A stretch of 64,000 nt of DNA from assembly GCF_008632125.1 (NCBI RefSeq), contig NZ_VWRN01000035.1, forward strand, positions 124,001 to 188,000. Reading direction: 5' to 3'. Of the stretch, positions 1-64,000 are shown piece by piece; the first letter of the stretch is position 1, and every line of letters starts with the position of its first letter. This DNA is from Cupriavidus cauae. GTDB taxonomy: Bacteria; Pseudomonadota; Gammaproteobacteria; Burkholderiales; Burkholderiaceae. The notes below the pieces were generated by a model, which worked only from the letters and a program-made list of their open reading frames with translations, had not been told where the DNA came from and did not search any database. The translations under genes and the position numbers were made by a program.

Positions 1-121
1 GTGACAGTCGCAGAATAGACCGCCATGCTGGCGGGCCCACGCAGGCCTTCGGCGAAAGGCCGCGGCACGGATCCGACGACGATGGTCCGCCGGCATGTCG
101 TTCGAAACCGGGGAGACTGTC

Positions 122-3100
122 ATGCGCACAACCTGTTGTCAGCAAGCGGGGGTGCGTCCCCCGCGTCCCTCGCCCACGCGGCGCGGCAAACCACTGGTGA
201 GGCATTGCATCGGACTCGCGGCACTGGGCGCCATCGGCGCGCAGGCGCAGGCGCAGACGCCGATCGGCCCGGGCCTCATCACCAATTCCATCATTCTCGA
301 CGCGCAGGACGCGGTCGTGGCCGGCGGTACCACGATCGACGTGCCTGCCACGCCCGGCGCGGGCTGGGCGCTGGTTGCCAGGAACGGCAGCCGCGTGGTG
401 TTCGATACCACGCAAGGGCCCATTCGCCTGGCGACGCGCACGGCCGCGGGCCAGGCGTTGCGCGTCGAGCAGAACGCGGTCGTGGAGACGGCGCCGGGCG
501 CCGGCTCGCCGGGCGGTCTGTCGATCGGCACCAGTGCGAACGGCGAATTCGGCGTCGGCGTGTTTTCCGGCGGCAGCGTCGCCTTGTCCGGTGCGACGAT
601 CGCGACCGCCGGCGGCGCGAGCGGCGATCTGCGTGCGCACGGCGTATTCGTTCAGGGCGCCGGCAGCCGCGCGGCGCTGGTCGAAGGGTCCATCACCACC
701 ACCGGAGGCGGCAGCGGGGCGATGGCGGTCGGCGGCGGCACGCTGACGCTGACCCGCGTGCCCATCACGGTGCGCCAAGCCGCGGCCGCCGGCCGCTATG
801 GCCTGAACGCGCAGACGGGTGCGTCCATCACGATGAATGGCGGATCGATCGTCACGGAAGGGGCGACCGGCACTGCGGTGCGTGCTTCGGGCATGGGCGG
901 GCCGGGCGCGCGGATCGCGATCGCCGACGCGACTGTGGCGACCGCCGGCAGCAACGCGCACGGCGCCTTCGCCACCGACGGCGCGCGAATCGACGCTGCG
1001 CGCACGACGGCCAATATCCGCGGCGACAGTGCCGCCGGCTGGTTTGCCACCCACACCGGCCAACTTGCCGCGACGGACAGCACCGTGACCACCGCCGGCA
1101 TCGACGGCTACGGCGCCTATGCCCGCGCAGGCGGCAGCATCGCGCTGCTGCGTGGCGCGGTGACGACCGGCGGCGAGCGCGCGGTCGGCCTGTTCGTCGG
1201 CGATGCCGGCACCACGCTCAACGCCACCGAGGTCACCGTGTCGACCGCCGGCGCCGATGCACCGGGCGCCGCCGTGTTCCGCGCCGGCACGTTGGCGATG
1301 GCGCGTGGCACCGTGCGCACCACCGGCGATGGCAGTCACGGCCTGAGCGCGATCGGCGACGGATCGTCGGCGGCGCTCGCCGGCACCGCGGTCGGCACGC
1401 AGGGCAACGGCGCCCATGCCTTTGCGGTGTACCAGGGGGCCACGGTCACCGCGACGGGGATTACGGCCGAGGCGAGCGGCACCGATGCCTCGGCCCTGTT
1501 CCTCACGGGGTTGTCTGGAACCCACTCGCGCGCCGACTTGATCGGCGGCAGTCGGCTGACCAGCGCCTCCGGTCCTGCCATCGCCGTGGCGGGCGGCACC
1601 GCGACAGTCGGGCTGGGCGATGCCACCGTCAGCGGCGGCACGCTGTGGCTGCGGGTCGGACCGAATGACGCCTTTGCCGCGGCGGCCCGCCGCACGATGC
1701 AGCCGCCGGGCGAGCAGCGGGACAACGAGGCATCCTCGAATCCCTTGGCGACCGAACGCGATCCGTCGATGGCGACCGGCACCACGATCGTCACCACCGG
1801 CCCCGAGCCGGGCTTCGGCACGATCGTCGCGGACAACAGCCGCATCACCGGCGCGGCCTTGACCGAGCCGGGCAGCGTGTCCGATGTGAGCCTGAGACGG
1901 AACACGCATTGGGACATGACCGGCAACTCCAACCTGACGCGGCTGACACTCGATGCGAGTCAGGTCGTATTCGCGCCGCCGGTGGCCGGCGCCTTCAAGA
2001 CGCTGACCGTGCAGCAGTACACCGGGGTCGGCGGACTGATCGCGCTGAACACGCGGCTCGATGGCGACGATTCGTCGTCGGACAAGCTGGTGGTGCAGGG
2101 CAGTGCCGGCGGACAGTCACGGCTGCGGATCGTCAACGCCGGCGGTGCGGGCGCGCTGACGACCGCGAACGGCATCCAGGTGGTCGAGGCGACCAGCGGC
2201 GCCACCACCACGACCGACGCCTTCGCGCTCGATGGCCGCGTGGTGGCCGGCGCCTACGAGTACCGGCTGTTTCGCGGCAGCCTCGATCCCTCGTCGCCGC
2301 AGTCGTGGTATCTGCGTTCCGAGCGCGAATCGACGCCGCCCGGGCCGCTGCCGCCGCGGCCGCTGTTCCGGCCCGAAGCGGCGGCGTACCTCGCCAATCG
2401 CCGCGTCGCCGGCGAGATGTTCGTGCACAGCCTGCACGACCGGCTCGGCGAGCCGCAGTTCGTCGAATCGCAGGGCTTCGCGCCGGCCAGCCAGCAGCCG
2501 CGCTCCGGGTGGCTGCGCGTGGTCGGCAAGTGGGAGGGCAGCCACAGCCGCGACGGCAACTTCCACGTCGATACCGATACCTTTCTGCTGCAGGGCGGCG
2601 CCGAGCTGGCGAAGTGGGCGCTGTTCGGCACCGCGGACCGCGTCCATCTCGGCGTGATGGGCAGCTATCTGGCGGCGAGCACCGACGCCGAGGCCGCCGG
2701 CAATCCGGCTCGCGCGCACGGCAAGGTCGACGGCTTCAGCGCCGGCGTCTATGGCACCTGGTACGAGAACGACCACAACAAGCTCGGCGCCTATGTCGAT
2801 ACCTGGTTCCAGTACGGCTGGTTCGACCAGCGCGTGGAGGGAGCGGGGCTGCCGGCGGTCAAGTACGACGCGCATGGACTGGCGGTGTCGGGCGAGGTCG
2901 GCTATGCGATCCCGCTGCGTGGCGGCTGGGTGATCGAGCCGCAGGCGCAGCTGATCTATGTCGACTATCGCCAGGACGACATCGCCGAGGCCAACGGCAC
3001 ACGGATCGCCGGCGGCGATGCGGACGGTCCGATCACGCGCCTCGGCCTGCGCCTGCATCGCACTTTCGTCCAGGGCGACACGCGCCGCATCCAGCCCTAT

Positions 3101-3319
3101 CTGACGCTGAACTGGTGGCACGCCGACACCGACCGCCGCATGGCCTTCGACCGGGTCACCGTCGGCGATCTGTATCCGGAAAACCGCTACGAGGCCAAGC
3201 TCGGCGTCAACGCGCAGCTCGACAAGCGCTGGACCGGCTGGGCCAACCTGACGGGCGCCTGGGGCGAGCAGAGCTATCACCAGTACGTGGTGCGGGTGGG
3301 GGTGAAATACACGTGGTGA
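122..3319 (+). CDS. autotransporter (type V secretion), pertactin-like passenger with beta-barrel
   Basis: Predicted 1,065-residue surface autotransporter. The long basic N-terminus followed by a hydrophobic stretch ending in AQAQA near residue 40 looks like the extended signal peptide of this class. Residues of about 45-690 are Gly/Ala/Thr-rich with repeated short strands, as expected of a beta-helix passenger. A proline-rich hinge (PPGPLPPRP) precedes the typical RPEAAAYLANRR linker. The last 270 or so residues form the autotransporter beta-domain and end in an aromatic residue (KYTW). An ATG nine codons upstream is possible, but this start has GGGGAGA just ahead of it. Whether it is an adhesin, protease or something else cannot be told; no catalytic motif was noticed. 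Confidence 0.9.
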   Translation: MRTTCCQQAGVRPPRPSPTRRGKPLVRHCIGLAALGAIGAQAQAQTPIGPGLITNSIILDAQDAVVAGGTTIDVPATPGAGWALVARNGSRVVFDTTQGPIRLATRTAAGQALRVEQNAVVETAPGAGSPGGLSIGTSANGEFGVGVFSGGSVALSGATIATAGGASGDLRAHGVFVQGAGSRAALVEGSITTTGGGSGAMAVGGGTLTLTRVPITVRQAAAAGRYGLNAQTGASITMNGGSIVTEGATGTAVRASGMGGPGARIAIADATVATAGSNAHGAFATDGARIDAARTTANIRGDSAAGWFATHTGQLAATDSTVTTAGIDGYGAYARAGGSIALLRGAVTTGGERAVGLFVGDAGTTLNATEVTVSTAGADAPGAAVFRAGTLAMARGTVRTTGDGSHGLSAIGDGSSAALAGTAVGTQGNGAHAFAVYQGATVTATGITAEASGTDASALFLTGLSGTHSRADLIGGSRLTSASGPAIAVAGGTATVGLGDATVSGGTLWLRVGPNDAFAAAARRTMQPPGEQRDNEASSNPLATERDPSMATGTTIVTTGPEPGFGTIVADNSRITGAALTEPGSVSDVSLRRNTHWDMTGNSNLTRLTLDASQVVFAPPVAGAFKTLTVQQYTGVGGLIALNTRLDGDDSSSDKLVVQGSAGGQSRLRIVNAGGAGALTTANGIQVVEATSGATTTTDAFALDGRVVAGAYEYRLFRGSLDPSSPQSWYLRSERESTPPGPLPPRPLFRPEAAAYLANRRVAGEMFVHSLHDRLGEPQFVESQGFAPASQQPRSGWLRVVGKWEGSHSRDGNFHVDTDTFLLQGGAELAKWALFGTADRVHLGVMGSYLAASTDAEAAGNPARAHGKVDGFSAGVYGTWYENDHNKLGAYVDTWFQYGWFDQRVEGAGLPAVKYDAHGLAVSGEVGYAIPLRGGWVIEPQAQLIYVDYRQDDIAEANGTRIAGGDADGPITRLGLRLHRTFVQGDTRRIQPYLTLNWWHADTDRRMAFDRVTVGDLYPENRYEAKLGVNAQLDKRWTGWANLTGAWGEQSYHQYVVRVGVKYTW

Positions 3320-3456
3320 TGCAGCGTGGGTTTGCTCCTGTCGCCGCTGGCGATGGCGTTCTCGTTCAGCGAAGGGGATATGCCTCCTGCCGGGAAACGG
3401 CGCGCTATGATTTGCCCCCTGACGAGCCGTTAGCGTTGCCAAGGAGCAAGCCCACG

Positions 3457-4383
3457 ATGCGGGACCTGGATTTGACCAGCCTGCGCCTGTTTGTCGCGGT
3501 CTGCGAGACGCGCAATATGGCGCGGGCCGGGGAGCAGCAGCATATCGTCGCGTCGGCGATCAGCAAGCGGCTGGCGCAGCTCGAGGATACGGTCGGCGCG
3601 CAGTTGCTCGAGCGGCGCCGGCGCGGCGTGATTCCGACGCCGGCCGGCGAGATCCTGCTCGAGCATGCGCGGGCGATGCTGGCAGCGGCCGATCGGGTCG
3701 CGCGCGACATGGCCGACTACGGCTCGGGCATCAAGGGGCAGGTCAGGCTGCTGGCCACGGTGTCGTCAATGGCGGAGTCGCTGCCCGACGATATCGCCGG
3801 CTTCCTGCAGCAGCCCGAGCATCGCGATATCCGCGTCTCGGTCGAGGAGGGCGTGAGCCGAGAGGTGGTGCGGGCCGTGCGGGAGGGCTCGGCGCCGCTC
3901 GGCATCTGCTGGGATGCCGCCGATCTGGAAGGGCTCGCCACGCGGCCCTATCGCGCCGACCATCTGGCTGCGGTGGTGCACGCCTCGCATCCGCTCGCCG
4001 AAGCAAACGAATGCGCGTTCTCCGATACGCTTGACTTCGATCATATCGGCCTGCCGGCGCAGACCGCGGTGCACACCATGCTGGCGCGCCACGCGGCCAT
4101 CGTCGGCCGGCCGGTGACCTATCGGGCGGTGGTGTCGACCTTCGACGCCTCGCTGCGCTGCGTGCGCGCCGGGCTGGGCCTGGCGATCATGCCGCGCGAG
4201 GTGGTCGAACCGGTCGCCGCGAGCCTGGACGTGCGTGTCGTGCCGCTGACCGACGGCTGGGCGCATCGGCGCTTCGCGATCTGTTTCCGTGACGAGCAGA
4301 GCCTGTCGCCGGCCGCGCGCATGCTGGTGGCGCATCTCGAGCGGATGGCGGCCGACGACGGGCAAGACGCGCTGCAGCGCTGA
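3457..4383 (+). CDS. LysR-family transcriptional regulator
   Basis: A 308-residue LysR regulator. Residues 1-60 form the winged helix-turn-helix (LTSLRLFVAVCETRNMARAG, then SAISKRLAQLE). The remainder is the periplasmic-binding-like effector domain. AAGGAG at 3441 supports this start; the frame is open much further upstream, but only as a shadow of the autotransporter gene. It lies between the autotransporter and a Bug receptor on the same strand, so either neighbour could be its target. It is not divergent from any gene, so the usual target-by-divergence rule does not apply. Effector unknown. Confidence 0.92.
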   Translation: MRDLDLTSLRLFVAVCETRNMARAGEQQHIVASAISKRLAQLEDTVGAQLLERRRRGVIPTPAGEILLEHARAMLAAADRVARDMADYGSGIKGQVRLLATVSSMAESLPDDIAGFLQQPEHRDIRVSVEEGVSREVVRAVREGSAPLGICWDAADLEGLATRPYRADHLAAVVHASHPLAEANECAFSDTLDFDHIGLPAQTAVHTMLARHAAIVGRPVTYRAVVSTFDASLRCVRAGLGLAIMPREVVEPVAASLDVRVVPLTDGWAHRRFAICFRDEQSLSPAARMLVAHLERMAADDGQDALQR

Positions 4384-4623
4384 TCCGTCTTCGGCGACGC
4401 CCCACCGGCAAGCGCAACGGCGGTCCGCAGCAAGGACCGGCGGCAAGGGGCGCCGCAAGAGCGCAGCCGCAACCCCCGGCAACAACGATCCGCATAAACC
4501 CGGCTTCCGCTGACCCGTACGATGGCTTAAGCAATGGCAGATGGCGCCGAAGCGGTCGGTTGGCCGACACTACGGCGATTTCGAGCCCTGGATACGCAGG
4601 GCATTACATCCGGAGACATCGCC

Positions 4624-5640
4624 ATGGCTGTTCCTACTGCGTCCACCCGTTCCCTTCGACCGCTCGCTTCGCTGCGCCGCCTGACCGTCGCGGCGCTCGG
4701 CCTGTTTGCCGCGGCCGGCGTGCAGGCGGCCGATCCCTTCCCGCACAAGCCGATCGCCCTGGTGGTGCCGTTCTCCGCGGGCGGTCCCACCGACGTGGTC
4801 GCGCGCAGCCTGGGCCAGGCCATGTCCAGGCACCTCGGCCAAAGCGTGGTGGTCGAGAACCGCACCGGCGCGGGCGGCACCATCGCGCCGGCCTATGTCG
4901 CCCGCGCCGAGGCCGACGGCTATACGCTGCTGATCCACCACAACGGCATGGCCACCGCGCCGGCGCTGTACCGCAAGCTGTCGTACGACCCGCTGAAGGA
5001 CTTCGAGTACATCGGCCAGGTCGCGGACGTGCCGATGACGCTGCTGGGCAAGAAGGACCTGCCGCCCAACAACACCGCCGAACTGGTCCGCTACGTGCAG
5101 CAGAACGAGTCGAAGATCAATCTGGCCAACGCCGGCCTCGGCGCGGTCTCGCAGCTGTGCGGGCTGCTGTTCGAGCAGGCCACCAACGTCAAGCTGAACG
5201 TGATTCCGTTCCAGGGCACGGCGCCGGCCATGACGGCGCTGCTGGGCGGTCAGGTCGACGTGCTGTGCGACCAGACCACCGCGACGCTGCCGCAGATCGC
5301 CGCCAACAAGGTCAAGCTGTACGGCGTCACCACGCCGCAGCGGATCCGCGCCTTGCCCAATGCGCCGACCTTGCAGGAAGGCGGGCTCAAGGGCTTCGAG
5401 ATGAAGGTGTGGCACGGCGTGTACGCGCCGAAGGGCACGCCGGCGCCGGTGGTGGCGCGCCTGACCGCCGCGCTGCAGGCCGCGTTGAAGGACCCGGCGG
5501 TGGTCAAGCGCCTGGACGAGCTGGGCGCCGAGATCGTGCCGCCGGCCAAGCAGACGCCCGAAGGGCTGAAGACCTGGCTCAAGGCGGAAAGCGACAAGTG
5601 GCAGCCGATGCTGCGCAAGGCCGGCGCCTTCGCCGACTGA
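4624..5640 (+). CDS. Bug-family (TctC-like) periplasmic solute-binding protein
   Basis: A 338-residue exported receptor of the Bug family, which binds carboxylates and similar small molecules for TctAB-type or unknown transporters. The Sec signal peptide ends at VQAA near residue 37. Family motifs follow: PHKPIALVVPFSAGGPTD, VVVENRTGAGG, ADGYTLL, and the late YAPKGTPAPVVARL. GGAGA lies a few bases before the ATG, which favours this start over one 30 codons upstream. No tctA or tctB permease gene is nearby, as is usual for this family in Burkholderiales. The ligand is unknown. Confidence 0.93.
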   Translation: MAVPTASTRSLRPLASLRRLTVAALGLFAAAGVQAADPFPHKPIALVVPFSAGGPTDVVARSLGQAMSRHLGQSVVVENRTGAGGTIAPAYVARAEADGYTLLIHHNGMATAPALYRKLSYDPLKDFEYIGQVADVPMTLLGKKDLPPNNTAELVRYVQQNESKINLANAGLGAVSQLCGLLFEQATNVKLNVIPFQGTAPAMTALLGGQVDVLCDQTTATLPQIAANKVKLYGVTTPQRIRALPNAPTLQEGGLKGFEMKVWHGVYAPKGTPAPVVARLTAALQAALKDPAVVKRLDELGAEIVPPAKQTPEGLKTWLKAESDKWQPMLRKAGAFAD

Positions 5641-5694
5641 GCGGCGAGCACCGGCCCCTCGCGGCCACACCAGGGCACACCCCAGTGCCACACA

Positions 5695-5716
5695 CCTGGG
5701 GGGCACGCCCCCCAGG
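5695..5716. terminator. GC-rich hairpin between convergent genes
   Basis: CCTGGGGGG and CCCCCCAGG are perfect 9-bp inverted arms around a CACG loop, between the convergent Bug and SnoaL-like genes. No T-run follows on either strand, so intrinsic termination is possible but not assured. The surrounding 100 bases contain loose repeats of a CCAGGGCACA-type word. Confidence 0.5.
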
Positions 5717-5762
5717 GCACATCCCACGGCGCCGCCGGCTCAATGCCGCGGCGCCTTCCCTG

Positions 5763-6218
5763 TCACGGTTTCGCGCGCGGCGCCTTGCCCGTCAGCGTTT
5801 CCCTCGCGGCGCCGAGCCGCTCGCCCATCGCCGCGCCGAGCGCCTGCAACCCGCTCATCGGGCGCACCATCACCTCGAACTCGACGATCCGGCCTTCCTC
5901 GTCGAAGCGCAGCATGTCGATGCCCTTGAGCGCCTTCCCGTCGACCTCGGCGCTGAATTCCAGCACGACGCTGCTGCCGTCGGTGCTGGCGAAGGTGCGG
6001 TGATAGCGGAAGTTCTGGAACACCGTATTGACGGTCTTCAGCACCAGCTTGATCGCGTCGCGTCCCGGGTAGGGGGTATGCGCGACCGGGGAGCGGAACA
6101 CGATCCGGTCCGACAGCAGCGGGTCCAGTTCCTCCATCGCATTGCGTTCCAGCAACCGATGCCAGGTCGCCAGCGTGCGGCGGGCGGCGTCGGACAGGGG
6201 CTGGTCGTCGACTTCCAT
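5763..6218 (-). CDS. SnoaL-like / NTF2-like fold protein
   Basis: A 151-residue protein with an NTF2-like pattern: N-terminal helix with WHRLLERNAMEELDPLLSDRIVFRSPVAHTPY (quoted in two parts: WHRLLERNAMEELDPLLSD, then RIVFRSPVAHTPY), later strands IDMLRFDEEGRIVEFEVMVRP. SnoaL-like proteins of this size include small cyclases, isomerases and orphans, so no reaction is proposed. Start chosen because GAGGAG lies just upstream; the frame also opens 28 codons earlier. It is divergent from the c-di-GMP gene, with two large palindromes between them. Confidence 0.75.
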   Translation of the reverse strand: MEVDDQPLSDAARRTLATWHRLLERNAMEELDPLLSDRIVFRSPVAHTPYPGRDAIKLVLKTVNTVFQNFRYHRTFASTDGSSVVLEFSAEVDGKALKGIDMLRFDEEGRIVEFEVMVRPMSGLQALGAAMGERLGAARETLTGKAPRAKP

Positions 6219-6293
6219 CAGGCTCTCCTCTTCGGGTGGGGGACACCGGTTGGCGCGGCGGCGAGCCCGGATCCGTATGCCCGGCGTGTTCGC

Positions 6294-6356
6294 GCTATGC
6301 AACCAGTTGCAATAAGAATAGCAGTGCGCAGGGTGCTATGCAATCAGTTGCATAGC
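6294..6356. promoter_or_regulatory. pair of 22-bp palindromic operators
   Basis: The right copy (6335-6356) is perfect: arms GCTATGCAA and TTGCATAGC around TCAG. The left copy (6294-6315) has the same left arm, spacer CCAG and a slightly decayed right arm. The centres are 41 bp apart, about four helical turns, so two dimers could bind on one face. The site lies upstream of both the SnoaL-like gene (minus) and the GGDEF/EAL gene (plus). No DNA-binding regulator gene is adjacent, so the protein that reads it is unknown. Confidence 0.7.
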
Positions 6357-6557
6357 GAGAGTCCACTTCGACCTCAGGCAGCGGCGAAGCGCTATCGCCG
6401 GGGTCTTCCTGCCCGGATGGCCGCTCATCGAGTGTCGGACAGCGCTGGATAGCGAGGGGCATCGGAGGTGCGCTACAGTGCCGCCCAATGGCCCGGTACC
6501 GGCCCAGTCGGCCCCCACGACGCGCCTTCCGTCCGCCATGCAACCATCACCACGCCC

Positions 6558-9467
6558 ATGACCCCTCGCGCCGCGCCAGGCCGACAAGAAGCGCCATCGG
6601 ACGATGGCCGGCAACCCTTCGCGCTGTTTCGCGGTGACCGCGGCGCGGCCGCCCTCGAGGGGCTGCTCAACGCGCTGCCCCATCCGGTACTGGTCAAGGA
6701 CCGCGCGCATCGCTGGCTGCTGTTGAACGACCAGATGTGCGAGCTGATGGGCCACAGCCGCGCGACCCTGCTCGGCCGGACCGATCACGACTTCCTGCCC
6801 AAGGAACAGGCCGACGGCTATTGGGCGGTCGACGACGAGGTGTTCGACACCGGCGAGGAGCGCGAGGTCGAGGAGACCCTGACCGCCGCCGACGGCAGCA
6901 AGCGCGTGCTGGCCACCCGCAAGCGCCGCGTCATGCTGGCCGGACAGGGCGGGGCCCCGATGCCCGTCGTGATCGCCTCGATCATCGATATCACCGACAT
7001 CCGCCGGGCCGAGAGCGCGCTGCGCGAGAGCGAAGAGCACTACCGTCATTCGGTCGAACTCAATCCACAGGTGCAGTGGACCGCCGACGCGCAAGGCCTG
7101 GTGTCCGAAGCCGGGCCGCGCTGGGAGGAACTGACCGGCATGGCGGTGGAGCAGGGCATGGGGACCGGCTGGACCGGCCAGGTCCACCCCGACGATCTCG
7201 ACGAAACGCTGCGGCGCTGGCAGGCCAGCGTCGACAGCGGGGCGCCGTTCGACAAGGCCTTCCGGCTGCGCATGCGCGGCGGCGAATACCGCTGGTTCCG
7301 CTCGCGCGCCGCCGCCCGTCGCGACGGCGAGGGCCGCGTGCTGCGCTGGTACGGCACGCTGGAGGACATCGACGATCGCATGCGCGCCGAGGCGGCGCTG
7401 CGCGAGAGCGAACGATTCAGCCGCAGCATCCTGGAAAACAGTCCGAACTGCATCCGCGTGCTCGATCTGGACGGACGCGTGCTGTACGCCAACGCGACCA
7501 CCTACCGCCTGCTCGAGATCGAAGACGACGAACCGGTGCTCGGCGAGCGCTGGATCGACCTGATTCCGCAAGGCTGCCGTACGAATGCGGGCAAGGCGCT
7601 GGACGCGGCGCGCGCGGGCGGCATCGGCCGCTTCACGATCCGCCGCCATACCCGCAGCGGCGCCGTCCAGTGGCTCGACACGGTGACGGCGTCGATTCCC
7701 GGCGAGCAGGGCCGGCCGGCCCGCCTGCTGGCGATCTCGCTGGACGCCACCGAGGCGCGCGAGGCCCGCGAGGCCGCCGACCGCGCGCAACGCGAGGCGC
7801 AGCAGCTGGCCCAGCGGCTGTCCGCGGTGCTGGAGAGCACCATGGACAGCGTGATCGTGATCGATCGCGACTGGCGCCTGACCTACTTCAACGGCAACGC
7901 CGCGCGCGCCTTGCAGGAGCGCGCTCCCGCCATCGGCCGCAGCCTGTGGGACATGTTTCCCGAGGAAGCGGACGGCGTGTTCGCGCGGCACTACCGGCGC
8001 GCCCTGGACGAGCAGGTGCCGGTGGCCTTCGAGGAATACCTGCCGCCGCTGGCGATCTGGCTCGAGGTGCACGCCTATCCGACGCCCGAGGGCCTGTCGA
8101 TCTTCTTCCGCAACATCACCGAACGGCGCCGCGCCGAACAGGAGCGCCTGGCCGCGCAACAGCACCTGGCCTATCTGAGCCGGCACGATGCGCTGACCGG
8201 CACGCCGAATCGCGTCGCCTTGCGCGAGCATCTGGACCTGCTGCTGCGCGAGCGCAGCCGCGCCGCCCTGCATTGCCTCGACCTGAGCGGCTTCAAGGCC
8301 GTCAACGATACCTTCGGCCATGCGGTCGGCGACGCCGTGCTGCGCCAGGTTGCCGACCGGCTGCGCAGTTGCCTGACCGAGGCCGATACCGTCGCGCGGC
8401 TGGGCAGCGACGAATTCGTGGTGGTACAGACGCCCGTGGCCGATGGCGAGCAGGCGGCCGCGCTGGCGCGCCGCATCCAGGGATGCCTGTCCGAGCCGTT
8501 CACGATCGAAGGGCATACCGTCACCATCGGCGCGAGCGTCGGCATTGCGCTCGCGCCGGAACACGGCGACCGGCCCGACGACCTGCTGCGCGCCGCCGAT
8601 ATCGCGCTCGACCACGCCAAGCGCGAGGGCGCGTCCAGCGTGCTGGCCTTCCACGCCGACATGGACGCGCAACTGCGCGCCCGCGTGGCGATCAAGCGCC
8701 ATCTGCACCAGGCGCTGGCCGACGGACAGTTCCTGCTGCATTACCAGCCGGTGTACGACCTCCGTTCGGGACAGATCCGCTGCTTCGAGGCGCTGCTGCG
8801 CTGGCAGCATCCCGACCGCGGCATGATTTCGCCGGCCGAGTTCGTGCCGATGGCCGAAGAAACCGGCCTGATCGTGCCGCTCGGCGCCTGGGTGTTGCGC
8901 GAGGCGTGCCGGCAGGCCGCGGCGTGGCCGGCGTCGGTGTCGATGGCCGTCAACCTGTCGCCGCTGCAGTTCCGCGATCCGGCGCTGGTCGATACGGTGC
9001 GGCAGGCGCTGCGCGACGCAGGGATATCGCCCCAACGGCTGCAACTGGAGATCACCGAATCGGTGCTGCTGCAGGAGAGCCAGTCGAACCTGTCGACGCT
9101 GCAGGCGCTGCGCCAGATCGGCGTGCGCATTGCGATGGACGACTTCGGCACCGGCTATTCGTCGCTGGGCTATCTGCGCAGTTTTGCCTTCGACAAGATC
9201 AAGCTCGATCGCTCCTTCGTCACCGATCTTCACGGCGGCAACGAGGGGCGCGCGATCCTGCACGCGGTGGCGAGCCTCGGCGCGGCGTTCAAGCTTGTCA
9301 CCACCGCCGAGGGCATCGAGACCGCGAGCCAGCTCGCCGCGGTGCGCGAGGAGGGCTACGACGAGGGGCAGGGCTACCTGTTCAGTCCGCCGGTGCCGGC
9401 GGAGCAGGCCGCTCGCCTGCTGGAGCGCGGCGCCAGCGAGCATATCGCCGGGCGCCCCGCTTCATGA
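6558..9467 (+). CDS. multi-PAS GGDEF/EAL protein, probable c-di-GMP phosphodiesterase
   Basis: A cytoplasmic signalling protein of 969 residues from this ATG; the frame opens 30 codons earlier at a GTG, and neither start has a convincing ribosome site. Four PAS-type sensor segments (about 35-150, 157-275, 287-405, 425-540) precede a GGDEF domain and an EAL domain. The cyclase signature is GSDEF (616-620) instead of GGDEF, and the position of the inhibitory RxxD site reads TEAD. The EAL side looks intact: EALLRW at 744, NLSPLQF, ITESVLL, DDFGTGYSSL and KLDRSF. The likely net activity is c-di-GMP hydrolysis, with the GGDEF domain regulatory, though some GSDEF proteins keep cyclase activity. No transmembrane segment was seen. 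Confidence 0.9.
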   Translation: MTPRAAPGRQEAPSDDGRQPFALFRGDRGAAALEGLLNALPHPVLVKDRAHRWLLLNDQMCELMGHSRATLLGRTDHDFLPKEQADGYWAVDDEVFDTGEEREVEETLTAADGSKRVLATRKRRVMLAGQGGAPMPVVIASIIDITDIRRAESALRESEEHYRHSVELNPQVQWTADAQGLVSEAGPRWEELTGMAVEQGMGTGWTGQVHPDDLDETLRRWQASVDSGAPFDKAFRLRMRGGEYRWFRSRAAARRDGEGRVLRWYGTLEDIDDRMRAEAALRESERFSRSILENSPNCIRVLDLDGRVLYANATTYRLLEIEDDEPVLGERWIDLIPQGCRTNAGKALDAARAGGIGRFTIRRHTRSGAVQWLDTVTASIPGEQGRPARLLAISLDATEAREAREAADRAQREAQQLAQRLSAVLESTMDSVIVIDRDWRLTYFNGNAARALQERAPAIGRSLWDMFPEEADGVFARHYRRALDEQVPVAFEEYLPPLAIWLEVHAYPTPEGLSIFFRNITERRRAEQERLAAQQHLAYLSRHDALTGTPNRVALREHLDLLLRERSRAALHCLDLSGFKAVNDTFGHAVGDAVLRQVADRLRSCLTEADTVARLGSDEFVVVQTPVADGEQAAALARRIQGCLSEPFTIEGHTVTIGASVGIALAPEHGDRPDDLLRAADIALDHAKREGASSVLAFHADMDAQLRARVAIKRHLHQALADGQFLLHYQPVYDLRSGQIRCFEALLRWQHPDRGMISPAEFVPMAEETGLIVPLGAWVLREACRQAAAWPASVSMAVNLSPLQFRDPALVDTVRQALRDAGISPQRLQLEITESVLLQESQSNLSTLQALRQIGVRIAMDDFGTGYSSLGYLRSFAFDKIKLDRSFVTDLHGGNEGRAILHAVASLGAAFKLVTTAEGIETASQLAAVREEGYDEGQGYLFSPPVPAEQAARLLERGASEHIAGRPAS

Positions 9468-9517
9468 GCGTGACTTCTATGCGCATGACTTTACGAGCGT
9501 GCCTTTACGACCGTCGG
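9461..9517. repeat. degenerate tandem repeat (about 14-bp unit) starting in a stop codon
   Basis: About four copies: TTCATGAGCGTGACT, TCTATGCGCATGACT, TTACGAGCGTGCCT, TTACGACCGTCGG. The first copy contains the TGA of the GGDEF/EAL gene. The array fills most of the gap to the convergent gene ending at 9520. Confidence 0.6.
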
Positions 9518-9519
9518 CC

Positions 9520-10725
9520 TCATGCCAGCGCGTGCCTGCCCGCTGCAATCAGGATCGCGTCGTCCTGCGGCGTATGGACGCGGCTGCAGAGCACGTCGCG
9601 ATAGTGGCGCTCCAGCGGGTTGTTGCGGCTCAGTCCATGATTGCCGGCCAGTTGCAGCGCCAGTTCGACCGCGCGGATGGCGTTGCCGGTCACTGTGAAT
9701 TTCAAAAGCCCGCTGTCGCCGAATGACGGCGGCCGGCCGGCATCGACGCGCGCGGTCGCGTCGTCGAGCAGCGCCCGGTTTGCCTGCAGCAGCGCGGCGA
9801 TTTCTCCGATGATCTGCTGCACGCGAGGCAGGGTTGCCAACGGCGCGCCCAGGCTTGCCGGCGCACGGTTGCGCACGAAGTCGCGAATCCAGTCGAAGCC
9901 TGCGCGCGCCACTGCATCGTAGAGACTACCGAGCAGCACCACCATCCAGGCCTGCTGATCGGCATTGCCGTCGGTATCGGCCTGGCTGGCGGCCGCCGGC
10001 GCCCATTGCTCGGGCGGCCGGATGTCGACCGCATATTCCGGCGGAATCCACACATCGTCCAGCACCGTCTCGTGGCTGCCCGACGCGCGCAGCCCCAGGT
10101 GGTTCCAGTTCTCGATCACGCGAATGCCGCGTGCCGGATCGGCCGGACCCGGCACCAGGAACACGCCGACGCGCGGCTGCGGCTCGTCGGTGCGCGCCCA
10201 GACCGCCAGCCAGCGCAGGGCCGGGATGCCGGTGCAATAGAGCTTGCGCCCGTGCAGCCGCCAGCCGTCGGCGGTGCGCGTCGCCACCGTGCCCGGCAGT
10301 CCGCCTCGCGAAGGCGAGCCCAGTTCGGGCTCGACGCGCAGCGCGTTGATCAGCGCGCCCTCGGACACGGCGCTGTCGAACACCTGTTGCGCGACCGCCG
10401 AAGGCCAATGCCGGTCGTCGCGCGCGATCGCGCGGTGCTGCAGATAGGTCATCGTCAGCACCAGCGCAGTGGCGGCATCTCCCGCCGCCACTGCCCCAAC
10501 GATGCGGCGCGCCTGCGCCAGGTTCGCGCCGCCGCCACCATGGGGTTGCGGCACGACCTGCGCGATCAGGCCATGGCGATGCAGCAGTGCGAAGTTGTCG
10601 TGCGCGAAGCTGCCGTCGGCATCGTGCCGCGCGGCGTTGGCGGAGAAGGTGGCACGCAAGACATCCAGCGTTTCATCGAGGCGCGGCTCGCTGCTCGGCA
10701 GCCGGCGCAAGGCGGAGGAAGGCAT
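9520..10725 (-). CDS. DszC/SfnC-like acyl-CoA-dehydrogenase-fold flavoprotein
   Basis: A 401-residue protein with the three-part acyl-CoA dehydrogenase fold: helical N-terminus, central beta domain (about 120-230, with VGVFLVPGP and GLRASGSHETVLDDVWIPPEY) and C-terminal helical bundle ending LSRNNPLERHYRDVLCSRVH. The GSHET segment and the lack of the usual catalytic glutamate context resemble reduced-flavin monooxygenases of the DszC/SfnC type used on organosulfur compounds. It is divergent from an SsuD-like monooxygenase and an ABC transporter, which supports a sulfur-scavenging role. Start set at MPSSALRRL; an upstream extension to 10929 would overlap the neighbour's control region. An ordinary acyl-CoA dehydrogenase remains possible. 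Confidence 0.78.
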   Translation of the reverse strand: MPSSALRRLPSSEPRLDETLDVLRATFSANAARHDADGSFAHDNFALLHRHGLIAQVVPQPHGGGGANLAQARRIVGAVAAGDAATALVLTMTYLQHRAIARDDRHWPSAVAQQVFDSAVSEGALINALRVEPELGSPSRGGLPGTVATRTADGWRLHGRKLYCTGIPALRWLAVWARTDEPQPRVGVFLVPGPADPARGIRVIENWNHLGLRASGSHETVLDDVWIPPEYAVDIRPPEQWAPAAASQADTDGNADQQAWMVVLLGSLYDAVARAGFDWIRDFVRNRAPASLGAPLATLPRVQQIIGEIAALLQANRALLDDATARVDAGRPPSFGDSGLLKFTVTGNAIRAVELALQLAGNHGLSRNNPLERHYRDVLCSRVHTPQDDAILIAAGRHALA

Positions 10726-10906
10726 GGCGGTGGTTCCCTGTGCGGATTCGGATCGGCGCCTAGCGTAACGCCGCGATGCCGCTTCGATGAACGATGCAAA
10801 TCGAATATGGAGTCTCGTTTTTATTCGTTCGGCCGCGCGCGGGTTTGCCTTACGTTTGTCGCCAGATTCCGCCGCCGTGGCTGCAGCGGGCGACACAGGA
10901 GAACCC

Positions 10907-12019
10907 ATGAGCGTCGACATCATCGGCATGATCCAGAGCCAGAAGCAATCCGAGATCCATCCACCCAGTGGGCCCGCCGTCGATCGCGACTATGTGCGGG
11001 CTTTCGCGCAGGCGCATGAGCAGGCCGGCTTCGACCGCATCCTGGTGCCGCATCATTCCACCGGGCCGTCGGCCACGCTGACGATCTCGTATGCGGCCGC
11101 GGTGACCGAGCGCATTCACTTCATGCTGGCGCATCGCCCCGGCTTTACCGCGCCGACGCTGGCCGCGCGGCAGATCGCGACGCTGGACCAGTTCAGCGGC
11201 GGCCGGCTCGGCGTGCATGTGATCTCCGGCGGCTCGGACGACGAGCAGAAGCGCGATGGCGACTATCTCGATCACGACGAGCGCTATGCGCGCACCGACG
11301 AATATCTCGGCATCCTGCGCCGCATCTGGACCGAAGACGCGCCCTTCGATCACGAGGGCCGCTATTACCGCTTCCAGCGCGGCTTCTCCGAGGTCAAGCC
11401 CGCACAGCGGCCGCATGTGCCGATCTACTTCGGCGGGGCTTCGGCGCCGGCGATCGAAGTCGCCGGCAAGCACGCCGACGTCTATGCGCTGTGGGGCGAA
11501 TCGCTGGAGCAGGTGCGCGAGCTGACCACGGGGGTTCGTGCCGAGGCGGCGAAGCACGGCCGCCAGATCCGCTTCTCGGTGTCGTTCCGCCCGGTGCTGG
11601 CGGACACCGAGCAGAAGGCCTGGGAGCGTGCCGACCGCATTCTCGAACGCACCCGCGCGCTGCGCGTGCAGCAGGGCTACAGCCGCGGCGGGCCGCAGCA
11701 GAGCGAGGGCGCACGCCGCCTGCTGGCCGCCGCGGAGCAGGGCGATCGCGTCGATACCCGGCTGTGGACCGCGATCGCGCGCGAGACCGGCGGCCGCTCC
11801 AATTCGACCGGACTGGTCGGCACGCCCGAACAGGTCGCGCACGCGCTGCTCGACTACTACGACCTCGGCGTCACCACCTTCCTGATCCGCGGCTTCGATC
11901 CGCTCGACGATGCGATCGACTACGGCCGCGAGCTGATTCCGCGGCTGCGCGCGCTGGTGGCCGAACGCGACGCGCAGCGGGCGCTTGAACAAGGGCAGGG
12001 GCAACGGCAGGCGGCATGA
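10907..12019 (+). CDS. LLM-class flavin-dependent monooxygenase, SsuD-like
   Basis: A 370-residue bacterial-luciferase-like TIM-barrel monooxygenase. Features typical of the alkanesulfonate monooxygenase branch are TLAARQIATLDQFSGGRLG, HVISGGSDDEQ, the YYRF...SEVKP segment, and VPIYFGGASAPAIEVAGKH. Such enzymes use FMNH2 and oxygen to split C-S bonds, releasing sulfite and an aldehyde. AGGAGA ahead of the ATG fixes the start; the frame is open 40 codons upstream. It heads an apparent operon with the ABC transporter genes downstream. No flavin reductase gene was found in the window. Substrate inferred from context only. Confidence 0.88.
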   Translation: MSVDIIGMIQSQKQSEIHPPSGPAVDRDYVRAFAQAHEQAGFDRILVPHHSTGPSATLTISYAAAVTERIHFMLAHRPGFTAPTLAARQIATLDQFSGGRLGVHVISGGSDDEQKRDGDYLDHDERYARTDEYLGILRRIWTEDAPFDHEGRYYRFQRGFSEVKPAQRPHVPIYFGGASAPAIEVAGKHADVYALWGESLEQVRELTTGVRAEAAKHGRQIRFSVSFRPVLADTEQKAWERADRILERTRALRVQQGYSRGGPQQSEGARRLLAAAEQGDRVDTRLWTAIARETGGRSNSTGLVGTPEQVAHALLDYYDLGVTTFLIRGFDPLDDAIDYGRELIPRLRALVAERDAQRALEQGQGQRQAA

Positions 12020-12113
12020 GCCCGATTGCCGCGCCCGCAATGCGCGACAACACATACCAAGACCAAACCAAGACGAAATCAGGAACACCTGGAACCACGG
12101 GAGCCGTATCACC

Positions 12114-13142
12114 ATGAGCCAACTCGAATCCCCCGCCGATGCCAAGCCCGCCGCCGGACGGCGGCGCGACGTGCTGCGCCTGGCCGGCGCCGCGGCCCTC
12201 GCCGCGCCGGCGCTGATGCTCGGCCGGCGCGCCTGGTCCGCGCCGCGCAAGCTGACCTTTGCGTGGAATCAGAACTCGTTCTGCCTGACGCCGATCGTGG
12301 TCGCACAGGAAAAGGGCTTCTTCGAGAAGAACGGCCTGCAGGTCGATCTGATCAACTACAGCGGCTCCACCGACCAGCTGCTCGAATCGATCGCCACCGG
12401 CAAGGCCGACGCGGCCGTCGGCATGATCCACCGCTGGCTCAAGCCGCTGGAGGCGGGCTTCGACGTCAAGATCATCGGCAGCTCGCACGGCGGCTGCGTG
12501 CGGCTGGTCGGCGCGAAGGCGGCCGGCGTCACCAGTCTGCAGGCGCTGAAGGGCAAGACCGTCGGCGTCAGCGACCTGGCCGCGCCGGGCAAGCACTTCT
12601 TCACGATCCTGCTGGCCAAGAACGGCATCGACCCGGACAAGGACGTGACCTGGCGCCAGTATCCGGCTGACCTGCTCGGCGTGGCGGTCGACAAGGGCGA
12701 GATCCAGGCGATTGCCGACGGCGATCCGAATCTCTATCTGCTGGAGAAGCGCACCAACGGCGCCTACGTCGAACTGGCGACCAATCTGAGCGGCGAGTAT
12801 GCGCGCAAGGTCTGCTGCGTGGTCGGCGCGCGCGGCGAACTGGTGCGCAACGACCGTCCGGCCGCGTCGGCACTGGCGCGCGCGATCGTGCAGGCCACCG
12901 ACTTCGTGCACGAGAACCCGAACGAGGCCGCCAGGGTGTTCGCCAAGTACTCGCCGAAGATCTCGCTGGACGATCTGCGCAAGCTCTACGCGACGCTGAC
13001 CTATACCCATCATCCGACCGGCATCGACCTGCGCGACGAGATCGCGTTCTATGCCGACGATTTCCGCCGGATCGGCGTGATCAAGAAGACCACCGATCCG
13101 CAACGCCTGGCGCAGCATGTCTATGCCAATGTCCTGGGATAA
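12114..13142 (+). CDS. ABC transporter substrate-binding protein (SsuA/NMT1-like), Tat-exported
   Basis: A 342-residue periplasmic receptor. GRRRDVLRLAGAAALAAPA near residue 20 is a twin-arginine signal. The mature part starts RKLTFAWNQNSFCLTPIVVAQEKGFFEKNGL in two overlapping motifs typical of SsuA/TauA/NMT1 proteins (TFAWNQNSFCLTPIVVAQEK, then GFFEKNGLQVDL). The next gene encodes the permease, only three bases on. The ligand is likely a sulfonate or related compound, given the monooxygenase upstream, but nitrate-, taurine- and thiamine-precursor-type receptors share this fold. Confidence 0.88.
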   Translation: MSQLESPADAKPAAGRRRDVLRLAGAAALAAPALMLGRRAWSAPRKLTFAWNQNSFCLTPIVVAQEKGFFEKNGLQVDLINYSGSTDQLLESIATGKADAAVGMIHRWLKPLEAGFDVKIIGSSHGGCVRLVGAKAAGVTSLQALKGKTVGVSDLAAPGKHFFTILLAKNGIDPDKDVTWRQYPADLLGVAVDKGEIQAIADGDPNLYLLEKRTNGAYVELATNLSGEYARKVCCVVGARGELVRNDRPAASALARAIVQATDFVHENPNEAARVFAKYSPKISLDDLRKLYATLTYTHHPTGIDLRDEIAFYADDFRRIGVIKKTTDPQRLAQHVYANVLG

Positions 13143-13145
13143 ATC

Positions 13146-14249
13146 ATGAGTACGCATCAACCTGCGTTCGAGGGCGCGCGCGATGCCGGCCGGGCGGCGC
13201 GCCGGGCCGGACGCGCTTCGGCCTCCGCCTCGCCCTCGGTGGCTTCGATCACGGCTGCCGGCGCAGCTGCGAGCGCGGCCGCGCCGGCACAATGGCCCGT
13301 CGGTTACGTTGCCGCGCTGGCATGGGCGGGCTTCGGCCTGCTGACCTGGCGCTGGCCCAACCGCGTGGCCGGCTTCAGCGACTGGGCCTATACCGCCGAG
13401 CTCGGCGTCGCGGCGCTGGCCGTGGCGGCGGCGCTGGCGCTGTCCGCGGCGATCGGTGCGCGCGTGTGGGCCGGGCGCCGCGGCTGGACGGCGCTGCGCG
13501 GCGCCGGACCCTGGCTGGTCGCGCTGCCGCTGGTGCTGGCCGGCTGGGAGTTCCTGACCGCCAAGACCGGAACCTTGCCGACGCCGTTCTTCGCGCCGCC
13601 GCAGGCGCTGATCGAGGTCTATCTCGACGACTGGCGCCGGCTCGGCGACAGCGCGCTGAACACGCTGAAGCTGCTCGGCTTCGGTGTCGCGCACGGCGCG
13701 GTGGTCGGTTTCCTGATCGGCGTCTCGATCGGCTGGTCGCGGCGGATCGGCTATTGGGTGCATCCGGTGCTGCGCGTGCTCGGCCCCTTGCCGTCGACGG
13801 CCCTGCTGCCGCTGACCTTCTACTTCTTCCCGTCCAGCTATTCGGCCGCGGTGTTCCTGATCGCGCTGGCCACGGCTTTTCCGGTGGCGGTGCTGACGTG
13901 GTCGGGCGTTGCCAGCGTCGACAAGCGCTACTACGACGTGGCGCGCACGATGGGGGCGTCGGGCTGGTTCCTGGTGCTGCGCGTGGCGATTCCGGCGGCC
14001 TTGCCGCAGGTGTTCGTCGGCCTGTTCATGGGGCTGGGCGCGTCGTTCTCGGTGCTGGTCACCGCCGAGATGATGGGCGTCAAGTCGGGGCTCGGCTGGT
14101 ACCTGACCTGGGCGCAGGGCTGGGCCTCCTACGTCAACATGTACGCGGCGCTGATCGTGATGGCGCTGCTGTTTTCCGGGGTGATCACGCTGCTGTTCGC
14201 GCTGCGCGACCGGGCACTGTCGTGGCAGAAGGGGACCGTCAAATGGTGA
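13146..14249 (+). CDS. ABC transporter permease (SsuC/TauC-like)
   Basis: A 367-residue inner-membrane permease. An Ala-rich, unusually long N-terminus (about 50 residues) precedes two extra hydrophobic segments, then the BPD_transp_1 domain from about residue 175 onward. The EAA-type loop that contacts the ATPase reads ARTMGASGWFLVLRVAIPAA. Its stop overlaps the start of the ATPase gene by seven bases (ATGGTGA), so the two are translationally coupled. Confidence 0.9.
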   Translation: MSTHQPAFEGARDAGRAARRAGRASASASPSVASITAAGAAASAAAPAQWPVGYVAALAWAGFGLLTWRWPNRVAGFSDWAYTAELGVAALAVAAALALSAAIGARVWAGRRGWTALRGAGPWLVALPLVLAGWEFLTAKTGTLPTPFFAPPQALIEVYLDDWRRLGDSALNTLKLLGFGVAHGAVVGFLIGVSIGWSRRIGYWVHPVLRVLGPLPSTALLPLTFYFFPSSYSAAVFLIALATAFPVAVLTWSGVASVDKRYYDVARTMGASGWFLVLRVAIPAALPQVFVGLFMGLGASFSVLVTAEMMGVKSGLGWYLTWAQGWASYVNMYAALIVMALLFSGVITLLFALRDRALSWQKGTVKW

Positions 14250-15109
14250 GCGCGGCGATTGCGGACAAGGCAAAGGCGACCGCGGTGCAGGGACCGGCTG
14301 GGTTGCATCCACAAAAGAACGACGGGACGGGTGGGGTCATTGAGCGCGAGGGAGCCGGCGCGCGCATCGAGGTACGACAGGTCAGCCACTGGTTCGGGGA
14401 CGGCGAGACACGGCTGCAGGTGCTCGACCGGGTCGATCTGAAGGTAGAGCCGGGGGAATTCGTTGCGCTGCTGGGGCCCAGCGGCTGCGGCAAGTCGACC
14501 TTGCTGCGACTGGTTGCGGGCCTCGATGCGCCGGTGGAGGGTCGAATCCTGCAGGACGGCGCGACGATCGCCGAGCCGGACCCGGCGCGCATCGTCGTGT
14601 TCCAGGACCCGACGCTGTTTCCGTGGCGGCGCGTCTGGGACAACGTGGCCTTGGGCCTGCAGGCGCGCGGCCTGCTCGGCCGCGAACATCATCGCGTCGA
14701 CGCGGCGCTCGAACGCGTGGGCCTGAAGGACTTCGCGCGCGCCTTTCCGCATCAGCTGTCGGGCGGCATGGCGCAGCGCGTGGCGCTGGCACGTGCGCTG
14801 GTCAACGATCCGCGCCTGCTGGTCCTGGACGAGCCGCTCGGCAAGCTCGATTCGCTGACGCGGCTGGCGATGCAGAGCGAGCTGGTCGCGCTGTGGCAAC
14901 GCGCCGGGTTCTCGGCCCTGCTGGTCACGCACGATGTCGAGGAGGCGCTGTTCCTGGCGCAGCGCGTGATCGTGTTCAGCGATCGGCCGGCGCGCATCCG
15001 CGCGGAGATCGAGGTCGATCTGCCGTATCCGCGCCATCGCGGCGATCCGCGGCTGACCGAGATGCGGCACGAGGCGCTGCGGCATCTGGGACTGGACGCG
15101 AGCTGGTGA
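14243..15109 (+). CDS. ABC transporter ATP-binding protein (SsuB/TauB-like)
   Basis: A 288-residue ATPase that energises the upstream permease. Walker A is GPSGCGKST, the Q-loop region reads VVFQDPTLFPWRRV, the signature is LSGGMAQR, Walker B is LLVLDEP and the switch histidine lies in LLVTHDVEEA. About 45 extra residues precede the usual start of the domain. The frame is open far upstream inside the permease gene, but the overlapping ATG is the natural coupled start. The stop codon is followed immediately by a 12-bp tandem array. Confidence 0.93.
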   Translation: MVSAAIADKAKATAVQGPAGLHPQKNDGTGGVIEREGAGARIEVRQVSHWFGDGETRLQVLDRVDLKVEPGEFVALLGPSGCGKSTLLRLVAGLDAPVEGRILQDGATIAEPDPARIVVFQDPTLFPWRRVWDNVALGLQARGLLGREHHRVDAALERVGLKDFARAFPHQLSGGMAQRVALARALVNDPRLLVLDEPLGKLDSLTRLAMQSELVALWQRAGFSALLVTHDVEEALFLAQRVIVFSDRPARIRAEIEVDLPYPRHRGDPRLTEMRHEALRHLGLDASW

Positions 15110-15228
15110 TGGAGGAAGCGTTGCGGGAGGCGTTGGAGGGGGCGTTGGAGGGGGCGTTGGAGGGTGCGTTGAAGGAGGCGTTGGCGCAAGCGTTGAACGC
15201 AGCGTCGGGGGGAGCCTTCGGTGACGCC
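15109..15228. repeat. tandem array, ten 12-bp units, directly after the ATPase stop codon
   Basis: Ten units in exact 12-base phase with core TTGGAGGGGGCG; two central copies are identical and the outer ones diverge. The first unit begins on the last base of the ATPase stop codon. A 46-codon frame (ATG at 15109) runs through it, encoding a repetitive Ala/Leu/Glu peptide (EGALEGALEGAL). It has no homology that I recognise and is better read as an open by-product of a 12-base period than as a gene. Confidence 0.85.
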
Positions 15229-15245
15229 GCGGCGCGAACGGTCCG

Positions 15246-16433
15246 ATGAACGGCGTGGTATTGCCGCCCTGGCTCGATACGCTGTTGGCCATCGTCGAGC
15301 AGGCGCAGTTCGGCCTGCTGCGGCTATGGCACTGGCTGGGGCTGACCGGCGACGCGCACGGACAGCCGGCCTGGCCCTGGAGCCATCGCATCGCCGGCGA
15401 AACGCTGCTGATCGATCTCGGCGTGGCAAGGCAACTGGCGTGGACAGGGATCGCCGTCGCGCTGTCGCTGGTGGCGATTGTGCTTGCGCTGCCATGGCGG
15501 CGCCGGCGCGTGCTGTTGCTGACGATCGCGGCCGCGAGCCTGCTGTTTGCACCCTGGCCTGCGCCGGCGCTGCTGTTCGTGCCGGCGGCGCCGACCAGCT
15601 TTCATGCGAGTCCGACCGGATTTTCTGTGGAAGCGATTGCCGTCGGCGCGCGAATCTATGGGCAGCATTGCGCGGCCTGCCACGGCGACGACGGCCGCGG
15701 CGAAGGGCCGATGGCGGCGACGCTGCCGCGTTGGCCGCCAACGCTGGTCGGCCCCTTGCTCGGACGCCGTGCCGATGGCGAGCTGTTCTGGCATATCGCC
15801 GATGGCATGCGCGATGACGATGGCCGCCTCGTGATGCCGGCGTTTGCCGGCGTATTGCGCGATGACGAAATCTGGGCCGTGCTCGACTACGCCAAGGCGC
15901 TCGCGGCGGGCGAGGGTGCGAAGTCGGCCGGCAGCTGGCCGATGGCGGTACCGGTTCCCGATATGGCGATACGCTGCGGCGCCGATGCGCCGCGCCGGCT
16001 GGCGCGGTGGCGCGACGGCCAGCGGCTGCGGCTGGTCGCCTTCGACGGCTCGCCCGATCGCATTCCGCTCGAGGATCCACGCTTTCTCACGCTGCTGGTG
16101 ACGCCCGACGGCAGGCCGCCCGCCGCCGTGCCGCAGTTTCGCAGCGAGTGCACGGCGGTGTCGCCGCAGGCCTGGGATATCGTCGCGCGGCTTGGCGGCG
16201 TCGCGCCGGAACGCCTTGCCGGCACCGAGCTGCTGGCCGATCGCAACGGCTGGCTGCGTGCACGCGGCACGCCGCAGCAGAAGGGCTGGTCCGATGCCGA
16301 TCTGCTGTGCGAGTCGGGCCAGCCGGCGAAGTCAGCATCGGGCGGCAAGCCTGCACCCGATGGGCTGACTGCGCTGCTGTTGCGGATGGACGCCGAGCCG
16401 GTGCGCTTCGTCAAGGGCGGGATCGTGCATTAG
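15246..16433 (+). CDS. membrane-anchored monohaem cytochrome c protein
   Basis: A 395-residue protein. Two hydrophobic segments (about 62-80 and 85-110) are followed by a class I cytochrome c domain with haem motif CAACHGDDGRG near residue 140 and a likely Met ligand in VMPAFAGVL. The C-terminal 170 residues (from about PVPDMAIRCG) have no family I recognise and carry three further cysteines. It follows the ABC operon on the same strand after the 12-bp array and could share its transcript. A cytochrome is not a normal partner of a sulfonate transporter; it might take electrons from a periplasmic sulfite- or thiosulfate-type oxidation, but no such enzyme is encoded here. Confidence 0.75.
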   Translation: MNGVVLPPWLDTLLAIVEQAQFGLLRLWHWLGLTGDAHGQPAWPWSHRIAGETLLIDLGVARQLAWTGIAVALSLVAIVLALPWRRRRVLLLTIAAASLLFAPWPAPALLFVPAAPTSFHASPTGFSVEAIAVGARIYGQHCAACHGDDGRGEGPMAATLPRWPPTLVGPLLGRRADGELFWHIADGMRDDDGRLVMPAFAGVLRDDEIWAVLDYAKALAAGEGAKSAGSWPMAVPVPDMAIRCGADAPRRLARWRDGQRLRLVAFDGSPDRIPLEDPRFLTLLVTPDGRPPAAVPQFRSECTAVSPQAWDIVARLGGVAPERLAGTELLADRNGWLRARGTPQQKGWSDADLLCESGQPAKSASGGKPAPDGLTALLLRMDAEPVRFVKGGIVH

Positions 16434-16538
16434 CGGAAGGCCGGCAAGCGGAGCGCGGCCGTGAGCCGCGGTGAGCGGGGGGGGGGCGGCGGTGAGCGGC
16501 AGTGCGCGGCGCTGTGCGGTGGCGTGCAGCATTGCGCC
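16434..16538. repeat. G-rich junction with a 10-base G run
   Basis: The gap between the convergent cytochrome and LysR genes is built of loose GGTGAGCGGC-like words and holds an uninterrupted run of ten G (16477-16486). The run lies outside both genes, so changes in its length would not shift a reading frame. Confidence 0.55.
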
Positions 16539-17426
16539 TTACCGCTTCATCATCGCCACCAGCGTATCGACGAAGTCCAGCGCCAGCCGCGACAGCGGCT
16601 CGGTCTCGACATGGAAGATCTGCGCCGATGCCATGACGCGGGTCTTGACCGGCACCGCGACGATGTCGGGCCAGCTCTGGCCGAACACGGTCATCGCATC
16701 GACCAGCGCGATGCCGGCGCCGGCCTGCGCCAACGCACGGGCGACGTGGGCCTGTTCCACCTGCACGCTGAAATCGGGCTGGTCCGCCTCGCCGCCGAAC
16801 ATCTCGCGGATCAGCAGGCCGAACGGCACGTCGTCGCCGTAGCCGATCAGCGCCTCGCCGGCCAGTTCGGCCGGCCGCACGGCACTGCGCCCGGCAAGCC
16901 GATGGCCCTCGGGCACCAGCGCGACCAGCGGATTGCGCGCCAGCACGCGCGCCTCCAGATTCGGGTGCGTCAGCGGCATGGTCGACACGCCCAGCTCGAC
17001 CTGCCCCGACAGCAGCGCGCGCAGCATATTGGCCGGAATCTGCGTGCGCACGACGATCCGCACTTCGGGATGCGCCAGGCGGAAGCGCGCGATCGCGCGC
17101 GGCAGCACCGTCTGCCCCAGATTGGGGCTGCACGACACACGCAGGCTGCCGGTGCGGTTCGCCGCCAGGTCCTCGGCGATCTCGTTGACGCGCTCGATGC
17201 CCTCGTAGACCGAGTTGACCTCGGCCAGCATGCGGCGCGCTTCCGGCGTCGGATACAGCCTTCCCTTGGTGCGGCGAAACAGCGCGAAGCCCAGGCGCTG
17301 CTCGGTATGCGACAGCAGGCGGCTGATTGCCGGCTGCGAGACGTACAGCAGCTTGGCGGCGGCGCTGATGGAGCCCGTCAGCATCACCGCGCGAAAGACT
17401 TCGATCTGGCGCAGATTGATTTTCAT
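16539..17426 (-). CDS. LysR-family transcriptional regulator
   Basis: A 295-residue LysR protein: helix-turn-helix at 1-60 (LRQIEVFRAVMLTGSISAAA, VSQPAISRLLSHTEQRLG) and an effector domain. It resembles the NocR/OccR branch, whose members often control opine or amino-acid catabolism, and it is divergent from an ornithine-cyclodeaminase-family gene, which fits. The shared 116-base gap holds two short palindromes suited to LysR binding. Confidence 0.93.
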   Translation of the reverse strand: MKINLRQIEVFRAVMLTGSISAAAKLLYVSQPAISRLLSHTEQRLGFALFRRTKGRLYPTPEARRMLAEVNSVYEGIERVNEIAEDLAANRTGSLRVSCSPNLGQTVLPRAIARFRLAHPEVRIVVRTQIPANMLRALLSGQVELGVSTMPLTHPNLEARVLARNPLVALVPEGHRLAGRSAVRPAELAGEALIGYGDDVPFGLLIREMFGGEADQPDFSVQVEQAHVARALAQAGAGIALVDAMTVFGQSWPDIVAVPVKTRVMASAQIFHVETEPLSRLALDFVDTLVAMMKR

Positions 17427-17430
17427 GACA

Positions 17431-17476
17431 TAACACGATGTTAAGCATTACCGATATATAAGCATATGACAGTCAT
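17431..17476. promoter_or_regulatory. probable LysR binding region between divergent genes
   Basis: TAACACGATGTTA (17431-17443) and ATGACAGTCAT (17466-17476) are palindromes in the gap between the LysR gene and the divergent enzyme gene. Both sit within about ten bases to 80 bases of the two starts. A binding role is inferred from LysR family habit. Confidence 0.5.
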
Positions 17477-17542
17477 GGCCGCGCTCCCTACACTGATTTC
17501 GACGAATCCACGATTCGACGATCCACGACATCAGGAGACGGT

Positions 17543-18544
17543 ATGAGCGACATCCATCTGACCTACCTCAACGGCAAGGACATCGCGCAGCTGGCGATGA
17601 CCGACGCGGAGATCCTTGCCGCGGTCGAGCAGGGGCTGGTGGCGCAGGGCAATGGGCAGACCGTGATCGAGCCGCGCATGCATCTGATCCCGGACCCCGC
17701 CTTCAACGGGCACTTCAATGTGCTGCGCGGTTATGTCGCGCCGCTCGGGCTGGCGGGGGTCAAGATCGTCGGCGACTTCGTCGACAACTACAAGCAGGGC
17801 CTGCCGTCGGAAATGGCGCTGCTGAACCTGTTCGACCCGCGCACCGGCATGCCGGTCGCCGTGATCGACGCGACTTTCATCACCGATGCCCGCACGGGGG
17901 CGCTGACCGCGCTGGGCGCGCGTCATCTGGCGCGGCGCAACAGCAAGGTGCTCGGCCATATCGGCGCGCGCGGGACCTCGTACTGGAATATCCGGCTGCT
18001 CGACAGCCTGTTCGACTTCGACGAGATCCGCGTGCACTCGCGCCGCCCCGAAAGCCGCAACGCGTTCGCCGCCAGGCTGGAGCGCGACCTGGGCAAGCCG
18101 ATCGTCGTGACCGAGGACTGGGAGTCGTGCGTGCGCGGCGCCGATATCGTCGTCGAAGCCTCGCGGCTGGAACGGCCGACGCCGCTGCTGAAGACCGAAT
18201 GGATCTCGCGCGGCGCCTTCGTCGTGCCCTACGGCACGATGAGCGCGGTCGAGCTGTCGCTGACCGACATCATGGACAAGCTGGTGGTCGACGACTGGAG
18301 CCAGTGCAAGGGAGGCATGTTCGGCTCGCTGCGCGCCCATGTCGAGGCCGGCAAGCTGTCGGAGCAGACGCTGTACGCCGAGCTCGGCGAGATCGTTGCC
18401 GGCCGCAAGCCCGGGCGGCAGAGCGACGACGAGACCAATCTGTTCTGGCATCGCGGCCTGTCGCTCAGCGATATCGCGCTCGGCCACGCGATCATGCAGA
18501 AGGCGCAGCGCATGGGCATCGGGCAAAGGCTGGTCTACGCATGA
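17543..18544 (+). CDS. ornithine cyclodeaminase / mu-crystallin family protein
   Basis: A 333-residue NAD(P)-dependent enzyme of the OCD/mu-crystallin family. Motifs include MHLIPDP, GVKIVGDF, MALLNLFDPRTGMPVAVIDA, TDARTGALTALGARHLAR and the dinucleotide-binding part near residue 140 (VLGHIGARG). Members deaminate ornithine, reduce cyclic imino acids or act as alanine/opine-type dehydrogenases, so the substrate is not set. AGGAGA precedes the ATG. The next gene overlaps by four bases (ATGA), showing coupling to the PhnD-like protein. Confidence 0.88.
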   Translation: MSDIHLTYLNGKDIAQLAMTDAEILAAVEQGLVAQGNGQTVIEPRMHLIPDPAFNGHFNVLRGYVAPLGLAGVKIVGDFVDNYKQGLPSEMALLNLFDPRTGMPVAVIDATFITDARTGALTALGARHLARRNSKVLGHIGARGTSYWNIRLLDSLFDFDEIRVHSRRPESRNAFAARLERDLGKPIVVTEDWESCVRGADIVVEASRLERPTPLLKTEWISRGAFVVPYGTMSAVELSLTDIMDKLVVDDWSQCKGGMFGSLRAHVEAGKLSEQTLYAELGEIVAGRKPGRQSDDETNLFWHRGLSLSDIALGHAIMQKAQRMGIGQRLVYA

Positions 18545-19476
18545 TCGCCAATGCACGGATGTACTCGGTGTCGCCGCAGGCCGGCGCGGCCTGGCGGACG
18601 CTGCTGATGCGCGTGGCACAGCGCGCCGGCGTGGAGTTGGCCTATGTCGAGCACGATGCGCCCGCGCCGATCCGCGCGCTGTGGGAGCGCGACGATTGCG
18701 CCTGCGTGCTGATGTGCGGCTATCCGTTTGCGACGGCGCCGGTGCGCTACCGGTTGCTGGCGGCGCCGGTGCCCGACCTGCCGCGCTATGGCGGCCTGCC
18801 GCGCTACTTCAGCGAGTTCATCGTGCGTGCCGATTCGCCGCGCGCCTCGCTGGCGCAGACCTTCGGCAAGCGCCTTGCGTGCATGTTGCCGGAATCCAAT
18901 TCCGGCTATAACGCGCCGCGCCGCTATCTGATGGAGTTCGGGCTGGTCGACGGGGCGTTGTATCTGCCGACCGAAGCGGCCACGCCGACCCCGCAGGACG
19001 TGATCGATGCCGTCATTGCAGGCAGGGCGGAGGTTGGCGTGGTCGACAGTTATGTGCTGGACCTGCTGCGTCTGCATGTGCCCGGGCGGATCGCCGCCTT
19101 GCGCACGCTGGCGGTGACGCAGTCCTCGCCGATTCCGCCGCTGGTCGCCTCGCCCGGCATCGACGAGGAGATTGCCGCGCGGCTGCGCGGGGCATTGCTG
19201 GACGCGCATCGCGATCCGGACTGTGCCGAAGCGCTCGCCACGCTGCGGCTGGCGCGCTTTGCCGCGGTGGAGCCGGGCGATTACCGGCGCCTGGTCCGGT
19301 GGGCGCGCGAGGCTGACCACGCGGGCGTCGCGCTGACCGCGGCGACGCCCGTGGCGCAGGGGCTTTCGTCGCCGCTGTCGGAGCCATCGTCGCGACCGTC
19401 GTCGCAGCCGCTGTCGGAGCCACTGTCAGAACCTTTGTCGAAGCCCTTGCCGCACCCCTCCGATCCATTGGCCTGA
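18541..19476 (+). CDS. PhnD-like substrate-binding protein lacking a signal peptide
   Basis: A 311-residue protein of the phosphate/phosphonate-binding (PhnD) fold: MYSVSPQAGAAWRTLL at the start, CVLMCGYPFA, the conserved LPESNSGYNAPRRYL and the VGVVDSYVLDLLR segment. The fold begins within a few residues of the start, so no export signal is visible. The four-base overlap with the upstream gene leaves little room for another start. It may act in the cytoplasm as a ligand sensor or enzyme partner of the OCD-family protein. Residues 275-306 are eight LxxP-type tetrapeptides. Confidence 0.75.
   Translation: MIANARMYSVSPQAGAAWRTLLMRVAQRAGVELAYVEHDAPAPIRALWERDDCACVLMCGYPFATAPVRYRLLAAPVPDLPRYGGLPRYFSEFIVRADSPRASLAQTFGKRLACMLPESNSGYNAPRRYLMEFGLVDGALYLPTEAATPTPQDVIDAVIAGRAEVGVVDSYVLDLLRLHVPGRIAALRTLAVTQSSPIPPLVASPGIDEEIAARLRGALLDAHRDPDCAEALATLRLARFAAVEPGDYRRLVRWAREADHAGVALTAATPVAQGLSSPLSEPSSRPSSQPLSEPLSEPLSKPLPHPSDPLA
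19363..19458 (+). repeat. coding tandem repeat, eight 12-bp units (LSEP tail)
   Basis: Eight in-phase 12-base units with core CTGTCGGAGCCA encode LSSP, LSEP, SSRP, SSQP, LSEP, LSEP, LSKP, LPHP. They form the disordered-looking C-terminal tail of the PhnD-like protein, six codons before its stop. Confidence 0.85.
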
Positions 19477-19495
19477 TTCACTCGGGAGATTCACG

Positions 19496-20479
19496 ATGAT
19501 GCGTTTGCTTTCCACGATACTGGGCGCGCTGCTTGCGGCAAGCGTGCCGCCTGGCGCATCGGCGCAGGGCGGCGGCGGGCAAGCCTATCCCGCCAAGCCG
19601 GTCCGGCTGGTGGTGCCCTTTGCCGCCGGCGGCCCGGCCGACGTGCTCGGCCGCGCGGTGGGCGATGGCCTGTCCAAACGCTGGAGCCAGCCGGTCGTCG
19701 TCGAGAACAAGGCCGGCGCGGCGGGCACGATCGGCGTCGATCAGGTCGCCAAGGCGGCACCCGACGGCTATACGCTCGCCGTGGTGCCGGTCGGCAATAT
19801 CGCCGTCAATCCTTCGCTGATGCCGAACCTGCCCTACAAGGCGGCCGACCTGGTGCCGGTCACGATGCTGGCGACGGCCGAGAACGTGCTGGTGGTCCAC
19901 CCTGGCGTCCAGGCCAGGTCGCTCGGGGATCTGCTCAAGCTCGCCCGCCAGCAGCCCGGCAAGCTGACGTTCGCCTCGCCCGGGGCCGGCAGCCAGGCGC
20001 ATCTGGCCGGTGAACTGCTGCAGCTCGACGCCAACGTCAAGCTGATCCACGTGCCCTACAAGGGCGTCAGCCCGGCGATGACCGACCTCGTCGGCGGCCA
20101 GGTCACGATGATGTTCGCGCAGATGTCGGCGGCGCTGCCGTATATCCAGGCCGGCCGGCTGCGCGCGCTCGGCGTGGCCAGCGCCAGGCGCTCGGCCGTG
20201 CTGCCCGATGTGCCGACCATCGCCGAACAGGGCTTTCCGCAGTTCGAGGCGGTGTCCTGGTACGCGCTGATGGCGCCCGCCGGCACGCCGCGCGAGGTCG
20301 TCGAGCAGCTGAGCCGCCAGGCTGGCGAAGTGCTGGCCGATCCGGGCCTGAAGAGCAAGCTCGCGACGCTCGGCATGGACGTCGGCGGCGGCACGCCACG
20401 GCAATTGGCCGAGACGATCCAGAAGGAGACGACGCGCTGGGCCGGGGTGATTCGGCAGCGGGGGATTACGGTGGATTGA
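19496..20479 (+). CDS. Bug-family periplasmic solute-binding protein
   Basis: A 327-residue TctC-like receptor: signal peptide ending GASAQ, then YPAKPVRLVVPFAAGGPAD, VVVENKAGAAG, APDGYTLAVV, VPYKGVSPAMTDLVGGQV and MAPAGTPREVVEQL. CGGGAGA lies before the ATG. It follows the OCD and PhnD-like genes by 19 bases and is probably in the same transcript. Ligand unknown; no permease gene nearby. Confidence 0.93.
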   Translation: MMRLLSTILGALLAASVPPGASAQGGGGQAYPAKPVRLVVPFAAGGPADVLGRAVGDGLSKRWSQPVVVENKAGAAGTIGVDQVAKAAPDGYTLAVVPVGNIAVNPSLMPNLPYKAADLVPVTMLATAENVLVVHPGVQARSLGDLLKLARQQPGKLTFASPGAGSQAHLAGELLQLDANVKLIHVPYKGVSPAMTDLVGGQVTMMFAQMSAALPYIQAGRLRALGVASARRSAVLPDVPTIAEQGFPQFEAVSWYALMAPAGTPREVVEQLSRQAGEVLADPGLKSKLATLGMDVGGGTPRQLAETIQKETTRWAGVIRQRGITVD

Positions 20480-20678
20480 GCAATCCGTGAGGCAACGCCC
20501 GGGGACAGACCGGCGTACAAAATGAAGTGGCCGGCGCAAGGCGGGCCACTGACGTACCTGGAGTCATCACCGGCATGTACATCCGGGAGAGGACAGATTA
20601 GGGCAGCGGTCGGATTCCAACGTAGTTCAAAAGTCCGCGCTCCTTCCCGACTGCTCGCGTTCGCAATGCCTTTGATGG
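20480..20678. other. convergent gap with a weak hairpin
   Basis: Between a Bug gene and the end of dctD. AGTGGCC (20526-20532) and GGCCACT (20544-20550) can pair around an 11-base loop, without a T-run. Nothing else was recognised. Confidence 0.35.
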
Positions 20679-22079
20679 CTATTCCGTCTTGTCGCTCAGA
20701 TACTCCCGCCGCTCGATCCCATGCCGATGCAGCTTGTCGTAGAAGGTCTTGCGCGCGATGCCCAGCGATTCCAGCGTTGCGCGAACATTGCCGCCGTTCG
20801 CGGCGAGCGTGTCGCGGATCAGTTGGGCCTCGTAGCGGTCCATCCGTTCGGCCAGCGTGCCTTCGGCGCTGGTGTCGCCTGAGGTCGCGGCCTGCGCGGC
20901 GGGGGGCGTCGGCAGCGTATGCACGCCCAGCACGAAGCGTTCGGCGAAATGCAGCAGTTCGCGTACGTTGCCGGGCCAGGCGTGCGTATTGAGGTAGCGC
21001 CGTACCGCGTCGGTGACCGGCGGCGCCTCGCGCTGGAAGCGGCGCGCGGCCTGGCCGGTGAAGACCTCGAACAGCAGCGGAATGTCTTCGCGCCGCTCGC
21101 GCAGCGGCGGCATGTACAGCGTGACGACGTTGAGGCGGTAATACAGATCCTCGCGGAAATCGCCGCGCTGCGCGGGGTCGCCCAGATCGACCTTGCTGGC
21201 CGCGATCACGCGCAGATCGACCGGCCGCATTTCGTTGGTGCCCAGCGGCGCGACGCTGCGCGTCTCCAGCACGCGCAGCAGCTTCAGCTGCACCGACGGC
21301 GGCATGCCTTCGATCTCGTCGAGAAACAGCGTGCCGCCGTTGGCGTGTTCGATGCGGCCGATCCGCTTGCGTTGCGCGCCGGTGAAGGCGCCGGGCTCGT
21401 GGCCGAACAGCTCGCTCTCGATCACGCTCTCGGGCAGCGCCGCGCAATTGAGCGCGACCAGCTCGCCGGCGCTGCGCCGGCTCCAGCGATGCAGCGCGGT
21501 CGCGGCCATTTCCTTGCCGCTGCCCGTTTCGCCGACCACTAGCACATCGACATCGGCATCCGCGATATGACGGATGGTCTGGCGCAGCCGCTCCATCGCC
21601 GGCGTCACGCCGATCAGCGGCCAGGCGCTTTCCGCTTGCGTCGCGGCGTCCTGCAGCCGGCGGTTTTCCAGCACCAGACGGCGCTGTTCCCAGGCATGGC
21701 CGACGGCGGTCAGCAGGCGATGGGTGGCGTAGGGCTTCTCCAGAAAATCGTAGGCGCCGCGGCGCATCGCCTCGACCGCCTGCGCGATATCGCCATGGCC
21801 GGTGATGAAGATCACCGGCAGGCTGGCGTCGCGCTCCAGCACCCGCTCGAACAGCTGCAGGCCGTCGAGCCCCGGCATCCGCATATCGGTGACCAGCACC
21901 TCGGGATAGCCGTCGCGCAGGCTGTCGAGAAAGGACTGCGCGCTGGCGTGCGCGTCGACCCGATAGCCGGCCAGGGTCAGGCTTTCGGCTGCTGCGGCGC
22001 GAACGTCGTGGTCGTCGTCGACCAGGGCGACCCGGCGTACCGGACCCTGACTGGCTTGCGCTTCGCTGGTTTGCATCAT
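20679..22079 (-). CDS. dctD: sigma-54-dependent response regulator DctD
   Basis: A 466-residue NtrC-class regulator. The receiver domain has the acidic DDDHD cluster and phospho-acceptor Asp65 in VTDMRMPG. The AAA+ domain has Walker A GETGSGKE, the sigma-54 contact loop GAFTGA, and [13 protein letters not shown]. The C-terminus ends in a Fis-type helix-turn-helix ([20 protein letters not shown]). When phosphorylated by DctB it should bind upstream sites and drive sigma-54 RNA polymerase at dctA. Its start overlaps the dctB stop by four bases on the minus strand. Confidence 0.93.
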
Positions 22080-24025
22080 GGAGCTGAATTCAGTGTGATG
22101 GTGAAGATCGCGCCGCTGCCGCTTCCGCCGTTTCCGCCGCTGCGGGGGCGCGTATCGAGCGTGCCGCCGAACTCGGCGACGATGTCGCGGCTGATCACCA
22201 ACCCCAGTCCCATGCCCTCCGGCTTCGAGGTGGAGAAGGGCGTGAACAGCCGCTCGGCGATCTCGGGCGCGATGCCGGGGCCGTTGTCGGCGATCTCGAT
22301 GCGCACGCGCGCATCGTCCCCACCGTTCGCACCGTCCGCATGGTCCGCATGCGTCGCGATGTCGATCCGCGCATCGTCGCGGCCGGCGACGGCGTCCAGC
22401 GCGTTCTGCAGCAGATTGACCAGCACCTGTTCGAGCCGCAACCGTTCCGCCTGCACCCGCAGGCCCTTGTCGCCGGAGCGCACCAGGGCGACGGGCTGCG
22501 TGCGCAGGCGCGGCCCCAGCAACAGCAGCGCGCCTTCGATCGCGTCGTCCACTGGCGTCGGCTCGCGCGCGCCCGAACCCTTGCGGGCAAACGCGCGCAG
22601 CTGGCCCGTGATGGCGCCGATGCGCTCGGTCAGTGCGCCGATCCGCGCGAGGCTGGAGCGCGCGCCGTCGGCCTCGCCGCGCTCCAGATAGCTGCCGGCG
22701 TTGTCGGCATAGCTGCGGATCGCCGCCACCGGCTGATTGATCTCATGGGCGACGCCGGCGGCGATCTGGCCGAGGAACGTCAGCTTGTTGGCCTGCACCA
22801 GTTCTTCCTGCGCGGCATGCAGCCGCAGTTCGGCCTGGCGGCGCTCCTCCATCTCCGCGCGCAACTGGTCGTTGGCGGCCTGCAGTTCGGCGGTGCGCGC
22901 CTGCACGCGCGCGGTCAGTTCGGCGCGGATCGCGGCCTGCTGCGCATTGTGCCGCCGCAGCCGGCGCCGCACGTAGATCGCGCTGGCAATGGCGATATAG
23001 GCGAGCAGCAGCACCACCAGCGCCTGCGCCTGCATCCGCGCCGCGATGCCGGTCCGCTCGTCGCGGCTGGGCGCCAGCAGATGGAAGGTCCAATGCGTGG
23101 ACGGTACGGGCAGCGCAACGTGGAGATAGCTGTCGCCTGCCGGATGACCGGGCACGTCGGCACGCACCTCCTCGCCGCTGGCCGGCGGCTTGCGCGCCGG
23201 CGCGCCACCGGTCGCAGCGGAAAACGGCCGGATCGGCAGCGGGGCGAAGGTGCCATCGCCGAACTGCAGGCTGCGCCGCAGCTGCTCGGCCGCCGCCTCG
23301 CCCAGCGGCACCATCGAGCGGAAGCGCCAGCCGGGCTCGCTGGTCAACAGCACCACGCCATCGCTGTTGGTGACGAAGACCGGCTCGGCCAGGTGCGCCC
23401 AGTCTTCCTCGAGGCCGGGGAACTCGACCTTGACGACCACCACGCCCAGCGGCTGTCCGCCGGCATCGTCGAGCCGGTGCGACAGGTAAAGGCCGGGGCG
23501 GCGGCTGATCGTGCCCAGGGCGAAGTGCTCGGCGGCGCCGCCGGCCATCGCGCCCTGGTAGTAGGGGCGGAAGGCGTAGTTCTCGCCGACGAAGCTGTCG
23601 GGGCCGCGCCAGTTGCTCGAGGCGACCGTCAGGCCGCGGCGGTCCACCGCGTAGATCACCGAGGCGCCCGTGCCGGCCGCCAGCGCCTCGAGCTTGCCGT
23701 TCAGCGCGGCAAGGCGCTGCGGGTCGGCCGTCGCCAGCGCCGTCTTCACGTCGGGGTCCTGCGCCAGCACGAACGGCAGCGCGCGATGCTTTTCGAGATC
23801 CCGCCGCAGCGTGGCGACGTTGAACTGCGCGGCCGTCAGCGCACGCTGGGTGACCGCCGCGGTGGCCTCGCGATGCGCCGTGCGCTCGACCATCCGCAGC
23901 ACCGCGACCGTCAGCGCCAGCATCAGCAGCGCGGCCAGCGCGACGCCCGCCGCGGCGCGCGGCGTGAAGGACCGGCGCGCGGGCGCGTGGTCGGTTGGCA
24001 GGGTCGCGGCGGGCGGGCGGGCCAT
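22076..24025 (-). CDS. dctB: C4-dicarboxylate sensor histidine kinase DctB
   Basis: An inner-membrane kinase of 649 residues from this start. A first transmembrane helix near residue 30-50 is followed by a double-PDC periplasmic sensor domain (with [22 protein letters not shown] and [11 protein letters not shown]), a second helix ([18 protein letters not shown]), a coiled-coil linker, the H-box [20 protein letters not shown] and ATPase boxes ([25 protein letters not shown]). The frame extends to 24154, but that start lies inside a palindromic control element, so MARPPAAT is preferred; its ribosome site is weak. It controls dctA through DctD. Confidence 0.92.
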
Positions 24026-24106
24026 CGGCGGGGTGAAGGGGGCGGTGATAGCGAAGCGGTCAAGCCGGCACGTCGGACACGCAAGCGCGGTTGTGTGAGG
24101 CGAAAG

Positions 24107-24158
24107 TTGTGTGGATTTCCATACAAGTGGCCCGAATTCTATGTGGATTTCCACTCAA
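24107..24158. promoter_or_regulatory. tandem palindromic upstream activator sites, probable DctD sites
   Basis: Two copies share the core TGGATTTCCA (24112-24121 and 24144-24153). The first extends to TTGTGTGGATTTCCATACAA, a near-perfect 20-bp dyad. The core centres are 32 bp apart, about three helical turns, placing both on one DNA face. They lie about 75-120 bp upstream of the sigma-54 promoter. Paired DctD sites upstream of dctA are known from rhizobia; assignment here rests on position and on the adjacent dctBD genes. Confidence 0.8.
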
Positions 24159-24228
24159 ACGCCAGCGCGCCGCACGGCGCGTCCGAATTTTTCCCTTAAA
24201 GATCAACGAATTGTGAAAGACATTCGGC

Positions 24229-24245
24229 TGGCACACGCATTGCGA
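24229..24245 (+). promoter_or_regulatory. sigma-54 (-24/-12) promoter of dctA
   Basis: TGGCACACGCATTGCGA matches the sigma-54 consensus TGGCACG-N4-TTGC at ten of eleven informative positions, with the invariant GG and GC separated by exactly ten bases. It is about 107 bp upstream of the dctA start. Confidence 0.88.
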
Positions 24246-24351
24246 TAGCGGCTGGTCCGGCGCCGCATCCGCTCGGCCAGGATATTTCAAGAAACTCGCC
24301 GCCGCGTGCCCCCGCATGGCGCCCGGCAGCCCATTGGCAGGGGACACCCGC

Positions 24352-25692
24352 ATGATCGACACCCACACCGCCGCGGCCACGGCCGCGCAGCCTCGTCCGT
24401 TCTATCGCCATCTGTACGTGCAGGTGCTGGTCGCCATCGTCGCCGGCATCGCGCTGGGCCACTACTGGCCCGATATCGGCTCGAGCATGAAGCCGCTCGG
24501 CGACGGCTTCATCAAGCTGGTCAAGATGATCATCGCGCCGGTGATCTTCCTGACCGTGGTCACCGGCATCGCCGGCATGTCGGACCTGAAGAAGGTCGGC
24601 CGCGTCGCTGGCAAGGCGATGATCTACTTCCTGACGTTCTCGACGCTGGCGCTGGCGGTCGGCATGATCGTCGGCAACGTGGTCCAGCCCGGCCACGGCC
24701 TGCATATCGATCCGGCCTCGCTGGATTCGAACGCGGTGTCCGGCTACGTCGCCAAGGCGCACGATTCGACCATCACCGGCTTCCTGATGAACATCATCCC
24801 GACCACGGTGCTGAGCCCCATGGTCAATGGCGACATCCTGCAGGTGCTGTTCGTCGCGGTGCTGTTCGGCATCTCGCTGGCGCTGGTCGGCGAGCGCGGC
24901 AAGCCGGTGGTCGATTTCCTGCAGGCCGTCACGCTGCCGGTGTTCCGCCTGGTGTCGATCCTGATGAAGGTCGCGCCGATCGGCGCGTTCGGCGCGATGT
25001 CGTTCACCATCGGCAAGTACGGCATCAAGTCGGTGGCCAACCTGGCGATGCTGGTCGGCACCTTCTATCTGACGTCGCTGCTGTTCGTGCTGATCGTGCT
25101 GGGCCTGGTGGCGCGCTACAACGGCTTCTCGATCGTCAAGCTGATCCGTTATATCCGTGAGGAACTGCTGCTGGTGCTGGGTACCAGTTCGTCCGAGGCC
25201 GCGCTGCCGACGCTGATGCAGAAGATGGAGCGGGCCGGCTGCGCCAAGTCGGTGGTCGGCCTGGTCGTGCCGACCGGCTATTCGTTCAATCTGGACGGCA
25301 CCAACATCTACATGACGATGGCCGCGCTGTTCATCGCGCAGGCCTGCGACATCCACCTGTCGTTCGGCGACCAGATCCTGCTGCTGCTGGTCGCGATGCT
25401 CAGCTCCAAGGGCGCGGCCGGCGTGACCGGCGCGGGCTTCATCACGCTGGCGGCCACGCTGGCGGTGGTGCCCTCGGTGCCGGTCGCCGGCATGGCGCTG
25501 ATCCTCGGCGTCGACCGCTTCATGTCGGAATGCCGCGCGCTGACCAACCTGGTCGGCAATGCGACCGCCGCGATCGTCGTCGCGCGCTGGGAAGGCGAGC
25601 TGGACAAGGATCAGCTGCGCAAGGCGATGGCCGGCGAGGCCGTCGCGCCCGCCGCCCCGGGCACGCCCGAGCTGACGCAGTCGGCGGCGTAA
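24352..25692 (+). CDS. dctA: C4-dicarboxylate:cation symporter DctA
   Basis: A 446-residue inner-membrane importer of succinate, fumarate and malate (DAACS family). Diagnostic motifs are [29 protein letters not shown] (serine-rich hairpin), [14 protein letters not shown] and the C-terminal [26 protein letters not shown] lies ahead of the ATG. The gene is divergent from dctBD, has a sigma-54 promoter and tandem upstream sites, and ends at a strong terminator, so it is a one-gene unit. Confidence 0.97.
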
Positions 25693-25713
25693 CCTCCGGT
25701 CGCGCTTGCCCGA

Positions 25714-25750
25714 ATGCCGGACGCGGTCGATCGCGTCCGGCATTTTTTTT
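25714..25750 (+). terminator. rho-independent terminator of dctA
   Basis: Perfect 12-bp arms ATGCCGGACGCG and CGCGTCCGGCAT around GTCGAT, followed by eight T. This is the clearest intrinsic terminator in the window. Confidence 0.95.
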
Positions 25751-25843
25751 GCGCATTGCGGTTCGCATTTGGCGCGTCTATGCTGGCATAGATCCATACG
25801 CGTCACTTTTCCGCCGGCACAGGCGGGCAAGGATGGGAACTCG

Positions 25844-27037
25844 ATGCAGATTCGCCTCGATCCGGTCACCTCGGTGCTGATCGCCGTGCTGGTCCTGCTG
25901 CTCGGTACGCTGATCAATCGCCGGGTCGCCTTTCTGTCGCGCTACAACATTCCCGATCCGATCACCGGCGGGGTCCTGTTTGCCGCGGTCGCGGCGATTG
26001 CGGTCGCGCTGTTCGACTTCCGCGTCGTCATCGACGCCGCCATCAAGCCCGTGCTGCTGCTGATGTTCTTTGCCGGCGTCGGCATGGGGGCGGACCTGCG
26101 CGCGCTGAAGCAGGGCGGCAAGGCGCTGGTGATCTTCCTGATCGTGCTGTTTCCTTACATCGTGGTGCAGAACACCGTCGGCGTCGCGATGGCCAAGGCG
26201 CTGGACCTGCATCCGATCTTCGGGCTGGTCGGCGGCTCGATCACGCTGGTGGGCGGGCACGGCACCGGCGCCGCCTATGCCGAGCGCTTCGCCGAGATCA
26301 ACAATCTGCAGTCCGTGATGGAGCTGTCGATGACGGTGGCGACGATCGGCCTGATCGTCGGCGGCATCATTGCGGGGCCGGTCGCGCAATATCTGATTTC
26401 TCGATATCGCTTGCGCTCGCAGGGTGAGGACGAGGCGAGCGTCGAGGCGCAGGCCCATGGATTTCCGATCACCACCGTCGCGGCCGTCGGCGCGCTGGGC
26501 GGCATCCTGGTGGCGGTAGTGGTCGGCCGCTGGCTCGCCTCGCTGTTCTCGGGCCAGGCCATCACGATCCCAGGCTTCCTGTGGTGCATGCTGACCGGCA
26601 TCGTGATCCGCAACCTGCTGCCGCTGACTGGCGTGCGCTTCGACGACCGGCCAGCCGAGCTGATCTCCAATGTGAGCCTGTCGCTGTTCCTGGTGATGAC
26701 GATGATGGCGCTCGACCTGGTCGACGTGGCGCTGTCCGCGGGGCCATTCATCGCGATCATCGCGATGCAGGTGGTCTTTATCGTGCTGTATGTGGTGCTG
26801 GTCTGCTTCCGCTTCATGGGGCGGGACTACGAGGCTGCGGTGCTGTCCGCCGCCTTCATCGGCTTCAACATGGGCTCGACCGCCACCGCGATGGCCAATA
26901 TGCAGGCAATTACCGCCAAGCACGGACCGGCCCCGAAGAGCTTCGTGGTCGCGCCGCTGGCCGGCGCCTTCTTCGTCGACATCATGAATGCCTTCGTGCT
27001 GACGCTGATGCTGGCGATGCCATGGATGGGAGGCTGA
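25844..27037 (+). CDS. gltS: sodium/glutamate symporter, GltS family
   Basis: A 397-residue membrane protein with about ten hydrophobic helices. GltS motifs are RYNIPDPITGG, the first re-entrant loop GSITLVGGHGTGAAY, and the second repeat FIGFNMGSTATAMANM with DIMNAF near the C-terminus. It should import glutamate (or a related dicarboxylate) with sodium. AAGGATGGGA supports the start. The next gene begins two bases after the stop, so its lipoprotein product is probably made in step with the symporter. Confidence 0.93.
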   Translation: MQIRLDPVTSVLIAVLVLLLGTLINRRVAFLSRYNIPDPITGGVLFAAVAAIAVALFDFRVVIDAAIKPVLLLMFFAGVGMGADLRALKQGGKALVIFLIVLFPYIVVQNTVGVAMAKALDLHPIFGLVGGSITLVGGHGTGAAYAERFAEINNLQSVMELSMTVATIGLIVGGIIAGPVAQYLISRYRLRSQGEDEASVEAQAHGFPITTVAAVGALGGILVAVVVGRWLASLFSGQAITIPGFLWCMLTGIVIRNLLPLTGVRFDDRPAELISNVSLSLFLVMTMMALDLVDVALSAGPFIAIIAMQVVFIVLYVVLVCFRFMGRDYEAAVLSAAFIGFNMGSTATAMANMQAITAKHGPAPKSFVVAPLAGAFFVDIMNAFVLTLMLAMPWMGG

Positions 27038-27039
27038 TC

Positions 27040-28545
27040 GTGCGCCGCCTGTTCTTCGCGCTGTTTGCCCTGATCGTCGCGTCGCTGCTGGCGGGATGCG
27101 AGCGCGGCCCGGACGCCGACGTGCTGCGCAAGGACGTCGCCGCGCGGCTGGCCCAGGCACTGCCGCCGGGAACGGTCGAGGTGGCGGACCTGCGGCGCCA
27201 GGGCTCGCAGACCGATCGGCGCGGTCCTCCGGGCGAAGACCGGCGTGTCGTCTACTTCGACGCCGAGCTGAAGCTGACGCGCGACTTCGATTTCGGCGCA
27301 TGGGATGCGCCCGGCGTCGCCGGGCTGATCTCGGCGCTCGGTGCGGCGCCCAAGGGCGTGCAGGGCATCGCGCTGGGCGGCAACAAGGCGGGCGATATCA
27401 TCCGCGCGCACGGCGCCGCGGTGTACCGCGAAGAAAATGGGCGATGGGTGCCAGTGGTGCCGGGCGGCTATCGCCCGGTCACCGCGCCCGCCTATGCGGC
27501 CAGCGCCCCGCAAGGCGCGGCCGCGATGCTGGAGGCCGTGCGCCGCATCGTCGAATCCGTGCCGGCCGAATCGTCGCCAGAGCAGCACGCGATGATCACG
27601 CAGGAACTTGCCGCCGCGCATGCCAGCATCCGCGCCCGGCTGGCTCGCGCCAAGCAGGGCTACCCGCTCGCAGCGGGCGCCGAGGGCGGGCAATATCTGC
27701 GCTTCGCCCAGGCGCTGGCCGCCAATCCCGGCGCGCGCGTGGTGCCGCTGGTCACGCGCGGCGGCGACGAGAACCTGCGGATGCTGCGGCAGGGCAAGGC
27801 CTCACTCGCGCTGGCGCAGGCCGATGCCGCGCTCGACGCCTATCGCGGCGACGGCGACTTCGCCGCCGATGGCCCGTTCACCTCGCTGCGCGCGATCGGC
27901 AGCCTGTATCCCGAGGCGGTCCATGTTCTCGTGCGCGCCGATGCGGCCGTCAAGACGGTGGCGGACCTGCGCGGCAAGCGCATCGCCATCGGCGAGAAGG
28001 GCGGCGCGTCGCAACGGACGGCGTTACGTGTGCTTGCGGCGCACGGCCTCAAGCCAGCGGATTTTGCCGGGCGCGAGCTGGGCATCAACGCCTCGCTGGT
28101 GGCGCTTCGGCAGGGCGAGGTCGATGCCGTGATCCAGATCATCGGCGTGCCGTCGGAAAGTATCCGCGACGCACTGGCCGCGATTCCGCTGCGCCTGCTG
28201 CCGCTCGGCGACAAGGCCGCCGCCGCGCTCGCCGATTCGGGCCGCGGCTATTTCCGCTATACGGTGCCGGCCGGCACTTATGCGAACCAGGCGGCCAGCG
28301 TGGCTACCGTGGCGGTCGCCGCGCAACTGCTGGTGGCCGCCGATCTGTCCGACGCCGAGGTCGGCGCGATCGCCCGCAACGTCTATGCGCCAGGCGCGGA
28401 CTTCACCGCCCGCGGCAGCGCCCAGGGCGCGCAGATCTCCCCGGCCAACGCGACGCAAGGCCTGTCGGTGCCGCAGCATCTGGCGGCGGCGAGGGCGATC
28501 GAGGCGCTGGTCAAGGGCGGCGCGGCAGCGCGGCAGGGGCGATGA
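27040..28545 (+). CDS. TAXI-family substrate-binding lipoprotein with extra N-terminal domain
   Basis: A 501-residue lipoprotein from a GTG start with GGGAGG six bases upstream, inside the end of gltS. The lipobox LLAGC places the lipid-bearing Cys at about residue 23. Residues of about 25-200 form a domain I do not recognise (includes VVYFDAELKLTRDFDFGAWD and GIALGGNKAGDIIRAHG). From about 205 the protein is TAXI/NMT1-like: RFAQALAANPGARVVPLVTR, GGDENLRMLRQGKASLALAQ, LRGKRIAIGEKGGASQRTA, GEVDAVIQIIGVPS. TAXI proteins normally deliver ligand to TRAP membrane subunits, none of which is present; GltS is the only candidate partner. Confidence 0.85.
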   Translation: MRRLFFALFALIVASLLAGCERGPDADVLRKDVAARLAQALPPGTVEVADLRRQGSQTDRRGPPGEDRRVVYFDAELKLTRDFDFGAWDAPGVAGLISALGAAPKGVQGIALGGNKAGDIIRAHGAAVYREENGRWVPVVPGGYRPVTAPAYAASAPQGAAAMLEAVRRIVESVPAESSPEQHAMITQELAAAHASIRARLARAKQGYPLAAGAEGGQYLRFAQALAANPGARVVPLVTRGGDENLRMLRQGKASLALAQADAALDAYRGDGDFAADGPFTSLRAIGSLYPEAVHVLVRADAAVKTVADLRGKRIAIGEKGGASQRTALRVLAAHGLKPADFAGRELGINASLVALRQGEVDAVIQIIGVPSESIRDALAAIPLRLLPLGDKAAAALADSGRGYFRYTVPAGTYANQAASVATVAVAAQLLVAADLSDAEVGAIARNVYAPGADFTARGSAQGAQISPANATQGLSVPQHLAAARAIEALVKGGAAARQGR

Positions 28546-28561
28546 CAACCCTTCGACCGGA

Positions 28562-29548
28562 TCATGACCCGGGTCGTGCGCTCCGTCGCCGCGGCTTTTC
28601 CCCGGCGTCCATCTCCGCCGCCGCCAGCCGCAGGCAATCGATCAGATGCTCCGCGCTCGCGCCCAGCCCGGCCTCGCGCGATGCACGCAGCGTAATGATC
28701 CCGACCGGCGGCAGCTCGATCGGCACGGCGATATTCACGACCTCGAGCCTGCCTTCGCTGGCGAACTGCTTCGCCACCGAGCGTGCCAGGAATCCGACGG
28801 CGTCGCGCTGCGTGACGAAGGTCGAGACCGCCAGATAGGACGAGGTCTCGATCCGGTCCGATGGCGGCTCCAGGCCCTGGGCGAGGAACGCCTGCTCCAG
28901 CTTGACCCGTAACGAGGCCCAGGGCGGCGGCATCACGCAGGGCAGCTGCGCCAGGTCGGCCCAGCCGGCCTTGCGCTTGCCGGCGAGCGGATGCCCGGGC
29001 CGCACTACGGCCACCATCGGTTCGTTGTATAGCGCCTCGGTGGCCAGGTCCGGCGCCGCATAGCCCGGTTCCAGCCGGCCCACGATCAGGTCCAGTTCGG
29101 ACAGCCGTAGTTTGGGCAGCAGATGCGTGAGATCGCCTTCCTCGATCAGCACGGTGGCCTGCGCCGAGCGCGCCTTCAGCCGGGCGGTGGCGCGCGCCAG
29201 CAGCACCGGCAGCGCCGCGCCCATCGCGCCGACGCGCACGCGCCCGGCCGCGCCGGTGTCGACCGCTTCGATCTCCTCGCGCGTGCGATCGTATTGCGCC
29301 AGCACGCGGCGAGAGAAGCGGATCAGCGCTTCTCCCGCCGCGGTCGGCTCGGTGCCGCGGGTCGAGCGGGAGAACAGCACCAGGCCCAGCATCTTCTCGA
29401 CCTCGGTCAGTGTCTTGGACACCGCGGGCTGGCTGATCGACAGGAATTCGGCGGTCTTGCCGAGGTGGCGGAACTCGTCGAGCGCCACCAGCAACTGCAG
29501 ATGGCGTAGCTTGATATTGGAGCGCAGCGCGCGGTCGATATGGGGCAT
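28562..29548 (-). CDS. LysR-family regulator (GbpR/CbbR-like)
   Basis: A 328-residue LysR protein: LRHLQLLVALDEFRHLGKTA and SQPAVSKTLTEVEKMLG form the DNA-binding part, followed by the effector domain. The pattern resembles galactose-binding-type regulators that control sugar-acid use. It is divergent from the Bug, dehydratase, aldehyde dehydrogenase and aldolase genes, which it probably regulates. An upstream extension of the frame is rejected in favour of this ATG. In the gap, ACGAT (29600) and ATCGT (29615) are inverted arms that may belong to its operator. Confidence 0.92.
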   Translation of the reverse strand: MPHIDRALRSNIKLRHLQLLVALDEFRHLGKTAEFLSISQPAVSKTLTEVEKMLGLVLFSRSTRGTEPTAAGEALIRFSRRVLAQYDRTREEIEAVDTGAAGRVRVGAMGAALPVLLARATARLKARSAQATVLIEEGDLTHLLPKLRLSELDLIVGRLEPGYAAPDLATEALYNEPMVAVVRPGHPLAGKRKAGWADLAQLPCVMPPPWASLRVKLEQAFLAQGLEPPSDRIETSSYLAVSTFVTQRDAVGFLARSVAKQFASEGRLEVVNIAVPIELPPVGIITLRASREAGLGASAEHLIDCLRLAAAEMDAGEKPRRRSARPGS

Positions 29549-29703
29549 GCCGCGCAGTCTACCTCGCGGCCTACTTAACGGAAAGGTTATGAAGCAATGA
29601 CGATATTGGATTGGATCGTTATGTCGTTGCCGGACACAATGCCGCCCATGGCGTTGCCTCGATGCACGCCGGCCACCACCGATAACACAGTGCGAGGACG
29701 ACA

Positions 29704-30738
29704 ATGAACCAAGGTTCCACCACCAATCCCGCGCGCCGCCGCCTGATCCTCGGCGCCAGCGCCGGTGTTGCCACGGCCGCGGCGGCGGCTGCCACGGGTA
29801 CCGCCGGCATGCTGCTGGCACGCGGCGCCAGTGCCGCCACCTATCCCGAACGTCCGATCACCTTCATCTGCCCGTGGCCGGTCGGCGGCACCGCCGACCA
29901 GTCGATGCGCGCGCTGTGCCAGGTCGCCTCGGGCATCCTGAAGCAATCGATCGTCGTCGAGAACCGCGCCGGCGCCTCGGGCATGATCGGCACCCGCGCG
30001 CTGGCGCGCGCCAAGCCGGACGGCTACACCATCGGCCAGATTCCGATCTCGGTAACGCGCTTCTCGCAGCTCGGCATGCTGGAGATCGATCCGCGCACCG
30101 AGCTGACCTATCTGGCGCGCACGTCGGGCCAGACCTTCGGCATCGCGGTGCCGGCCAGCTCGCCGTACAAGACGCTGCAGGAAGTCGTCGCGGCGGCCAA
30201 GGCCAATCCCGGCAAGCTGACCTATGCCCACGCCGGCATCGGCGGTGCGACCCATGTCGGCATGGAGCAGTTCGCGCTGGCCGCCGGCGTGCGTTTCAAC
30301 GCGATCGCCTACAAGGGCGGCTCGGCTGCGCTGCAGGACGTGCTCGGCGGCCAGGTCGACCTGCTGGCCGATTCCAGCTCGTGGGCGCCGCATGTCGAAT
30401 CCGGCAAGCTGCGGCTGCTGGCGACCTGGGGCGAGCAGCGGACGCCGCGCTTCAAGGACACGCCGACGCTGCGCGAGCTCGGTTACGACGTCGTGGTCGA
30501 AGCGCCCAACGGCATCGGCGCACCGAAGGGGCTGGACCCGGCCATTGAGAAGCAGCTGCGCGACGCCTTCCGCGCCGCGGTCGCCAGCAAGGAATTCAGG
30601 CAGGTGGCCGCGCGCATCGACGCGCCGGTGATGTACCTCGACGGCCCCGACTACAAGAAGTACGTGGCGACGGTCTACGAGCAGGAAACCCAGCTGATCC
30701 AGCGGCTCAAGCTGAAGGAAATGCTGCAGCAGAGCTGA
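29704..30738 (+). CDS. Bug-family solute-binding protein, twin-arginine type signal
   Basis: A 344-residue TctC-like receptor. The N-terminus has ARRRLILGASAGVATAAAAA, a Tat-like signal with cleavage after ASA near residue 44. Motifs: [61 protein letters not shown]. It heads the catabolic set downstream and probably brings in its substrate. No TctAB permease is encoded nearby. Confidence 0.92.
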   Translation: MNQGSTTNPARRRLILGASAGVATAAAAAATGTAGMLLARGASAATYPERPITFICPWPVGGTADQSMRALCQVASGILKQSIVVENRAGASGMIGTRALARAKPDGYTIGQIPISVTRFSQLGMLEIDPRTELTYLARTSGQTFGIAVPASSPYKTLQEVVAAAKANPGKLTYAHAGIGGATHVGMEQFALAAGVRFNAIAYKGGSAALQDVLGGQVDLLADSSSWAPHVESGKLRLLATWGEQRTPRFKDTPTLRELGYDVVVEAPNGIGAPKGLDPAIEKQLRDAFRAAVASKEFRQVAARIDAPVMYLDGPDYKKYVATVYEQETQLIQRLKLKEMLQQS

Positions 30739-30763
30739 TTCCGCAAGCCGCCGCCCGCCGACC

Positions 30764-30801
<38 letters not shown>

Positions 30802-30827
30802 CCCGCCAACCACAGGAATTGTTCGAC

Positions 30828-32351
30828 GTGAACGTCAATGCCGTCATCCGCCTGCACGCCAATGACAACGTGCTGATCGCGCGCCAGGACCTGGCGCTGG
30901 GACAGCCGTTGCCCGAGCTTGGCGTGCGTGCGCGGGCCCAGGTGCCGGCCGGCCACAAGATCGCCGCGTGCGCGATCGCGAAGGGCGAGCCGGTGCGCAA
31001 GTACGACACCGTGATCGGCGTCGCCGACCGCGATATCGCGCCGGGCGAGCACGTGCATTCGCACAACCTGAAGCTGGTCGACTTTTATCGCGATCCGGCC
31101 TTCTGCACCGACGTGCGGCCGATCGACTATGTGCCCGAGGCCGAGCGCGCGACCTTCCAGGGCTTCGTGCGCGCCGACGGCCGCGTCGGCACGCGCAACT
31201 TCATCGGCATCCTGTCGTCGGTCAATTGCTCGGCCACGGTGATCCGGCATATTGCGGACCATTTCACGCGGGAGCGGCTCGCGGCCTATCCCAATGTCGA
31301 TGGCGTGGTCGCGTTTGCGCATGGCACCGGCTGCGGCATGTCGTCGCCGAGCGAGCATTTCGATCTGTTGCGTCGCACGCTGGCCGGCTATGCGCGCCAT
31401 CCGAATCTGGCCGGTGTGCTGATCGTGGGGCTTGGCTGCGAGCGCAATCAGGTCGCATCGCTGGTCGAGTCGCAACAACTCGAGCCCGGCAGCCAGCTGC
31501 ATACGATGGTGATGCAGGACACCGGCGGCACGCGCGAGACCATCGCCGCCGGTATCCGCGCGATCGAATCGATGCTGCCGGCAGCGAATGCCGCGCAACG
31601 CCAGCCGGTGTCCGCCAGCCATCTGAAGATCGGCCTGGAGTGCGGCGGCTCCGACGGGTTTTCCGGCATCACCGCCAATCCCGCGCTGGGCGCGGCGATG
31701 GACATCCTGGTGCGCCACGGCGGCACCGCGATCCTGTCGGAAACGCCCGAGATTCATGGCGTCGAATACATGCTGACGCGGCGCGCCGTCACGCCGGAGG
31801 TCGGGCAGAAGCTGCTGGACCGGCTGGCCTGGTGGGAGCGCTACACCGCCGGCCACAACGCGCAGTTCAACGGCGTGGTCGGCCACGGCAACCAGCAGGG
31901 CGGCCTCGCCAACATCTTCGAGAAGTCGCTGGGCTCCGCGATGAAGGGCGGCACCACGCCGCTGCAGGCGGTCTACGAATACGCCGAGCCGATCGACAAG
32001 GCCGGCTTCGTCTTCATGGATTCGCCCGGCTATGACCCGGTCGCGGTGACCGGCCAGATCGCCAGCGGCGCCAACCTGATCTGCTTTACCACGGGCCGCG
32101 GCTCGATGTTCGGCTCCAAGCCCGCGCCGACGATCAAGCTGGCGTCCAACACGCCGATGTACCGGCGCCTGGCCGACGACATGGACATCAACTGCGGCGT
32201 CATCGTCGACGGCGAGCTGACCGTCGCCGAGATGGGGCAACGTATCTTCGAACATATCCTGCGTGTGGCCTCCGGCGACAAGACCCGCAGCGAGCTGCTC
32301 GGCCTGGGCGACAACGAGTTCGTGCCCTGGCATATGGGCATCGTCAGCTGA
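30828..32351 (+). CDS. UxaA-family (altronate/galactarate-type) dehydratase
   Basis: A 507-residue dehydratase of the UxaA/GarD family, which removes water from sugar acids to give 2-keto-3-deoxy acids. Residues 1-90 are the small SAF-like domain (VIRLHANDNVLIARQDL); the rest is the metal-binding catalytic part with FVRADGRVGTRNFIGILSSV, HGTGCGMS, GLGCERNQ, ECGGSDGFSGITANPALG and GRGSMFGSKPAPTIK. The GTG start is preferred because AGGAA precedes it and the family domain begins at once; the frame runs further upstream through the heptanucleotide repeat. The exact sugar acid is not known. Confidence 0.9.
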   Translation: MNVNAVIRLHANDNVLIARQDLALGQPLPELGVRARAQVPAGHKIAACAIAKGEPVRKYDTVIGVADRDIAPGEHVHSHNLKLVDFYRDPAFCTDVRPIDYVPEAERATFQGFVRADGRVGTRNFIGILSSVNCSATVIRHIADHFTRERLAAYPNVDGVVAFAHGTGCGMSSPSEHFDLLRRTLAGYARHPNLAGVLIVGLGCERNQVASLVESQQLEPGSQLHTMVMQDTGGTRETIAAGIRAIESMLPAANAAQRQPVSASHLKIGLECGGSDGFSGITANPALGAAMDILVRHGGTAILSETPEIHGVEYMLTRRAVTPEVGQKLLDRLAWWERYTAGHNAQFNGVVGHGNQQGGLANIFEKSLGSAMKGGTTPLQAVYEYAEPIDKAGFVFMDSPGYDPVAVTGQIASGANLICFTTGRGSMFGSKPAPTIKLASNTPMYRRLADDMDINCGVIVDGELTVAEMGQRIFEHILRVASGDKTRSELLGLGDNEFVPWHMGIVS

Positions 32352-32473
32352 TTGGCCACATGCGGTCGCTTGTGGCCGCCCGTGGCTGCTTGCGGCGGCT
32401 TTCGGCGTTTTCTTCGGCCGCATGCGGCCGCGTCCACCCGCTTACCGTCCTTCTCCAAGACCTCCATCGCATC

Positions 32474-33949
32474 ATGTCCCTGCAGCTTTCCCACGCCGCG
32501 CTGCTGCGCGGCCAGAACCTGATCGGCGCCCAGTGGCAACCTGCCGCGCGCGGTGAGCGCCTCGATGTCGCCAATCCCGCGGACGGCGCGACGCTGACGC
32601 AGGTTGCCGACAGCGGCGCCGAGGACGCGCGCCGCGCCGCCGATGCCGCGCACGCGGCCTTCGCCGACTGGAGCCGCCGTCCGGCCAGGGAGCGCGCGCG
32701 TCTGCTGCAGCGCTGGCATGCGCTGATCCTGGAGCACCAGGAAGACCTGGCGCGCATCATCTCGGCCGAGCAGGGCAAGCCGATGCACGAGAGCCGCGGC
32801 GAGGTGCAGTACGGCGCCGCGTACGTCGAATGGTTCGCGGCCGAGGCGGTCCGCATCTGCGGCGACATCGTGGCCGAGGCCGTGCCGGGCCGAAAGATGC
32901 TGGTGCTGAAGGAACCGGTCGGCGTGGTGGCGGCGATCACGCCGTGGAACTTTCCGCTGGCGATGATCGCGCGCAAGATCGCGCCGGCACTGGCGGTCGG
33001 CTGCACCGTGGTCGCCAAGCCGGCCGAGGACACGCCGCTGACCGCGCTGGCGCTGGTGTACCTGGCCGAGCTTGCCGGCGTGCCGGCGGGCGTGCTGAAC
33101 ATCGTCACTGCGTCGCGCGAACGCACGCCCGAGGTGGTCGACGTCTGGCTCGCCGACAGCCGCGTGCGCAAGATCACGTTCACCGGCTCGACGCCGGTCG
33201 GCAAGCACCTGGCGCGCGAATCCGCATCGACGCTGAAGAAGCTGTCGCTGGAGCTCGGCGGCAACGCGCCCTTTATCGTGTTCGAGGATGCGGACCTCGA
33301 CGCCGCGGTCGAAGGGCTGATGGCATCGAAGTTTCGCAACGGCGGCCAGACCTGCGTCTGCCCGAACCGCATCTACGTGCACGAGGCCGTTCACGACGAT
33401 TTCGTCGAACGGCTGGCTCGCCGCGTCGGGGCGCTGAAGGTCGGCCCGGCCAGCGAGGAGGGCTCGCAGATCGGCCCGATGATCAATGCGCGCGCGGTCG
33501 ACAAGATCGCCCGCCATGTCGAGGATGCGGTGGCCCGGGGCGCGCGCGTCGTCACCGGCGGCAAGCGCGTGCGTACCGCGGACGGTCCGCACTACTACGC
33601 GCCCACCGTGCTGATCGGGGCCACGCCGCAGATGGCGTTGTCCTGCGAAGAAACCTTCGGCCCCGTCGCGCCGATCTTCCGCTTCGCGAGCGAGGACGAG
33701 GTGATCGGCCACGCCAACGACACGCCGTTTGGCCTTGCCGCCTACTTCTATTCGAACGATGTGCGCCGCATCTGGCGCGTCGCGCAGGCGCTGGAGACCG
33801 GCATCGTCGGCATCAACGAGGGCGCCATCGCGGCCGAGGCCGCGCCGTTCGGCGGCGTCAAGGAGTCCGGTTACGGGCGCGAGGGTTCGCGCCATGGACT
33901 GGACGATTACCTGCATTTGAAGTATTTGTGCCAGGGGCAACTGGACTGA
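32474..33949 (+). CDS. NAD(P)-dependent aldehyde dehydrogenase, succinate-semialdehyde dehydrogenase type
   Basis: A 491-residue aldehyde dehydrogenase. Visible signatures: [19 protein letters not shown], cofactor loop FTGSTPVGK, catalytic Glu in [12 protein letters not shown], catalytic Cys in [13 protein letters not shown], and [10 protein letters not shown]. The [10 protein letters not shown] box is typical of the GabD branch, which includes 2-oxoglutarate-semialdehyde dehydrogenases. In a sugar-acid pathway it could oxidise 2-oxoglutarate semialdehyde or tartronate semialdehyde. The first ATG with family similarity was used; there is little ribosome site. Confidence 0.93.
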
Positions 33950-33961
33950 GGCCGGCCGCAG

Positions 33962-34011
33962 CCGTAGAACGCCGCAGGCAACCGTACAAGGCCGTACAAC
34001 GCCGTACAAGG
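33962..34011. repeat. tandem array, five 10-bp units
   Basis: Five in-phase units (CCGTAGAACG, CCGCAGGCAA, CCGTACAAGG, CCGTACAACG, CCGTACAAGG) begin 12 bases after the aldehyde dehydrogenase stop and end 48 bases before the aldolase start. Confidence 0.85.
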
Positions 34012-34059
34012 CTCGGTCGCCAGGCCCATCGAACCCGCATTGCTTTGACAGGACCCGTC

Positions 34060-34863
34060 ATGCCCGCATCCAATCCCTTCAAGACCGCATTGGCCGCCCG
34101 CCGGCCGCAAATCGGCCTTTGGCTGTCGATGGCCGAGCCGTATCTGGCCGAGGTCTCGGCCACCGCCGGCTTCGACTGGCTGCTGATCGACGGCGAGCAC
34201 GCCCCCAACGATGTGCGCAGCATCCTGGCCCAGCTGCAGGCCGTCTCCGCGTATCCGAGCGCGCCCGTGGTGCGCGCCGTGGCGGGCGACGTCCCGCTGA
34301 TCAAGCAGTTGCTCGATATCGGCGCGACCACGCTGCTGGTGCCGATGGTCGATACCGCCGAGCAGGCGCGCATGCTGGTCAGCGCGACGCGTTATCCGCC
34401 GCAGGGCATCCGCGGCGTCGGCAGCGCGGTGGTGCGTGCCTCGCGCTGGAGCGGCCGCACCGACTATCTCGATGTCGCCGATGACGAGGTCTGCCTGCTG
34501 GTGCAGGCCGAGACCGTGACCGCGCTGGCAAACCTGGAAGAGATCTGCGCGGTCGATGGCATCGACGGCGTCTTTATCGGACCGGCCGACCTGGCCGCGT
34601 CGATGGGGCATCGCGGCAATCCCGGCCACCCGGAAGTGCAGGCAGCCATCGAGAACGCGATGCGCACCATCGTGGCCAGCGGCAAGGCTGCGGGCACGCT
34701 GACGTCCGATGCCGCACTGGCGCGGCGCTATCTGGAGCTGGGCTGCACCTTCGTCGCCACCGGCGTCGACGTGCTGCTGTTCGCCAAGGCCGCGCGCCAG
34801 CTGGCCGCGTCCTTTCGCGAGGAAGGCGCCGTCCCCGTACAACGGCCGTCCGCCGCCTACTGA
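34060..34863 (+). CDS. HpcH/HpaI-family class II aldolase
   Basis: A 267-residue metal-dependent aldolase of the HpcH/HpaI/GarL family, which cleaves 4-hydroxy-2-oxo acids to pyruvate and an aldehyde. Motifs: [27 protein letters not shown] (metal Glu), [25 protein letters not shown], and [14 protein letters not shown]. In the galactarate/glucarate route the matching enzyme yields tartronate semialdehyde, a possible substrate for neighbouring oxidoreductases. Confidence 0.92.
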
Positions 34864-34887
34864 ACAATTTCCCGATTTCTCCGCATC

Positions 34888-36339
34888 ATGTCCCTGGATA
34901 GTTCCACACGCGACGCCACGCTGCGCGCGCTGCAAGCCATCGTCGGCGACAACGCCTGCCTCGTCGCCGACGCCGATACCGAGTCCTATGTCACCGACTA
35001 CCGGCGCATCAGCCGCGGCAAGGCCAGCGTGGTGGTGCTGCCGTCGAGCACCGAGCAGGTCGCCGCGGTGATGGCGTGGTGCCATACGCACGACGTGCCC
35101 GTGGTGCCGCAGGGCGGCAATACCTCGCTGATGGGCGGCGCGGTGCCGGACACGCGCGGCGATGCCGTGGTGCTGAACCTGAGCCGCATGAACCGCGTGC
35201 TGGCGATCGACACCGTCAACGACACGCTGACGGTGCAGGCCGGCGTGACGCTGGCCGCCGCCCGCGCCGCGGCCGAGGAGGGCGGGCGCCTGTTTCCGCT
35301 GCGCATCGGCTCCGAAGGCTCCTGCCAGATCGGCGGCAATCTGTCGACCAATGCCGGCGGTACCGCGGTGCTGCGCTACGGCAATATGCGCGATCTGGTG
35401 CTCGGCATCGAGGCGGTGCTGCCCGACGGGCGCATCTACTCGTCGCTGCGCGGCCTGCGCAAGGACAACACCGGCTACGACCTGAAGCACCTGTTCATCG
35501 GCGCGGAAGGGACGCTCGGCATCATCACCGCCGCCGTGCTGAAGCTGATGCCGCAGCCGCGCGCGAGCGCGGTGGCCTTCGTCGCGGTGGCGTCGCCGGA
35601 TGCGGCCGTGCGCCTGCTGGGCGAGGCCAAGCGGCTGTCCGGGGGCGCGGTCACGGCGTTCGAGCTGATCTCGGGTCCGGCGCTCGACCTGGTGCTCGAC
35701 TATCTGGGCAATGTCGCCTCGCCGCTGGCGCAGCGGCACGACTGGATGGTGCTGATCGAGTTGAGTTCGGGCGCGGACGCCGCCAGCCTCGAGGCGACGC
35801 TGCTCGAAATCCTCGAAAGCGGCTACGAACAGCAGCTGGTGCAGGATGCCGCGATCGCGGCCAGCGTTGCGGACGCGCAGACCTTCTGGCGCATCCGTGA
35901 GGAAATCTCGGACGCGCAGACGCGCACCGGCGGCAGCATCAAGTGCGATGTGTCGGTGCCGCTGTCGCGCATCGCGGACTTCGTCGACGAGGCCTCGCGT
36001 CGCGTGCTGGAACTGGTGCCCGATGCCCGCATGGTGATCTACGGCCATATGGGCGACGGCAACGTCCACTTCAATCCGCTGCGGCCGAAGGACGCCGACG
36101 CGAAGGCCTTCCTCGCGCAGTGGTACAAGCCGGTATCCGATCTGGTCGATGGCCTCGCCCACGGCGAAGGCGGCTCGATCTCGGCCGAGCATGGCATCGG
36201 CGCGGTCAAGCGCGATGATCTGCGGCGCTACAAATCGCAGGTCGAGCTCGAGCTGATGTGGCAGGTCAAGCGGGCGCTGGATCCGAAGAATCTGATGAAT
36301 CCGGGCCGGGTGTTGCCGGCGATGGGCGAGGGCGGCTGA
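34888..36339 (+). CDS. FAD-linked D-2-hydroxy-acid dehydrogenase (GlcD/D2HGDH-like)
   Basis: A 483-residue VAO-fold flavoenzyme. The FAD-binding PCMH region has VPQGGNTSLMGGAVPD, EGSCQIGGNLSTNAGGTAV and FIGAEGTLGIITAAVLKLMP; the C-terminus carries GHMGDGNVHFNPLRP and GGSISAEHGIGAVKR, with the conserved metal- and substrate-binding histidines. The family oxidises D-lactate, glycolate or D-2-hydroxyglutarate. It closes the catabolic set, 24 bases after the aldolase gene. Confidence 0.92.
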   Translation: MSLDSSTRDATLRALQAIVGDNACLVADADTESYVTDYRRISRGKASVVVLPSSTEQVAAVMAWCHTHDVPVVPQGGNTSLMGGAVPDTRGDAVVLNLSRMNRVLAIDTVNDTLTVQAGVTLAAARAAAEEGGRLFPLRIGSEGSCQIGGNLSTNAGGTAVLRYGNMRDLVLGIEAVLPDGRIYSSLRGLRKDNTGYDLKHLFIGAEGTLGIITAAVLKLMPQPRASAVAFVAVASPDAAVRLLGEAKRLSGGAVTAFELISGPALDLVLDYLGNVASPLAQRHDWMVLIELSSGADAASLEATLLEILESGYEQQLVQDAAIAASVADAQTFWRIREEISDAQTRTGGSIKCDVSVPLSRIADFVDEASRRVLELVPDARMVIYGHMGDGNVHFNPLRPKDADAKAFLAQWYKPVSDLVDGLAHGEGGSISAEHGIGAVKRDDLRRYKSQVELELMWQVKRALDPKNLMNPGRVLPAMGEGG

Positions 36340-36387
36340 GCTTTCGGGCCGCCGCCCTGGTGTTCAGGCGGCGGCCTCGAGCCCGCG

Positions 36388-36473
36388 CGTTCGAGCTGGC
36401 AGGCTCAGGGTGGCACTTTCGAGTCCGGTCGTTCGAGCTGGCATGTTCAAGCCGGGCCGTTCAAGCCGGCTCG
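36388..36473. repeat. tandem array, six 14-bp units ending in a stop codon
   Basis: The word TTCRAGCYGG recurs at 36390, 36418, 36432, 36446 and 36460, all in 14-base phase, with a decayed copy at 36404. The last unit includes the stop codon (36461-36463, complement) of the minus-strand DJ-1/PfpI gene. The array fills most of the gap to the convergent FAD-dehydrogenase gene. Confidence 0.8.
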
Positions 36474-37198
36474 GCCGCCGGCTCCGACAGCCGCAGCGTG
36501 CGCAACACCGCCTTGGCCACGCCATACGCGCTGCCCGGGTTCTGTCCGGTGATCAGGCGCCCGTCCTCGACCACATAAGGCGCGAAGGGCAGCATCGCCT
36601 TGCTGTATTGCGCGCCGCGCTTGCCGAGCTCCTGTTCGAGCCCGAACGGCACCGCAAAGTCGCGCTTGGCCATGATCTCCTCGTTCCACGAGAAGCCGGT
36701 CACGCGCTTGCCCTGCACCAGCAGCTCGCCATTGCCGAGCCTGACGTCCAGCAGGCCGGCCGGGCCGTGGCACACCGCGGCCACCACGCGACCCTGCTCG
36801 TACATCGCCGCGATCAGCCGCGCCAGCGGCTCGCAACCCGGGAAGTCGAACATCACGCCATGCCCGCCGGTCAGGTAGATGGCATCGAACTCGCCCGGAT
36901 CGACCGACGCCACGTTGACCGTGTCGTTCAGCAGGTCCATGAAGATCCGGTCCTCATAGCGTTTGAAAACACTGCTGCGCATGCCGGCACTTCGTGCAAG
37001 TTCCGACAGCATCAGGCTCTCGGGATCGATCGGGATCATGCCGCCCGACGGCGACGCCAGCTGCAGCGTATGGCCCGCTTCCTCGGCCACATCCCAGAAG
37101 TGCGTGAGTTCGCTGAGCCACAGGCCGGTACGATAGCCCACTTTTTGATACTGGTCGACGTTGGTCGCGACCACCAGGATTCGGCGTTGCGCTGGCAT
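36461..37198 (-). CDS. DJ-1/PfpI-family (class I glutamine amidotransferase-like) protein
   Basis: A 245-residue protein of the Hsp31/HchA-like branch: RILVVATNVDQ, a GGMIPIDPES loop, YLTGGHGVMFDFPGC and the nucleophile elbow VAAVCHGPAGLL with the catalytic Cys. Members act as glyoxalase III, protein deglycase-like or chaperone proteins; role here unknown. AGGAGG lies just ahead of the ATG. It is divergent from the RpiR regulator and shares its 217-base control region. Confidence 0.9.
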   Translation of the reverse strand: MPAQRRILVVATNVDQYQKVGYRTGLWLSELTHFWDVAEEAGHTLQLASPSGGMIPIDPESLMLSELARSAGMRSSVFKRYEDRIFMDLLNDTVNVASVDPGEFDAIYLTGGHGVMFDFPGCEPLARLIAAMYEQGRVVAAVCHGPAGLLDVRLGNGELLVQGKRVTGFSWNEEIMAKRDFAVPFGLEQELGKRGAQYSKAMLPFAPYVVEDGRLITGQNPGSAYGVAKAVLRTLRLSEPAAEPA

Positions 37199-37331
37199 GG
37201 GTGCCTCCTGTTTTTCGGGGGAAGTTCGAAAGCTGCAAGAAGCGTTCCGCAGGTTCGGCGGCGGACCCAGCGCAGTCGTCCAGGAATGACGAGGTCGGGG
37301 TTAACCCTTGCTCTCGTAAACTCTATTTTCA

Positions 37332-37347
37332 TGGCACGGCTATTGCG
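37332..37347 (+). promoter_or_regulatory. sigma-54-like promoter upstream of rpiR-type gene
   Basis: TGGCACGGCTATTGCG matches the sigma-54 consensus TGGCACG-N4-TTGC at all eleven informative positions, with GG and GC ten bases apart. It reads toward the RpiR-family gene 69 bases on. Transcription would start near 37358, inside the adjoining palindrome. No dedicated enhancer-binding protein gene is adjacent. Confidence 0.7.
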
Positions 37348-37363
37348 TGTAAATTTGTTTACA
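37348..37363. promoter_or_regulatory. operator palindrome TGTAAA-N4-TTTACA
   Basis: TGTAAATTTGTTTACA is a perfect dyad apart from its 4-base centre. It abuts the -12 element and covers the expected start of transcription, an ideal place for repression, most simply by the RpiR-family protein encoded just downstream. Confidence 0.7.
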
Positions 37364-37415
37364 TCGATAGCTGTTTGCCGGATGCACCAGATTGCGCCCG
37401 GCCCACCGCAGAGCC

Positions 37416-38441
37416 ATGACTGCTTCCTGTCCGGATCCGGCCGCCAGGCCGGCCGATTCCGCGCCAGACGCCGCGCCCGAGACCACGGTCTCGCAGCGCA
37501 TCGCGAAGGTGTTTCCGTCGCTGACGCCGGCGCACCAGCGCATGGCGGATTACGTGCTGGCCAACCCGTTCCGCGCGGCGACGATGCGCATCGACGAGTT
37601 CGCGCAGGCGGTGCAGGTGTCGGTGGCGACGGCGAACCGCTTTGCCCATGCGCTGGGCTTCGACGGCTACCCGCAGTTCCGCGCCGAACTGGTGCGCGGG
37701 TTCGAGGCCACGCTGGCGCCGGTCGAGAAGCTGCGCACCGAACTGGAGCGCCCGGCCACCGTCACGGAAATCATCGCGGCCTCGCTGGAGGAGAACGAGC
37801 GCAACCTGCAGGCCACCCGCCGCGCGCTCGATGCCGATGCCTGCGAACGCGCGGTGACGGCGATCCTCGAGGCCGAGCATGTCTATGTGCTGGGCTTCGG
37901 CGCGAGCGGCTATCTGGCCGGCCTGCTGCAGCACGGGCTCGACATGTACTGCCGCACGGTGATCACGGTCGCCGGCGTCGGCGGCGCGTCGACGGCGGCG
38001 CGGCAGCTGTTCAAGCTGACCAGCCGCGATCTGGTGATCCCGATCGCCTTTCCCCGCTATGTCTATGACAGCGTCGCGCTGACCGAGCGCGCCCGCGCCC
38101 ACGGTGCCCGCATCCTGGCGCTGACCGACGGGCCGACCTCGCCGCTGGCGCCGTTTGCCGATATCGCGCTGTATGTCAGCGCCGGCCGGCAGCTGTCACC
38201 GAACTCGGATGCGGCCGTGCTGGCGATGATCGAGGCGCTGTGCGGCGCGGTGGCACACCGCGCCACCGGCTCGGTCAAGGCCGCCGCCGACATGACCGAA
38301 TTCGTGCTGCCCTGGCTGCATCAGACCCATGCCCGCGGCGATTCCAGCCGCACCGCCGCGGCGGGCGACACGCAGACCAAGCCCCGTCCGGGGTCCGGCA
38401 AGGCGCCACGGCGCCGGCGCCCGGACCCCGGCACCGAATAA
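37416..38441 (+). CDS. MurR/RpiR-family transcriptional regulator
   Basis: A 341-residue regulator: HTH_6 domain at about 30-105 ([40 protein letters not shown]) and a SIS domain at about 150-280 ([34 protein letters not shown]). SIS domains of this family bind phosphosugars or related ligands. The C-terminal 40 residues are Arg/Pro-rich and low in complexity. It leads the iaaA-gsiABCD-peptidase cluster. Confidence 0.92.
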
Positions 38442-38490
38442 CGCTCCCGAGCCTCACCGAGTTGCCTGCCGTGCAGGCCGACACAGCACC

Positions 38491-39495
38491 ATGAACGCAG
38501 ACCGATCGACCTCCAAGCCCACGCCCGTGATCGCCATCCATGGCGGGGCCGGCACCATCACCCGCGCCGCGATGGACGCGGACAAGGAAGCCCAATACAT
38601 CGCCGCGCTCGAACAGGCCCTGCGCGCGGGCCAGCGCCTGCTGGCGGACGGCGCCAGCGCCGTCGATGCCGTGACCGAAGCGGTGCGGCTGCTCGAGGAC
38701 TGTCCGCTGTTCAATGCCGGCAAGGGCGCCGTGCTGACCAACGCCGGCACCTATGAACTCGACGCCGCGGTAATGGACGGCGCCACCCGCGACGCCGGCG
38801 CGGTGGCCTGCGTCAAGCGCCTGCGCAATCCGGTACTGGCGGCGCGCGCCGTGATGGAACGCAGCGAGCATGTGCTGTTCGCCGCCGACGGCGCGGAAGC
38901 CTTCGCGCAGGCGCAGGGCCTGCCGCTGGTCGAGGCGGATTACTACTACACGCCGGAGCGCCATGCGCAATGGCAACGCGCCCGCGCGGGCAGCGGCATG
39001 GCCCTGCTCGATCACGACGCCGCCGCGCTGGCCGCGCGCGCCGACGCCGATGAGGCGGGCGGCGAGCCGCTCGATCCCGGCACCAAGTTCGGCACCGTCG
39101 GCGCGGTCGCGCTCGACGCCCAGGGCCGGCTCGCCGCGGCAACGTCCACCGGCGGCATCACCAACAAGCAGCTCGGCCGCGTCGGCGATACGCCGGTAAT
39201 CGGCGCCGGCTGCTATGCCGACGAACTGGTGGCGGTGTCGACCACCGGCACCGGCGAGATGTTCATCCGCGCGGTGGCGGCCTACGACATCTCGGCGCGC
39301 ATGCGCTATGCCGGCAGCTCGCTGGAGGCCGCGACGCATGCGGTCGTGATGCAGAGCCTGCCGGCGATCCAGGGCCGGGGCGGGCTGGTGGCGATCGACG
39401 CGGCCGGCAATGTCGCGCTGCCGTTCAACACCGAAGGCATGTACCGCGGTCATGCCCGCGTTGGCGAGCCGGTCCACGTGGCGATCTACCGCTGA
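38491..39495 (+). CDS. iaaA: isoaspartyl peptidase / L-asparaginase (Ntn hydrolase)
   Basis: A 334-residue plant-type asparaginase. It hydrolyses beta-aspartyl dipeptides and asparagine after self-cleavage. Motifs: [33 protein letters not shown], the self-cleavage site [12 protein letters not shown] with Thr as new N-terminal nucleophile, [20 protein letters not shown], and [10 protein letters not shown]. In E. coli iaaA likewise lies directly ahead of gsiABCD, supporting a shared role in peptide or glutathione use. Confidence 0.95.
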
Positions 39496-39526
39496 CCCCA
39501 TGCCCGCAGGTTTCGAGGAACACTCC

Positions 39527-41438
<1,912 letters not shown>

Positions 41439-41446
<8 letters not shown>

Positions 41447-41526
41447 GGCTGCCCGCGCCAACCCGCATTGTGCCGACCCGTATTGAGCCAACCGTGTTGG
41501 GCCAACCGTATTGAGCCAACCCGGGC
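41439..41526. repeat. tandem repeat, 14-15 bp units starting in the gsiA stop codon
   Basis: The word TATTGAGCCAACC or a close variant begins at 41441 (containing the gsiA TGA), 41466, 41481, 41495 and 41509; the last three are in 14-base phase. The array fills most of the gap before gsiB. Confidence 0.75.
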
Positions 41527-41590
41527 TGCAAGGCCGCCAAGAGCCGACCCAGCCCGATCACCCTGCCAGTCTTACCAAGGAGAATCGACA

Positions 41591-43159
41591 ATGATGCAAG
41601 CCAGTTTGTCCCGACGTGGCGCCGCGCGCCTGATTGCCGGCGGCCTGCTGATGGCCGCGTTTGCGGCCGGACCGGCCTTTGCCGCCAAGGACGCGGTGAT
41701 GGCGGTGGCCTCTACCTTCACCACGCTCGATCCCTACGATTCGAACGACACGCTGTCGCAGGCGGTCTCCAAGAGCTTCTACCAGGGCCTGTTCGGCCTG
41801 GACAAGGACATGAAGCTGGTCAACGTGCTGGCCGACAGCTATGACGTCAGCAAGGACGGACTGGTCTACACCATCAAGGTCAGGAAGGGCGTCAAGTTCC
41901 ACGACGGCACCAGCTTCGACGCCACCGCCGTCAAGGCCAATCTGGACCGCGTCACCGATCCGGCCAACAAGCTCAAGCGCTACACGCTGTTCAACCGCGT
42001 CGCGCGCACCGACGTGGTCGACCCGACCACCGTCAAGATCACGCTGAAGGAGCCGTTCTCGCCGTTCATCAACGTGCTGGCGCACCCGTCGGCCGTGATG
42101 ATTTCGCCGACCGCGCTGAAGAAGTACGGCAAGGACATCGCGTTCCATCCGGTCGGCACCGGTCCCTTCGAATTCGTCGAGTGGAAGCAGCCCGACCACC
42201 TGCGCGGCAAGAAGTTTGCCGGCTACTGGAAGAGCGGCCTGCCGAAGATCGACACGATCACCTGGAAGCCGGTGGTCGACAACAACAGCCGCTCGGCCAT
42301 CATGCAGACCGGCGAGGCCGACTTCGCCTTCAGCATTCCGTTCGAGCAGGCCGCGGTGCTGAAAGCCAGCCCGAAGGTCGACCTGATCGCGGCGCCGTCG
42401 ATCATCCAGCGCTACCTGTCGCTCAATACGCAGGTCAAGCCGTTCAACGATCCCAAGGTGCGCCAGGCGATCAACTACGCGATCAACAAGCAGGCGCTGG
42501 CCAAGGTGGCGTTCGCCGGCTATGCGGTCCCGGCCGAAGGCGTGGTGCCGCCGGGCGTCGATTTCGCCGAGAAGCTGGGCCCGTGGCCGTACGATCCGGC
42601 CAAGGCGCGCGCGCTGCTGAAGGAAGCCGGCTATCCGAACGGCTTCGAAACCACGCTGTGGTCCGCCTATAACCACACCACCGCGCAGAAGGTGATCCAG
42701 TTCGTGCAGCAGCAGCTGCAGCAGGTCGGCATCAAGGCCTCGGTGCAGGCGCTCGAGGCCGGCCAGCGCGTCGAGAAGGTCGAGAGCGTGCCCAGGCCCG
42801 AGGACGCCGGCGTGCGCATGTACTACGTCGGCTGGTCATCGTCGACCGGCGAATCGGACTGGGCGCTGCGTCCGCTGCTGGCGTCCGAATCGATGCCGCC
42901 CAAGCTGCTGAATACCGCGTACTACAAGAACGACCAGGTCGATGCCGACATCGCCGGCGCGCTGCGTACCACCGACCGCAACGAGAAGGCGCGGCTGTAC
43001 AAGGACGCGCAGCAGCGCATCTGGGCCGACGCCCCGTGGGCCTTCCTGGTGACCGAGCAGGTGCTGTATGCCCGCAGCAAGCGGCTGAGCGGCGCCTATG
43101 TGATGCCGGACGGCTCGTTCGAGTTCGAGAACATCGATATCAAGAGCAGCTCGCAGTAA
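41591..43159 (+). CDS. gsiB: peptide/glutathione ABC transporter substrate-binding protein
   Basis: A 522-residue cluster C (DppA/OppA-type) receptor. The signal peptide ends AGPAFAAKD near residue 31. Motifs: [67 protein letters not shown] and [22 protein letters not shown] precedes the ATG. Ligand is likely a short peptide or glutathione, judged from operon order. Confidence 0.94.
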
Positions 43160-43169
43160 GCCGCGCAGC

Positions 43170-43207
43170 GCCGCCCGCCCCAGGTATGCGGGGGCGGGGC
43201 GGGCGGC
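43170..43207 (+). terminator. large GC-rich hairpin in the gsiB-gsiC gap
   Basis: GCCGCCCGCCCC and GGGGCGGGCGGC are perfect 12-bp arms around a 14-base loop, 11 bases after the gsiB stop. A short T-run (TCTTTTG) follows a few bases later. It may slow read-through or protect the gsiB message from decay, giving more receptor than permease, as is common in ABC operons. Confidence 0.65.
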
Positions 43208-43306
43208 CGGCGGTCTTTTGCGGCCATCCTCATTGCCATTGTTGCAAGCCCCCCGGTGTCCGCGCCGGTCGCCGATTGCTGATCGGCGCGGACCCACGGA
43301 GTCGTC

Positions 43307-44227
43307 ATGTTGAATTACTTTCTGAAGCGCGTGCTGGGCGTGGTGCCGACGATGCTGATCGTCGCGGTGCTGGTCTTCCTGTTCGTGCATCTGCTGCCCG
43401 GCGATCCGGCGCGGCTCGCCGCGGGACCGGAGGCCGATGCCGCCACCGTCGAACTGGTGCGCAAGGACCTGGGCCTGGACAAGCCGCTGCACGAGCAGTT
43501 CGTCACCTTCTTCGGCAATGCGCTGCAAGGGGAGTTCGGCAACTCGCTGCGCACCAAGCGCCCGGTCAGCGAGGAGATCGGCGACCGTTTCTTCCCGACG
43601 CTGTGGCTGACCGTCGCCTCGATGCTGTGGGCCGTGGTGTTCGGCATGCTGATCGGCATCGGCTCGGCGGTCTGGCGCAATCGCTGGCCGGACCGCATCG
43701 GCATGACGCTTGCGGTGTCGGGCATCTCGTTCCCGGCCTTCGCCCTCGGCATGCTGCTGATGGAGATCTTCTCGGTCCAGCTCGGCTGGCTGCCGTCGAT
43801 CGGCGCGGAAAGCTGGAAGCACTACATCCTGCCGTCGTTGACGCTCGGCGCCGCCGTGGCCGCCGTGATGGCGCGCTTTACGCGGGCGTCGTTCGTCGAG
43901 GTGCTGCAGGAAGATTACGTGCGTACGGCGCGCGCCAAGGGCGTGCGCGAGTCGCTGGTGGTCGCCAAGCACTGCCTGCGCAACGCGATGATCCCGGTCG
44001 TCACGATGATGGGCCTGCAGTTCGGCTTCCTGCTGGGCGGCTCGATCGTCGTCGAGAAGGTGTTCAACTGGCCCGGCCTCGGCCGGCTGCTGGTCGATGC
44101 CGTCGAGATGCGCGACTACCCGGTGATCCAGGCCGAGGTGCTGCTGTTCTCGCTCGAATTCATCCTGATCAATCTGGTGGTAGATCTGCTGTACACGGTG
44201 ATCAACCCCACCATCCGCTACAAGTGA
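43307..44227 (+). CDS. gsiC: peptide/glutathione ABC transporter permease
   Basis: A 306-residue DppB/OppB-type permease with six helices. It opens [20 protein letters not shown] and [16 protein letters not shown]. The ATPase-contact loop reads [19 protein letters not shown], and the C-terminus [20 protein letters not shown] is typical of the family. Confidence 0.95.
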
Positions 44228-44235
44228 GGCCGTCC

Positions 44236-45150
44236 ATGACCGAGCTATCGACCGTGGCCAACGAGGCCGCCGTGCCGGGCGCGGCGGCGCAGGCCGAGCC
44301 CGTCCGCACGCCGTGGAGCGAATTCTGGCGCAAGTTCCGCCGCCAGCATCTGGCGCTGGCCGCCGGTGTGTTCGTGATCCTGCTGGTGATCGTCGCCGTG
44401 CTGTCGCCGCAGCTGGTGCCCTACGATCCCGAGAACTACTTCGACTACGACGCGCTGAACGCCGGGCCGTCGGCGGCGCACTGGTTCGGCGTCGATTCGC
44501 TGGGCCGCGACATCTTCAGCCGCATCCTGGCCGGCACGCGCATCTCGCTGGCCGCCGGCTTCTTCTCGGTGATCGTCGGCGCCATCGTCGGCACGCTGCT
44601 GGGCCTGCTGGCGGGCTACTACGAGGGCTGGTGGGACCGGATCGTGATGCGGATCTCCGACGTGCTGTTCGCGTTTCCGGGCATCCTGCTGGCGATCGGC
44701 ATCGTCGCCATCCTGGGCAACGGCATGGTCAACGTGGTGTTCGCGGTGGCGATCTTCAGCATCCCGGCGTTCGCGCGGCTGGTGCGGGGCAACACGCTGA
44801 TGCTCAAGCGGCTGACCTATATCGAGGCCGCGCGCAGCATCGGCGCGTCCGACTGGACCATCCTGATGCGGCATATCCTGCCGGGCACGATCTCGTCGAT
44901 CGTCGTCTATTTCTCGATGCGGATCGGCACCTCGATCATCACCGCGGCCAGCCTGTCCTTCCTCGGCCTGGGCGCGCAGCCGCCGACGCCCGAGTGGGGC
45001 GCGATGCTGAACGAGGCGCGCGCCGACATGGTCACGGCCCCGCATGTGGCGATCTTTCCCAGCCTGGCGATCTTCCTGACCGTGCTGGCGTTCAACCTGC
45101 TGGGCGACGGGCTGCGCGACGCGCTCGATCCGAAGATCGACCGCCGCTGA
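44236..45150 (+). CDS. gsiD: peptide/glutathione ABC transporter permease
   Basis: A 304-residue DppC/OppC-type permease. Motifs: [40 protein letters not shown], contact loop [20 protein letters not shown], and [18 protein letters not shown]. The start lies eight bases after the gsiC stop. Confidence 0.95.
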
Positions 45151-45165
45151 CGGAGGGCCATCGCG

Positions 45166-46365
45166 ATGCCGCACGAACCCTCCGTCGCGCCGGACTTGCC
45201 TGCACCGGGCGTTCCTCCGCATATCGGCGACCTGCCGGCGGGCGCACGCAATGCGATCACCGATGTGCCGGGCGTGCGCGTCGGACATTGCACGCTGGCC
45301 GATGGCGCGGTGCAGACCGGCGTCACGGTGGTGCTGCCGCACGCCGGCGATCCGTATCTGGACAAGGTTCCGGCCGCGGCCGCGGTGATCAACGGCTTCG
45401 GCAAGAGCATCGGGCTGGTGCAAGTCGACGAGCTTGGTGTACTGGAGACGCCGATCGCGCTGACCAACACCTTTGCGGTCGGCGCCGTGGCGCAGGCGCA
45501 GATCCGGCAGGCGATCGCGGCCCACGCCGAGATCGGCCGCGGCTGGCCCACCGTCAATCCGCTGGTGTTCGAATGCAATGACGGCTATCTGAACGACATC
45601 CAGGCGATGGCCATCGGCGAAACGCACTATCGGCAGGCCTGCGCCGCGGCCGGCGCCGATGTTGCGCAGGGCGCGGTCGGGGCAGGGCGCGGCATGTCGG
45701 CGTTCGGCGTCAAGGGCGGCATCGGCACGGCGTCGCGGCTTGCGGGGCCTTATCGCGTGGGTGCGCTGGTGCTGGCGAACTACGGCACGCCGGCGATGCT
45801 GACGGTCGCCGGCAGGCGGGTCGGTGCCGAACTGGCGCAGCGGCTGGCCGCGCCCACTGCAACGGACGCCGCCACAACGAACGCCGCCACAACGAACGCC
45901 GCCACAACGAACGCCGCCGCAACGGACGCTGCGCCCGCTGCAACGGACGCGGGGCGGGCCGCAACGGACGCCGCGCAGACTGCCGCCGATTCCGGGCCGG
46001 AGAAGGGCTCGATCATCATGATCGTTGCCACCGACGCGCCGCTCGATTCCCGCCAGCTGGGACGGCTGGCGCGGCGTGCCGGCGCGGGGCTGGCACGCAC
46101 CGGATCGGTCTACGGTCATGGCTCCGGCGATATCGCGCTGGCCTTCAGCACCGCCTATACCGTGCCGCACGACGCCGCCACGCCGATGCCGGCCGTCGCG
46201 ATGGTCCACGAGACCGAGCTCGATCCGCTGTTCCATGCCGTGGCCGACAGCGTCGAGCAGGCCATCCTGCATGCGCTGTGGCACGCCGAGACCGTCAGCG
46301 GCCGCGACGGCCATTGCCGCCGCAGCCTGCTGTCGTGGATGCCTGAATTGAATTTCGCCGACTGA
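45166..46365 (+). CDS. P1-family (DmpA/BapA-like) self-processing aminopeptidase
   Basis: A 399-residue member of peptidase family S58/P1. Motifs: GNAITDVPGVRVGHCTL-type opening (NAITDVPGVRVGHCTLADG), TVVLPHAGDPYLDKVPAAAA, NPLVFECNDGYLND and GVKGGIGTASRL. The family cleaves itself at a Gly-Ser bond to form alpha and beta subunits; the matching site here is Gly281-Ser282 in EKGSIIMIVATDAP. Residues of about 230-272, just ahead of it, are an Ala/Thr/Asn/Asp repeat absent from usual members. The enzyme may remove N-terminal or beta-amino-acid residues from imported peptides. It follows gsiD by 15 bases. Confidence 0.9.
   Translation: MPHEPSVAPDLPAPGVPPHIGDLPAGARNAITDVPGVRVGHCTLADGAVQTGVTVVLPHAGDPYLDKVPAAAAVINGFGKSIGLVQVDELGVLETPIALTNTFAVGAVAQAQIRQAIAAHAEIGRGWPTVNPLVFECNDGYLNDIQAMAIGETHYRQACAAAGADVAQGAVGAGRGMSAFGVKGGIGTASRLAGPYRVGALVLANYGTPAMLTVAGRRVGAELAQRLAAPTATDAATTNAATTNAATTNAAATDAAPAATDAGRAATDAAQTAADSGPEKGSIIMIVATDAPLDSRQLGRLARRAGAGLARTGSVYGHGSGDIALAFSTAYTVPHDAATPMPAVAMVHETELDPLFHAVADSVEQAILHALWHAETVSGRDGHCRRSLLSWMPELNFAD
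45858..45979 (+). repeat. in-frame tandem repeat (15-bp and relatives) in the P1 peptidase
   Basis: Perfect 15-base units GCCGCCACAACGAAC (AATTN in protein) in the centre are flanked by diverged relatives of GCAACGGACGC. The translated segment (about residues 230-272) is Ala/Thr/Asn/Asp-rich and ends ten residues before the predicted self-cleavage site. Confidence 0.9.
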
Positions 46366-46367
46366 AC

Positions 46368-46441
46368 CGCGCACGCCGCCGCTGCGGTCGGCGCGCGCCA
46401 TTCCCGCGTGCGTCGCCGCTGCGTTTTGCGCGCGCCATTCC
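46368..46441. repeat. two 37-bp direct repeats filling a gene junction
   Basis: Units 46368-46404 and 46405-46441 differ at few positions and share the ends GTCGCCGCTGCG-like and GCGCGCCATTCC. They take up all but three of the bases between the P1 stop and the M55 start, so the downstream gene has no ordinary ribosome site. Confidence 0.85.
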
Positions 46442-46442
46442 C

Positions 46443-47273
46443 ATGAAGATCCTGATCTCCACCGATATCGAGGGCGTCGCCGGCGTCTTCCATCCCGAAC
46501 AGACGCGCCCGGGCAATGGCGAGTACGAGCGCGCCCGCGCCTGGATGACGCGCGAAGCCGACGCCGCGGCGCGGGGCGCCTTCGCGGCCGGGGCCGAGGC
46601 CGTCTGGGTCAACGACTCGCATGGGGGCTTCCGCAACCTGCTGCCGGACCTGCTGGACCCCCGTGTGCGCATCGTGCTAGGCAAGCCGCGCTACGCCGGC
46701 ATGATGAGCGGGATCGAGCAGGATTGCGACGGCGTGCTGATGATCGGCTATCACGGCCGCGCGCAAGGCCGCGGCATCCTGGCGCATACGATCAACAGCA
46801 GCGCGTTCGCCAGCGTGACGATCGGCGGCATCGAACTCGGCGAAGCGGGGCTGTACGCCGCGCTGGCGGGCGAGGCCGATGTGCCGGTGCTGATGGCGAG
46901 CGGCGACGATGTCTTCGTCGAGGAAACGTCGGCGCTGATGCCGTGGGTGCGCTACGTGGCCACCAAGCGCGCGCAGGGGCAGGGCAGCGGGGATTCGATG
47001 ACGCCGGCGGCTGCGTGCGAGGCGATCGGCGCGGCCGCGCAAGCCGCGGTCCGCGCGCTGCGGACCGATCCGGCCGGGGCCCGGCCCTTCACCATTCCTG
47101 GCCCCGTCACGTGCCAATTGCGCACCCTGACGCCCGCGCACGCCGACCTGTTCTGCCAATGGCCCACGCTGCGGCGGCTCGATGGCGTCACGCTGAGTTT
47201 CGATGCGCCCAGCGTGACCGACGCGGTGCGCATGCTGAACTGCCTGTCGGCGATGTCGTTCATGCTGCGGTAG
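46443..47273 (+). CDS. M55-family D-aminopeptidase (DppA-like)
   Basis: A 276-residue zinc aminopeptidase of the M55 family. Metal-binding motifs: ISTDIEGVAGV at the start, NDSHGGFRNLLPDLL, and GYHGRAQGRG. The family releases N-terminal D-amino acids from peptides such as those from cell-wall turnover. It is the last gene of the RpiR-iaaA-gsi-P1 cluster and would finish degradation of imported peptides. Confidence 0.93.
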   Translation: MKILISTDIEGVAGVFHPEQTRPGNGEYERARAWMTREADAAARGAFAAGAEAVWVNDSHGGFRNLLPDLLDPRVRIVLGKPRYAGMMSGIEQDCDGVLMIGYHGRAQGRGILAHTINSSAFASVTIGGIELGEAGLYAALAGEADVPVLMASGDDVFVEETSALMPWVRYVATKRAQGQGSGDSMTPAAACEAIGAAAQAAVRALRTDPAGARPFTIPGPVTCQLRTLTPAHADLFCQWPTLRRLDGVTLSFDAPSVTDAVRMLNCLSAMSFMLR

Positions 47274-47300
47274 CCGCGAATGGGGCAGCGTGGGTTTTCT

Positions 47301-47326
47301 CCCCTCTCCCGCTTGCGGGAGAGGGG
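47301..47326. terminator. palindromic extragenic element between convergent genes
   Basis: CCCCTCTCCCGC and GCGGGAGAGGGG are perfect 12-bp arms around TT, preceded by TTTT. A related imperfect palindrome of the same CCCTCGCCCCC / GAGGGGGAGGG type follows at 47391-47413. Sequences of this kind are dispersed repeats in many high-GC proteobacteria. Here the pair separates the M55 gene from the convergent phoD gene and may terminate both. Confidence 0.7.
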
Positions 47327-47460
47327 CGGGAGAGAAGGCAAATGGCAGCCGCTATGTCGCTGCAGTTTGAAACCACCTCCTTCTCCCCAACCCTCGCCCC
47401 CGTGAGGGGGAGGGAGAATTCCGCCGACAAGAATCAGTGCCGGCCCGCCGGCGCCCAACC

Positions 47461-49065
47461 TCAAGCCACCGGCAACGTCTTGCTGAACACGCTGACGCCA
47501 TCGAGGTCGCGCAGGTCCACCGTCAGTGCCTTCGTCGACGGATCGATATTGACCTCGCCGAAGAACTGGAAGCCCGAATAGGGCGACAGGTTCGCCTGGC
47601 CCGCGGGCGGCGCCTTCTGGAAGACCAGCTGCGGGCCGAAGGTGGCGTCGAGCTGGTTGGGGCCGAAGGTCCCGGCGTTCAGCGGGCCGGCCACGAACTC
47701 CCAGAACGGCGAGAAATCGGTGAACTGTGCCTTCGACGGATCGTAGTAGTGCGCGGCGCAATAGTGCACGTCGGCGGTCAGCCAGACCACATTGGGCACG
47801 CCCTTGATGGCGCGCAGCAGCCGCGCGGTTTCCAGCTCGCGGCCCAGCGCCGCGCCGTCGTTGCCGTTGGCGATCGCTTCCCAGCGGGCGTTGCCGGCCG
47901 CGTCCTTGCCGTCCGGCACCCACAGGCCGATCGGCATGTCGGCGGCGATGATCTTCCACGTGGCCTGCGATTGCTTCACGCCGTTGACCAGCCATTCCAG
48001 CTGCTCGTTGCCGAGGAACACCGTGTCGCCGTTCTCGGTGGTCTGCAGGTTGGCGGTATTGCCGCCACGATACGTGCGCATGTCGAGGACGAACACGTCC
48101 AGCAGCGGGCCGTAGGAAACCTTGCGATAGAGCGTTTGCTCTGACGCGGTGCTGCCGATCCGCATCGGCGCATATTCGCGGAAGGCCTGGGTGGCGCGGG
48201 CGACCAGCGTGGCGATGTTCTTCTCGGTGTAGCGCGCGTCGGCGCTCAGGTCCTTGGTGGGCGACCAGTTGTTGGTGACCTCATGGTCGTCCCATTGCCA
48301 GATCTGCGGCACCTCGGCCGAGAAGCGGCGCACGTTCTCGTCCATCAGGTTGTAGCGATAGCGGCCGCGGTATTCGTCCAGCGTTTCGGCGACCTTGGAG
48401 ACCTCCGGCGTCACCAGGTTCTTCCACACGCGGCCGTTCTCGGCGGTGGCCTCGGCCAGGATCGGGCCGTCCGCGTAGATCGTGTCGCCGCTGTGCAGGA
48501 AGAAGTCCGGCTCGCGGCGGCGCATCGCCTCGAAGATCTTCATGCCGCCGAACTCGGTATTGATGCCCCAGCCCTGGCCCGCGACGTCGCCACCCCAGAC
48601 GAAGCGCACGGGGCGATTGGCGTCGGTGCGCGGGATCGTGCGGAACTGGCCCGGCACCACCACGCCGGTCGCGCGCGGATTGTCGATGCTGTCACAGGCG
48701 ACGCGCAGGAAGATCGATTCGCCGGCCGGCAGGCCCGACAGCTCCACGCGGCCGGTGAAATCGGACGCGGCGCTGACGGTGGGGCCGAGCACCTTGCGCG
48801 GATTGCGGAAGCTGTCGGTGGTGTCGTACTCCACGCGCAGCTGCGCGGCGCGGTCGGCGCGCGCCCAGACCACCGCGCGTCCATCGCCCACATCGCCGAT
48901 CTGGATGCCGTACGGCAGCTTGGGCCGCTCGCTGTCGGGCACGATGACCGCCGGCGCCTCGGGCGAGTCGTCGGAGCCGCAGGCGGTCAGGCCGAGGCTG
49001 GTGCCGAGGCCGAGCGCGCCGGTGTGGATCAGGAAACGTCGACGGGGGTAGGGGGATCGGGTCAT
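47461..49065 (-). CDS. phoD: PhoD-family alkaline phosphatase/phosphodiesterase, exported
   Basis: A 534-residue metal-dependent phosphoesterase. The N-terminus has a Tat signal (PRRRFLIHTGALGLGTSLGL) and a possible lipobox LTAC. An N-terminal beta-sandwich (about 45-145) precedes the catalytic domain with RFVWGGDVAGQGW, FLHSGDTIYADGP, WDDHEVTNNW and WLTADVHYCAAHY, which hold metal-binding Asp, Asn and His. It frees phosphate from phosphodiesters or teichoic-acid-like polymers. No obvious Pho box was seen in the short upstream gap. Confidence 0.93.
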   Translation of the reverse strand: MTRSPYPRRRFLIHTGALGLGTSLGLTACGSDDSPEAPAVIVPDSERPKLPYGIQIGDVGDGRAVVWARADRAAQLRVEYDTTDSFRNPRKVLGPTVSAASDFTGRVELSGLPAGESIFLRVACDSIDNPRATGVVVPGQFRTIPRTDANRPVRFVWGGDVAGQGWGINTEFGGMKIFEAMRRREPDFFLHSGDTIYADGPILAEATAENGRVWKNLVTPEVSKVAETLDEYRGRYRYNLMDENVRRFSAEVPQIWQWDDHEVTNNWSPTKDLSADARYTEKNIATLVARATQAFREYAPMRIGSTASEQTLYRKVSYGPLLDVFVLDMRTYRGGNTANLQTTENGDTVFLGNEQLEWLVNGVKQSQATWKIIAADMPIGLWVPDGKDAAGNARWEAIANGNDGAALGRELETARLLRAIKGVPNVVWLTADVHYCAAHYYDPSKAQFTDFSPFWEFVAGPLNAGTFGPNQLDATFGPQLVFQKAPPAGQANLSPYSGFQFFGEVNIDPSTKALTVDLRDLDGVSVFSKTLPVA

Positions 49066-49249
49066 GTCCTGCCTCTCGGGTGTGGGGAAGGGAAAGGCAG
49101 GACCTTAGCTGGCGATTGCGAAAGAATGATGAAAGCCGGCGCCGGCCGGGACAGGCGTGCGGCGGACGCGCGGCAGACGCGAGGCAAGCGGGATGGCATG
49201 GTCGTTGCGGAACACCGGTTCCTGCGTACCAACAATCAAGGAGATGGCG

Positions 49250-49687
49250 ATGAATCCCTCGCAACCCGGCACGAATCAGGGCGGTGCCAGCATCGTAGGA
49301 TCGGGCGTCGGTGAAGGCCCCGGCCCGGAAGTGATGGCGGCCTCCAGCCTCGAGGACACCAAGGTCTATTCGTCCGACGGCGAGCACGTCGGCGAGATCA
49401 GCGAAATCATGCTCGACGTACCGCGCGGCCGCATTGCCTATGCCGTGCTGACCACCGGCGGCTTTCTGGGCATGGGCGACACGCTGCACGCGATTCCGTG
49501 GAACGCGCTGGTCATGGATACCGACCAGAAATGCTTCCGCCTCGGCATCACGGCCGACCGCATCAAGTCGGCGCCCGGCTTCAACAAGGACCAGTGGCCG
49601 CGCATGGCGGACCCGCAATGGGGAACGCAGCTGCACCAGTACTACGAGCGCGAGCCGTATTGGCTGTCCGGCGGCGGCACGCTGTGA
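49250..49687 (+). CDS. PRC-barrel domain protein
   Basis: A 145-residue protein. Residues of about 28-105 form a PRC-barrel (SSLEDTKVYSSDGEHVGEIS, IMLDVPRGRIAYAVLTTGGF, LHAIPWNAL). Such small stand-alone proteins are common in Burkholderiales and often stress-linked, but their function is not established. AAGGAGA precedes the ATG; the frame is open 31 codons upstream. Confidence 0.88.
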   Translation: MNPSQPGTNQGGASIVGSGVGEGPGPEVMAASSLEDTKVYSSDGEHVGEISEIMLDVPRGRIAYAVLTTGGFLGMGDTLHAIPWNALVMDTDQKCFRLGITADRIKSAPGFNKDQWPRMADPQWGTQLHQYYEREPYWLSGGGTL

Positions 49688-49698
49688 TATCGGCGGCG

Positions 49699-49725
49699 CG
49701 CACCGCATGCCTTCCATGCGGGCGC
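49699..49725. terminator. hairpin downstream of PRC-barrel gene
   Basis: CCGCATG (49703) and CATGCGG (49715) pair around a short CCTTC loop, with flanking GCGC able to extend the stem. It lies between convergent genes; a T-rich stretch (TCGTTCTTA) follows. Confidence 0.5.
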
Positions 49726-49879
49726 GTCGTTCTTACAGCGGCATGTAATTCCGCAATGGGCGACGTGGCCGCAGGCGGCGCGCCCCACGTTGCAGGCAGT
49801 CCCCGCTAGATCACCCTGGCCGCGCAAAACGCGGCCAGTTGCGTGGCGGGGGGGTTCTGGCGTTGTCAGCGAAGGGGCC

Positions 49880-50857
49880 TCAATCGAGGCGCGTGCCGGT
49901 CGCCTCGACCTGAGCGGCCCACCAGGCTGTCTCGCTGCGGATCTGCGCGGCGAACGCTTCGGGGCTGTTGCCGACGGGCTCGGCGCCCAGTTCGATCACC
50001 CGCTTGCGCATCTCCGGCGTGGCCAGGATGCGGGCGCAGGCTTGATGCAGCTTGTCGATGACGGGCTTGGGCGTGCCGGCCGGCGCCATCAGGCCCTTCC
50101 AAGCGGTGACCAGATAGCCCTTGACGCCCGCCTCGTCGAAGGTCGGCACATCGGGCAGCGCGGCGGCGCGCTTGTCGCTGGCGACCGCGATCGGCCGCAG
50201 CTTGCCCGCCTGCACCTGGGCCAGCAGCGCCGGCATGTTGTCGATCATCAGATCGATATGCCCCGCCATCAGGTCGGCGACGGCCGGGCCGCTGCCCTTG
50301 TAGGGGACGTGCTGCATCTTCAGGCCGGCGGTGCGGTTCAGCAGCTCGCCGCCGAGATGGGCGACGGTGCCGTTGCCGGGCGAGCCGAACGACAGCTTGC
50401 CCGGATGGCTGCGCGCATGGGCGAGGAACTCGGACAGGTTGCGTACCGGCAGCTGGGCCTTCACCGCCATCAGGTTGTGCTCGCGCGCCAGCACCGTGAC
50501 GGGCGCCAGGTCGCGCGCGGGATCGAACGGCATCTTGCTGTACAGGCTCGGATTGATCACGGTAGGGCCTGCCGCGGCGAGCAGCAGCGTCTAGCCATCG
50601 GGCGCGGCGCGCGCCACGCTTTCGCCGGCGATATTGCCGCCCGCGCCGGGCTTGTTCTCGACCACTACCACCTGGCCCAGCTCTGTCTTCAGGCGATCGG
50701 CGAGCAGGCGCGCCAGGATATCGGACGAACCGCCGGGCGCGAACGGCACCACCAGGCGGATCGGCTTGCCGGGATAGGCCGCGTCGGCGCGGGCCGCGCC
50801 GCTCAGCGTGGCGGTGCCGATCGCCAGGGCGATGGTGGCGACAAGGGTCTTGAACAT
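49880..50857 (-). pseudogene. Bug-family solute-binding protein interrupted by an amber codon
   Basis: Both parts of a full TctC-like receptor lie in one frame: signal peptide and [30 protein letters not shown], up to ARAAPDG; then TLLLAAAGPTVINPSLYSK and the rest to the normal C-terminus. They are separated by one TAG (50591-50593). Each intact homologue in the window has Tyr there (DGYTL), so the TAG is a TAC or TAT to TAG change. Start and AGGAGA ribosome site are intact. It may be a recent nonsense mutation, a base-calling error or a suppressed codon. Confidence 0.9.
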
Positions 50858-50901
50858 GGTGTCTCCTGTTGTGTTTTATCGGCCGGGCCGCTGGATCCAA
50901 T

Positions 50902-51005
50902 GTCCGATCAAGCGTCCGATCAAGCGTCCGATCAAGCGTCCGATCAAGCGTCCGATCAAGCGCCGATCAAGCGCCGATCAAGCGCCGATCAAGCGCCGAT
51001 CAAGC
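50902..51005. repeat. tandem array, five 12-bp then four 11-bp units
   Basis: Five perfect copies of GTCCGATCAAGC (50902-50961) are followed by four copies of GCCGATCAAGC (50962-51005), one base shorter. The last copy contains the stop codon of the minus-strand acyl-CoA dehydrogenase gene (51000-51002). This is the most regular array in the window. Confidence 0.95.
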
Positions 51006-52154
51006 GCCGGCCTGCGCCAGCGTGCGCTTGGCGATATTGAGCTGGTGGATCTGGCTGGTGCCCTCGTACAGGCGGAACAGCCGCACATCGCGATAGAAGC
51101 GCTCGATGCCGTAGTCGGCGATATATCCGTAGCCGCCGAACATCTGCACGCAGCGGTCGGCGACGCGCCCGCACATCTCCGAGGCGAAGTACTTGCAGAT
51201 CGACGCCTGCATCGTCACGTCCTCGCCGCGGTCGCGCTGGCGCGCGGTCTCGAGCACCAGCGCGCGGGCCGCGTGGATTTCGGTCTGGCAGTCGGCGATC
51301 ATCGCCTGCACCAGCTGGAAGCTCGACAGCGGCTCGCCGAACTGCTTGCGCGTGCGGACGAAGCGGATCGCATCGTCGAGCATGCGGATGGCCGGGCCGA
51401 TGCACAGCGCCGACAGATGGATGCGCTGCTTGTTCAGCACCTTCATCGCCGTACGGAAGCCCTGGCCCTCGACGCCGCCGATCAGGTTGGCGGCGGGCAC
51501 GCGGCAATCGTCGAAATGGACCTCCGACACCGGCGAGCCTTCCTGCCCCATCTTGCGGTAGGCCGACCCGGTGCTCAGGCCCGGCGTGCCGCGCTCGACC
51601 AGGAAGGCCGAGATGCCGGAGGCGCCGGTGGTCTCGGGATCCGTGCGCGCCATCACCGTGAACAGCCCGGCGATCGGCGCATTGGTGATGAAGCATTTGG
51701 TGCCGTTGAGCACATAGTGGTCGCCATCGCGGCGCGCCGACGTGGTCAGCGCCGTTGCATCCGAGCCGGCCTCGGGCTCGGTCAGCGCGAACGAGCCGGT
51801 GATCTCGCCGCTCGCCAGGCGCGGCAGATAGCGCTGCTTCTGCTCTGGCGTGCCATCGGCAACCAGCGCTTCCGAGCCGATGCCGGTATTGGTGCCGACG
51901 CGCGCGCGGAAGGCCACCGAGCACTGCGACAGTTCGATCGCGGCCAGCACCAGTTCCTCGGTCGTCATGCCCGCACCGCCGTAGGTCTCCGGAATCGAGA
52001 AGCCGAACAATCCGATGTCGGCCATCTCCTTGACCAGGTCGGCCGGCACCTCGTCGCGCGATGCCACCTCGGCCTCGCGCGGCACCAGGCGCTGCTGCAC
52101 GAAGCGGCGCAGCTGCGCCAGGAATGCGGGGTAGGTCTCGGGGTCTCGGATCAT
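51000..52154 (-). CDS. acyl-CoA dehydrogenase
   Basis: A 384-residue FAD flavoenzyme introducing a C2-C3 double bond into acyl-CoA. Motifs: ETYGGAGMTTEE, FALTEPEAGSDATALTT, FITNAPIAG, KMGQEGSPVSEVHFDDCRVP, FGEPLSSFQLVQ, and the C-terminal MFGGYGYIADYGIERFYRDV, where Glu of YGIER is the likely base. AGGAAG precedes the ATG. It is divergent from the IclR pair, which may control it. Substrate unknown; glutaryl- or short branched-chain acyl-CoA would be reasonable. Confidence 0.92.
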   Translation of the reverse strand: MIRDPETYPAFLAQLRRFVQQRLVPREAEVASRDEVPADLVKEMADIGLFGFSIPETYGGAGMTTEELVLAAIELSQCSVAFRARVGTNTGIGSEALVADGTPEQKQRYLPRLASGEITGSFALTEPEAGSDATALTTSARRDGDHYVLNGTKCFITNAPIAGLFTVMARTDPETTGASGISAFLVERGTPGLSTGSAYRKMGQEGSPVSEVHFDDCRVPAANLIGGVEGQGFRTAMKVLNKQRIHLSALCIGPAIRMLDDAIRFVRTRKQFGEPLSSFQLVQAMIADCQTEIHAARALVLETARQRDRGEDVTMQASICKYFASEMCGRVADRCVQMFGGYGYIADYGIERFYRDVRLFRLYEGTSQIHQLNIAKRTLAQAGA

Positions 52155-52258
52155 CGTGATGGCTTCCTGTTTGGGTTGGCGGTGGAGCGCGGGACATGCC
52201 CCGCGGTCCGACATCGGAGTGGAAGGCAGCGTAGCAATGCGGGCGGAAATAGTGGATC

Positions 52259-52281
52259 GTTGTTTCGCTATCTTGAACAAC
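52259..52281. promoter_or_regulatory. possible IclR operator between acyl-CoA dehydrogenase and iclR genes
   Basis: GTTGTT (52259) and AACAAC (52276) are inverted arms, and GTTTC...GAAC within them resembles the GTTCG-type palindrome found before atoE. It lies in the divergent gap. Confidence 0.45.
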
Positions 52282-52380
52282 TCGCCATTGCCAGGCTGGC
52301 CCGGCGCGCTATGATCGAGGCAGTGGGGCGATGCGCGCGGCGTGCCGCCTCTTGTCGCCGTACCTCCCGAAGCGCCGCCG

Positions 52381-53166
52381 ATGGCTCCACGCCCCCATCA
52401 TCCCGATCCCGCCTTCGCCACCACGCTGGCGCACGGCCTGTCGCTGCTGCAGTGCTTCGGCATCGGCGACAGCGTGCTCAGCAACAAGGAACTGGCCGAG
52501 CGCACCGGCCTGTCGCCGGCGACCGTCAGCCGCCTGACCTACACGCTGGCGGCACGCGGCCTGCTGCGCTACGACGCGCAATTGCGCCGCTATCGGCTGG
52601 GATCGACCACGCTGGCGCTCGGCTACCCGCTGCTGGCCACGCTGCGCATCCGGCAATTGGCGCGGCCGCTGATGAAGCAGCTGGCCGACGAGATCGACGG
52701 TTCCGTGTCGCTGGGCCTGCGCGACCGCACGCAGATGGTCTACGTGGAGACGAGCCGCGGCCACGACGCGATGGCGTTCCGGCCCGATATCGGCGCGACG
52801 CTGCCGATGCTGCCGACCGCGATCGGGCGCGCCTGGCTGTGCACGGCGTTGCCGCGGGAAAGCGCGCCGGTGCTGGCGGCATTGCGCAAGGCCGATCCGG
52901 CGGAATTCCGGCGGCAGGCGTCCGCGCTCGAGCGCGCCCGGGAAGAGATGGCCGAGTTCGGCTTCTGTACCTCGCGCGGCGAATGGCAGAGCGACATCCA
53001 TGCCGTGGCGGCGCCGCTGCCGACGCGTATCGATGGGGAAGTCATGGTGTTCAACTGCGGCGTGCTCGGCGTGCGGATGACCCCGCGCAAGCTCGAGCGG
53101 CAGATGGGCCCGCGGCTGCTGAGGATGGTCGCGAAGGTCGAGGCCGCGCTGAGGAGGAGCCGATGA
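52381..53166 (+). CDS. IclR-family regulator, first of a tandem pair
   Basis: A 261-residue IclR protein from this ATG (a GTG 13 codons earlier is possible). The helix-turn-helix lies at about 20-70 (LSNKELAERTGLSPATVSRL, TYTLAARGLLRYD), followed by the effector domain with RQLARPLMKQLADEIDGSVS, LRDRTQMVYVETSRG and PMLPTAIGRAWL. Family members such as PcaR and CatR-type proteins control aromatic catabolism. The stop overlaps the start of the next, closely related gene (ATGA). Confidence 0.9.
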   Translation: MAPRPHHPDPAFATTLAHGLSLLQCFGIGDSVLSNKELAERTGLSPATVSRLTYTLAARGLLRYDAQLRRYRLGSTTLALGYPLLATLRIRQLARPLMKQLADEIDGSVSLGLRDRTQMVYVETSRGHDAMAFRPDIGATLPMLPTAIGRAWLCTALPRESAPVLAALRKADPAEFRRQASALERAREEMAEFGFCTSRGEWQSDIHAVAAPLPTRIDGEVMVFNCGVLGVRMTPRKLERQMGPRLLRMVAKVEAALRRSR

Positions 53167-54146
53167 CGCGGCCTGGCTCGCGCTCTGACTCGCGCCCTGG
53201 ATTGCGCTCCGGCTCGCGCTCGGAGTCGCGCCAAGACTCGCGCTCCGACTCGCGCTCCGACTCGCGGTCCGACTCGCCGTCCGACGCGCGCTCGGGCAAG
53301 CGTTCCGATGTGCGCGCCGGCTCGCGGCCCGGTTCCCGCGCCAGCGCGGCGCAGCCCCTGCCGCGCTCCAACGAGCCGGCCGACAAGGACCGGCAGTTCG
53401 CCGCCACGCTGGCGAACGGCATCGACATCCTGCTGGCCTTCGACAGCGGCGACGCGATGCTCGGCAATCGCGATTTCGCCGAGCGTACCGGACTGTCGAA
53501 GACCACCGTTGCCCGGTTGACGCACACGCTGACCGCGTTGGGCTATCTGCGCCACGACACGGTGCTGCGCAAATACCGGCTCGGCGCGGCGGTGCTGTCG
53601 ATGGGCTATCCGCTGCTGGCCAGCATGCATCTGCGCCAGCTGGCGCGGCCGCTGATGAAGGCGCTGGCGGACCGGCTGTGCGGCGCGGTATCGCTCGGTA
53701 TCCGCGATCGCACGCAGATGATCTATGTCGAGACCGCGCGCTCGACCGACAGCCTGATCGTGACGCCGGAGATCGGCGCCGCGCTGCCGATGCTGTCCAC
53801 CGCCATCGGCCGCGCCTGGCTCAGCCACGCCCCGGCGCACGAACGCGAGGCGGTGCTGAACCAGCTGCGGCTGCAGGACCCCGACGCCTTCGCCCGCGCC
53901 CAGCCGCGCCTGGCCGATGCCCGCCGCGACCTGGAGCGGCAAGGCTACTGCGCCAACCGCGCCGAATGGCGTCCCGAGGTCTACGGCTTCGCGGTGCCAA
54001 TGTGCCAGCCGGTCGGCTCGCAATTGTTCGTGCTGAACTGCGGCGTGCCGGCCGCGCAGGGCAGTTTCGCGGCGATCGAGAAGCAGGCCGGGCCGCAGTT
54101 GCGCGCGCTGATGCTCGATATCGAGAGGATGCTGGGGTTGCGATAG
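53163..54146 (+). CDS. IclR-family regulator, second of a tandem pair, with Arg/Ser-rich N-terminus
   Basis: A 327-residue IclR protein. Residues 4-59 are fourteen four-residue units of the type DSRS or GSRS; the IclR domain begins at about 75 (QFAATLANGIDILLAFDSGD, FAERTGLSKTTVARLTHTLT). The effector part parallels its neighbour (RQLARPLMKALADRLCGAVS, IRDRTQMIYVETARS, PMLSTAIGRAWL), pointing to tandem duplication. The repetitive basic N-terminus is not a normal part of the family and may simply be a translated repeat. Confidence 0.9.
   Translation: MTRPGSRSDSRPGLRSGSRSESRQDSRSDSRSDSRSDSPSDARSGKRSDVRAGSRPGSRASAAQPLPRSNEPADKDRQFAATLANGIDILLAFDSGDAMLGNRDFAERTGLSKTTVARLTHTLTALGYLRHDTVLRKYRLGAAVLSMGYPLLASMHLRQLARPLMKALADRLCGAVSLGIRDRTQMIYVETARSTDSLIVTPEIGAALPMLSTAIGRAWLSHAPAHEREAVLNQLRLQDPDAFARAQPRLADARRDLERQGYCANRAEWRPEVYGFAVPMCQPVGSQLFVLNCGVPAAQGSFAAIEKQAGPQLRALMLDIERMLGLR
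53172..53339 (+). repeat. in-frame tandem array, fourteen 12-bp units
   Basis: Fourteen units in exact 12-base phase with core TCCGACTCGCGC begin six bases after the stop codon of the first iclR gene and are read as the N-terminus of the second. Central copies are most alike; outer ones diverge. Confidence 0.9.
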
Positions 54147-54325
54147 CGCGCCGGTAACCCGGCTTCGTGCTCCGGCATGCTGCGATGCGACAAGGGCCGG
54201 CCTGGAGAAGAGCTAGACCGAAGTGCCGGTCACCGTGCCGTTATTCCGCATCGCAGCAATGGCCCGTTCGTCACTGACCCGCTTCCGTTATTGCGAAATC
54301 CGATTCAATCCTGCTCTTCATTGAC
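54147..54325. other. gap upstream of the atoE promoter
   Basis: No gene or repeat was recognised here. It is slightly lower in GC than the coding parts toward its right end. Confidence 0.4.
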
Positions 54326-54354
54326 TTGACCTTGCGTAAACACGCCTCTACGAT
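54326..54354 (+). promoter_or_regulatory. sigma-70-type promoter of atoE cluster
   Basis: TTGACC (54326-54331) and TACGAT (54349-54354) are separated by 17 bases, the optimal spacing. Transcription would start near 54361. Confidence 0.65.
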
Positions 54355-54374
54355 CCCCGTCCTATAGCCAATGT

Positions 54375-54398
54375 GTTCGTATATAGAACGCTAGTTCG
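54375..54398. promoter_or_regulatory. probable IclR-family operator
   Basis: GTTCGTATATAGAAC (54375-54389) is a dyad, and a further GTTCG half-site follows at 54394. GTTCG-type sites are known for PcaR-like IclR proteins. Its place just downstream of the predicted promoter suggests repression by one or both upstream IclR proteins. Confidence 0.6.
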
Positions 54399-54457
54399 AA
54401 ATGCGGCACTCGCGCAGCAACACACGACGCCTTTCGGCACGTTTTTGGAGACAGATC

Positions 54458-55801
54458 TTGAGCAAGGTCGCCGGGTTCTTTACTGAACTGATGCGCCGGT
54501 ATTTGCCGGACCCCTTCGTTTTTGCCATCGGACTGACGCTGCTGAGCATGGTGATGGCCATGCTGGTGCAGGGACAGGCCGCGCCCGCCGTGATCCTGGA
54601 ATGGGGCAAGGGCTTCTGGAACCTGCTGGCGTTCACCACGCAGATGGCCGTGATCCTCGCGATGGGCTACGTGCTGGCGACCGCGCCGCTGGTCGACCGT
54701 TTCCTCGACCGCATCGTCGAACGCGTGGCCACGCCGCGCGGCGCGGTGATCGTCGCCACGCTGGTCGGCGGCATCGGCAGCTATCTGAACTGGGGCTTCG
54801 GGCTGGTGATCGGCGGTATCGTCGCGCGCAAGCTGGCGCTGAGGGTCAAGGGCGTCCACTATCCGCTGATCATCGCCGCGGCCTACAGCGGCTTCACGCT
54901 GTACGGCCTCGGCCTGTCGGCCAGCATCCCGGTGCTGATTTCGACGCCGGGTCATCCGATGGAAAAGCTGATGGGCGTGATCGCGCTGAAGGACACGATC
55001 TTCTCGACGCCAATGCTGCTGACCAGCCTGGCGGTGATCATCACGCTGCCACTGCTCAACGCGATGCTGCATCCGCGCGATCCGAAGGACGTGACCGAAA
55101 TCAATGCGCAAGCCGAAACGCGCGCGGAGCAGGGCAGTGCGGCCGGCGGCCACAGCATGGGGCTGGAGAACACGCTGGCCACGCGGATGAACAACAGCCG
55201 GCTGCTCAGCCTGGTGATCGGTGTCTGCGGGCTGGCCTACGTGGGGCTGTACTTCACGCAGGGCGGCACGCTCGACCTGAACCTGATCAACTTCCTGATC
55301 CTGTTCATCGGCGTGCTGCTGCTCGGCACGCCGGCCAACTACGTGGCCAAGCTGAACGAGGGCATCAAGACGATTTCGGGCATCATCCTGCAGTATCCGT
55401 TTTATGCGGGCATCATGGCGGTGATGGCCGGATCGGGCCTGGTCGACACCATCTCGCGCGTGTTCGTCGATATCGCGACGCCGCAGACGCTGCCGTTCTG
55501 GGGGCTGGTCAGCTCGTTCTTCATCAACTTCTTCGCGCCCTCCGGCGGCGGCCACTGGGTCATCCAGGGACCGTTCATGATCGATGCGGCCAAGGCAATC
55601 GGCAGCTCGGTCGCGCAGACCTCGATGTCGGTGATGCTCGGCAATGCCTGGAACGACCTGGTGCAGCCGTTCTGGATCCTGCCGGCGCTGGCGCTGTCGA
55701 AGCTGAAGCTCAAGGACGTGATGGGCTACACCGTGATCATGATGTTCTGGGTCGGCCTGATCTACATCGTCGCCATGCTGGCGTGGGGCGCGCAGATCTG
55801 A
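54458..55801 (+). CDS. atoE: short-chain fatty acid transporter, AtoE family
   Basis: About 447 residues and 12 hydrophobic helices. It resembles E. coli AtoE, a short-chain fatty acid or acetoacetate carrier: RRYLPDPFVFAIGLTLLSMV, FTTQMAVILAMGYVLA, GGIGSYLNWGFGLVIGGI, FINFFAPSGGGHWVIQGPFM. TTG at 54458 is preferred because GGAGA lies eight bases upstream and the length then fits AtoE; an ATG at 54401 would add 19 residues. It opens the transcript carrying the YciI, cyclase, catC and pcaD genes. Confidence 0.88.
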   Translation: MSKVAGFFTELMRRYLPDPFVFAIGLTLLSMVMAMLVQGQAAPAVILEWGKGFWNLLAFTTQMAVILAMGYVLATAPLVDRFLDRIVERVATPRGAVIVATLVGGIGSYLNWGFGLVIGGIVARKLALRVKGVHYPLIIAAAYSGFTLYGLGLSASIPVLISTPGHPMEKLMGVIALKDTIFSTPMLLTSLAVIITLPLLNAMLHPRDPKDVTEINAQAETRAEQGSAAGGHSMGLENTLATRMNNSRLLSLVIGVCGLAYVGLYFTQGGTLDLNLINFLILFIGVLLLGTPANYVAKLNEGIKTISGIILQYPFYAGIMAVMAGSGLVDTISRVFVDIATPQTLPFWGLVSSFFINFFAPSGGGHWVIQGPFMIDAAKAIGSSVAQTSMSVMLGNAWNDLVQPFWILPALALSKLKLKDVMGYTVIMMFWVGLIYIVAMLAWGAQI

Positions 55802-55858
55802 CGATCCGGGTCTGGCCATCGGTCACCGCGCTTTGCCAACGACAACACAGGAGACACC

Positions 55859-56155
55859 ATGCCGTACATCATCGAGACCTTCGACAAGCCCGACCACCAG
55901 CACGTACGCAAGGCCCAGCGGCCGGCGCATCTGGACTTCCTCGAAGCCAACAAGTCGCTGCTGCTGGCCTGCGGTGCCAAGCTGAACGACGATGGCAGCG
56001 ATGCGGGCGGTGGTGTCTATATCGTCGATGTCGAGACCCGCGAGGCCGCGCAGGCGCTGATCGAAGCCGATCCCTTCCATCAGGCGGGCCTGTTCGCCGA
56101 AGTGCGGATCACGCGCTGGCGCAAGGCCTATCTCGATGGCGTCTGCTGTCTCTGA
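55859..56155 (+). CDS. YciI-family protein
   Basis: A 98-residue ferredoxin-like-fold protein with the YciI pattern: conserved HLDFL near residue 24, GGGVYIVDVETREAAQAL and EADPFHQAGLFAEVRI. Related proteins include muconolactone-isomerase-like and 5-chloromuconolactone-type enzymes, so a role in an aromatic or lactone pathway is plausible beside catC. AGGAGA precedes the ATG. Confidence 0.88.
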   Translation: MPYIIETFDKPDHQHVRKAQRPAHLDFLEANKSLLLACGAKLNDDGSDAGGGVYIVDVETREAAQALIEADPFHQAGLFAEVRITRWRKAYLDGVCCL

Positions 56156-56237
56156 CTGACATCCCGATCGATCGGACCGCGCGGGCCGGCGCATCGGCGC
56201 TGGCACCGCGGCGCGTCCGTGCCGGAGGCTATCCCCG

Positions 56238-57293
56238 ATGCGATGGAAACAACGGCCGGAAGGCTCCAACTGGGGCGATTTCGGCGCCGACGACCAGCTC
56301 GGCCGTCTGAACCTGATCACCGCGGACAAGATCCGCGCCGCCGCGCAGGAGATCCGCAGCGGCCGCACGTTCTGCCTGTCGCTGCCGCTCGATCTGCCGG
56401 GTGGCAATGCGCTGAACGTGCGCCGGCATCCGCCGGTGCTGCGGCCCACCTATCGCGACGACATTCCGTACGTCAATTTCCCGCTGGCCAGGGTCGATGC
56501 CAATGCGCTCGACGTGCTCAGCGACGACCAGGTCCTGCTGTCGCTGCAGTATTCGACGCAGTGGGACTCGCTGGCCCACGTCGGCGCGCTGTTCGATGCC
56601 GACGGCGATGGTGTGGCCGAACGCGTCTATTACAACGGCTTCCGGCCCAATGCGGAGATCGTCGGGCCGGTCGACTATGCCGAGGCCGATGATTTCGCCG
56701 CGCATCCCTGCGGGCATGACCATAGCCACGCCGATGCGCTGGGCATCGAGACGCTGGCCGTGCATGGCGCGCAGGGGCGGGGCGTGCTGGTCGATCTGGC
56801 GGAGCATTTTGGCCGCGATTTCCGCACCGTCGGCTACGACGACCTGATGCGCGTGATGGACGCCGATCAGGTCGCCGTCGAGACCGGCGACATCCTGGTG
56901 CTGCGCACCGGCTTCGCCGAGATGGTGCTCGAGATGGGCGGCAGGCCCGATGCGCACGCGCTGCATCACAGCTGCTGCGCGCTCGATGGCCGCGACGAGC
57001 GGCTGCTGCAATGGATCACCGATGCGGGCATCGCCGCGCTGGCCGCCGACAACTACGCGGTCGAACGCTTTCCGGCCCGGCCACCGGCGCCGGGGCAGGG
57101 CGCGGTGCCGATGCTGCCGCTGCATCATCACTGCCTGTTCAAGCTGGGTCTGCCACTGGGCGAGCTGTGGTATCTGCGCGATCTCGCCGCGTGCCTGCGC
57201 GCAGAAAGGCGTTCGCGCTTTTTCCTGACCGCGCCGCCGCTGCGCCTGCCCGGCGCGATGGGCTCGCCCGTGACGCCGATCGCCACGGTATGA
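56238..57293 (+). CDS. cyclase-family (kynurenine-formamidase-like) metal hydrolase
   Basis: A 351-residue member of the Pfam Cyclase family. The usual metal-binding HxGTHxDxPxH box is represented by DSLAHVGALFDADGDG near residue 110, with HALHHSCCAL later. Homologues hydrolyse amides or lactones, for example N-formylkynurenine or isatin. Position between YciI and catC suggests a ring-cleavage or lactone step upstream of the beta-ketoadipate branch. Substrate not known. Confidence 0.85.
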   Translation: MRWKQRPEGSNWGDFGADDQLGRLNLITADKIRAAAQEIRSGRTFCLSLPLDLPGGNALNVRRHPPVLRPTYRDDIPYVNFPLARVDANALDVLSDDQVLLSLQYSTQWDSLAHVGALFDADGDGVAERVYYNGFRPNAEIVGPVDYAEADDFAAHPCGHDHSHADALGIETLAVHGAQGRGVLVDLAEHFGRDFRTVGYDDLMRVMDADQVAVETGDILVLRTGFAEMVLEMGGRPDAHALHHSCCALDGRDERLLQWITDAGIAALAADNYAVERFPARPPAPGQGAVPMLPLHHHCLFKLGLPLGELWYLRDLAACLRAERRSRFFLTAPPLRLPGAMGSPVTPIATV

Positions 57294-57338
57294 CCTCGCT
57301 TACTCTCTTCACCGTACCGCTACAACAAGGAGATCGCC

Positions 57339-57623
57339 ATGCTGTTCATGGTTGAAATGACCGTCCGCATTCCCCATTCGGCCGACCCGCAGGCCGTCGA
57401 CAAGCTGAAGGCCGACGAGAAGGCGTTTTCGCAGCAGCTGCAGCGCGAAGGCAAGTGGCGCCACCTGTGGCGCGTGGTGGGCCAGTACGCCAACGTCAGC
57501 ATCTTCGACGTCAAGGACAACGACGAGCTGCATACGCTGCTGACCTCGCTGCCGCTGTATCCGTATATGGAGATGAAGGTCACGCCGCTGGCGCAACACG
57601 GTTCCGCGATCGCGCAGAACTGA
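57339..57623 (+). CDS. catC: muconolactone delta-isomerase
   Basis: A 94-residue enzyme converting muconolactone to 3-oxoadipate enol-lactone in the catechol branch of the beta-ketoadipate pathway. The opening LFMVEMTVRIPHS, the KLKADEKAFSQQLQREGKW segment, WRVVGQYANVSIFDVKDNDE, and LPLYPYMEMKVTPLAQHGSA match CatC well. AAGGAGA precedes the ATG. catA, catB and the pcaIJF genes are not in the window. Confidence 0.95.
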   Translation: MLFMVEMTVRIPHSADPQAVDKLKADEKAFSQQLQREGKWRHLWRVVGQYANVSIFDVKDNDELHTLLTSLPLYPYMEMKVTPLAQHGSAIAQN

Positions 57624-57638
57624 TGTCTGTGTCGCTCC

Positions 57639-57658
57639 GCGCGGGCGCTTTCCCGCGC
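57639..57658 (+). terminator. hairpin after catC
   Basis: GCGCGGG and CCCGCGC pair around CGCTTT, 16 bases after the catC stop. Without a T-run it is more likely a message-stabilising stem than a full terminator, since pcaD follows. Confidence 0.45.
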
Positions 57659-57690
57659 CGCGCGGGGCATCGATCGATCGTCGTCCCGAG

Positions 57691-57780
57691 TACCGCCGCG
57701 AATCGCCGAGCATTACCGAGCATCACCGAGAATCGCTGGGTACCGCCGACAACTGCTGAGAACCGCTGAGAACCGCTTCC
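57691..57780. repeat. tandem array, nine 10-bp units, ending at the pcaD start
   Basis: Nine in-phase decamers of the type AACCGCTGAG or AATCGCCGAG run from 57691 to 57780, three bases before the pcaD ATG. Two central-right copies are nearly identical; the rest diverge. The array occupies the position where a ribosome site would be expected. Confidence 0.9.
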
Positions 57781-57783
57781 GCC

Positions 57784-58566
57784 ATGCCCTTCGCCGACCT
57801 TTCCGACGTTCGCCTCCACTACCAGCTCGATGGCGACCCGAGCCTGCCGGTGCTCGTGCTGTCCAATTCGCTGGGCACCAACTTCGACATGTGGCAGCCG
57901 CAGATCGCGGCCTTCACGCAGCATTTCCATGTGCTGCGCTACGACACGCGCGGCCACGGCCGCTCGTCCGTGCCCGCCGGACCCTATACCGTCGCGCAAC
58001 TCGGCGGCGACGTGATTGCCCTGCTCGATACGCTGCAGATCGAGCGCGCGCATTTCTGTGGGCTGTCGATGGGCGGCATCACCGGCATGTGGCTGGGCCT
58101 GAACCACGCAGCGCGGCTGAACAAGCTGGTGCTGTGCAATACCGCGGCCTACATCGGCCCGCCGGAGAACTGGACCAACCGCGCCGCGGCGGTCGAGCGC
58201 GATGGGGTGGGGTCGATCGCGGCCGCGGTCGTCGACAGATGGCTGACGCCGGACTTCGCCGCCGCGCATCCGGAACGGGTGCAGCAGTTGCGCGCGATGC
58301 TGAGCGCGACCGATGCCGCCGGCTACGCGGCCAATTGCCGCGCGATTCGCGACAACGATCTGCGCGCCGACATCCATCGGATCGCGGTGCCGACGCTGGT
58401 AATCGCGGGCTCGGGCGATATTCCGACGCCGCCGTCCGACGGCCGCTATATGGCCGAGACGATTCCGGGCGCGTCCTATGTAGAACTGGAGGCGGCCCAC
58501 CTGTCGAATCTGCAGCAGGTGGAGCGGTTCACGCAGGCGGTCGTCGATTTTCTGACTGGCGCCTGA
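57784..58566 (+). CDS. pcaD: 3-oxoadipate enol-lactonase
   Basis: A 260-residue alpha/beta hydrolase turning 3-oxoadipate enol-lactone into 3-oxoadipate, the step after CatC. Motifs: LVLSNSLGTNFDMWQPQIAA, RYDTRGHGRSSVP, nucleophile elbow HFCGLSMGGITGMWLGL, and the terminal VELEAAHLSNLQQVERF with the catalytic His. It has no ordinary ribosome site because the decamer array abuts its start. Confidence 0.95.
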   Translation: MPFADLSDVRLHYQLDGDPSLPVLVLSNSLGTNFDMWQPQIAAFTQHFHVLRYDTRGHGRSSVPAGPYTVAQLGGDVIALLDTLQIERAHFCGLSMGGITGMWLGLNHAARLNKLVLCNTAAYIGPPENWTNRAAAVERDGVGSIAAAVVDRWLTPDFAAAHPERVQQLRAMLSATDAAGYAANCRAIRDNDLRADIHRIAVPTLVIAGSGDIPTPPSDGRYMAETIPGASYVELEAAHLSNLQQVERFTQAVVDFLTGA

Positions 58567-58636
58567 AAGCCCAGGTGGTCGTGGTTCCTCTGACTTGCGC
58601 CGGAAGGCCAGGGCAGAGGCCTCGGTAACGACGCCA

Positions 58637-58664
58637 CGTCGTCCCCCGCGCAGGCGGGACGACG
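58637..58664. terminator. inverted repeat between convergent pcaD and Bug genes
   Basis: CGTCGTCCC and GGGACGACG are perfect 9-bp arms around a 10-base loop in a 144-base convergent gap. Extragenic palindromes of this GTCGTCCCCCGCGC type recur in Burkholderiales genomes, as far as I recall. It may terminate both transcripts. Confidence 0.6.
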
Positions 58665-58710
58665 CGTCCGTGCAGCCGTCCCCCCTGCCTGCGCACGGGA
58701 GACGACCAAC

Positions 58711-59670
58711 TCAATCGACCTTCGCGCCCGAACGCTTGACCACCGTCGACCATTTGCGGATCTCGCTGTCGACAAAGCGCGCGGTCTGCTCCGGCGACAT
58801 TGGCATCGGCTCCGAGCCGCGGTCGACGATGAACTTCTGCAGCTCCGGCGATTGCAGCGCCTTCACCGTTTCGGCATTGAGCTGCGACACGATGGCCGGC
58901 GGCGTGCCGGCCGGCGCCATCAGCACCGCCCATCCCAGTGCCTCGAAGTCGGGCACGCCCTGCTCCTGCACGGTCGGCACGTTCGGCAGCTGCGGCACGC
59001 GCTTGCCCGCGGTCACGGCCAGCGGCACCGCCTTCTTCGACTGGATCAACGGCAAGGCCGCGGTGATCGAGTCGACCATCACCGGAATCTGATTGCCGAG
59101 GAAGTCCGCCTGCGCGGGGCCGCTGCCCTTGTACGGGATATGGACCATGAAGATGCCGGCGCGCGCCTTCAGCATCTCGGCCGACAGATGCTGCGTGCCG
59201 CCGATGCCGGCGCTCGCGTAGCTCAGCTTGCCCGGCGCCGCCTTGGCCTTGTTCACCAGATCGCGCAGCGACGTGATGCCGGACGCGGGCGTCGACAGGA
59301 ACACCAGCGGCACCGAGAACACGCCCGAGATCGCCTGGAAATCGCGGCGCGGATCGTAGCCGATCGATGCGTACAGCGTCTGGTTGATCGCCATCGCACT
59401 GCCGGCCATCACCAGCGTATAGCCATCCGGCGCGGCGCGAGCGGCCAGTTCCATGCCGATATTGCTGCCGGCGCCCGCGCGGTTCTCGACTACCACCGAT
59501 TGCCCCAGCTGCTTGCCGAGCCGCTCGCCGAGCGCGCGCGCAAAGATGTCGGTCGCCTGCCCGGGCGGGAAGGGCACGATCAGTTTGATGGGGCGTTCGG
59601 GATAGGCGGCGTGTGCCGCGGCGCTCGCCATCAAGGCAATCGCCGCCAGGCACGTGATGCGTGGCTTCAA
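58711..59670 (-). CDS. Bug-family periplasmic solute-binding protein, TTG start
   Basis: A 319-residue TctC-like receptor. No ATG lies near the signal peptide; TTG at 59670 is preceded by GGAGA and starts [19 protein letters not shown], a good Sec signal. Motifs: [75 protein letters not shown]. Ligand unknown. Confidence 0.9.
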
Positions 59671-59789
59671 GGTTGTCTCCTTCCAACAATGTCTGGGTGT
59701 GGCACGGGATGCCAAGTGCCGACGATAGCACCCCGTGCCGCTTTTCACCATGGAAAGCACCAACATGAGCCACAAGACCTCTGGCAGGC

Positions 59790-62014
59790 CTACGACTTCG
59801 TAATATCAAACACCAGATTCACCGGCGACGGGCCGAACGATCCATTCGGCACCACGCCCGTTTGGTTGACCCCGCGCTGGGTCCAGTCGCAGACGCCGGT
59901 CGGGAAGATCGCGCGCAGGCGGTTCAGCTGATCGGGGGTGAACGGCACGCTGTAGTCGGCGGGATTGACCGGCTTCAACGTGCATTTCATTACGTCCCCG
60001 GCGATCGGGCCGCCGGCTGCGATGCGGGGCGCGGTCCACGAGGGGAACAGCGAATTGCAGGTCGTGTCCGGCGTGCTGCTCAGGGTCTGCGGTTCCGCGA
60101 CGAAATCGGTCTGCGAACGCCAGCAACCGTCCACCGCATCCCGCGGCTTGTGCGTGACCACCCGCTGCCTCTGCGGCGCCTGCGATTTGTCGTCCTTGTA
60201 GGCAGCCACCCACCGGATGAACATGTCCCAGGCGGTATCGGCCGGCACCGGATTGCCGCGCCACATCACGTGGTTGGCGGTATCGCCGTTGGCGGCGAGC
60301 ATCCGTTCGCGCAGCGCGAAATGGAACCACTGGTAGTGGTAGGCCGTGTCCTCGTTATAGACGCCCGTCACGTCCACCACGGGGATCGTCGCCAGTCCGC
60401 CGTTGCCGCCCAGTTGCAGGCCCGACTGCTGCGCGCGCAGGATCGCGCCGAGGTCGCCTGGCGAGCGCGCCGGGACGTAGTTCGCGTCCTGGTCGTAGCC
60501 GCCCACCTTCTCGTTCAGGTCGAGGAACTGATCGACGGTGATCCCTCCGCCGTTCAGCGCCGCCAGTCCGTATTGCACGCCGACGTTGTCGAACGGGCGC
60601 AGCGCGAAGCCGGTGGCCTTGTCGATGCCATAGATATTCCTGGCGGCGTCGTACACGGTCGGCCGTGCACCGGTCCGGTTATTGACCGGGTGATAGCGCA
60701 CCTCCTGCGGCACGGCGGCGTTGAACACGCCCGACACATAGCCCGGATAATCCTGGCGCGCGGGGACCGGATCGGTACGTCCCGCCTGATTGGCGGCGTC
60801 CTCGAAGGCCTTGCGGCTCTTGTAGCCGGTCACCGCGGCGATCTGCGCATCGGTCAGCGCGTTGGGATTCCCCATGATGTAGTGCGTGATCAGGTGCCCA
60901 TCCGAGCCCGACAGTGCGATCGACAGCGGGTCGGGGAAGGTGCAGGCGATCAGCACGCCGTCGAACAGGCGGGAATGCGGTCGGCGGGCTGGGCGCTGCC
61001 ATAGGACCCGCCCGAGCAGCCGGCGCTGACGGTAAAGACCGGCACGCCGAAGGTCTCGATTACCGCCTCCTTGGACATCATCGCCGCCTCGCTGGCCAGC
61101 ACCGCGTTGCAGTTGTTCGACGCGTGCTGCAGCGTATTGGCGAAGGTAGCGTAGCCCTCGCCGAGCCGCCTGACATTGAGCAGCGTGAAGTCGAACCCGG
61201 CGACCGAGATGTTGCCCTGCGCCGCGCCCTGGATGTACCAGCCGCCCGGGCAGCCGAAGCCCTCGACCGCGATCAGCCGTTTGTTCCATGCCTTTGGCGG
61301 TTTCAGCGGCGTGGGGGCCGACTCCCTGGTGGGGTCGTGCAGCACCGCGTTCTGGTAGATGCCGCGATTGACCGTACCGGTTTCCACGCGCACCACGAAG
61401 GGCACGGTGCGGCCGTCGAGCGTCGTCGTGCTGGCGACATCGGCGGGCAGGGAAGTCGTGCTCGGCATCGGCACCAGCGCGCCGCCGGTGTTCTTCTGAT
61501 AGACGTAGTGCACGCGCGTGGCCACGCTGCAATTGGCATCGAGCGGCGGACCGAGACGCGAGCCGTCCGGCAGCACGAAGCTCTCGGTCTGGCAGATGAA
61601 CGGCGTTTGCCACGGCCCCGAAATCACCGGGCCGGTGATCGGGTAGTTGGTCATTCTCAGCGTGGCCGTTTCGCGGCCGATCTTGGCCGTCAGCGTATTC
61701 TCGCCATCGCGCAGACCGGTCACGACGGCCTGTAGATGGCGAAGATCGTCCAGCAGCGGGCGGAATTCCCGCGTCACGTCGTTGCCGTTGAGCTCGATCC
61801 GCAGCGGGCGGCGGTCCAGCTTGATCTGCCGCGGCACGGTGATGTCGATCAACGCGTTGCCGCCGGTCACGTGATCGGGTGAGGAGGAAAGCAGCTGGAT
61901 GGTGGGTGCCGCTTCGGGGCCGTCGTCATCGTCGTGGCCGCCGCCGCATGCTGTCAGGGCCGCAAGCATGGCGCATGCGAGCGCCATCCTGGGCCATCGC
62001 CGTAGGATGTTCAT
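59790..62014 (-). pseudogene. secreted DUF6351-like lipoprotein, frameshifted
   Basis: A large exported protein split over two frames. The first part starts at 62014 (AGGAG ahead), has lipobox LTACGGG, a beta-rich region (IELNGNDVTREFRPLL) and an alpha/beta-hydrolase-like elbow VSAGCSGGSYGSAQPADRIP. The second continues LFDGVLIACTFPDPLS to the C-terminus GVVPNGSFGPSPVNLVF. The join lies at about 60967-60973, where CCCGCC would restore one frame as CCCGGCC, encoding IPGLFDG. The whole product would be about 740 residues. It resembles a family I recall as DUF6351, of unknown function. A sequencing error is possible. Confidence 0.75.
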
Positions 62015-62372
62015 GTCGTCGACTCCTCTTCCGTAGTGAGTCGTGGTGGGTTGCAAGCCGCTCCGGGCTTGCGCCGACATGCATGCGTACGACGAGCTTA
62101 GTGTCCGGTCCTGCCAAATACAATGTCGAGGAAAGCTGACCAGGAGGCTGACCAGAAGCGGATATCGGGGACGGTACATCGCGCGCTCCAGGTGTGCCGA
62201 GCCCAGCGCAGAAACGCCCGGCGGCGCCTCCCCGCCGTACTCTTCACAAATCGTGAAGCCCCCATTCCGTCCGGCGCCTTAGCAGGGCCCCCAGGTATCG
62301 GTAGAGTCGCGTCAAACATCGACAAGACCGAACCGTGCCTTTCTTCCCCATGCCCTCATCCGAGGACGCCGC
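62015..62372. other. divergent control region upstream of tcuA
   Basis: A 358-base gap between the lipoprotein gene and tcuA. It contains a short direct repeat, GCTGACCAG twice within 21 bases (near 62138-62158), but no clear promoter or operator was identified. Confidence 0.4.
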
Positions 62373-63815
62373 ATGATCGACGTCCTGGTCATTGGCGGCG
62401 GCAACGCCGCCCTGTGCGCCGCGCTGATGGCGCGCGAAGCCGGTGCCTCCGTGCTGCTGCTCGAGGCCGCGCCGCGCGAATGGCGTGGCGGCAATTCGCA
62501 GCACACCCGCAACCTGCGCTGCATGCACGACGCGCCGCAGGACGTGCTGGTCGACGCCTATCCCGAAGAGGAATACTGGCAGGACCTGCTGAAGGTGACC
62601 GGCGGCATCACCGACGAGCACCTGGCCCGCCTGGTCATCCGCGCGTCGTCGAACTGCCGGGACTGGATGCGCCGCCATGGTGTCCGCTTCCAGTCGCCGC
62701 TGTCGGGCGCGCTGCATGTCGCGCGCACCAACGCCTTCTTCATGGGCGGCGGCAAGGCGCTGGTCAATGCCTACTACCGCAGCGCCGAGAAGCTGGGCGT
62801 GCAGATCCGCTATGAGGCGCCGGTCGATGCGATCGAGCTTGACGGCGACCGCTTCGTGGCCGCGCGCGTCGGCGGCGAGCGCATCGAGGCGCGCGCCTGC
62901 GTGCTGGCGGCCGGCGGCTTCGAATCGAACCGCGAATGGCTGCGCGAGGCCTGGGGCCAGAACGAGCGCGGCGAATGGCCCGCCGACAATTTCCTGATCC
63001 GCGGCACGCGCTTCAATCAGGGCGTGCTGCTCAAGTACATGATCGACGCCGGCGCGGACGCGATCGGCGATCCGTCCCAATCGCACTGCGTGGCGATCGA
63101 CGCCCGCGCGCCGCTGTACGACGGCGGCATCTGCACCCGCATCGACTGCGTCTCGCTGGGCGTGGTGCTCAATGCCAACGCCGAGCGCTTCTACGACGAG
63201 GGCGAGGACTTCTGGCCCAAGCGCTATGCGATCTGGGGCCGGCTGGTGGCGCAGCAGCCCGGCCAGATCGGCTACTCGATCATCGACGCGAAGGCGATCG
63301 GCCGCTTCATGCCGCCGGTCTTTCCCGGCGTCACGGCCCGCACGCTGCCCGAGCTGGCGCGCAAGCTGGGCCTCGACGAGGCCACCTTCATGCGCACCGT
63401 CGGCGACTACAACGCGGCTTGCCGCGTCGGCACCTTCGACCATACGGTGCTCGACGACTGCCATACCGAGGGCCTGGCGCCCGCGAAGACGCACTGGGCC
63501 CGCCCGATCGACACGCCGCCGTTCTACGGCTATGCCCTGCGCCCGGGCATCACGTTCACCTATCTCGGCCTGAAGGTCGACGACAAGGCCGCCGTGCATT
63601 TCGGCGGCAAGCCGAGCGCCAACCTGTTCGTGGCCGGCGAAATGATGGCGGGCAACGTGCTGGGCAAGGGCTATACGGCGGGCGTCGGCATGTCGATCGG
63701 CACGGCGTTCGGCCGCATCGCCGGCACGCAGGCGGCGCGGGCCGCCGCCGCACAACGGGGCGCCGCCGCGGCGCCCCGCACCGAATCTCTGGAACAGCAA
63801 CATGCAACATCTTGA
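62373..63815 (+). CDS. tcuA: FAD-dependent tricarballylate dehydrogenase
   Basis: A 480-residue flavoprotein of the fumarate-reductase/succinate-dehydrogenase flavin family. The dinucleotide site is [20 protein letters not shown] with Glu at the end of the second strand (LLLEAAPRE); [22 protein letters not shown] and the C-terminal [20 protein letters not shown] follow. TcuA oxidises tricarballylate to cis-aconitate in Salmonella, with TcuB re-oxidising the flavin; tcuB overlaps here by 14 bases. Confidence 0.92.
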
Positions 63816-64000
63816 AGCCCTGACGCGCGAAGCGGCGGCGCTGGCGCAGTCGGCGCTGCCGCTGACCGGCGACGAAAGCGAAGTCGCGCGAACGCTGCAG
63901 ATCTGCAATGCCTGCCGCTATTGCGAGGGCTTCTGCGCGGTGTTCCCGGCGATGACGCGCCGGCTCGAATTCGGCAAGGCCGATATCCACTACCTGTCGA
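63802..64000 (+). CDS. tcuB: tricarballylate utilisation protein TcuB, 5-prime part only
   Basis: The first 66 codons of a gene cut by the window edge. The start overlaps the end of tcuA. The Fe-S motif [11 protein letters not shown] appears at residues 35-45, followed by [20 protein letters not shown], as in TcuB/CitB iron-sulfur membrane proteins that pass electrons from TcuA to quinone. Confidence 0.9.

What the first reader, a model, noticed from the sequence alone, without database searches (positions are those of the whole stretch)
9461..57780. Private minisatellites at gene junctions, many anchored on stop codons
At least twelve junctions hold short tandem repeats: 9461 (about 14 bp), 15109 (12), 19363 (12, coding), 30764 (7), 33962 (10), 36388 (14), 41439 (14-15), 45858 (15, coding), 46368 (37), 50902 (12/11), 53172 (12, coding), 57691 (10). 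Units are unrelated between loci, so this is not one dispersed element. In five cases the array contains or directly follows a stop codon (9465, 15109, 36461, 41444, 51000), and 53172 starts six bases after one. That suggests a local amplification process acting at gene ends, with some arrays later captured into coding frames. I do not know of a described system like this.
Basis: partly seen in the sequence, partly recalled or inferred. Interest (0 to 1): 0.8.

Follow-up and report, generated by a model that had tools for sequence, protein, structure and literature searches.

The report
Private minisatellites at Cupriavidus gene junctions
This bacterium carries many short tandem repeats, each with its own unit and mostly longer here than in its sister species, but they avoid gene starts and broken reading frames rather than grow from stop codons, so they look like ordinary minisatellites in a repeat-rich lineage.

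Summary
All 12 listed loci show repeats, two of them too weak for TRF; 9 of 12 reach TRF score 50. The window is an unnamed Cupriavidus near C. gilardii. Sisters show copy-number change, seed units and other arrays at the same junctions. In 1,062 kb of this genome, 445 arrays have 445 different units; three shuffles give 40, 56 and 47. Arrays lie within 30 bp of stops more than uniform placement predicts (118 versus 45.2), but placement within the same junction predicts as many within 10 bp (61 versus 58.8); in convergent junctions positions look random (30 of 52 versus 32.0). Starts are avoided and coding arrays mostly have triplet periods (187 of 217). So repeats probably arise genome-wide by slippage and selection filters them. 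A Burkholderia pseudomallei survey reports the same 3' bias (85 versus 19). Less ordinary: about twice its sisters' arrays in matched DNA, cause unknown. A small excess of arrays with an edge in the stop codon remains (14 versus 5.7).

The parts
9466..9514 (.). Degenerate 14-bp array filling the convergent junction after the EAL/GGDEF gene (stop 9465-9467) and before the stop of an acyl-CoA dehydrogenase-like gene (9520)
   Evidence: TRF; junction 52 bp here, 4 bp in G010, 11 bp in G051; G011 not comparable
15110..15215 (+). 12/24-bp array between an ABC-transporter ATPase gene (stop 15107-15109) and a cytochrome c gene (start 15246)
   Evidence: TRF; no such array in 3 of 3 sisters; junction 136 bp against 52, 64 and 52
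19371..19427 (+). 12-bp coding array in the C-terminal tail of gene 18541-19476
   Evidence: TRF score 44; different lengths in sisters
30764..30801 (.). Perfect 7-bp array (5.4 copies) between a TctC-type receptor gene and a galactarate/altronate dehydratase gene
   Evidence: TRF; G051 has the same array, G011 its own 7-bp array, G010 none called
33982..34012 (.). 10-bp array downstream of an aldehyde dehydrogenase gene
   Evidence: TRF; same length in G051, shorter in G011 and G010
36388..36469 (.). Weak, degenerate ~14-bp repeat reaching the 3' end of the DJ-1/PfpI gene (stop at 36461, minus strand)
   Evidence: Not called by TRF here; offset matches; arrays called in G051 and G010, the G051 junction longer
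41457..41521 (.). 14-bp array between a dipeptide ABC-transporter ATPase gene (stop 41444-41446) and a family 5 solute-binding protein gene
   Evidence: TRF; junction shorter in 3 of 3 sisters
45860..45929 (+). 15-bp coding array in a peptidase S58 gene (45166-46365)
   Evidence: TRF; length differences to the three sisters 30, 102 and 123, all multiples of 3 (from lengths)
46367..46442 (.). Two-copy 37-bp duplication between the S58 and M55 peptidase genes
   Evidence: 33 of 39 bases equal at offset 37; single copy in 3 of 3 sisters
50902..51009 (.). Nearly pure 12/11-bp array (9 copies, 98% match) running into the 3' end of an acyl-CoA dehydrogenase gene (minus strand, stop at 51000)
   Evidence: TRF; about 2 units in G051 and about 1 seed-like unit in G010 and G011 (read by eye)
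53177..53293 (+). 12-bp coding array in the N-terminal tail of the second of two adjacent IclR-family genes
   Evidence: TRF; IclR domains; different 12-bp arrays in G010 and G051, short in G011; length differences 96, 120 and 72, all multiples of 3 (from lengths)
57702..57777 (.). Degenerate 10-bp array between a muconolactone isomerase gene and an alpha/beta hydrolase gene
   Evidence: TRF; shorter in G051 and G010, right flank not found in the G011 stretch
16455..16519 (.).
   Evidence: TRF; junction 105 bp against 47, 34 and 43 in sisters
58534..58609 (.).
   Evidence: TRF; TRF reports no array at this junction in G010 and G051; left flank not found in the G011 stretch

Best explanation
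These are ordinary bacterial minisatellites (VNTR-type loci). Short duplications, mostly of about 7-40 bp, arise across the whole genome, probably by replication slippage, and grow and decay quickly, so each species has its own arrays. Selection then decides what is seen: inside genes mainly arrays that keep the reading frame survive; around gene starts they are removed, presumably because they disturb ribosome-binding sites and promoters; just downstream of genes they are tolerated, perhaps partly because repeating a unit that holds the stop codon leaves the protein unchanged. In short junctions this makes arrays touch stop codons. Shown here: private units, length and copy-number differences to sisters, seed-like units at some loci, avoidance of starts, no stop preference within junctions at the 10-bp scale, mostly triplet periods in genes, and about twice the arrays of sister species in matched DNA. 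Inferred: slippage as the mechanism; gain in this lineage rather than loss in the sisters (no tree with an outgroup was used); selection rather than mutation bias as the cause of start avoidance. The cause of the excess is unknown.
For: Sisters: of G000 junctions with arrays and an orthologue in the held stretches, the junction is longer by more than 5 bp in G000 than in G010 in 26 of 29, G011 10 of 11, G051 20 of 23. Stop side: 61 edges within 10 bp against 58.8 +- 5.1. Start side: 9 against 28.4 +- 4.5 (175 arrays of the first 902 kb); between two starts with at least 60 bp free 2 of 47 against 10.1 +- 2.6. Convergent junctions: 30 of 52 against 32.0 +- 2.9, and 14 of 33 against 14.5 +- 2.6 with at least 60 bp free. 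Arrays with midpoint in a gene: 187 of 217 with period a multiple of 3; between genes 97 of 228. Density in the last 60 bp of genes 0.33 per kb, first 60 bp 0.49, interior 0.22: no hot spot special to gene ends. Published parallel in B. pseudomallei: 609 arrays, 85 within 40 bp 3' and 19 within 40 bp 5' of genes, 175 in genes, all but 12 of the non-degenerate ones in triplet periods.
Against: Arrays whose edge falls inside the stop codon are over-represented (14 against 5.7 +- 2.3; P 0.001 to 0.007 over four nulls, uncorrected), the 11-20 bp bin too (24 against 13.2 +- 3.6), and edges within 30 bp are in excess in the plain null (100 against 85.2 +- 5.4, P 0.004), fading to P 0.12 when the 30 bp next to starts are closed. 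Density 31-60 bp after stops is 3.91 per kb against 1.28 in mid-junction and 1.68 at 31-60 bp before starts. Per base of sister sequence short junctions hold more G000 arrays than long ones (8.2, 3.3, 4.1, 1.5 and 0.9 per kb by rising length, G010, from 3, 3, 8, 6 and 12 arrays). Of 8 G010 junctions with arrays only 3 are longer in G010 and 4 are shorter. In the three sisters pooled, start avoidance between two starts is not significant (2 of 13 against 3.1 +- 1.5). Slippage was not observed, and the excess has no cause in the repair genes examined.
Confidence: 0.85

Rival explanations
1. A mutational process acts at gene ends (for example at transcription termination, R-loops or replication-transcription collisions) and seeds arrays there.
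For: Uniform placement over the sample puts 45.2 +- 6.0 of 445 arrays within 30 bp of a stop; 118 are observed; for starts 46.8 expected, 68 observed. Density 31-60 bp after stops is 3.91 per kb against 1.28 in mid-junction. Excess of arrays with an edge in the stop codon and in the 11-20 bp bin. Short junctions hold more arrays per sister base.
Against: No preference for stops at the 10-bp scale within the same junction or in convergent junctions, where start avoidance cannot act (the sisters pooled agree, 8 of 14 against 9.1 +- 1.3). The last 60 bp of genes are not richer in arrays than the first 60 bp.
Confidence: 0.08
2. This lineage has a repeat-mutator defect (for example in ssDNA exonucleases, proofreading or Pol I) that raises array birth genome-wide. 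This would add to the best explanation, not replace it.
For: About twice the arrays of each sister in matched orthologous DNA (73/36, 38/21, 51/28); higher rates both in genes and between them in the unmatched sample.
Against: recJ, xseA, mutS, polA, dnaQ, recG and sbcD are present and without inner stops in G000. G000-only changes at otherwise invariant positions: none in the matched parts of recJ, xseA, mutS and dnaQ, two in polA (G302A, E781D) against 2, 3 and 2 in the sisters. In about 20 kb around four repair genes G000 has 4 arrays, G011 6 and G051 7.
Confidence: 0.3
3. The arrays are functional: tuning of operon coupling, terminators or disordered protein tails.
For: The two coding arrays at 45860 and 53177 differ from 3 of 3 sisters by multiples of three (lengths). 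At 15110 an open frame bridges the upstream stop and the downstream start in all four genomes (read by eye).
Against: Junction lengths and sequences are freely variable; 20 loci of other Cupriavidus have a short junction at the place of 15110, without array as judged by eye.
Confidence: 0.05

Closest known systems
Tandem repeat / VNTR loci of Burkholderia pseudomallei K96243 (PMC1853098; passages and Table 1 seen)
   Same: GC-rich relative; many arrays, mostly intergenic, coding ones mostly in triplet periods, strong 3' over 5' bias (85 against 19 within 40 bp of genes), variable copy number
   Different: [quoted passage not shown] here intergenic periods peak at 11-14 bp, no consensus unit is shared among 445 arrays, and variation is shown only between species. 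Detection thresholds differ, so densities are not directly comparable
Tandem repeats of archaeal Borg elements (PMC9879509; abstract and part 1 of section 2.1 seen)
   Same: Recently formed, arising independently, often absent at the same site in near relatives, both intergenic and in-frame coding
   Different: Extrachromosomal elements of archaea, perfect repeats by the definition used there, enriched in adenine; here a bacterial genome with mostly degenerate arrays (median match 84% for periods up to 30)
MIRU repeats of Mycobacterium (recalled, no call)
   Same: Short repeats at gene junctions that can overlap stop and start codons
   Different: MIRUs are one dispersed family; here every unit is different

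Membership tests
Bacterial minisatellite / VNTR loci | Head-to-tail copies of a unit of about 5-100 bp beyond chance | tested here: met
   445 arrays in 1,062 kb against 40, 56 and 47 in three shuffles
Bacterial minisatellite / VNTR loci | Copy number or array content varies between related genomes at the same locus | tested here: met
   (12 reader junctions; 3 sisters, 2 for 9461 and 57691)
Bacterial minisatellite / VNTR loci | Copy number varies between strains of one species | not testable with these tools
   One genome per species is held for the window's species
Dispersed repeat family (REP, MIRU or IS-derived) | Units of different loci share one consensus | tested here: not met
   445 distinct units; near pairs 9 of 3,827, shuffled units 16
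   Within 10 bp 61 against 58.8 +- 5.1; convergent junctions 30 of 52 against 32.0 +- 2.9. Against this: excess in the stop-codon-edge bin (14 against 5.7), the 11-20 bp bin (24 against 13.2) and, in the plain null only, within 30 bp (100 against 85.2)
Repeat mutator by loss of a repair gene | A repeat-stability gene lost or damaged | tested here: inconclusive
   Seven genes present without inner stops; matched parts of five compared residue by residue. mutL, exoI, exoX, radA, uvrD and others were not tested

The most novel reading that the evidence does not exclude
In this lineage a so far unrecognised repeat-mutator state has about doubled minisatellite birth across the genome since its split from C. 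gilardii, with a small component that starts exactly at stop codons.
Probability: 0.1. Interest if true: 0.55.

Novelty: new member of a known kind. Interest (0 to 1): 0.25.

Why it matters
It shows how avoidance of gene starts, together with short junctions, can look like a process that acts at gene ends. It also gives a natural contrast, sister species at roughly 86-95% DNA identity in collinear blocks with a two-fold difference in minisatellite load, for asking what sets minisatellite birth rates in bacteria. If copy number also varies among strains, the arrays would serve as typing markers for this Cupriavidus group.

Tried and rejected
Stop anchoring: naive uniform placement supports it (118 against 45.2 within 30 bp), but same-junction placement, with and without closing the neighbourhood of starts, and convergent-only placement do not at the 10-bp scale. 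Finer bins keep an excess, reported under evidence against.

Loss of repair genes: seven families searched, in 8 genomes or 6; none missing or with inner stops in G000. Two first attempts at residue comparison picked antisense frames and are discarded; one search replaces them. Several rows cover only part of the protein (xseA above all, and its G051 row is cut by the contig end), so absence of unique changes holds for the compared parts only. recG and sbcD were checked for presence only.

A conserved small gene at 15109-15249: in 20 loci of other Cupriavidus (L257-L276; a first script found nothing) the junction is short and, by eye, without array; not pursued.

One repeat family: rejected. 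Assembly artefact: unlikely, since the sister genomes also carry arrays at some of the same junctions, but no reads were available.

Density: the unmatched comparison gave about three-fold for intergenic arrays; I rely on the matched two-fold. The three matched comparisons share part of the same G000 DNA and are not independent. Around four repair genes (about 20 kb per genome) there is no excess: G000 4, G010 3, G011 6, G051 7, G058 7, G001 3, G021 0, G041 2.

The gene finder was my own (codon log-odds, written); gene starts from it are less certain than stops. Numbers shift slightly with its training set (215 intergenic arrays, 216).
Full report
What is there. The window is G000:C29:124001-188000 of a 5.75 Mb genome in 74 contigs. 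Its acyl-CoA dehydrogenase (51000-52280) is 95-96% identical to that of three genomes, G051, G011 and G010. By match position and contig length these correspond to Cupriavidus sp. RH59_bin.035, C. gilardii USM5 and C. gilardii CCUG 38401 of the named collection, so the window belongs to an unnamed Cupriavidus close to C. gilardii. Large parts of the window are collinear with these three at about 86-95% DNA identity in the longer blocks.

Observation. TRF with score at least 50 of the 12 listed loci; 19371-19427 scores 44; 36388 and 46368 are not called, but 46368 is a clear two-copy 37-bp duplication and 36388 a weak repeat. TRF arrays in the window, 6 in the corresponding 65 kb of G010, 8 in 56 kb of G011 and 7 in 65 kb of G051; these sister stretches include some DNA that is not collinear with the window.

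Sister genomes. At 50902 the window has 9 copies, G051 about two units, G010 and G011 about one. The 46368 duplication is single in all three. At 53172 G051 and G010 carry different 12-bp arrays and G011 a short one. At 30764 G051 shares the array, G011 has another 7-bp array and none is called in G010. At 33962 G051 has the same length; at 36388 G051 is longer than the window. In the other 10 the window's junction is the longest of those found; for 9461 and 57691 only two sisters could be compared. Over the held stretches, junctions with an array in G000 are longer than in G010 in 26 of 29, G011 in 10 of 11 and G051 in 20 of 23. These junctions were chosen for having arrays in G000, so some bias is built in. 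In the reverse direction, of 8 G010 junctions with arrays 3 are longer and 4 shorter in G010 than in G000. No outgroup tree was used, so gain here and loss in the sisters were not told apart formally.

How many. In 1,062 kb of G000 (the window plus stretches taken by contig, not at random) there are 445 arrays (419 per Mb, 2.58% of bases); G010 has 166, G011 176, G051 203, G058 155 and G001 124 per Mb in their samples. Shuffles that keep codons in genes and dinucleotides between genes give 40, 56 and 47 in the G000 sample. In matched collinear segments G000 has 73 against 36 (G010, 214 kb), 38 against 21 (G011, 98 kb) and 51 against 28 (G051, 145 kb). The excess is uneven: contig C6 is low (83 plus 92 per Mb) and a 20-kb set around four repair genes shows none.

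Stops or starts. Placed uniformly, 45.2 +- 6.0 of 445 arrays would lie within 30 bp of a stop and 118 do; for starts 46.8 are expected and 68 observed. Because arrays are commoner between genes, this test is unfair. Moving each array at random within its own junction (215 intergenic arrays, 168 with a stop side) predicts 58.8 +- 5.1 stop-side edges within 10 bp; 61 are seen; edges at or over the stop are 46 against 45.0. Starts are avoided: 9 edges within 10 bp against 28.4 +- 4.5 (175 arrays of the first 902 kb). In convergent junctions, with a stop at each end and no start, 30 of 52 arrays lie within 10 bp of a stop against 32.0 +- 2.9; with at least 60 bp of free space 14 of 33 against 14.5 +- 2.6. 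In same-strand junctions with at least 60 bp free the median distance to the stop is 45.5 bp against 90.0 expected, the mirror of start avoidance. The sisters pooled give the same in convergent junctions (8 of 14 against 9.1 +- 1.3), but their start avoidance between two starts is not significant (2 of 13 against 3.1 +- 1.5).

Fourteen arrays have an edge inside the stop codon against 5.7 +- 2.3; the 11-20 bp bin holds 24 against 13.2 +- 3.6; and 100 edges lie within 30 bp against 85.2 +- 5.4, an excess that fades (P 0.047, 0.069, 0.12) as the surroundings of starts are closed to the null. Per base of sister DNA, short junctions hold more arrays than long ones, on small counts. I read the stop-codon-edge excess as arrays halted by the coding sequence, but it was picked out after the fact from several bins and this reading was not tested.

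Genes. Of 217 arrays with midpoint in a gene 187 have a period divisible by three; between genes 97 of 228. The coding arrays at 45860 and 53177 differ from all three sisters by multiples of three (lengths). Arrays are not denser in the last 60 bp of genes (0.33 per kb) than in the first 60 (0.49); the interior has 0.22. So amplification happens in genes too, and selection appears to keep mainly outcomes that preserve the frame.

Cause of the excess. recJ, xseA, mutS, polA, dnaQ, recG and sbcD are present and without inner stops in G000. Comparing the matched parts of the first five finds only two G000-only changes, in polA, no more than in the sisters. The cause is open.

Known or not. A 2007 survey of Burkholderia pseudomallei K96243 (PMC1853098, passages and Table 1 seen) lists 609 arrays, 85 within 40 bp 3' of genes and 19 within 40 bp 5', 175 in genes with all but 12 of the non-degenerate ones in triplet periods, and variable copy number among isolates. 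This is the same pattern in a related genus. Borg elements (PMC9879509, abstract and part of one section seen) are a second case of independent, fast-arising arrays. A study of small variable segments in bacterial genomes (PMC2884548, passages seen) treats minisatellites as a known, minor class and does not use the term stop codon. Searches for tandem repeat with Cupriavidus gilardii (0 papers) and for Cupriavidus with variable number tandem repeat (4 papers, none on this by title) found no earlier description for this group; other searches were made, seen as listings. I judge it a new example of a known kind, with a mildly interesting lineage excess.

Noticed in passing
window 15109-15249: The array lies in an open frame of 46 codons that begins on the upstream stop (TGATG) and ends on the downstream start (ATGA). 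By eye the three sisters also show an open frame there, with junction lengths differing by multiples of three; 20 loci of other Cupriavidus have only a short junction. Could be chance or translational coupling.
   Followed up: partly
window 53163-53345: The second of two adjacent IclR-family genes begins with a Ser/Arg-rich repeat tail encoded by the array, of different length and sequence in the sisters.
   Followed up: partly
genome sample G000: Intergenic array periods peak at 11-14 bp (78 of 175 arrays); no explanation was tested.
   Followed up: no
L152:954-1279: A 12-bp array of 27.4 copies at 96% match, the highest-scoring short-period array in the G000 sample.
   Followed up: no
G058: No sbcD match at E <= 0.001 in this Cupriavidus genome, while the other five of six searched have one over the cut-off, partial at a contig end in G010.
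   Followed up: no
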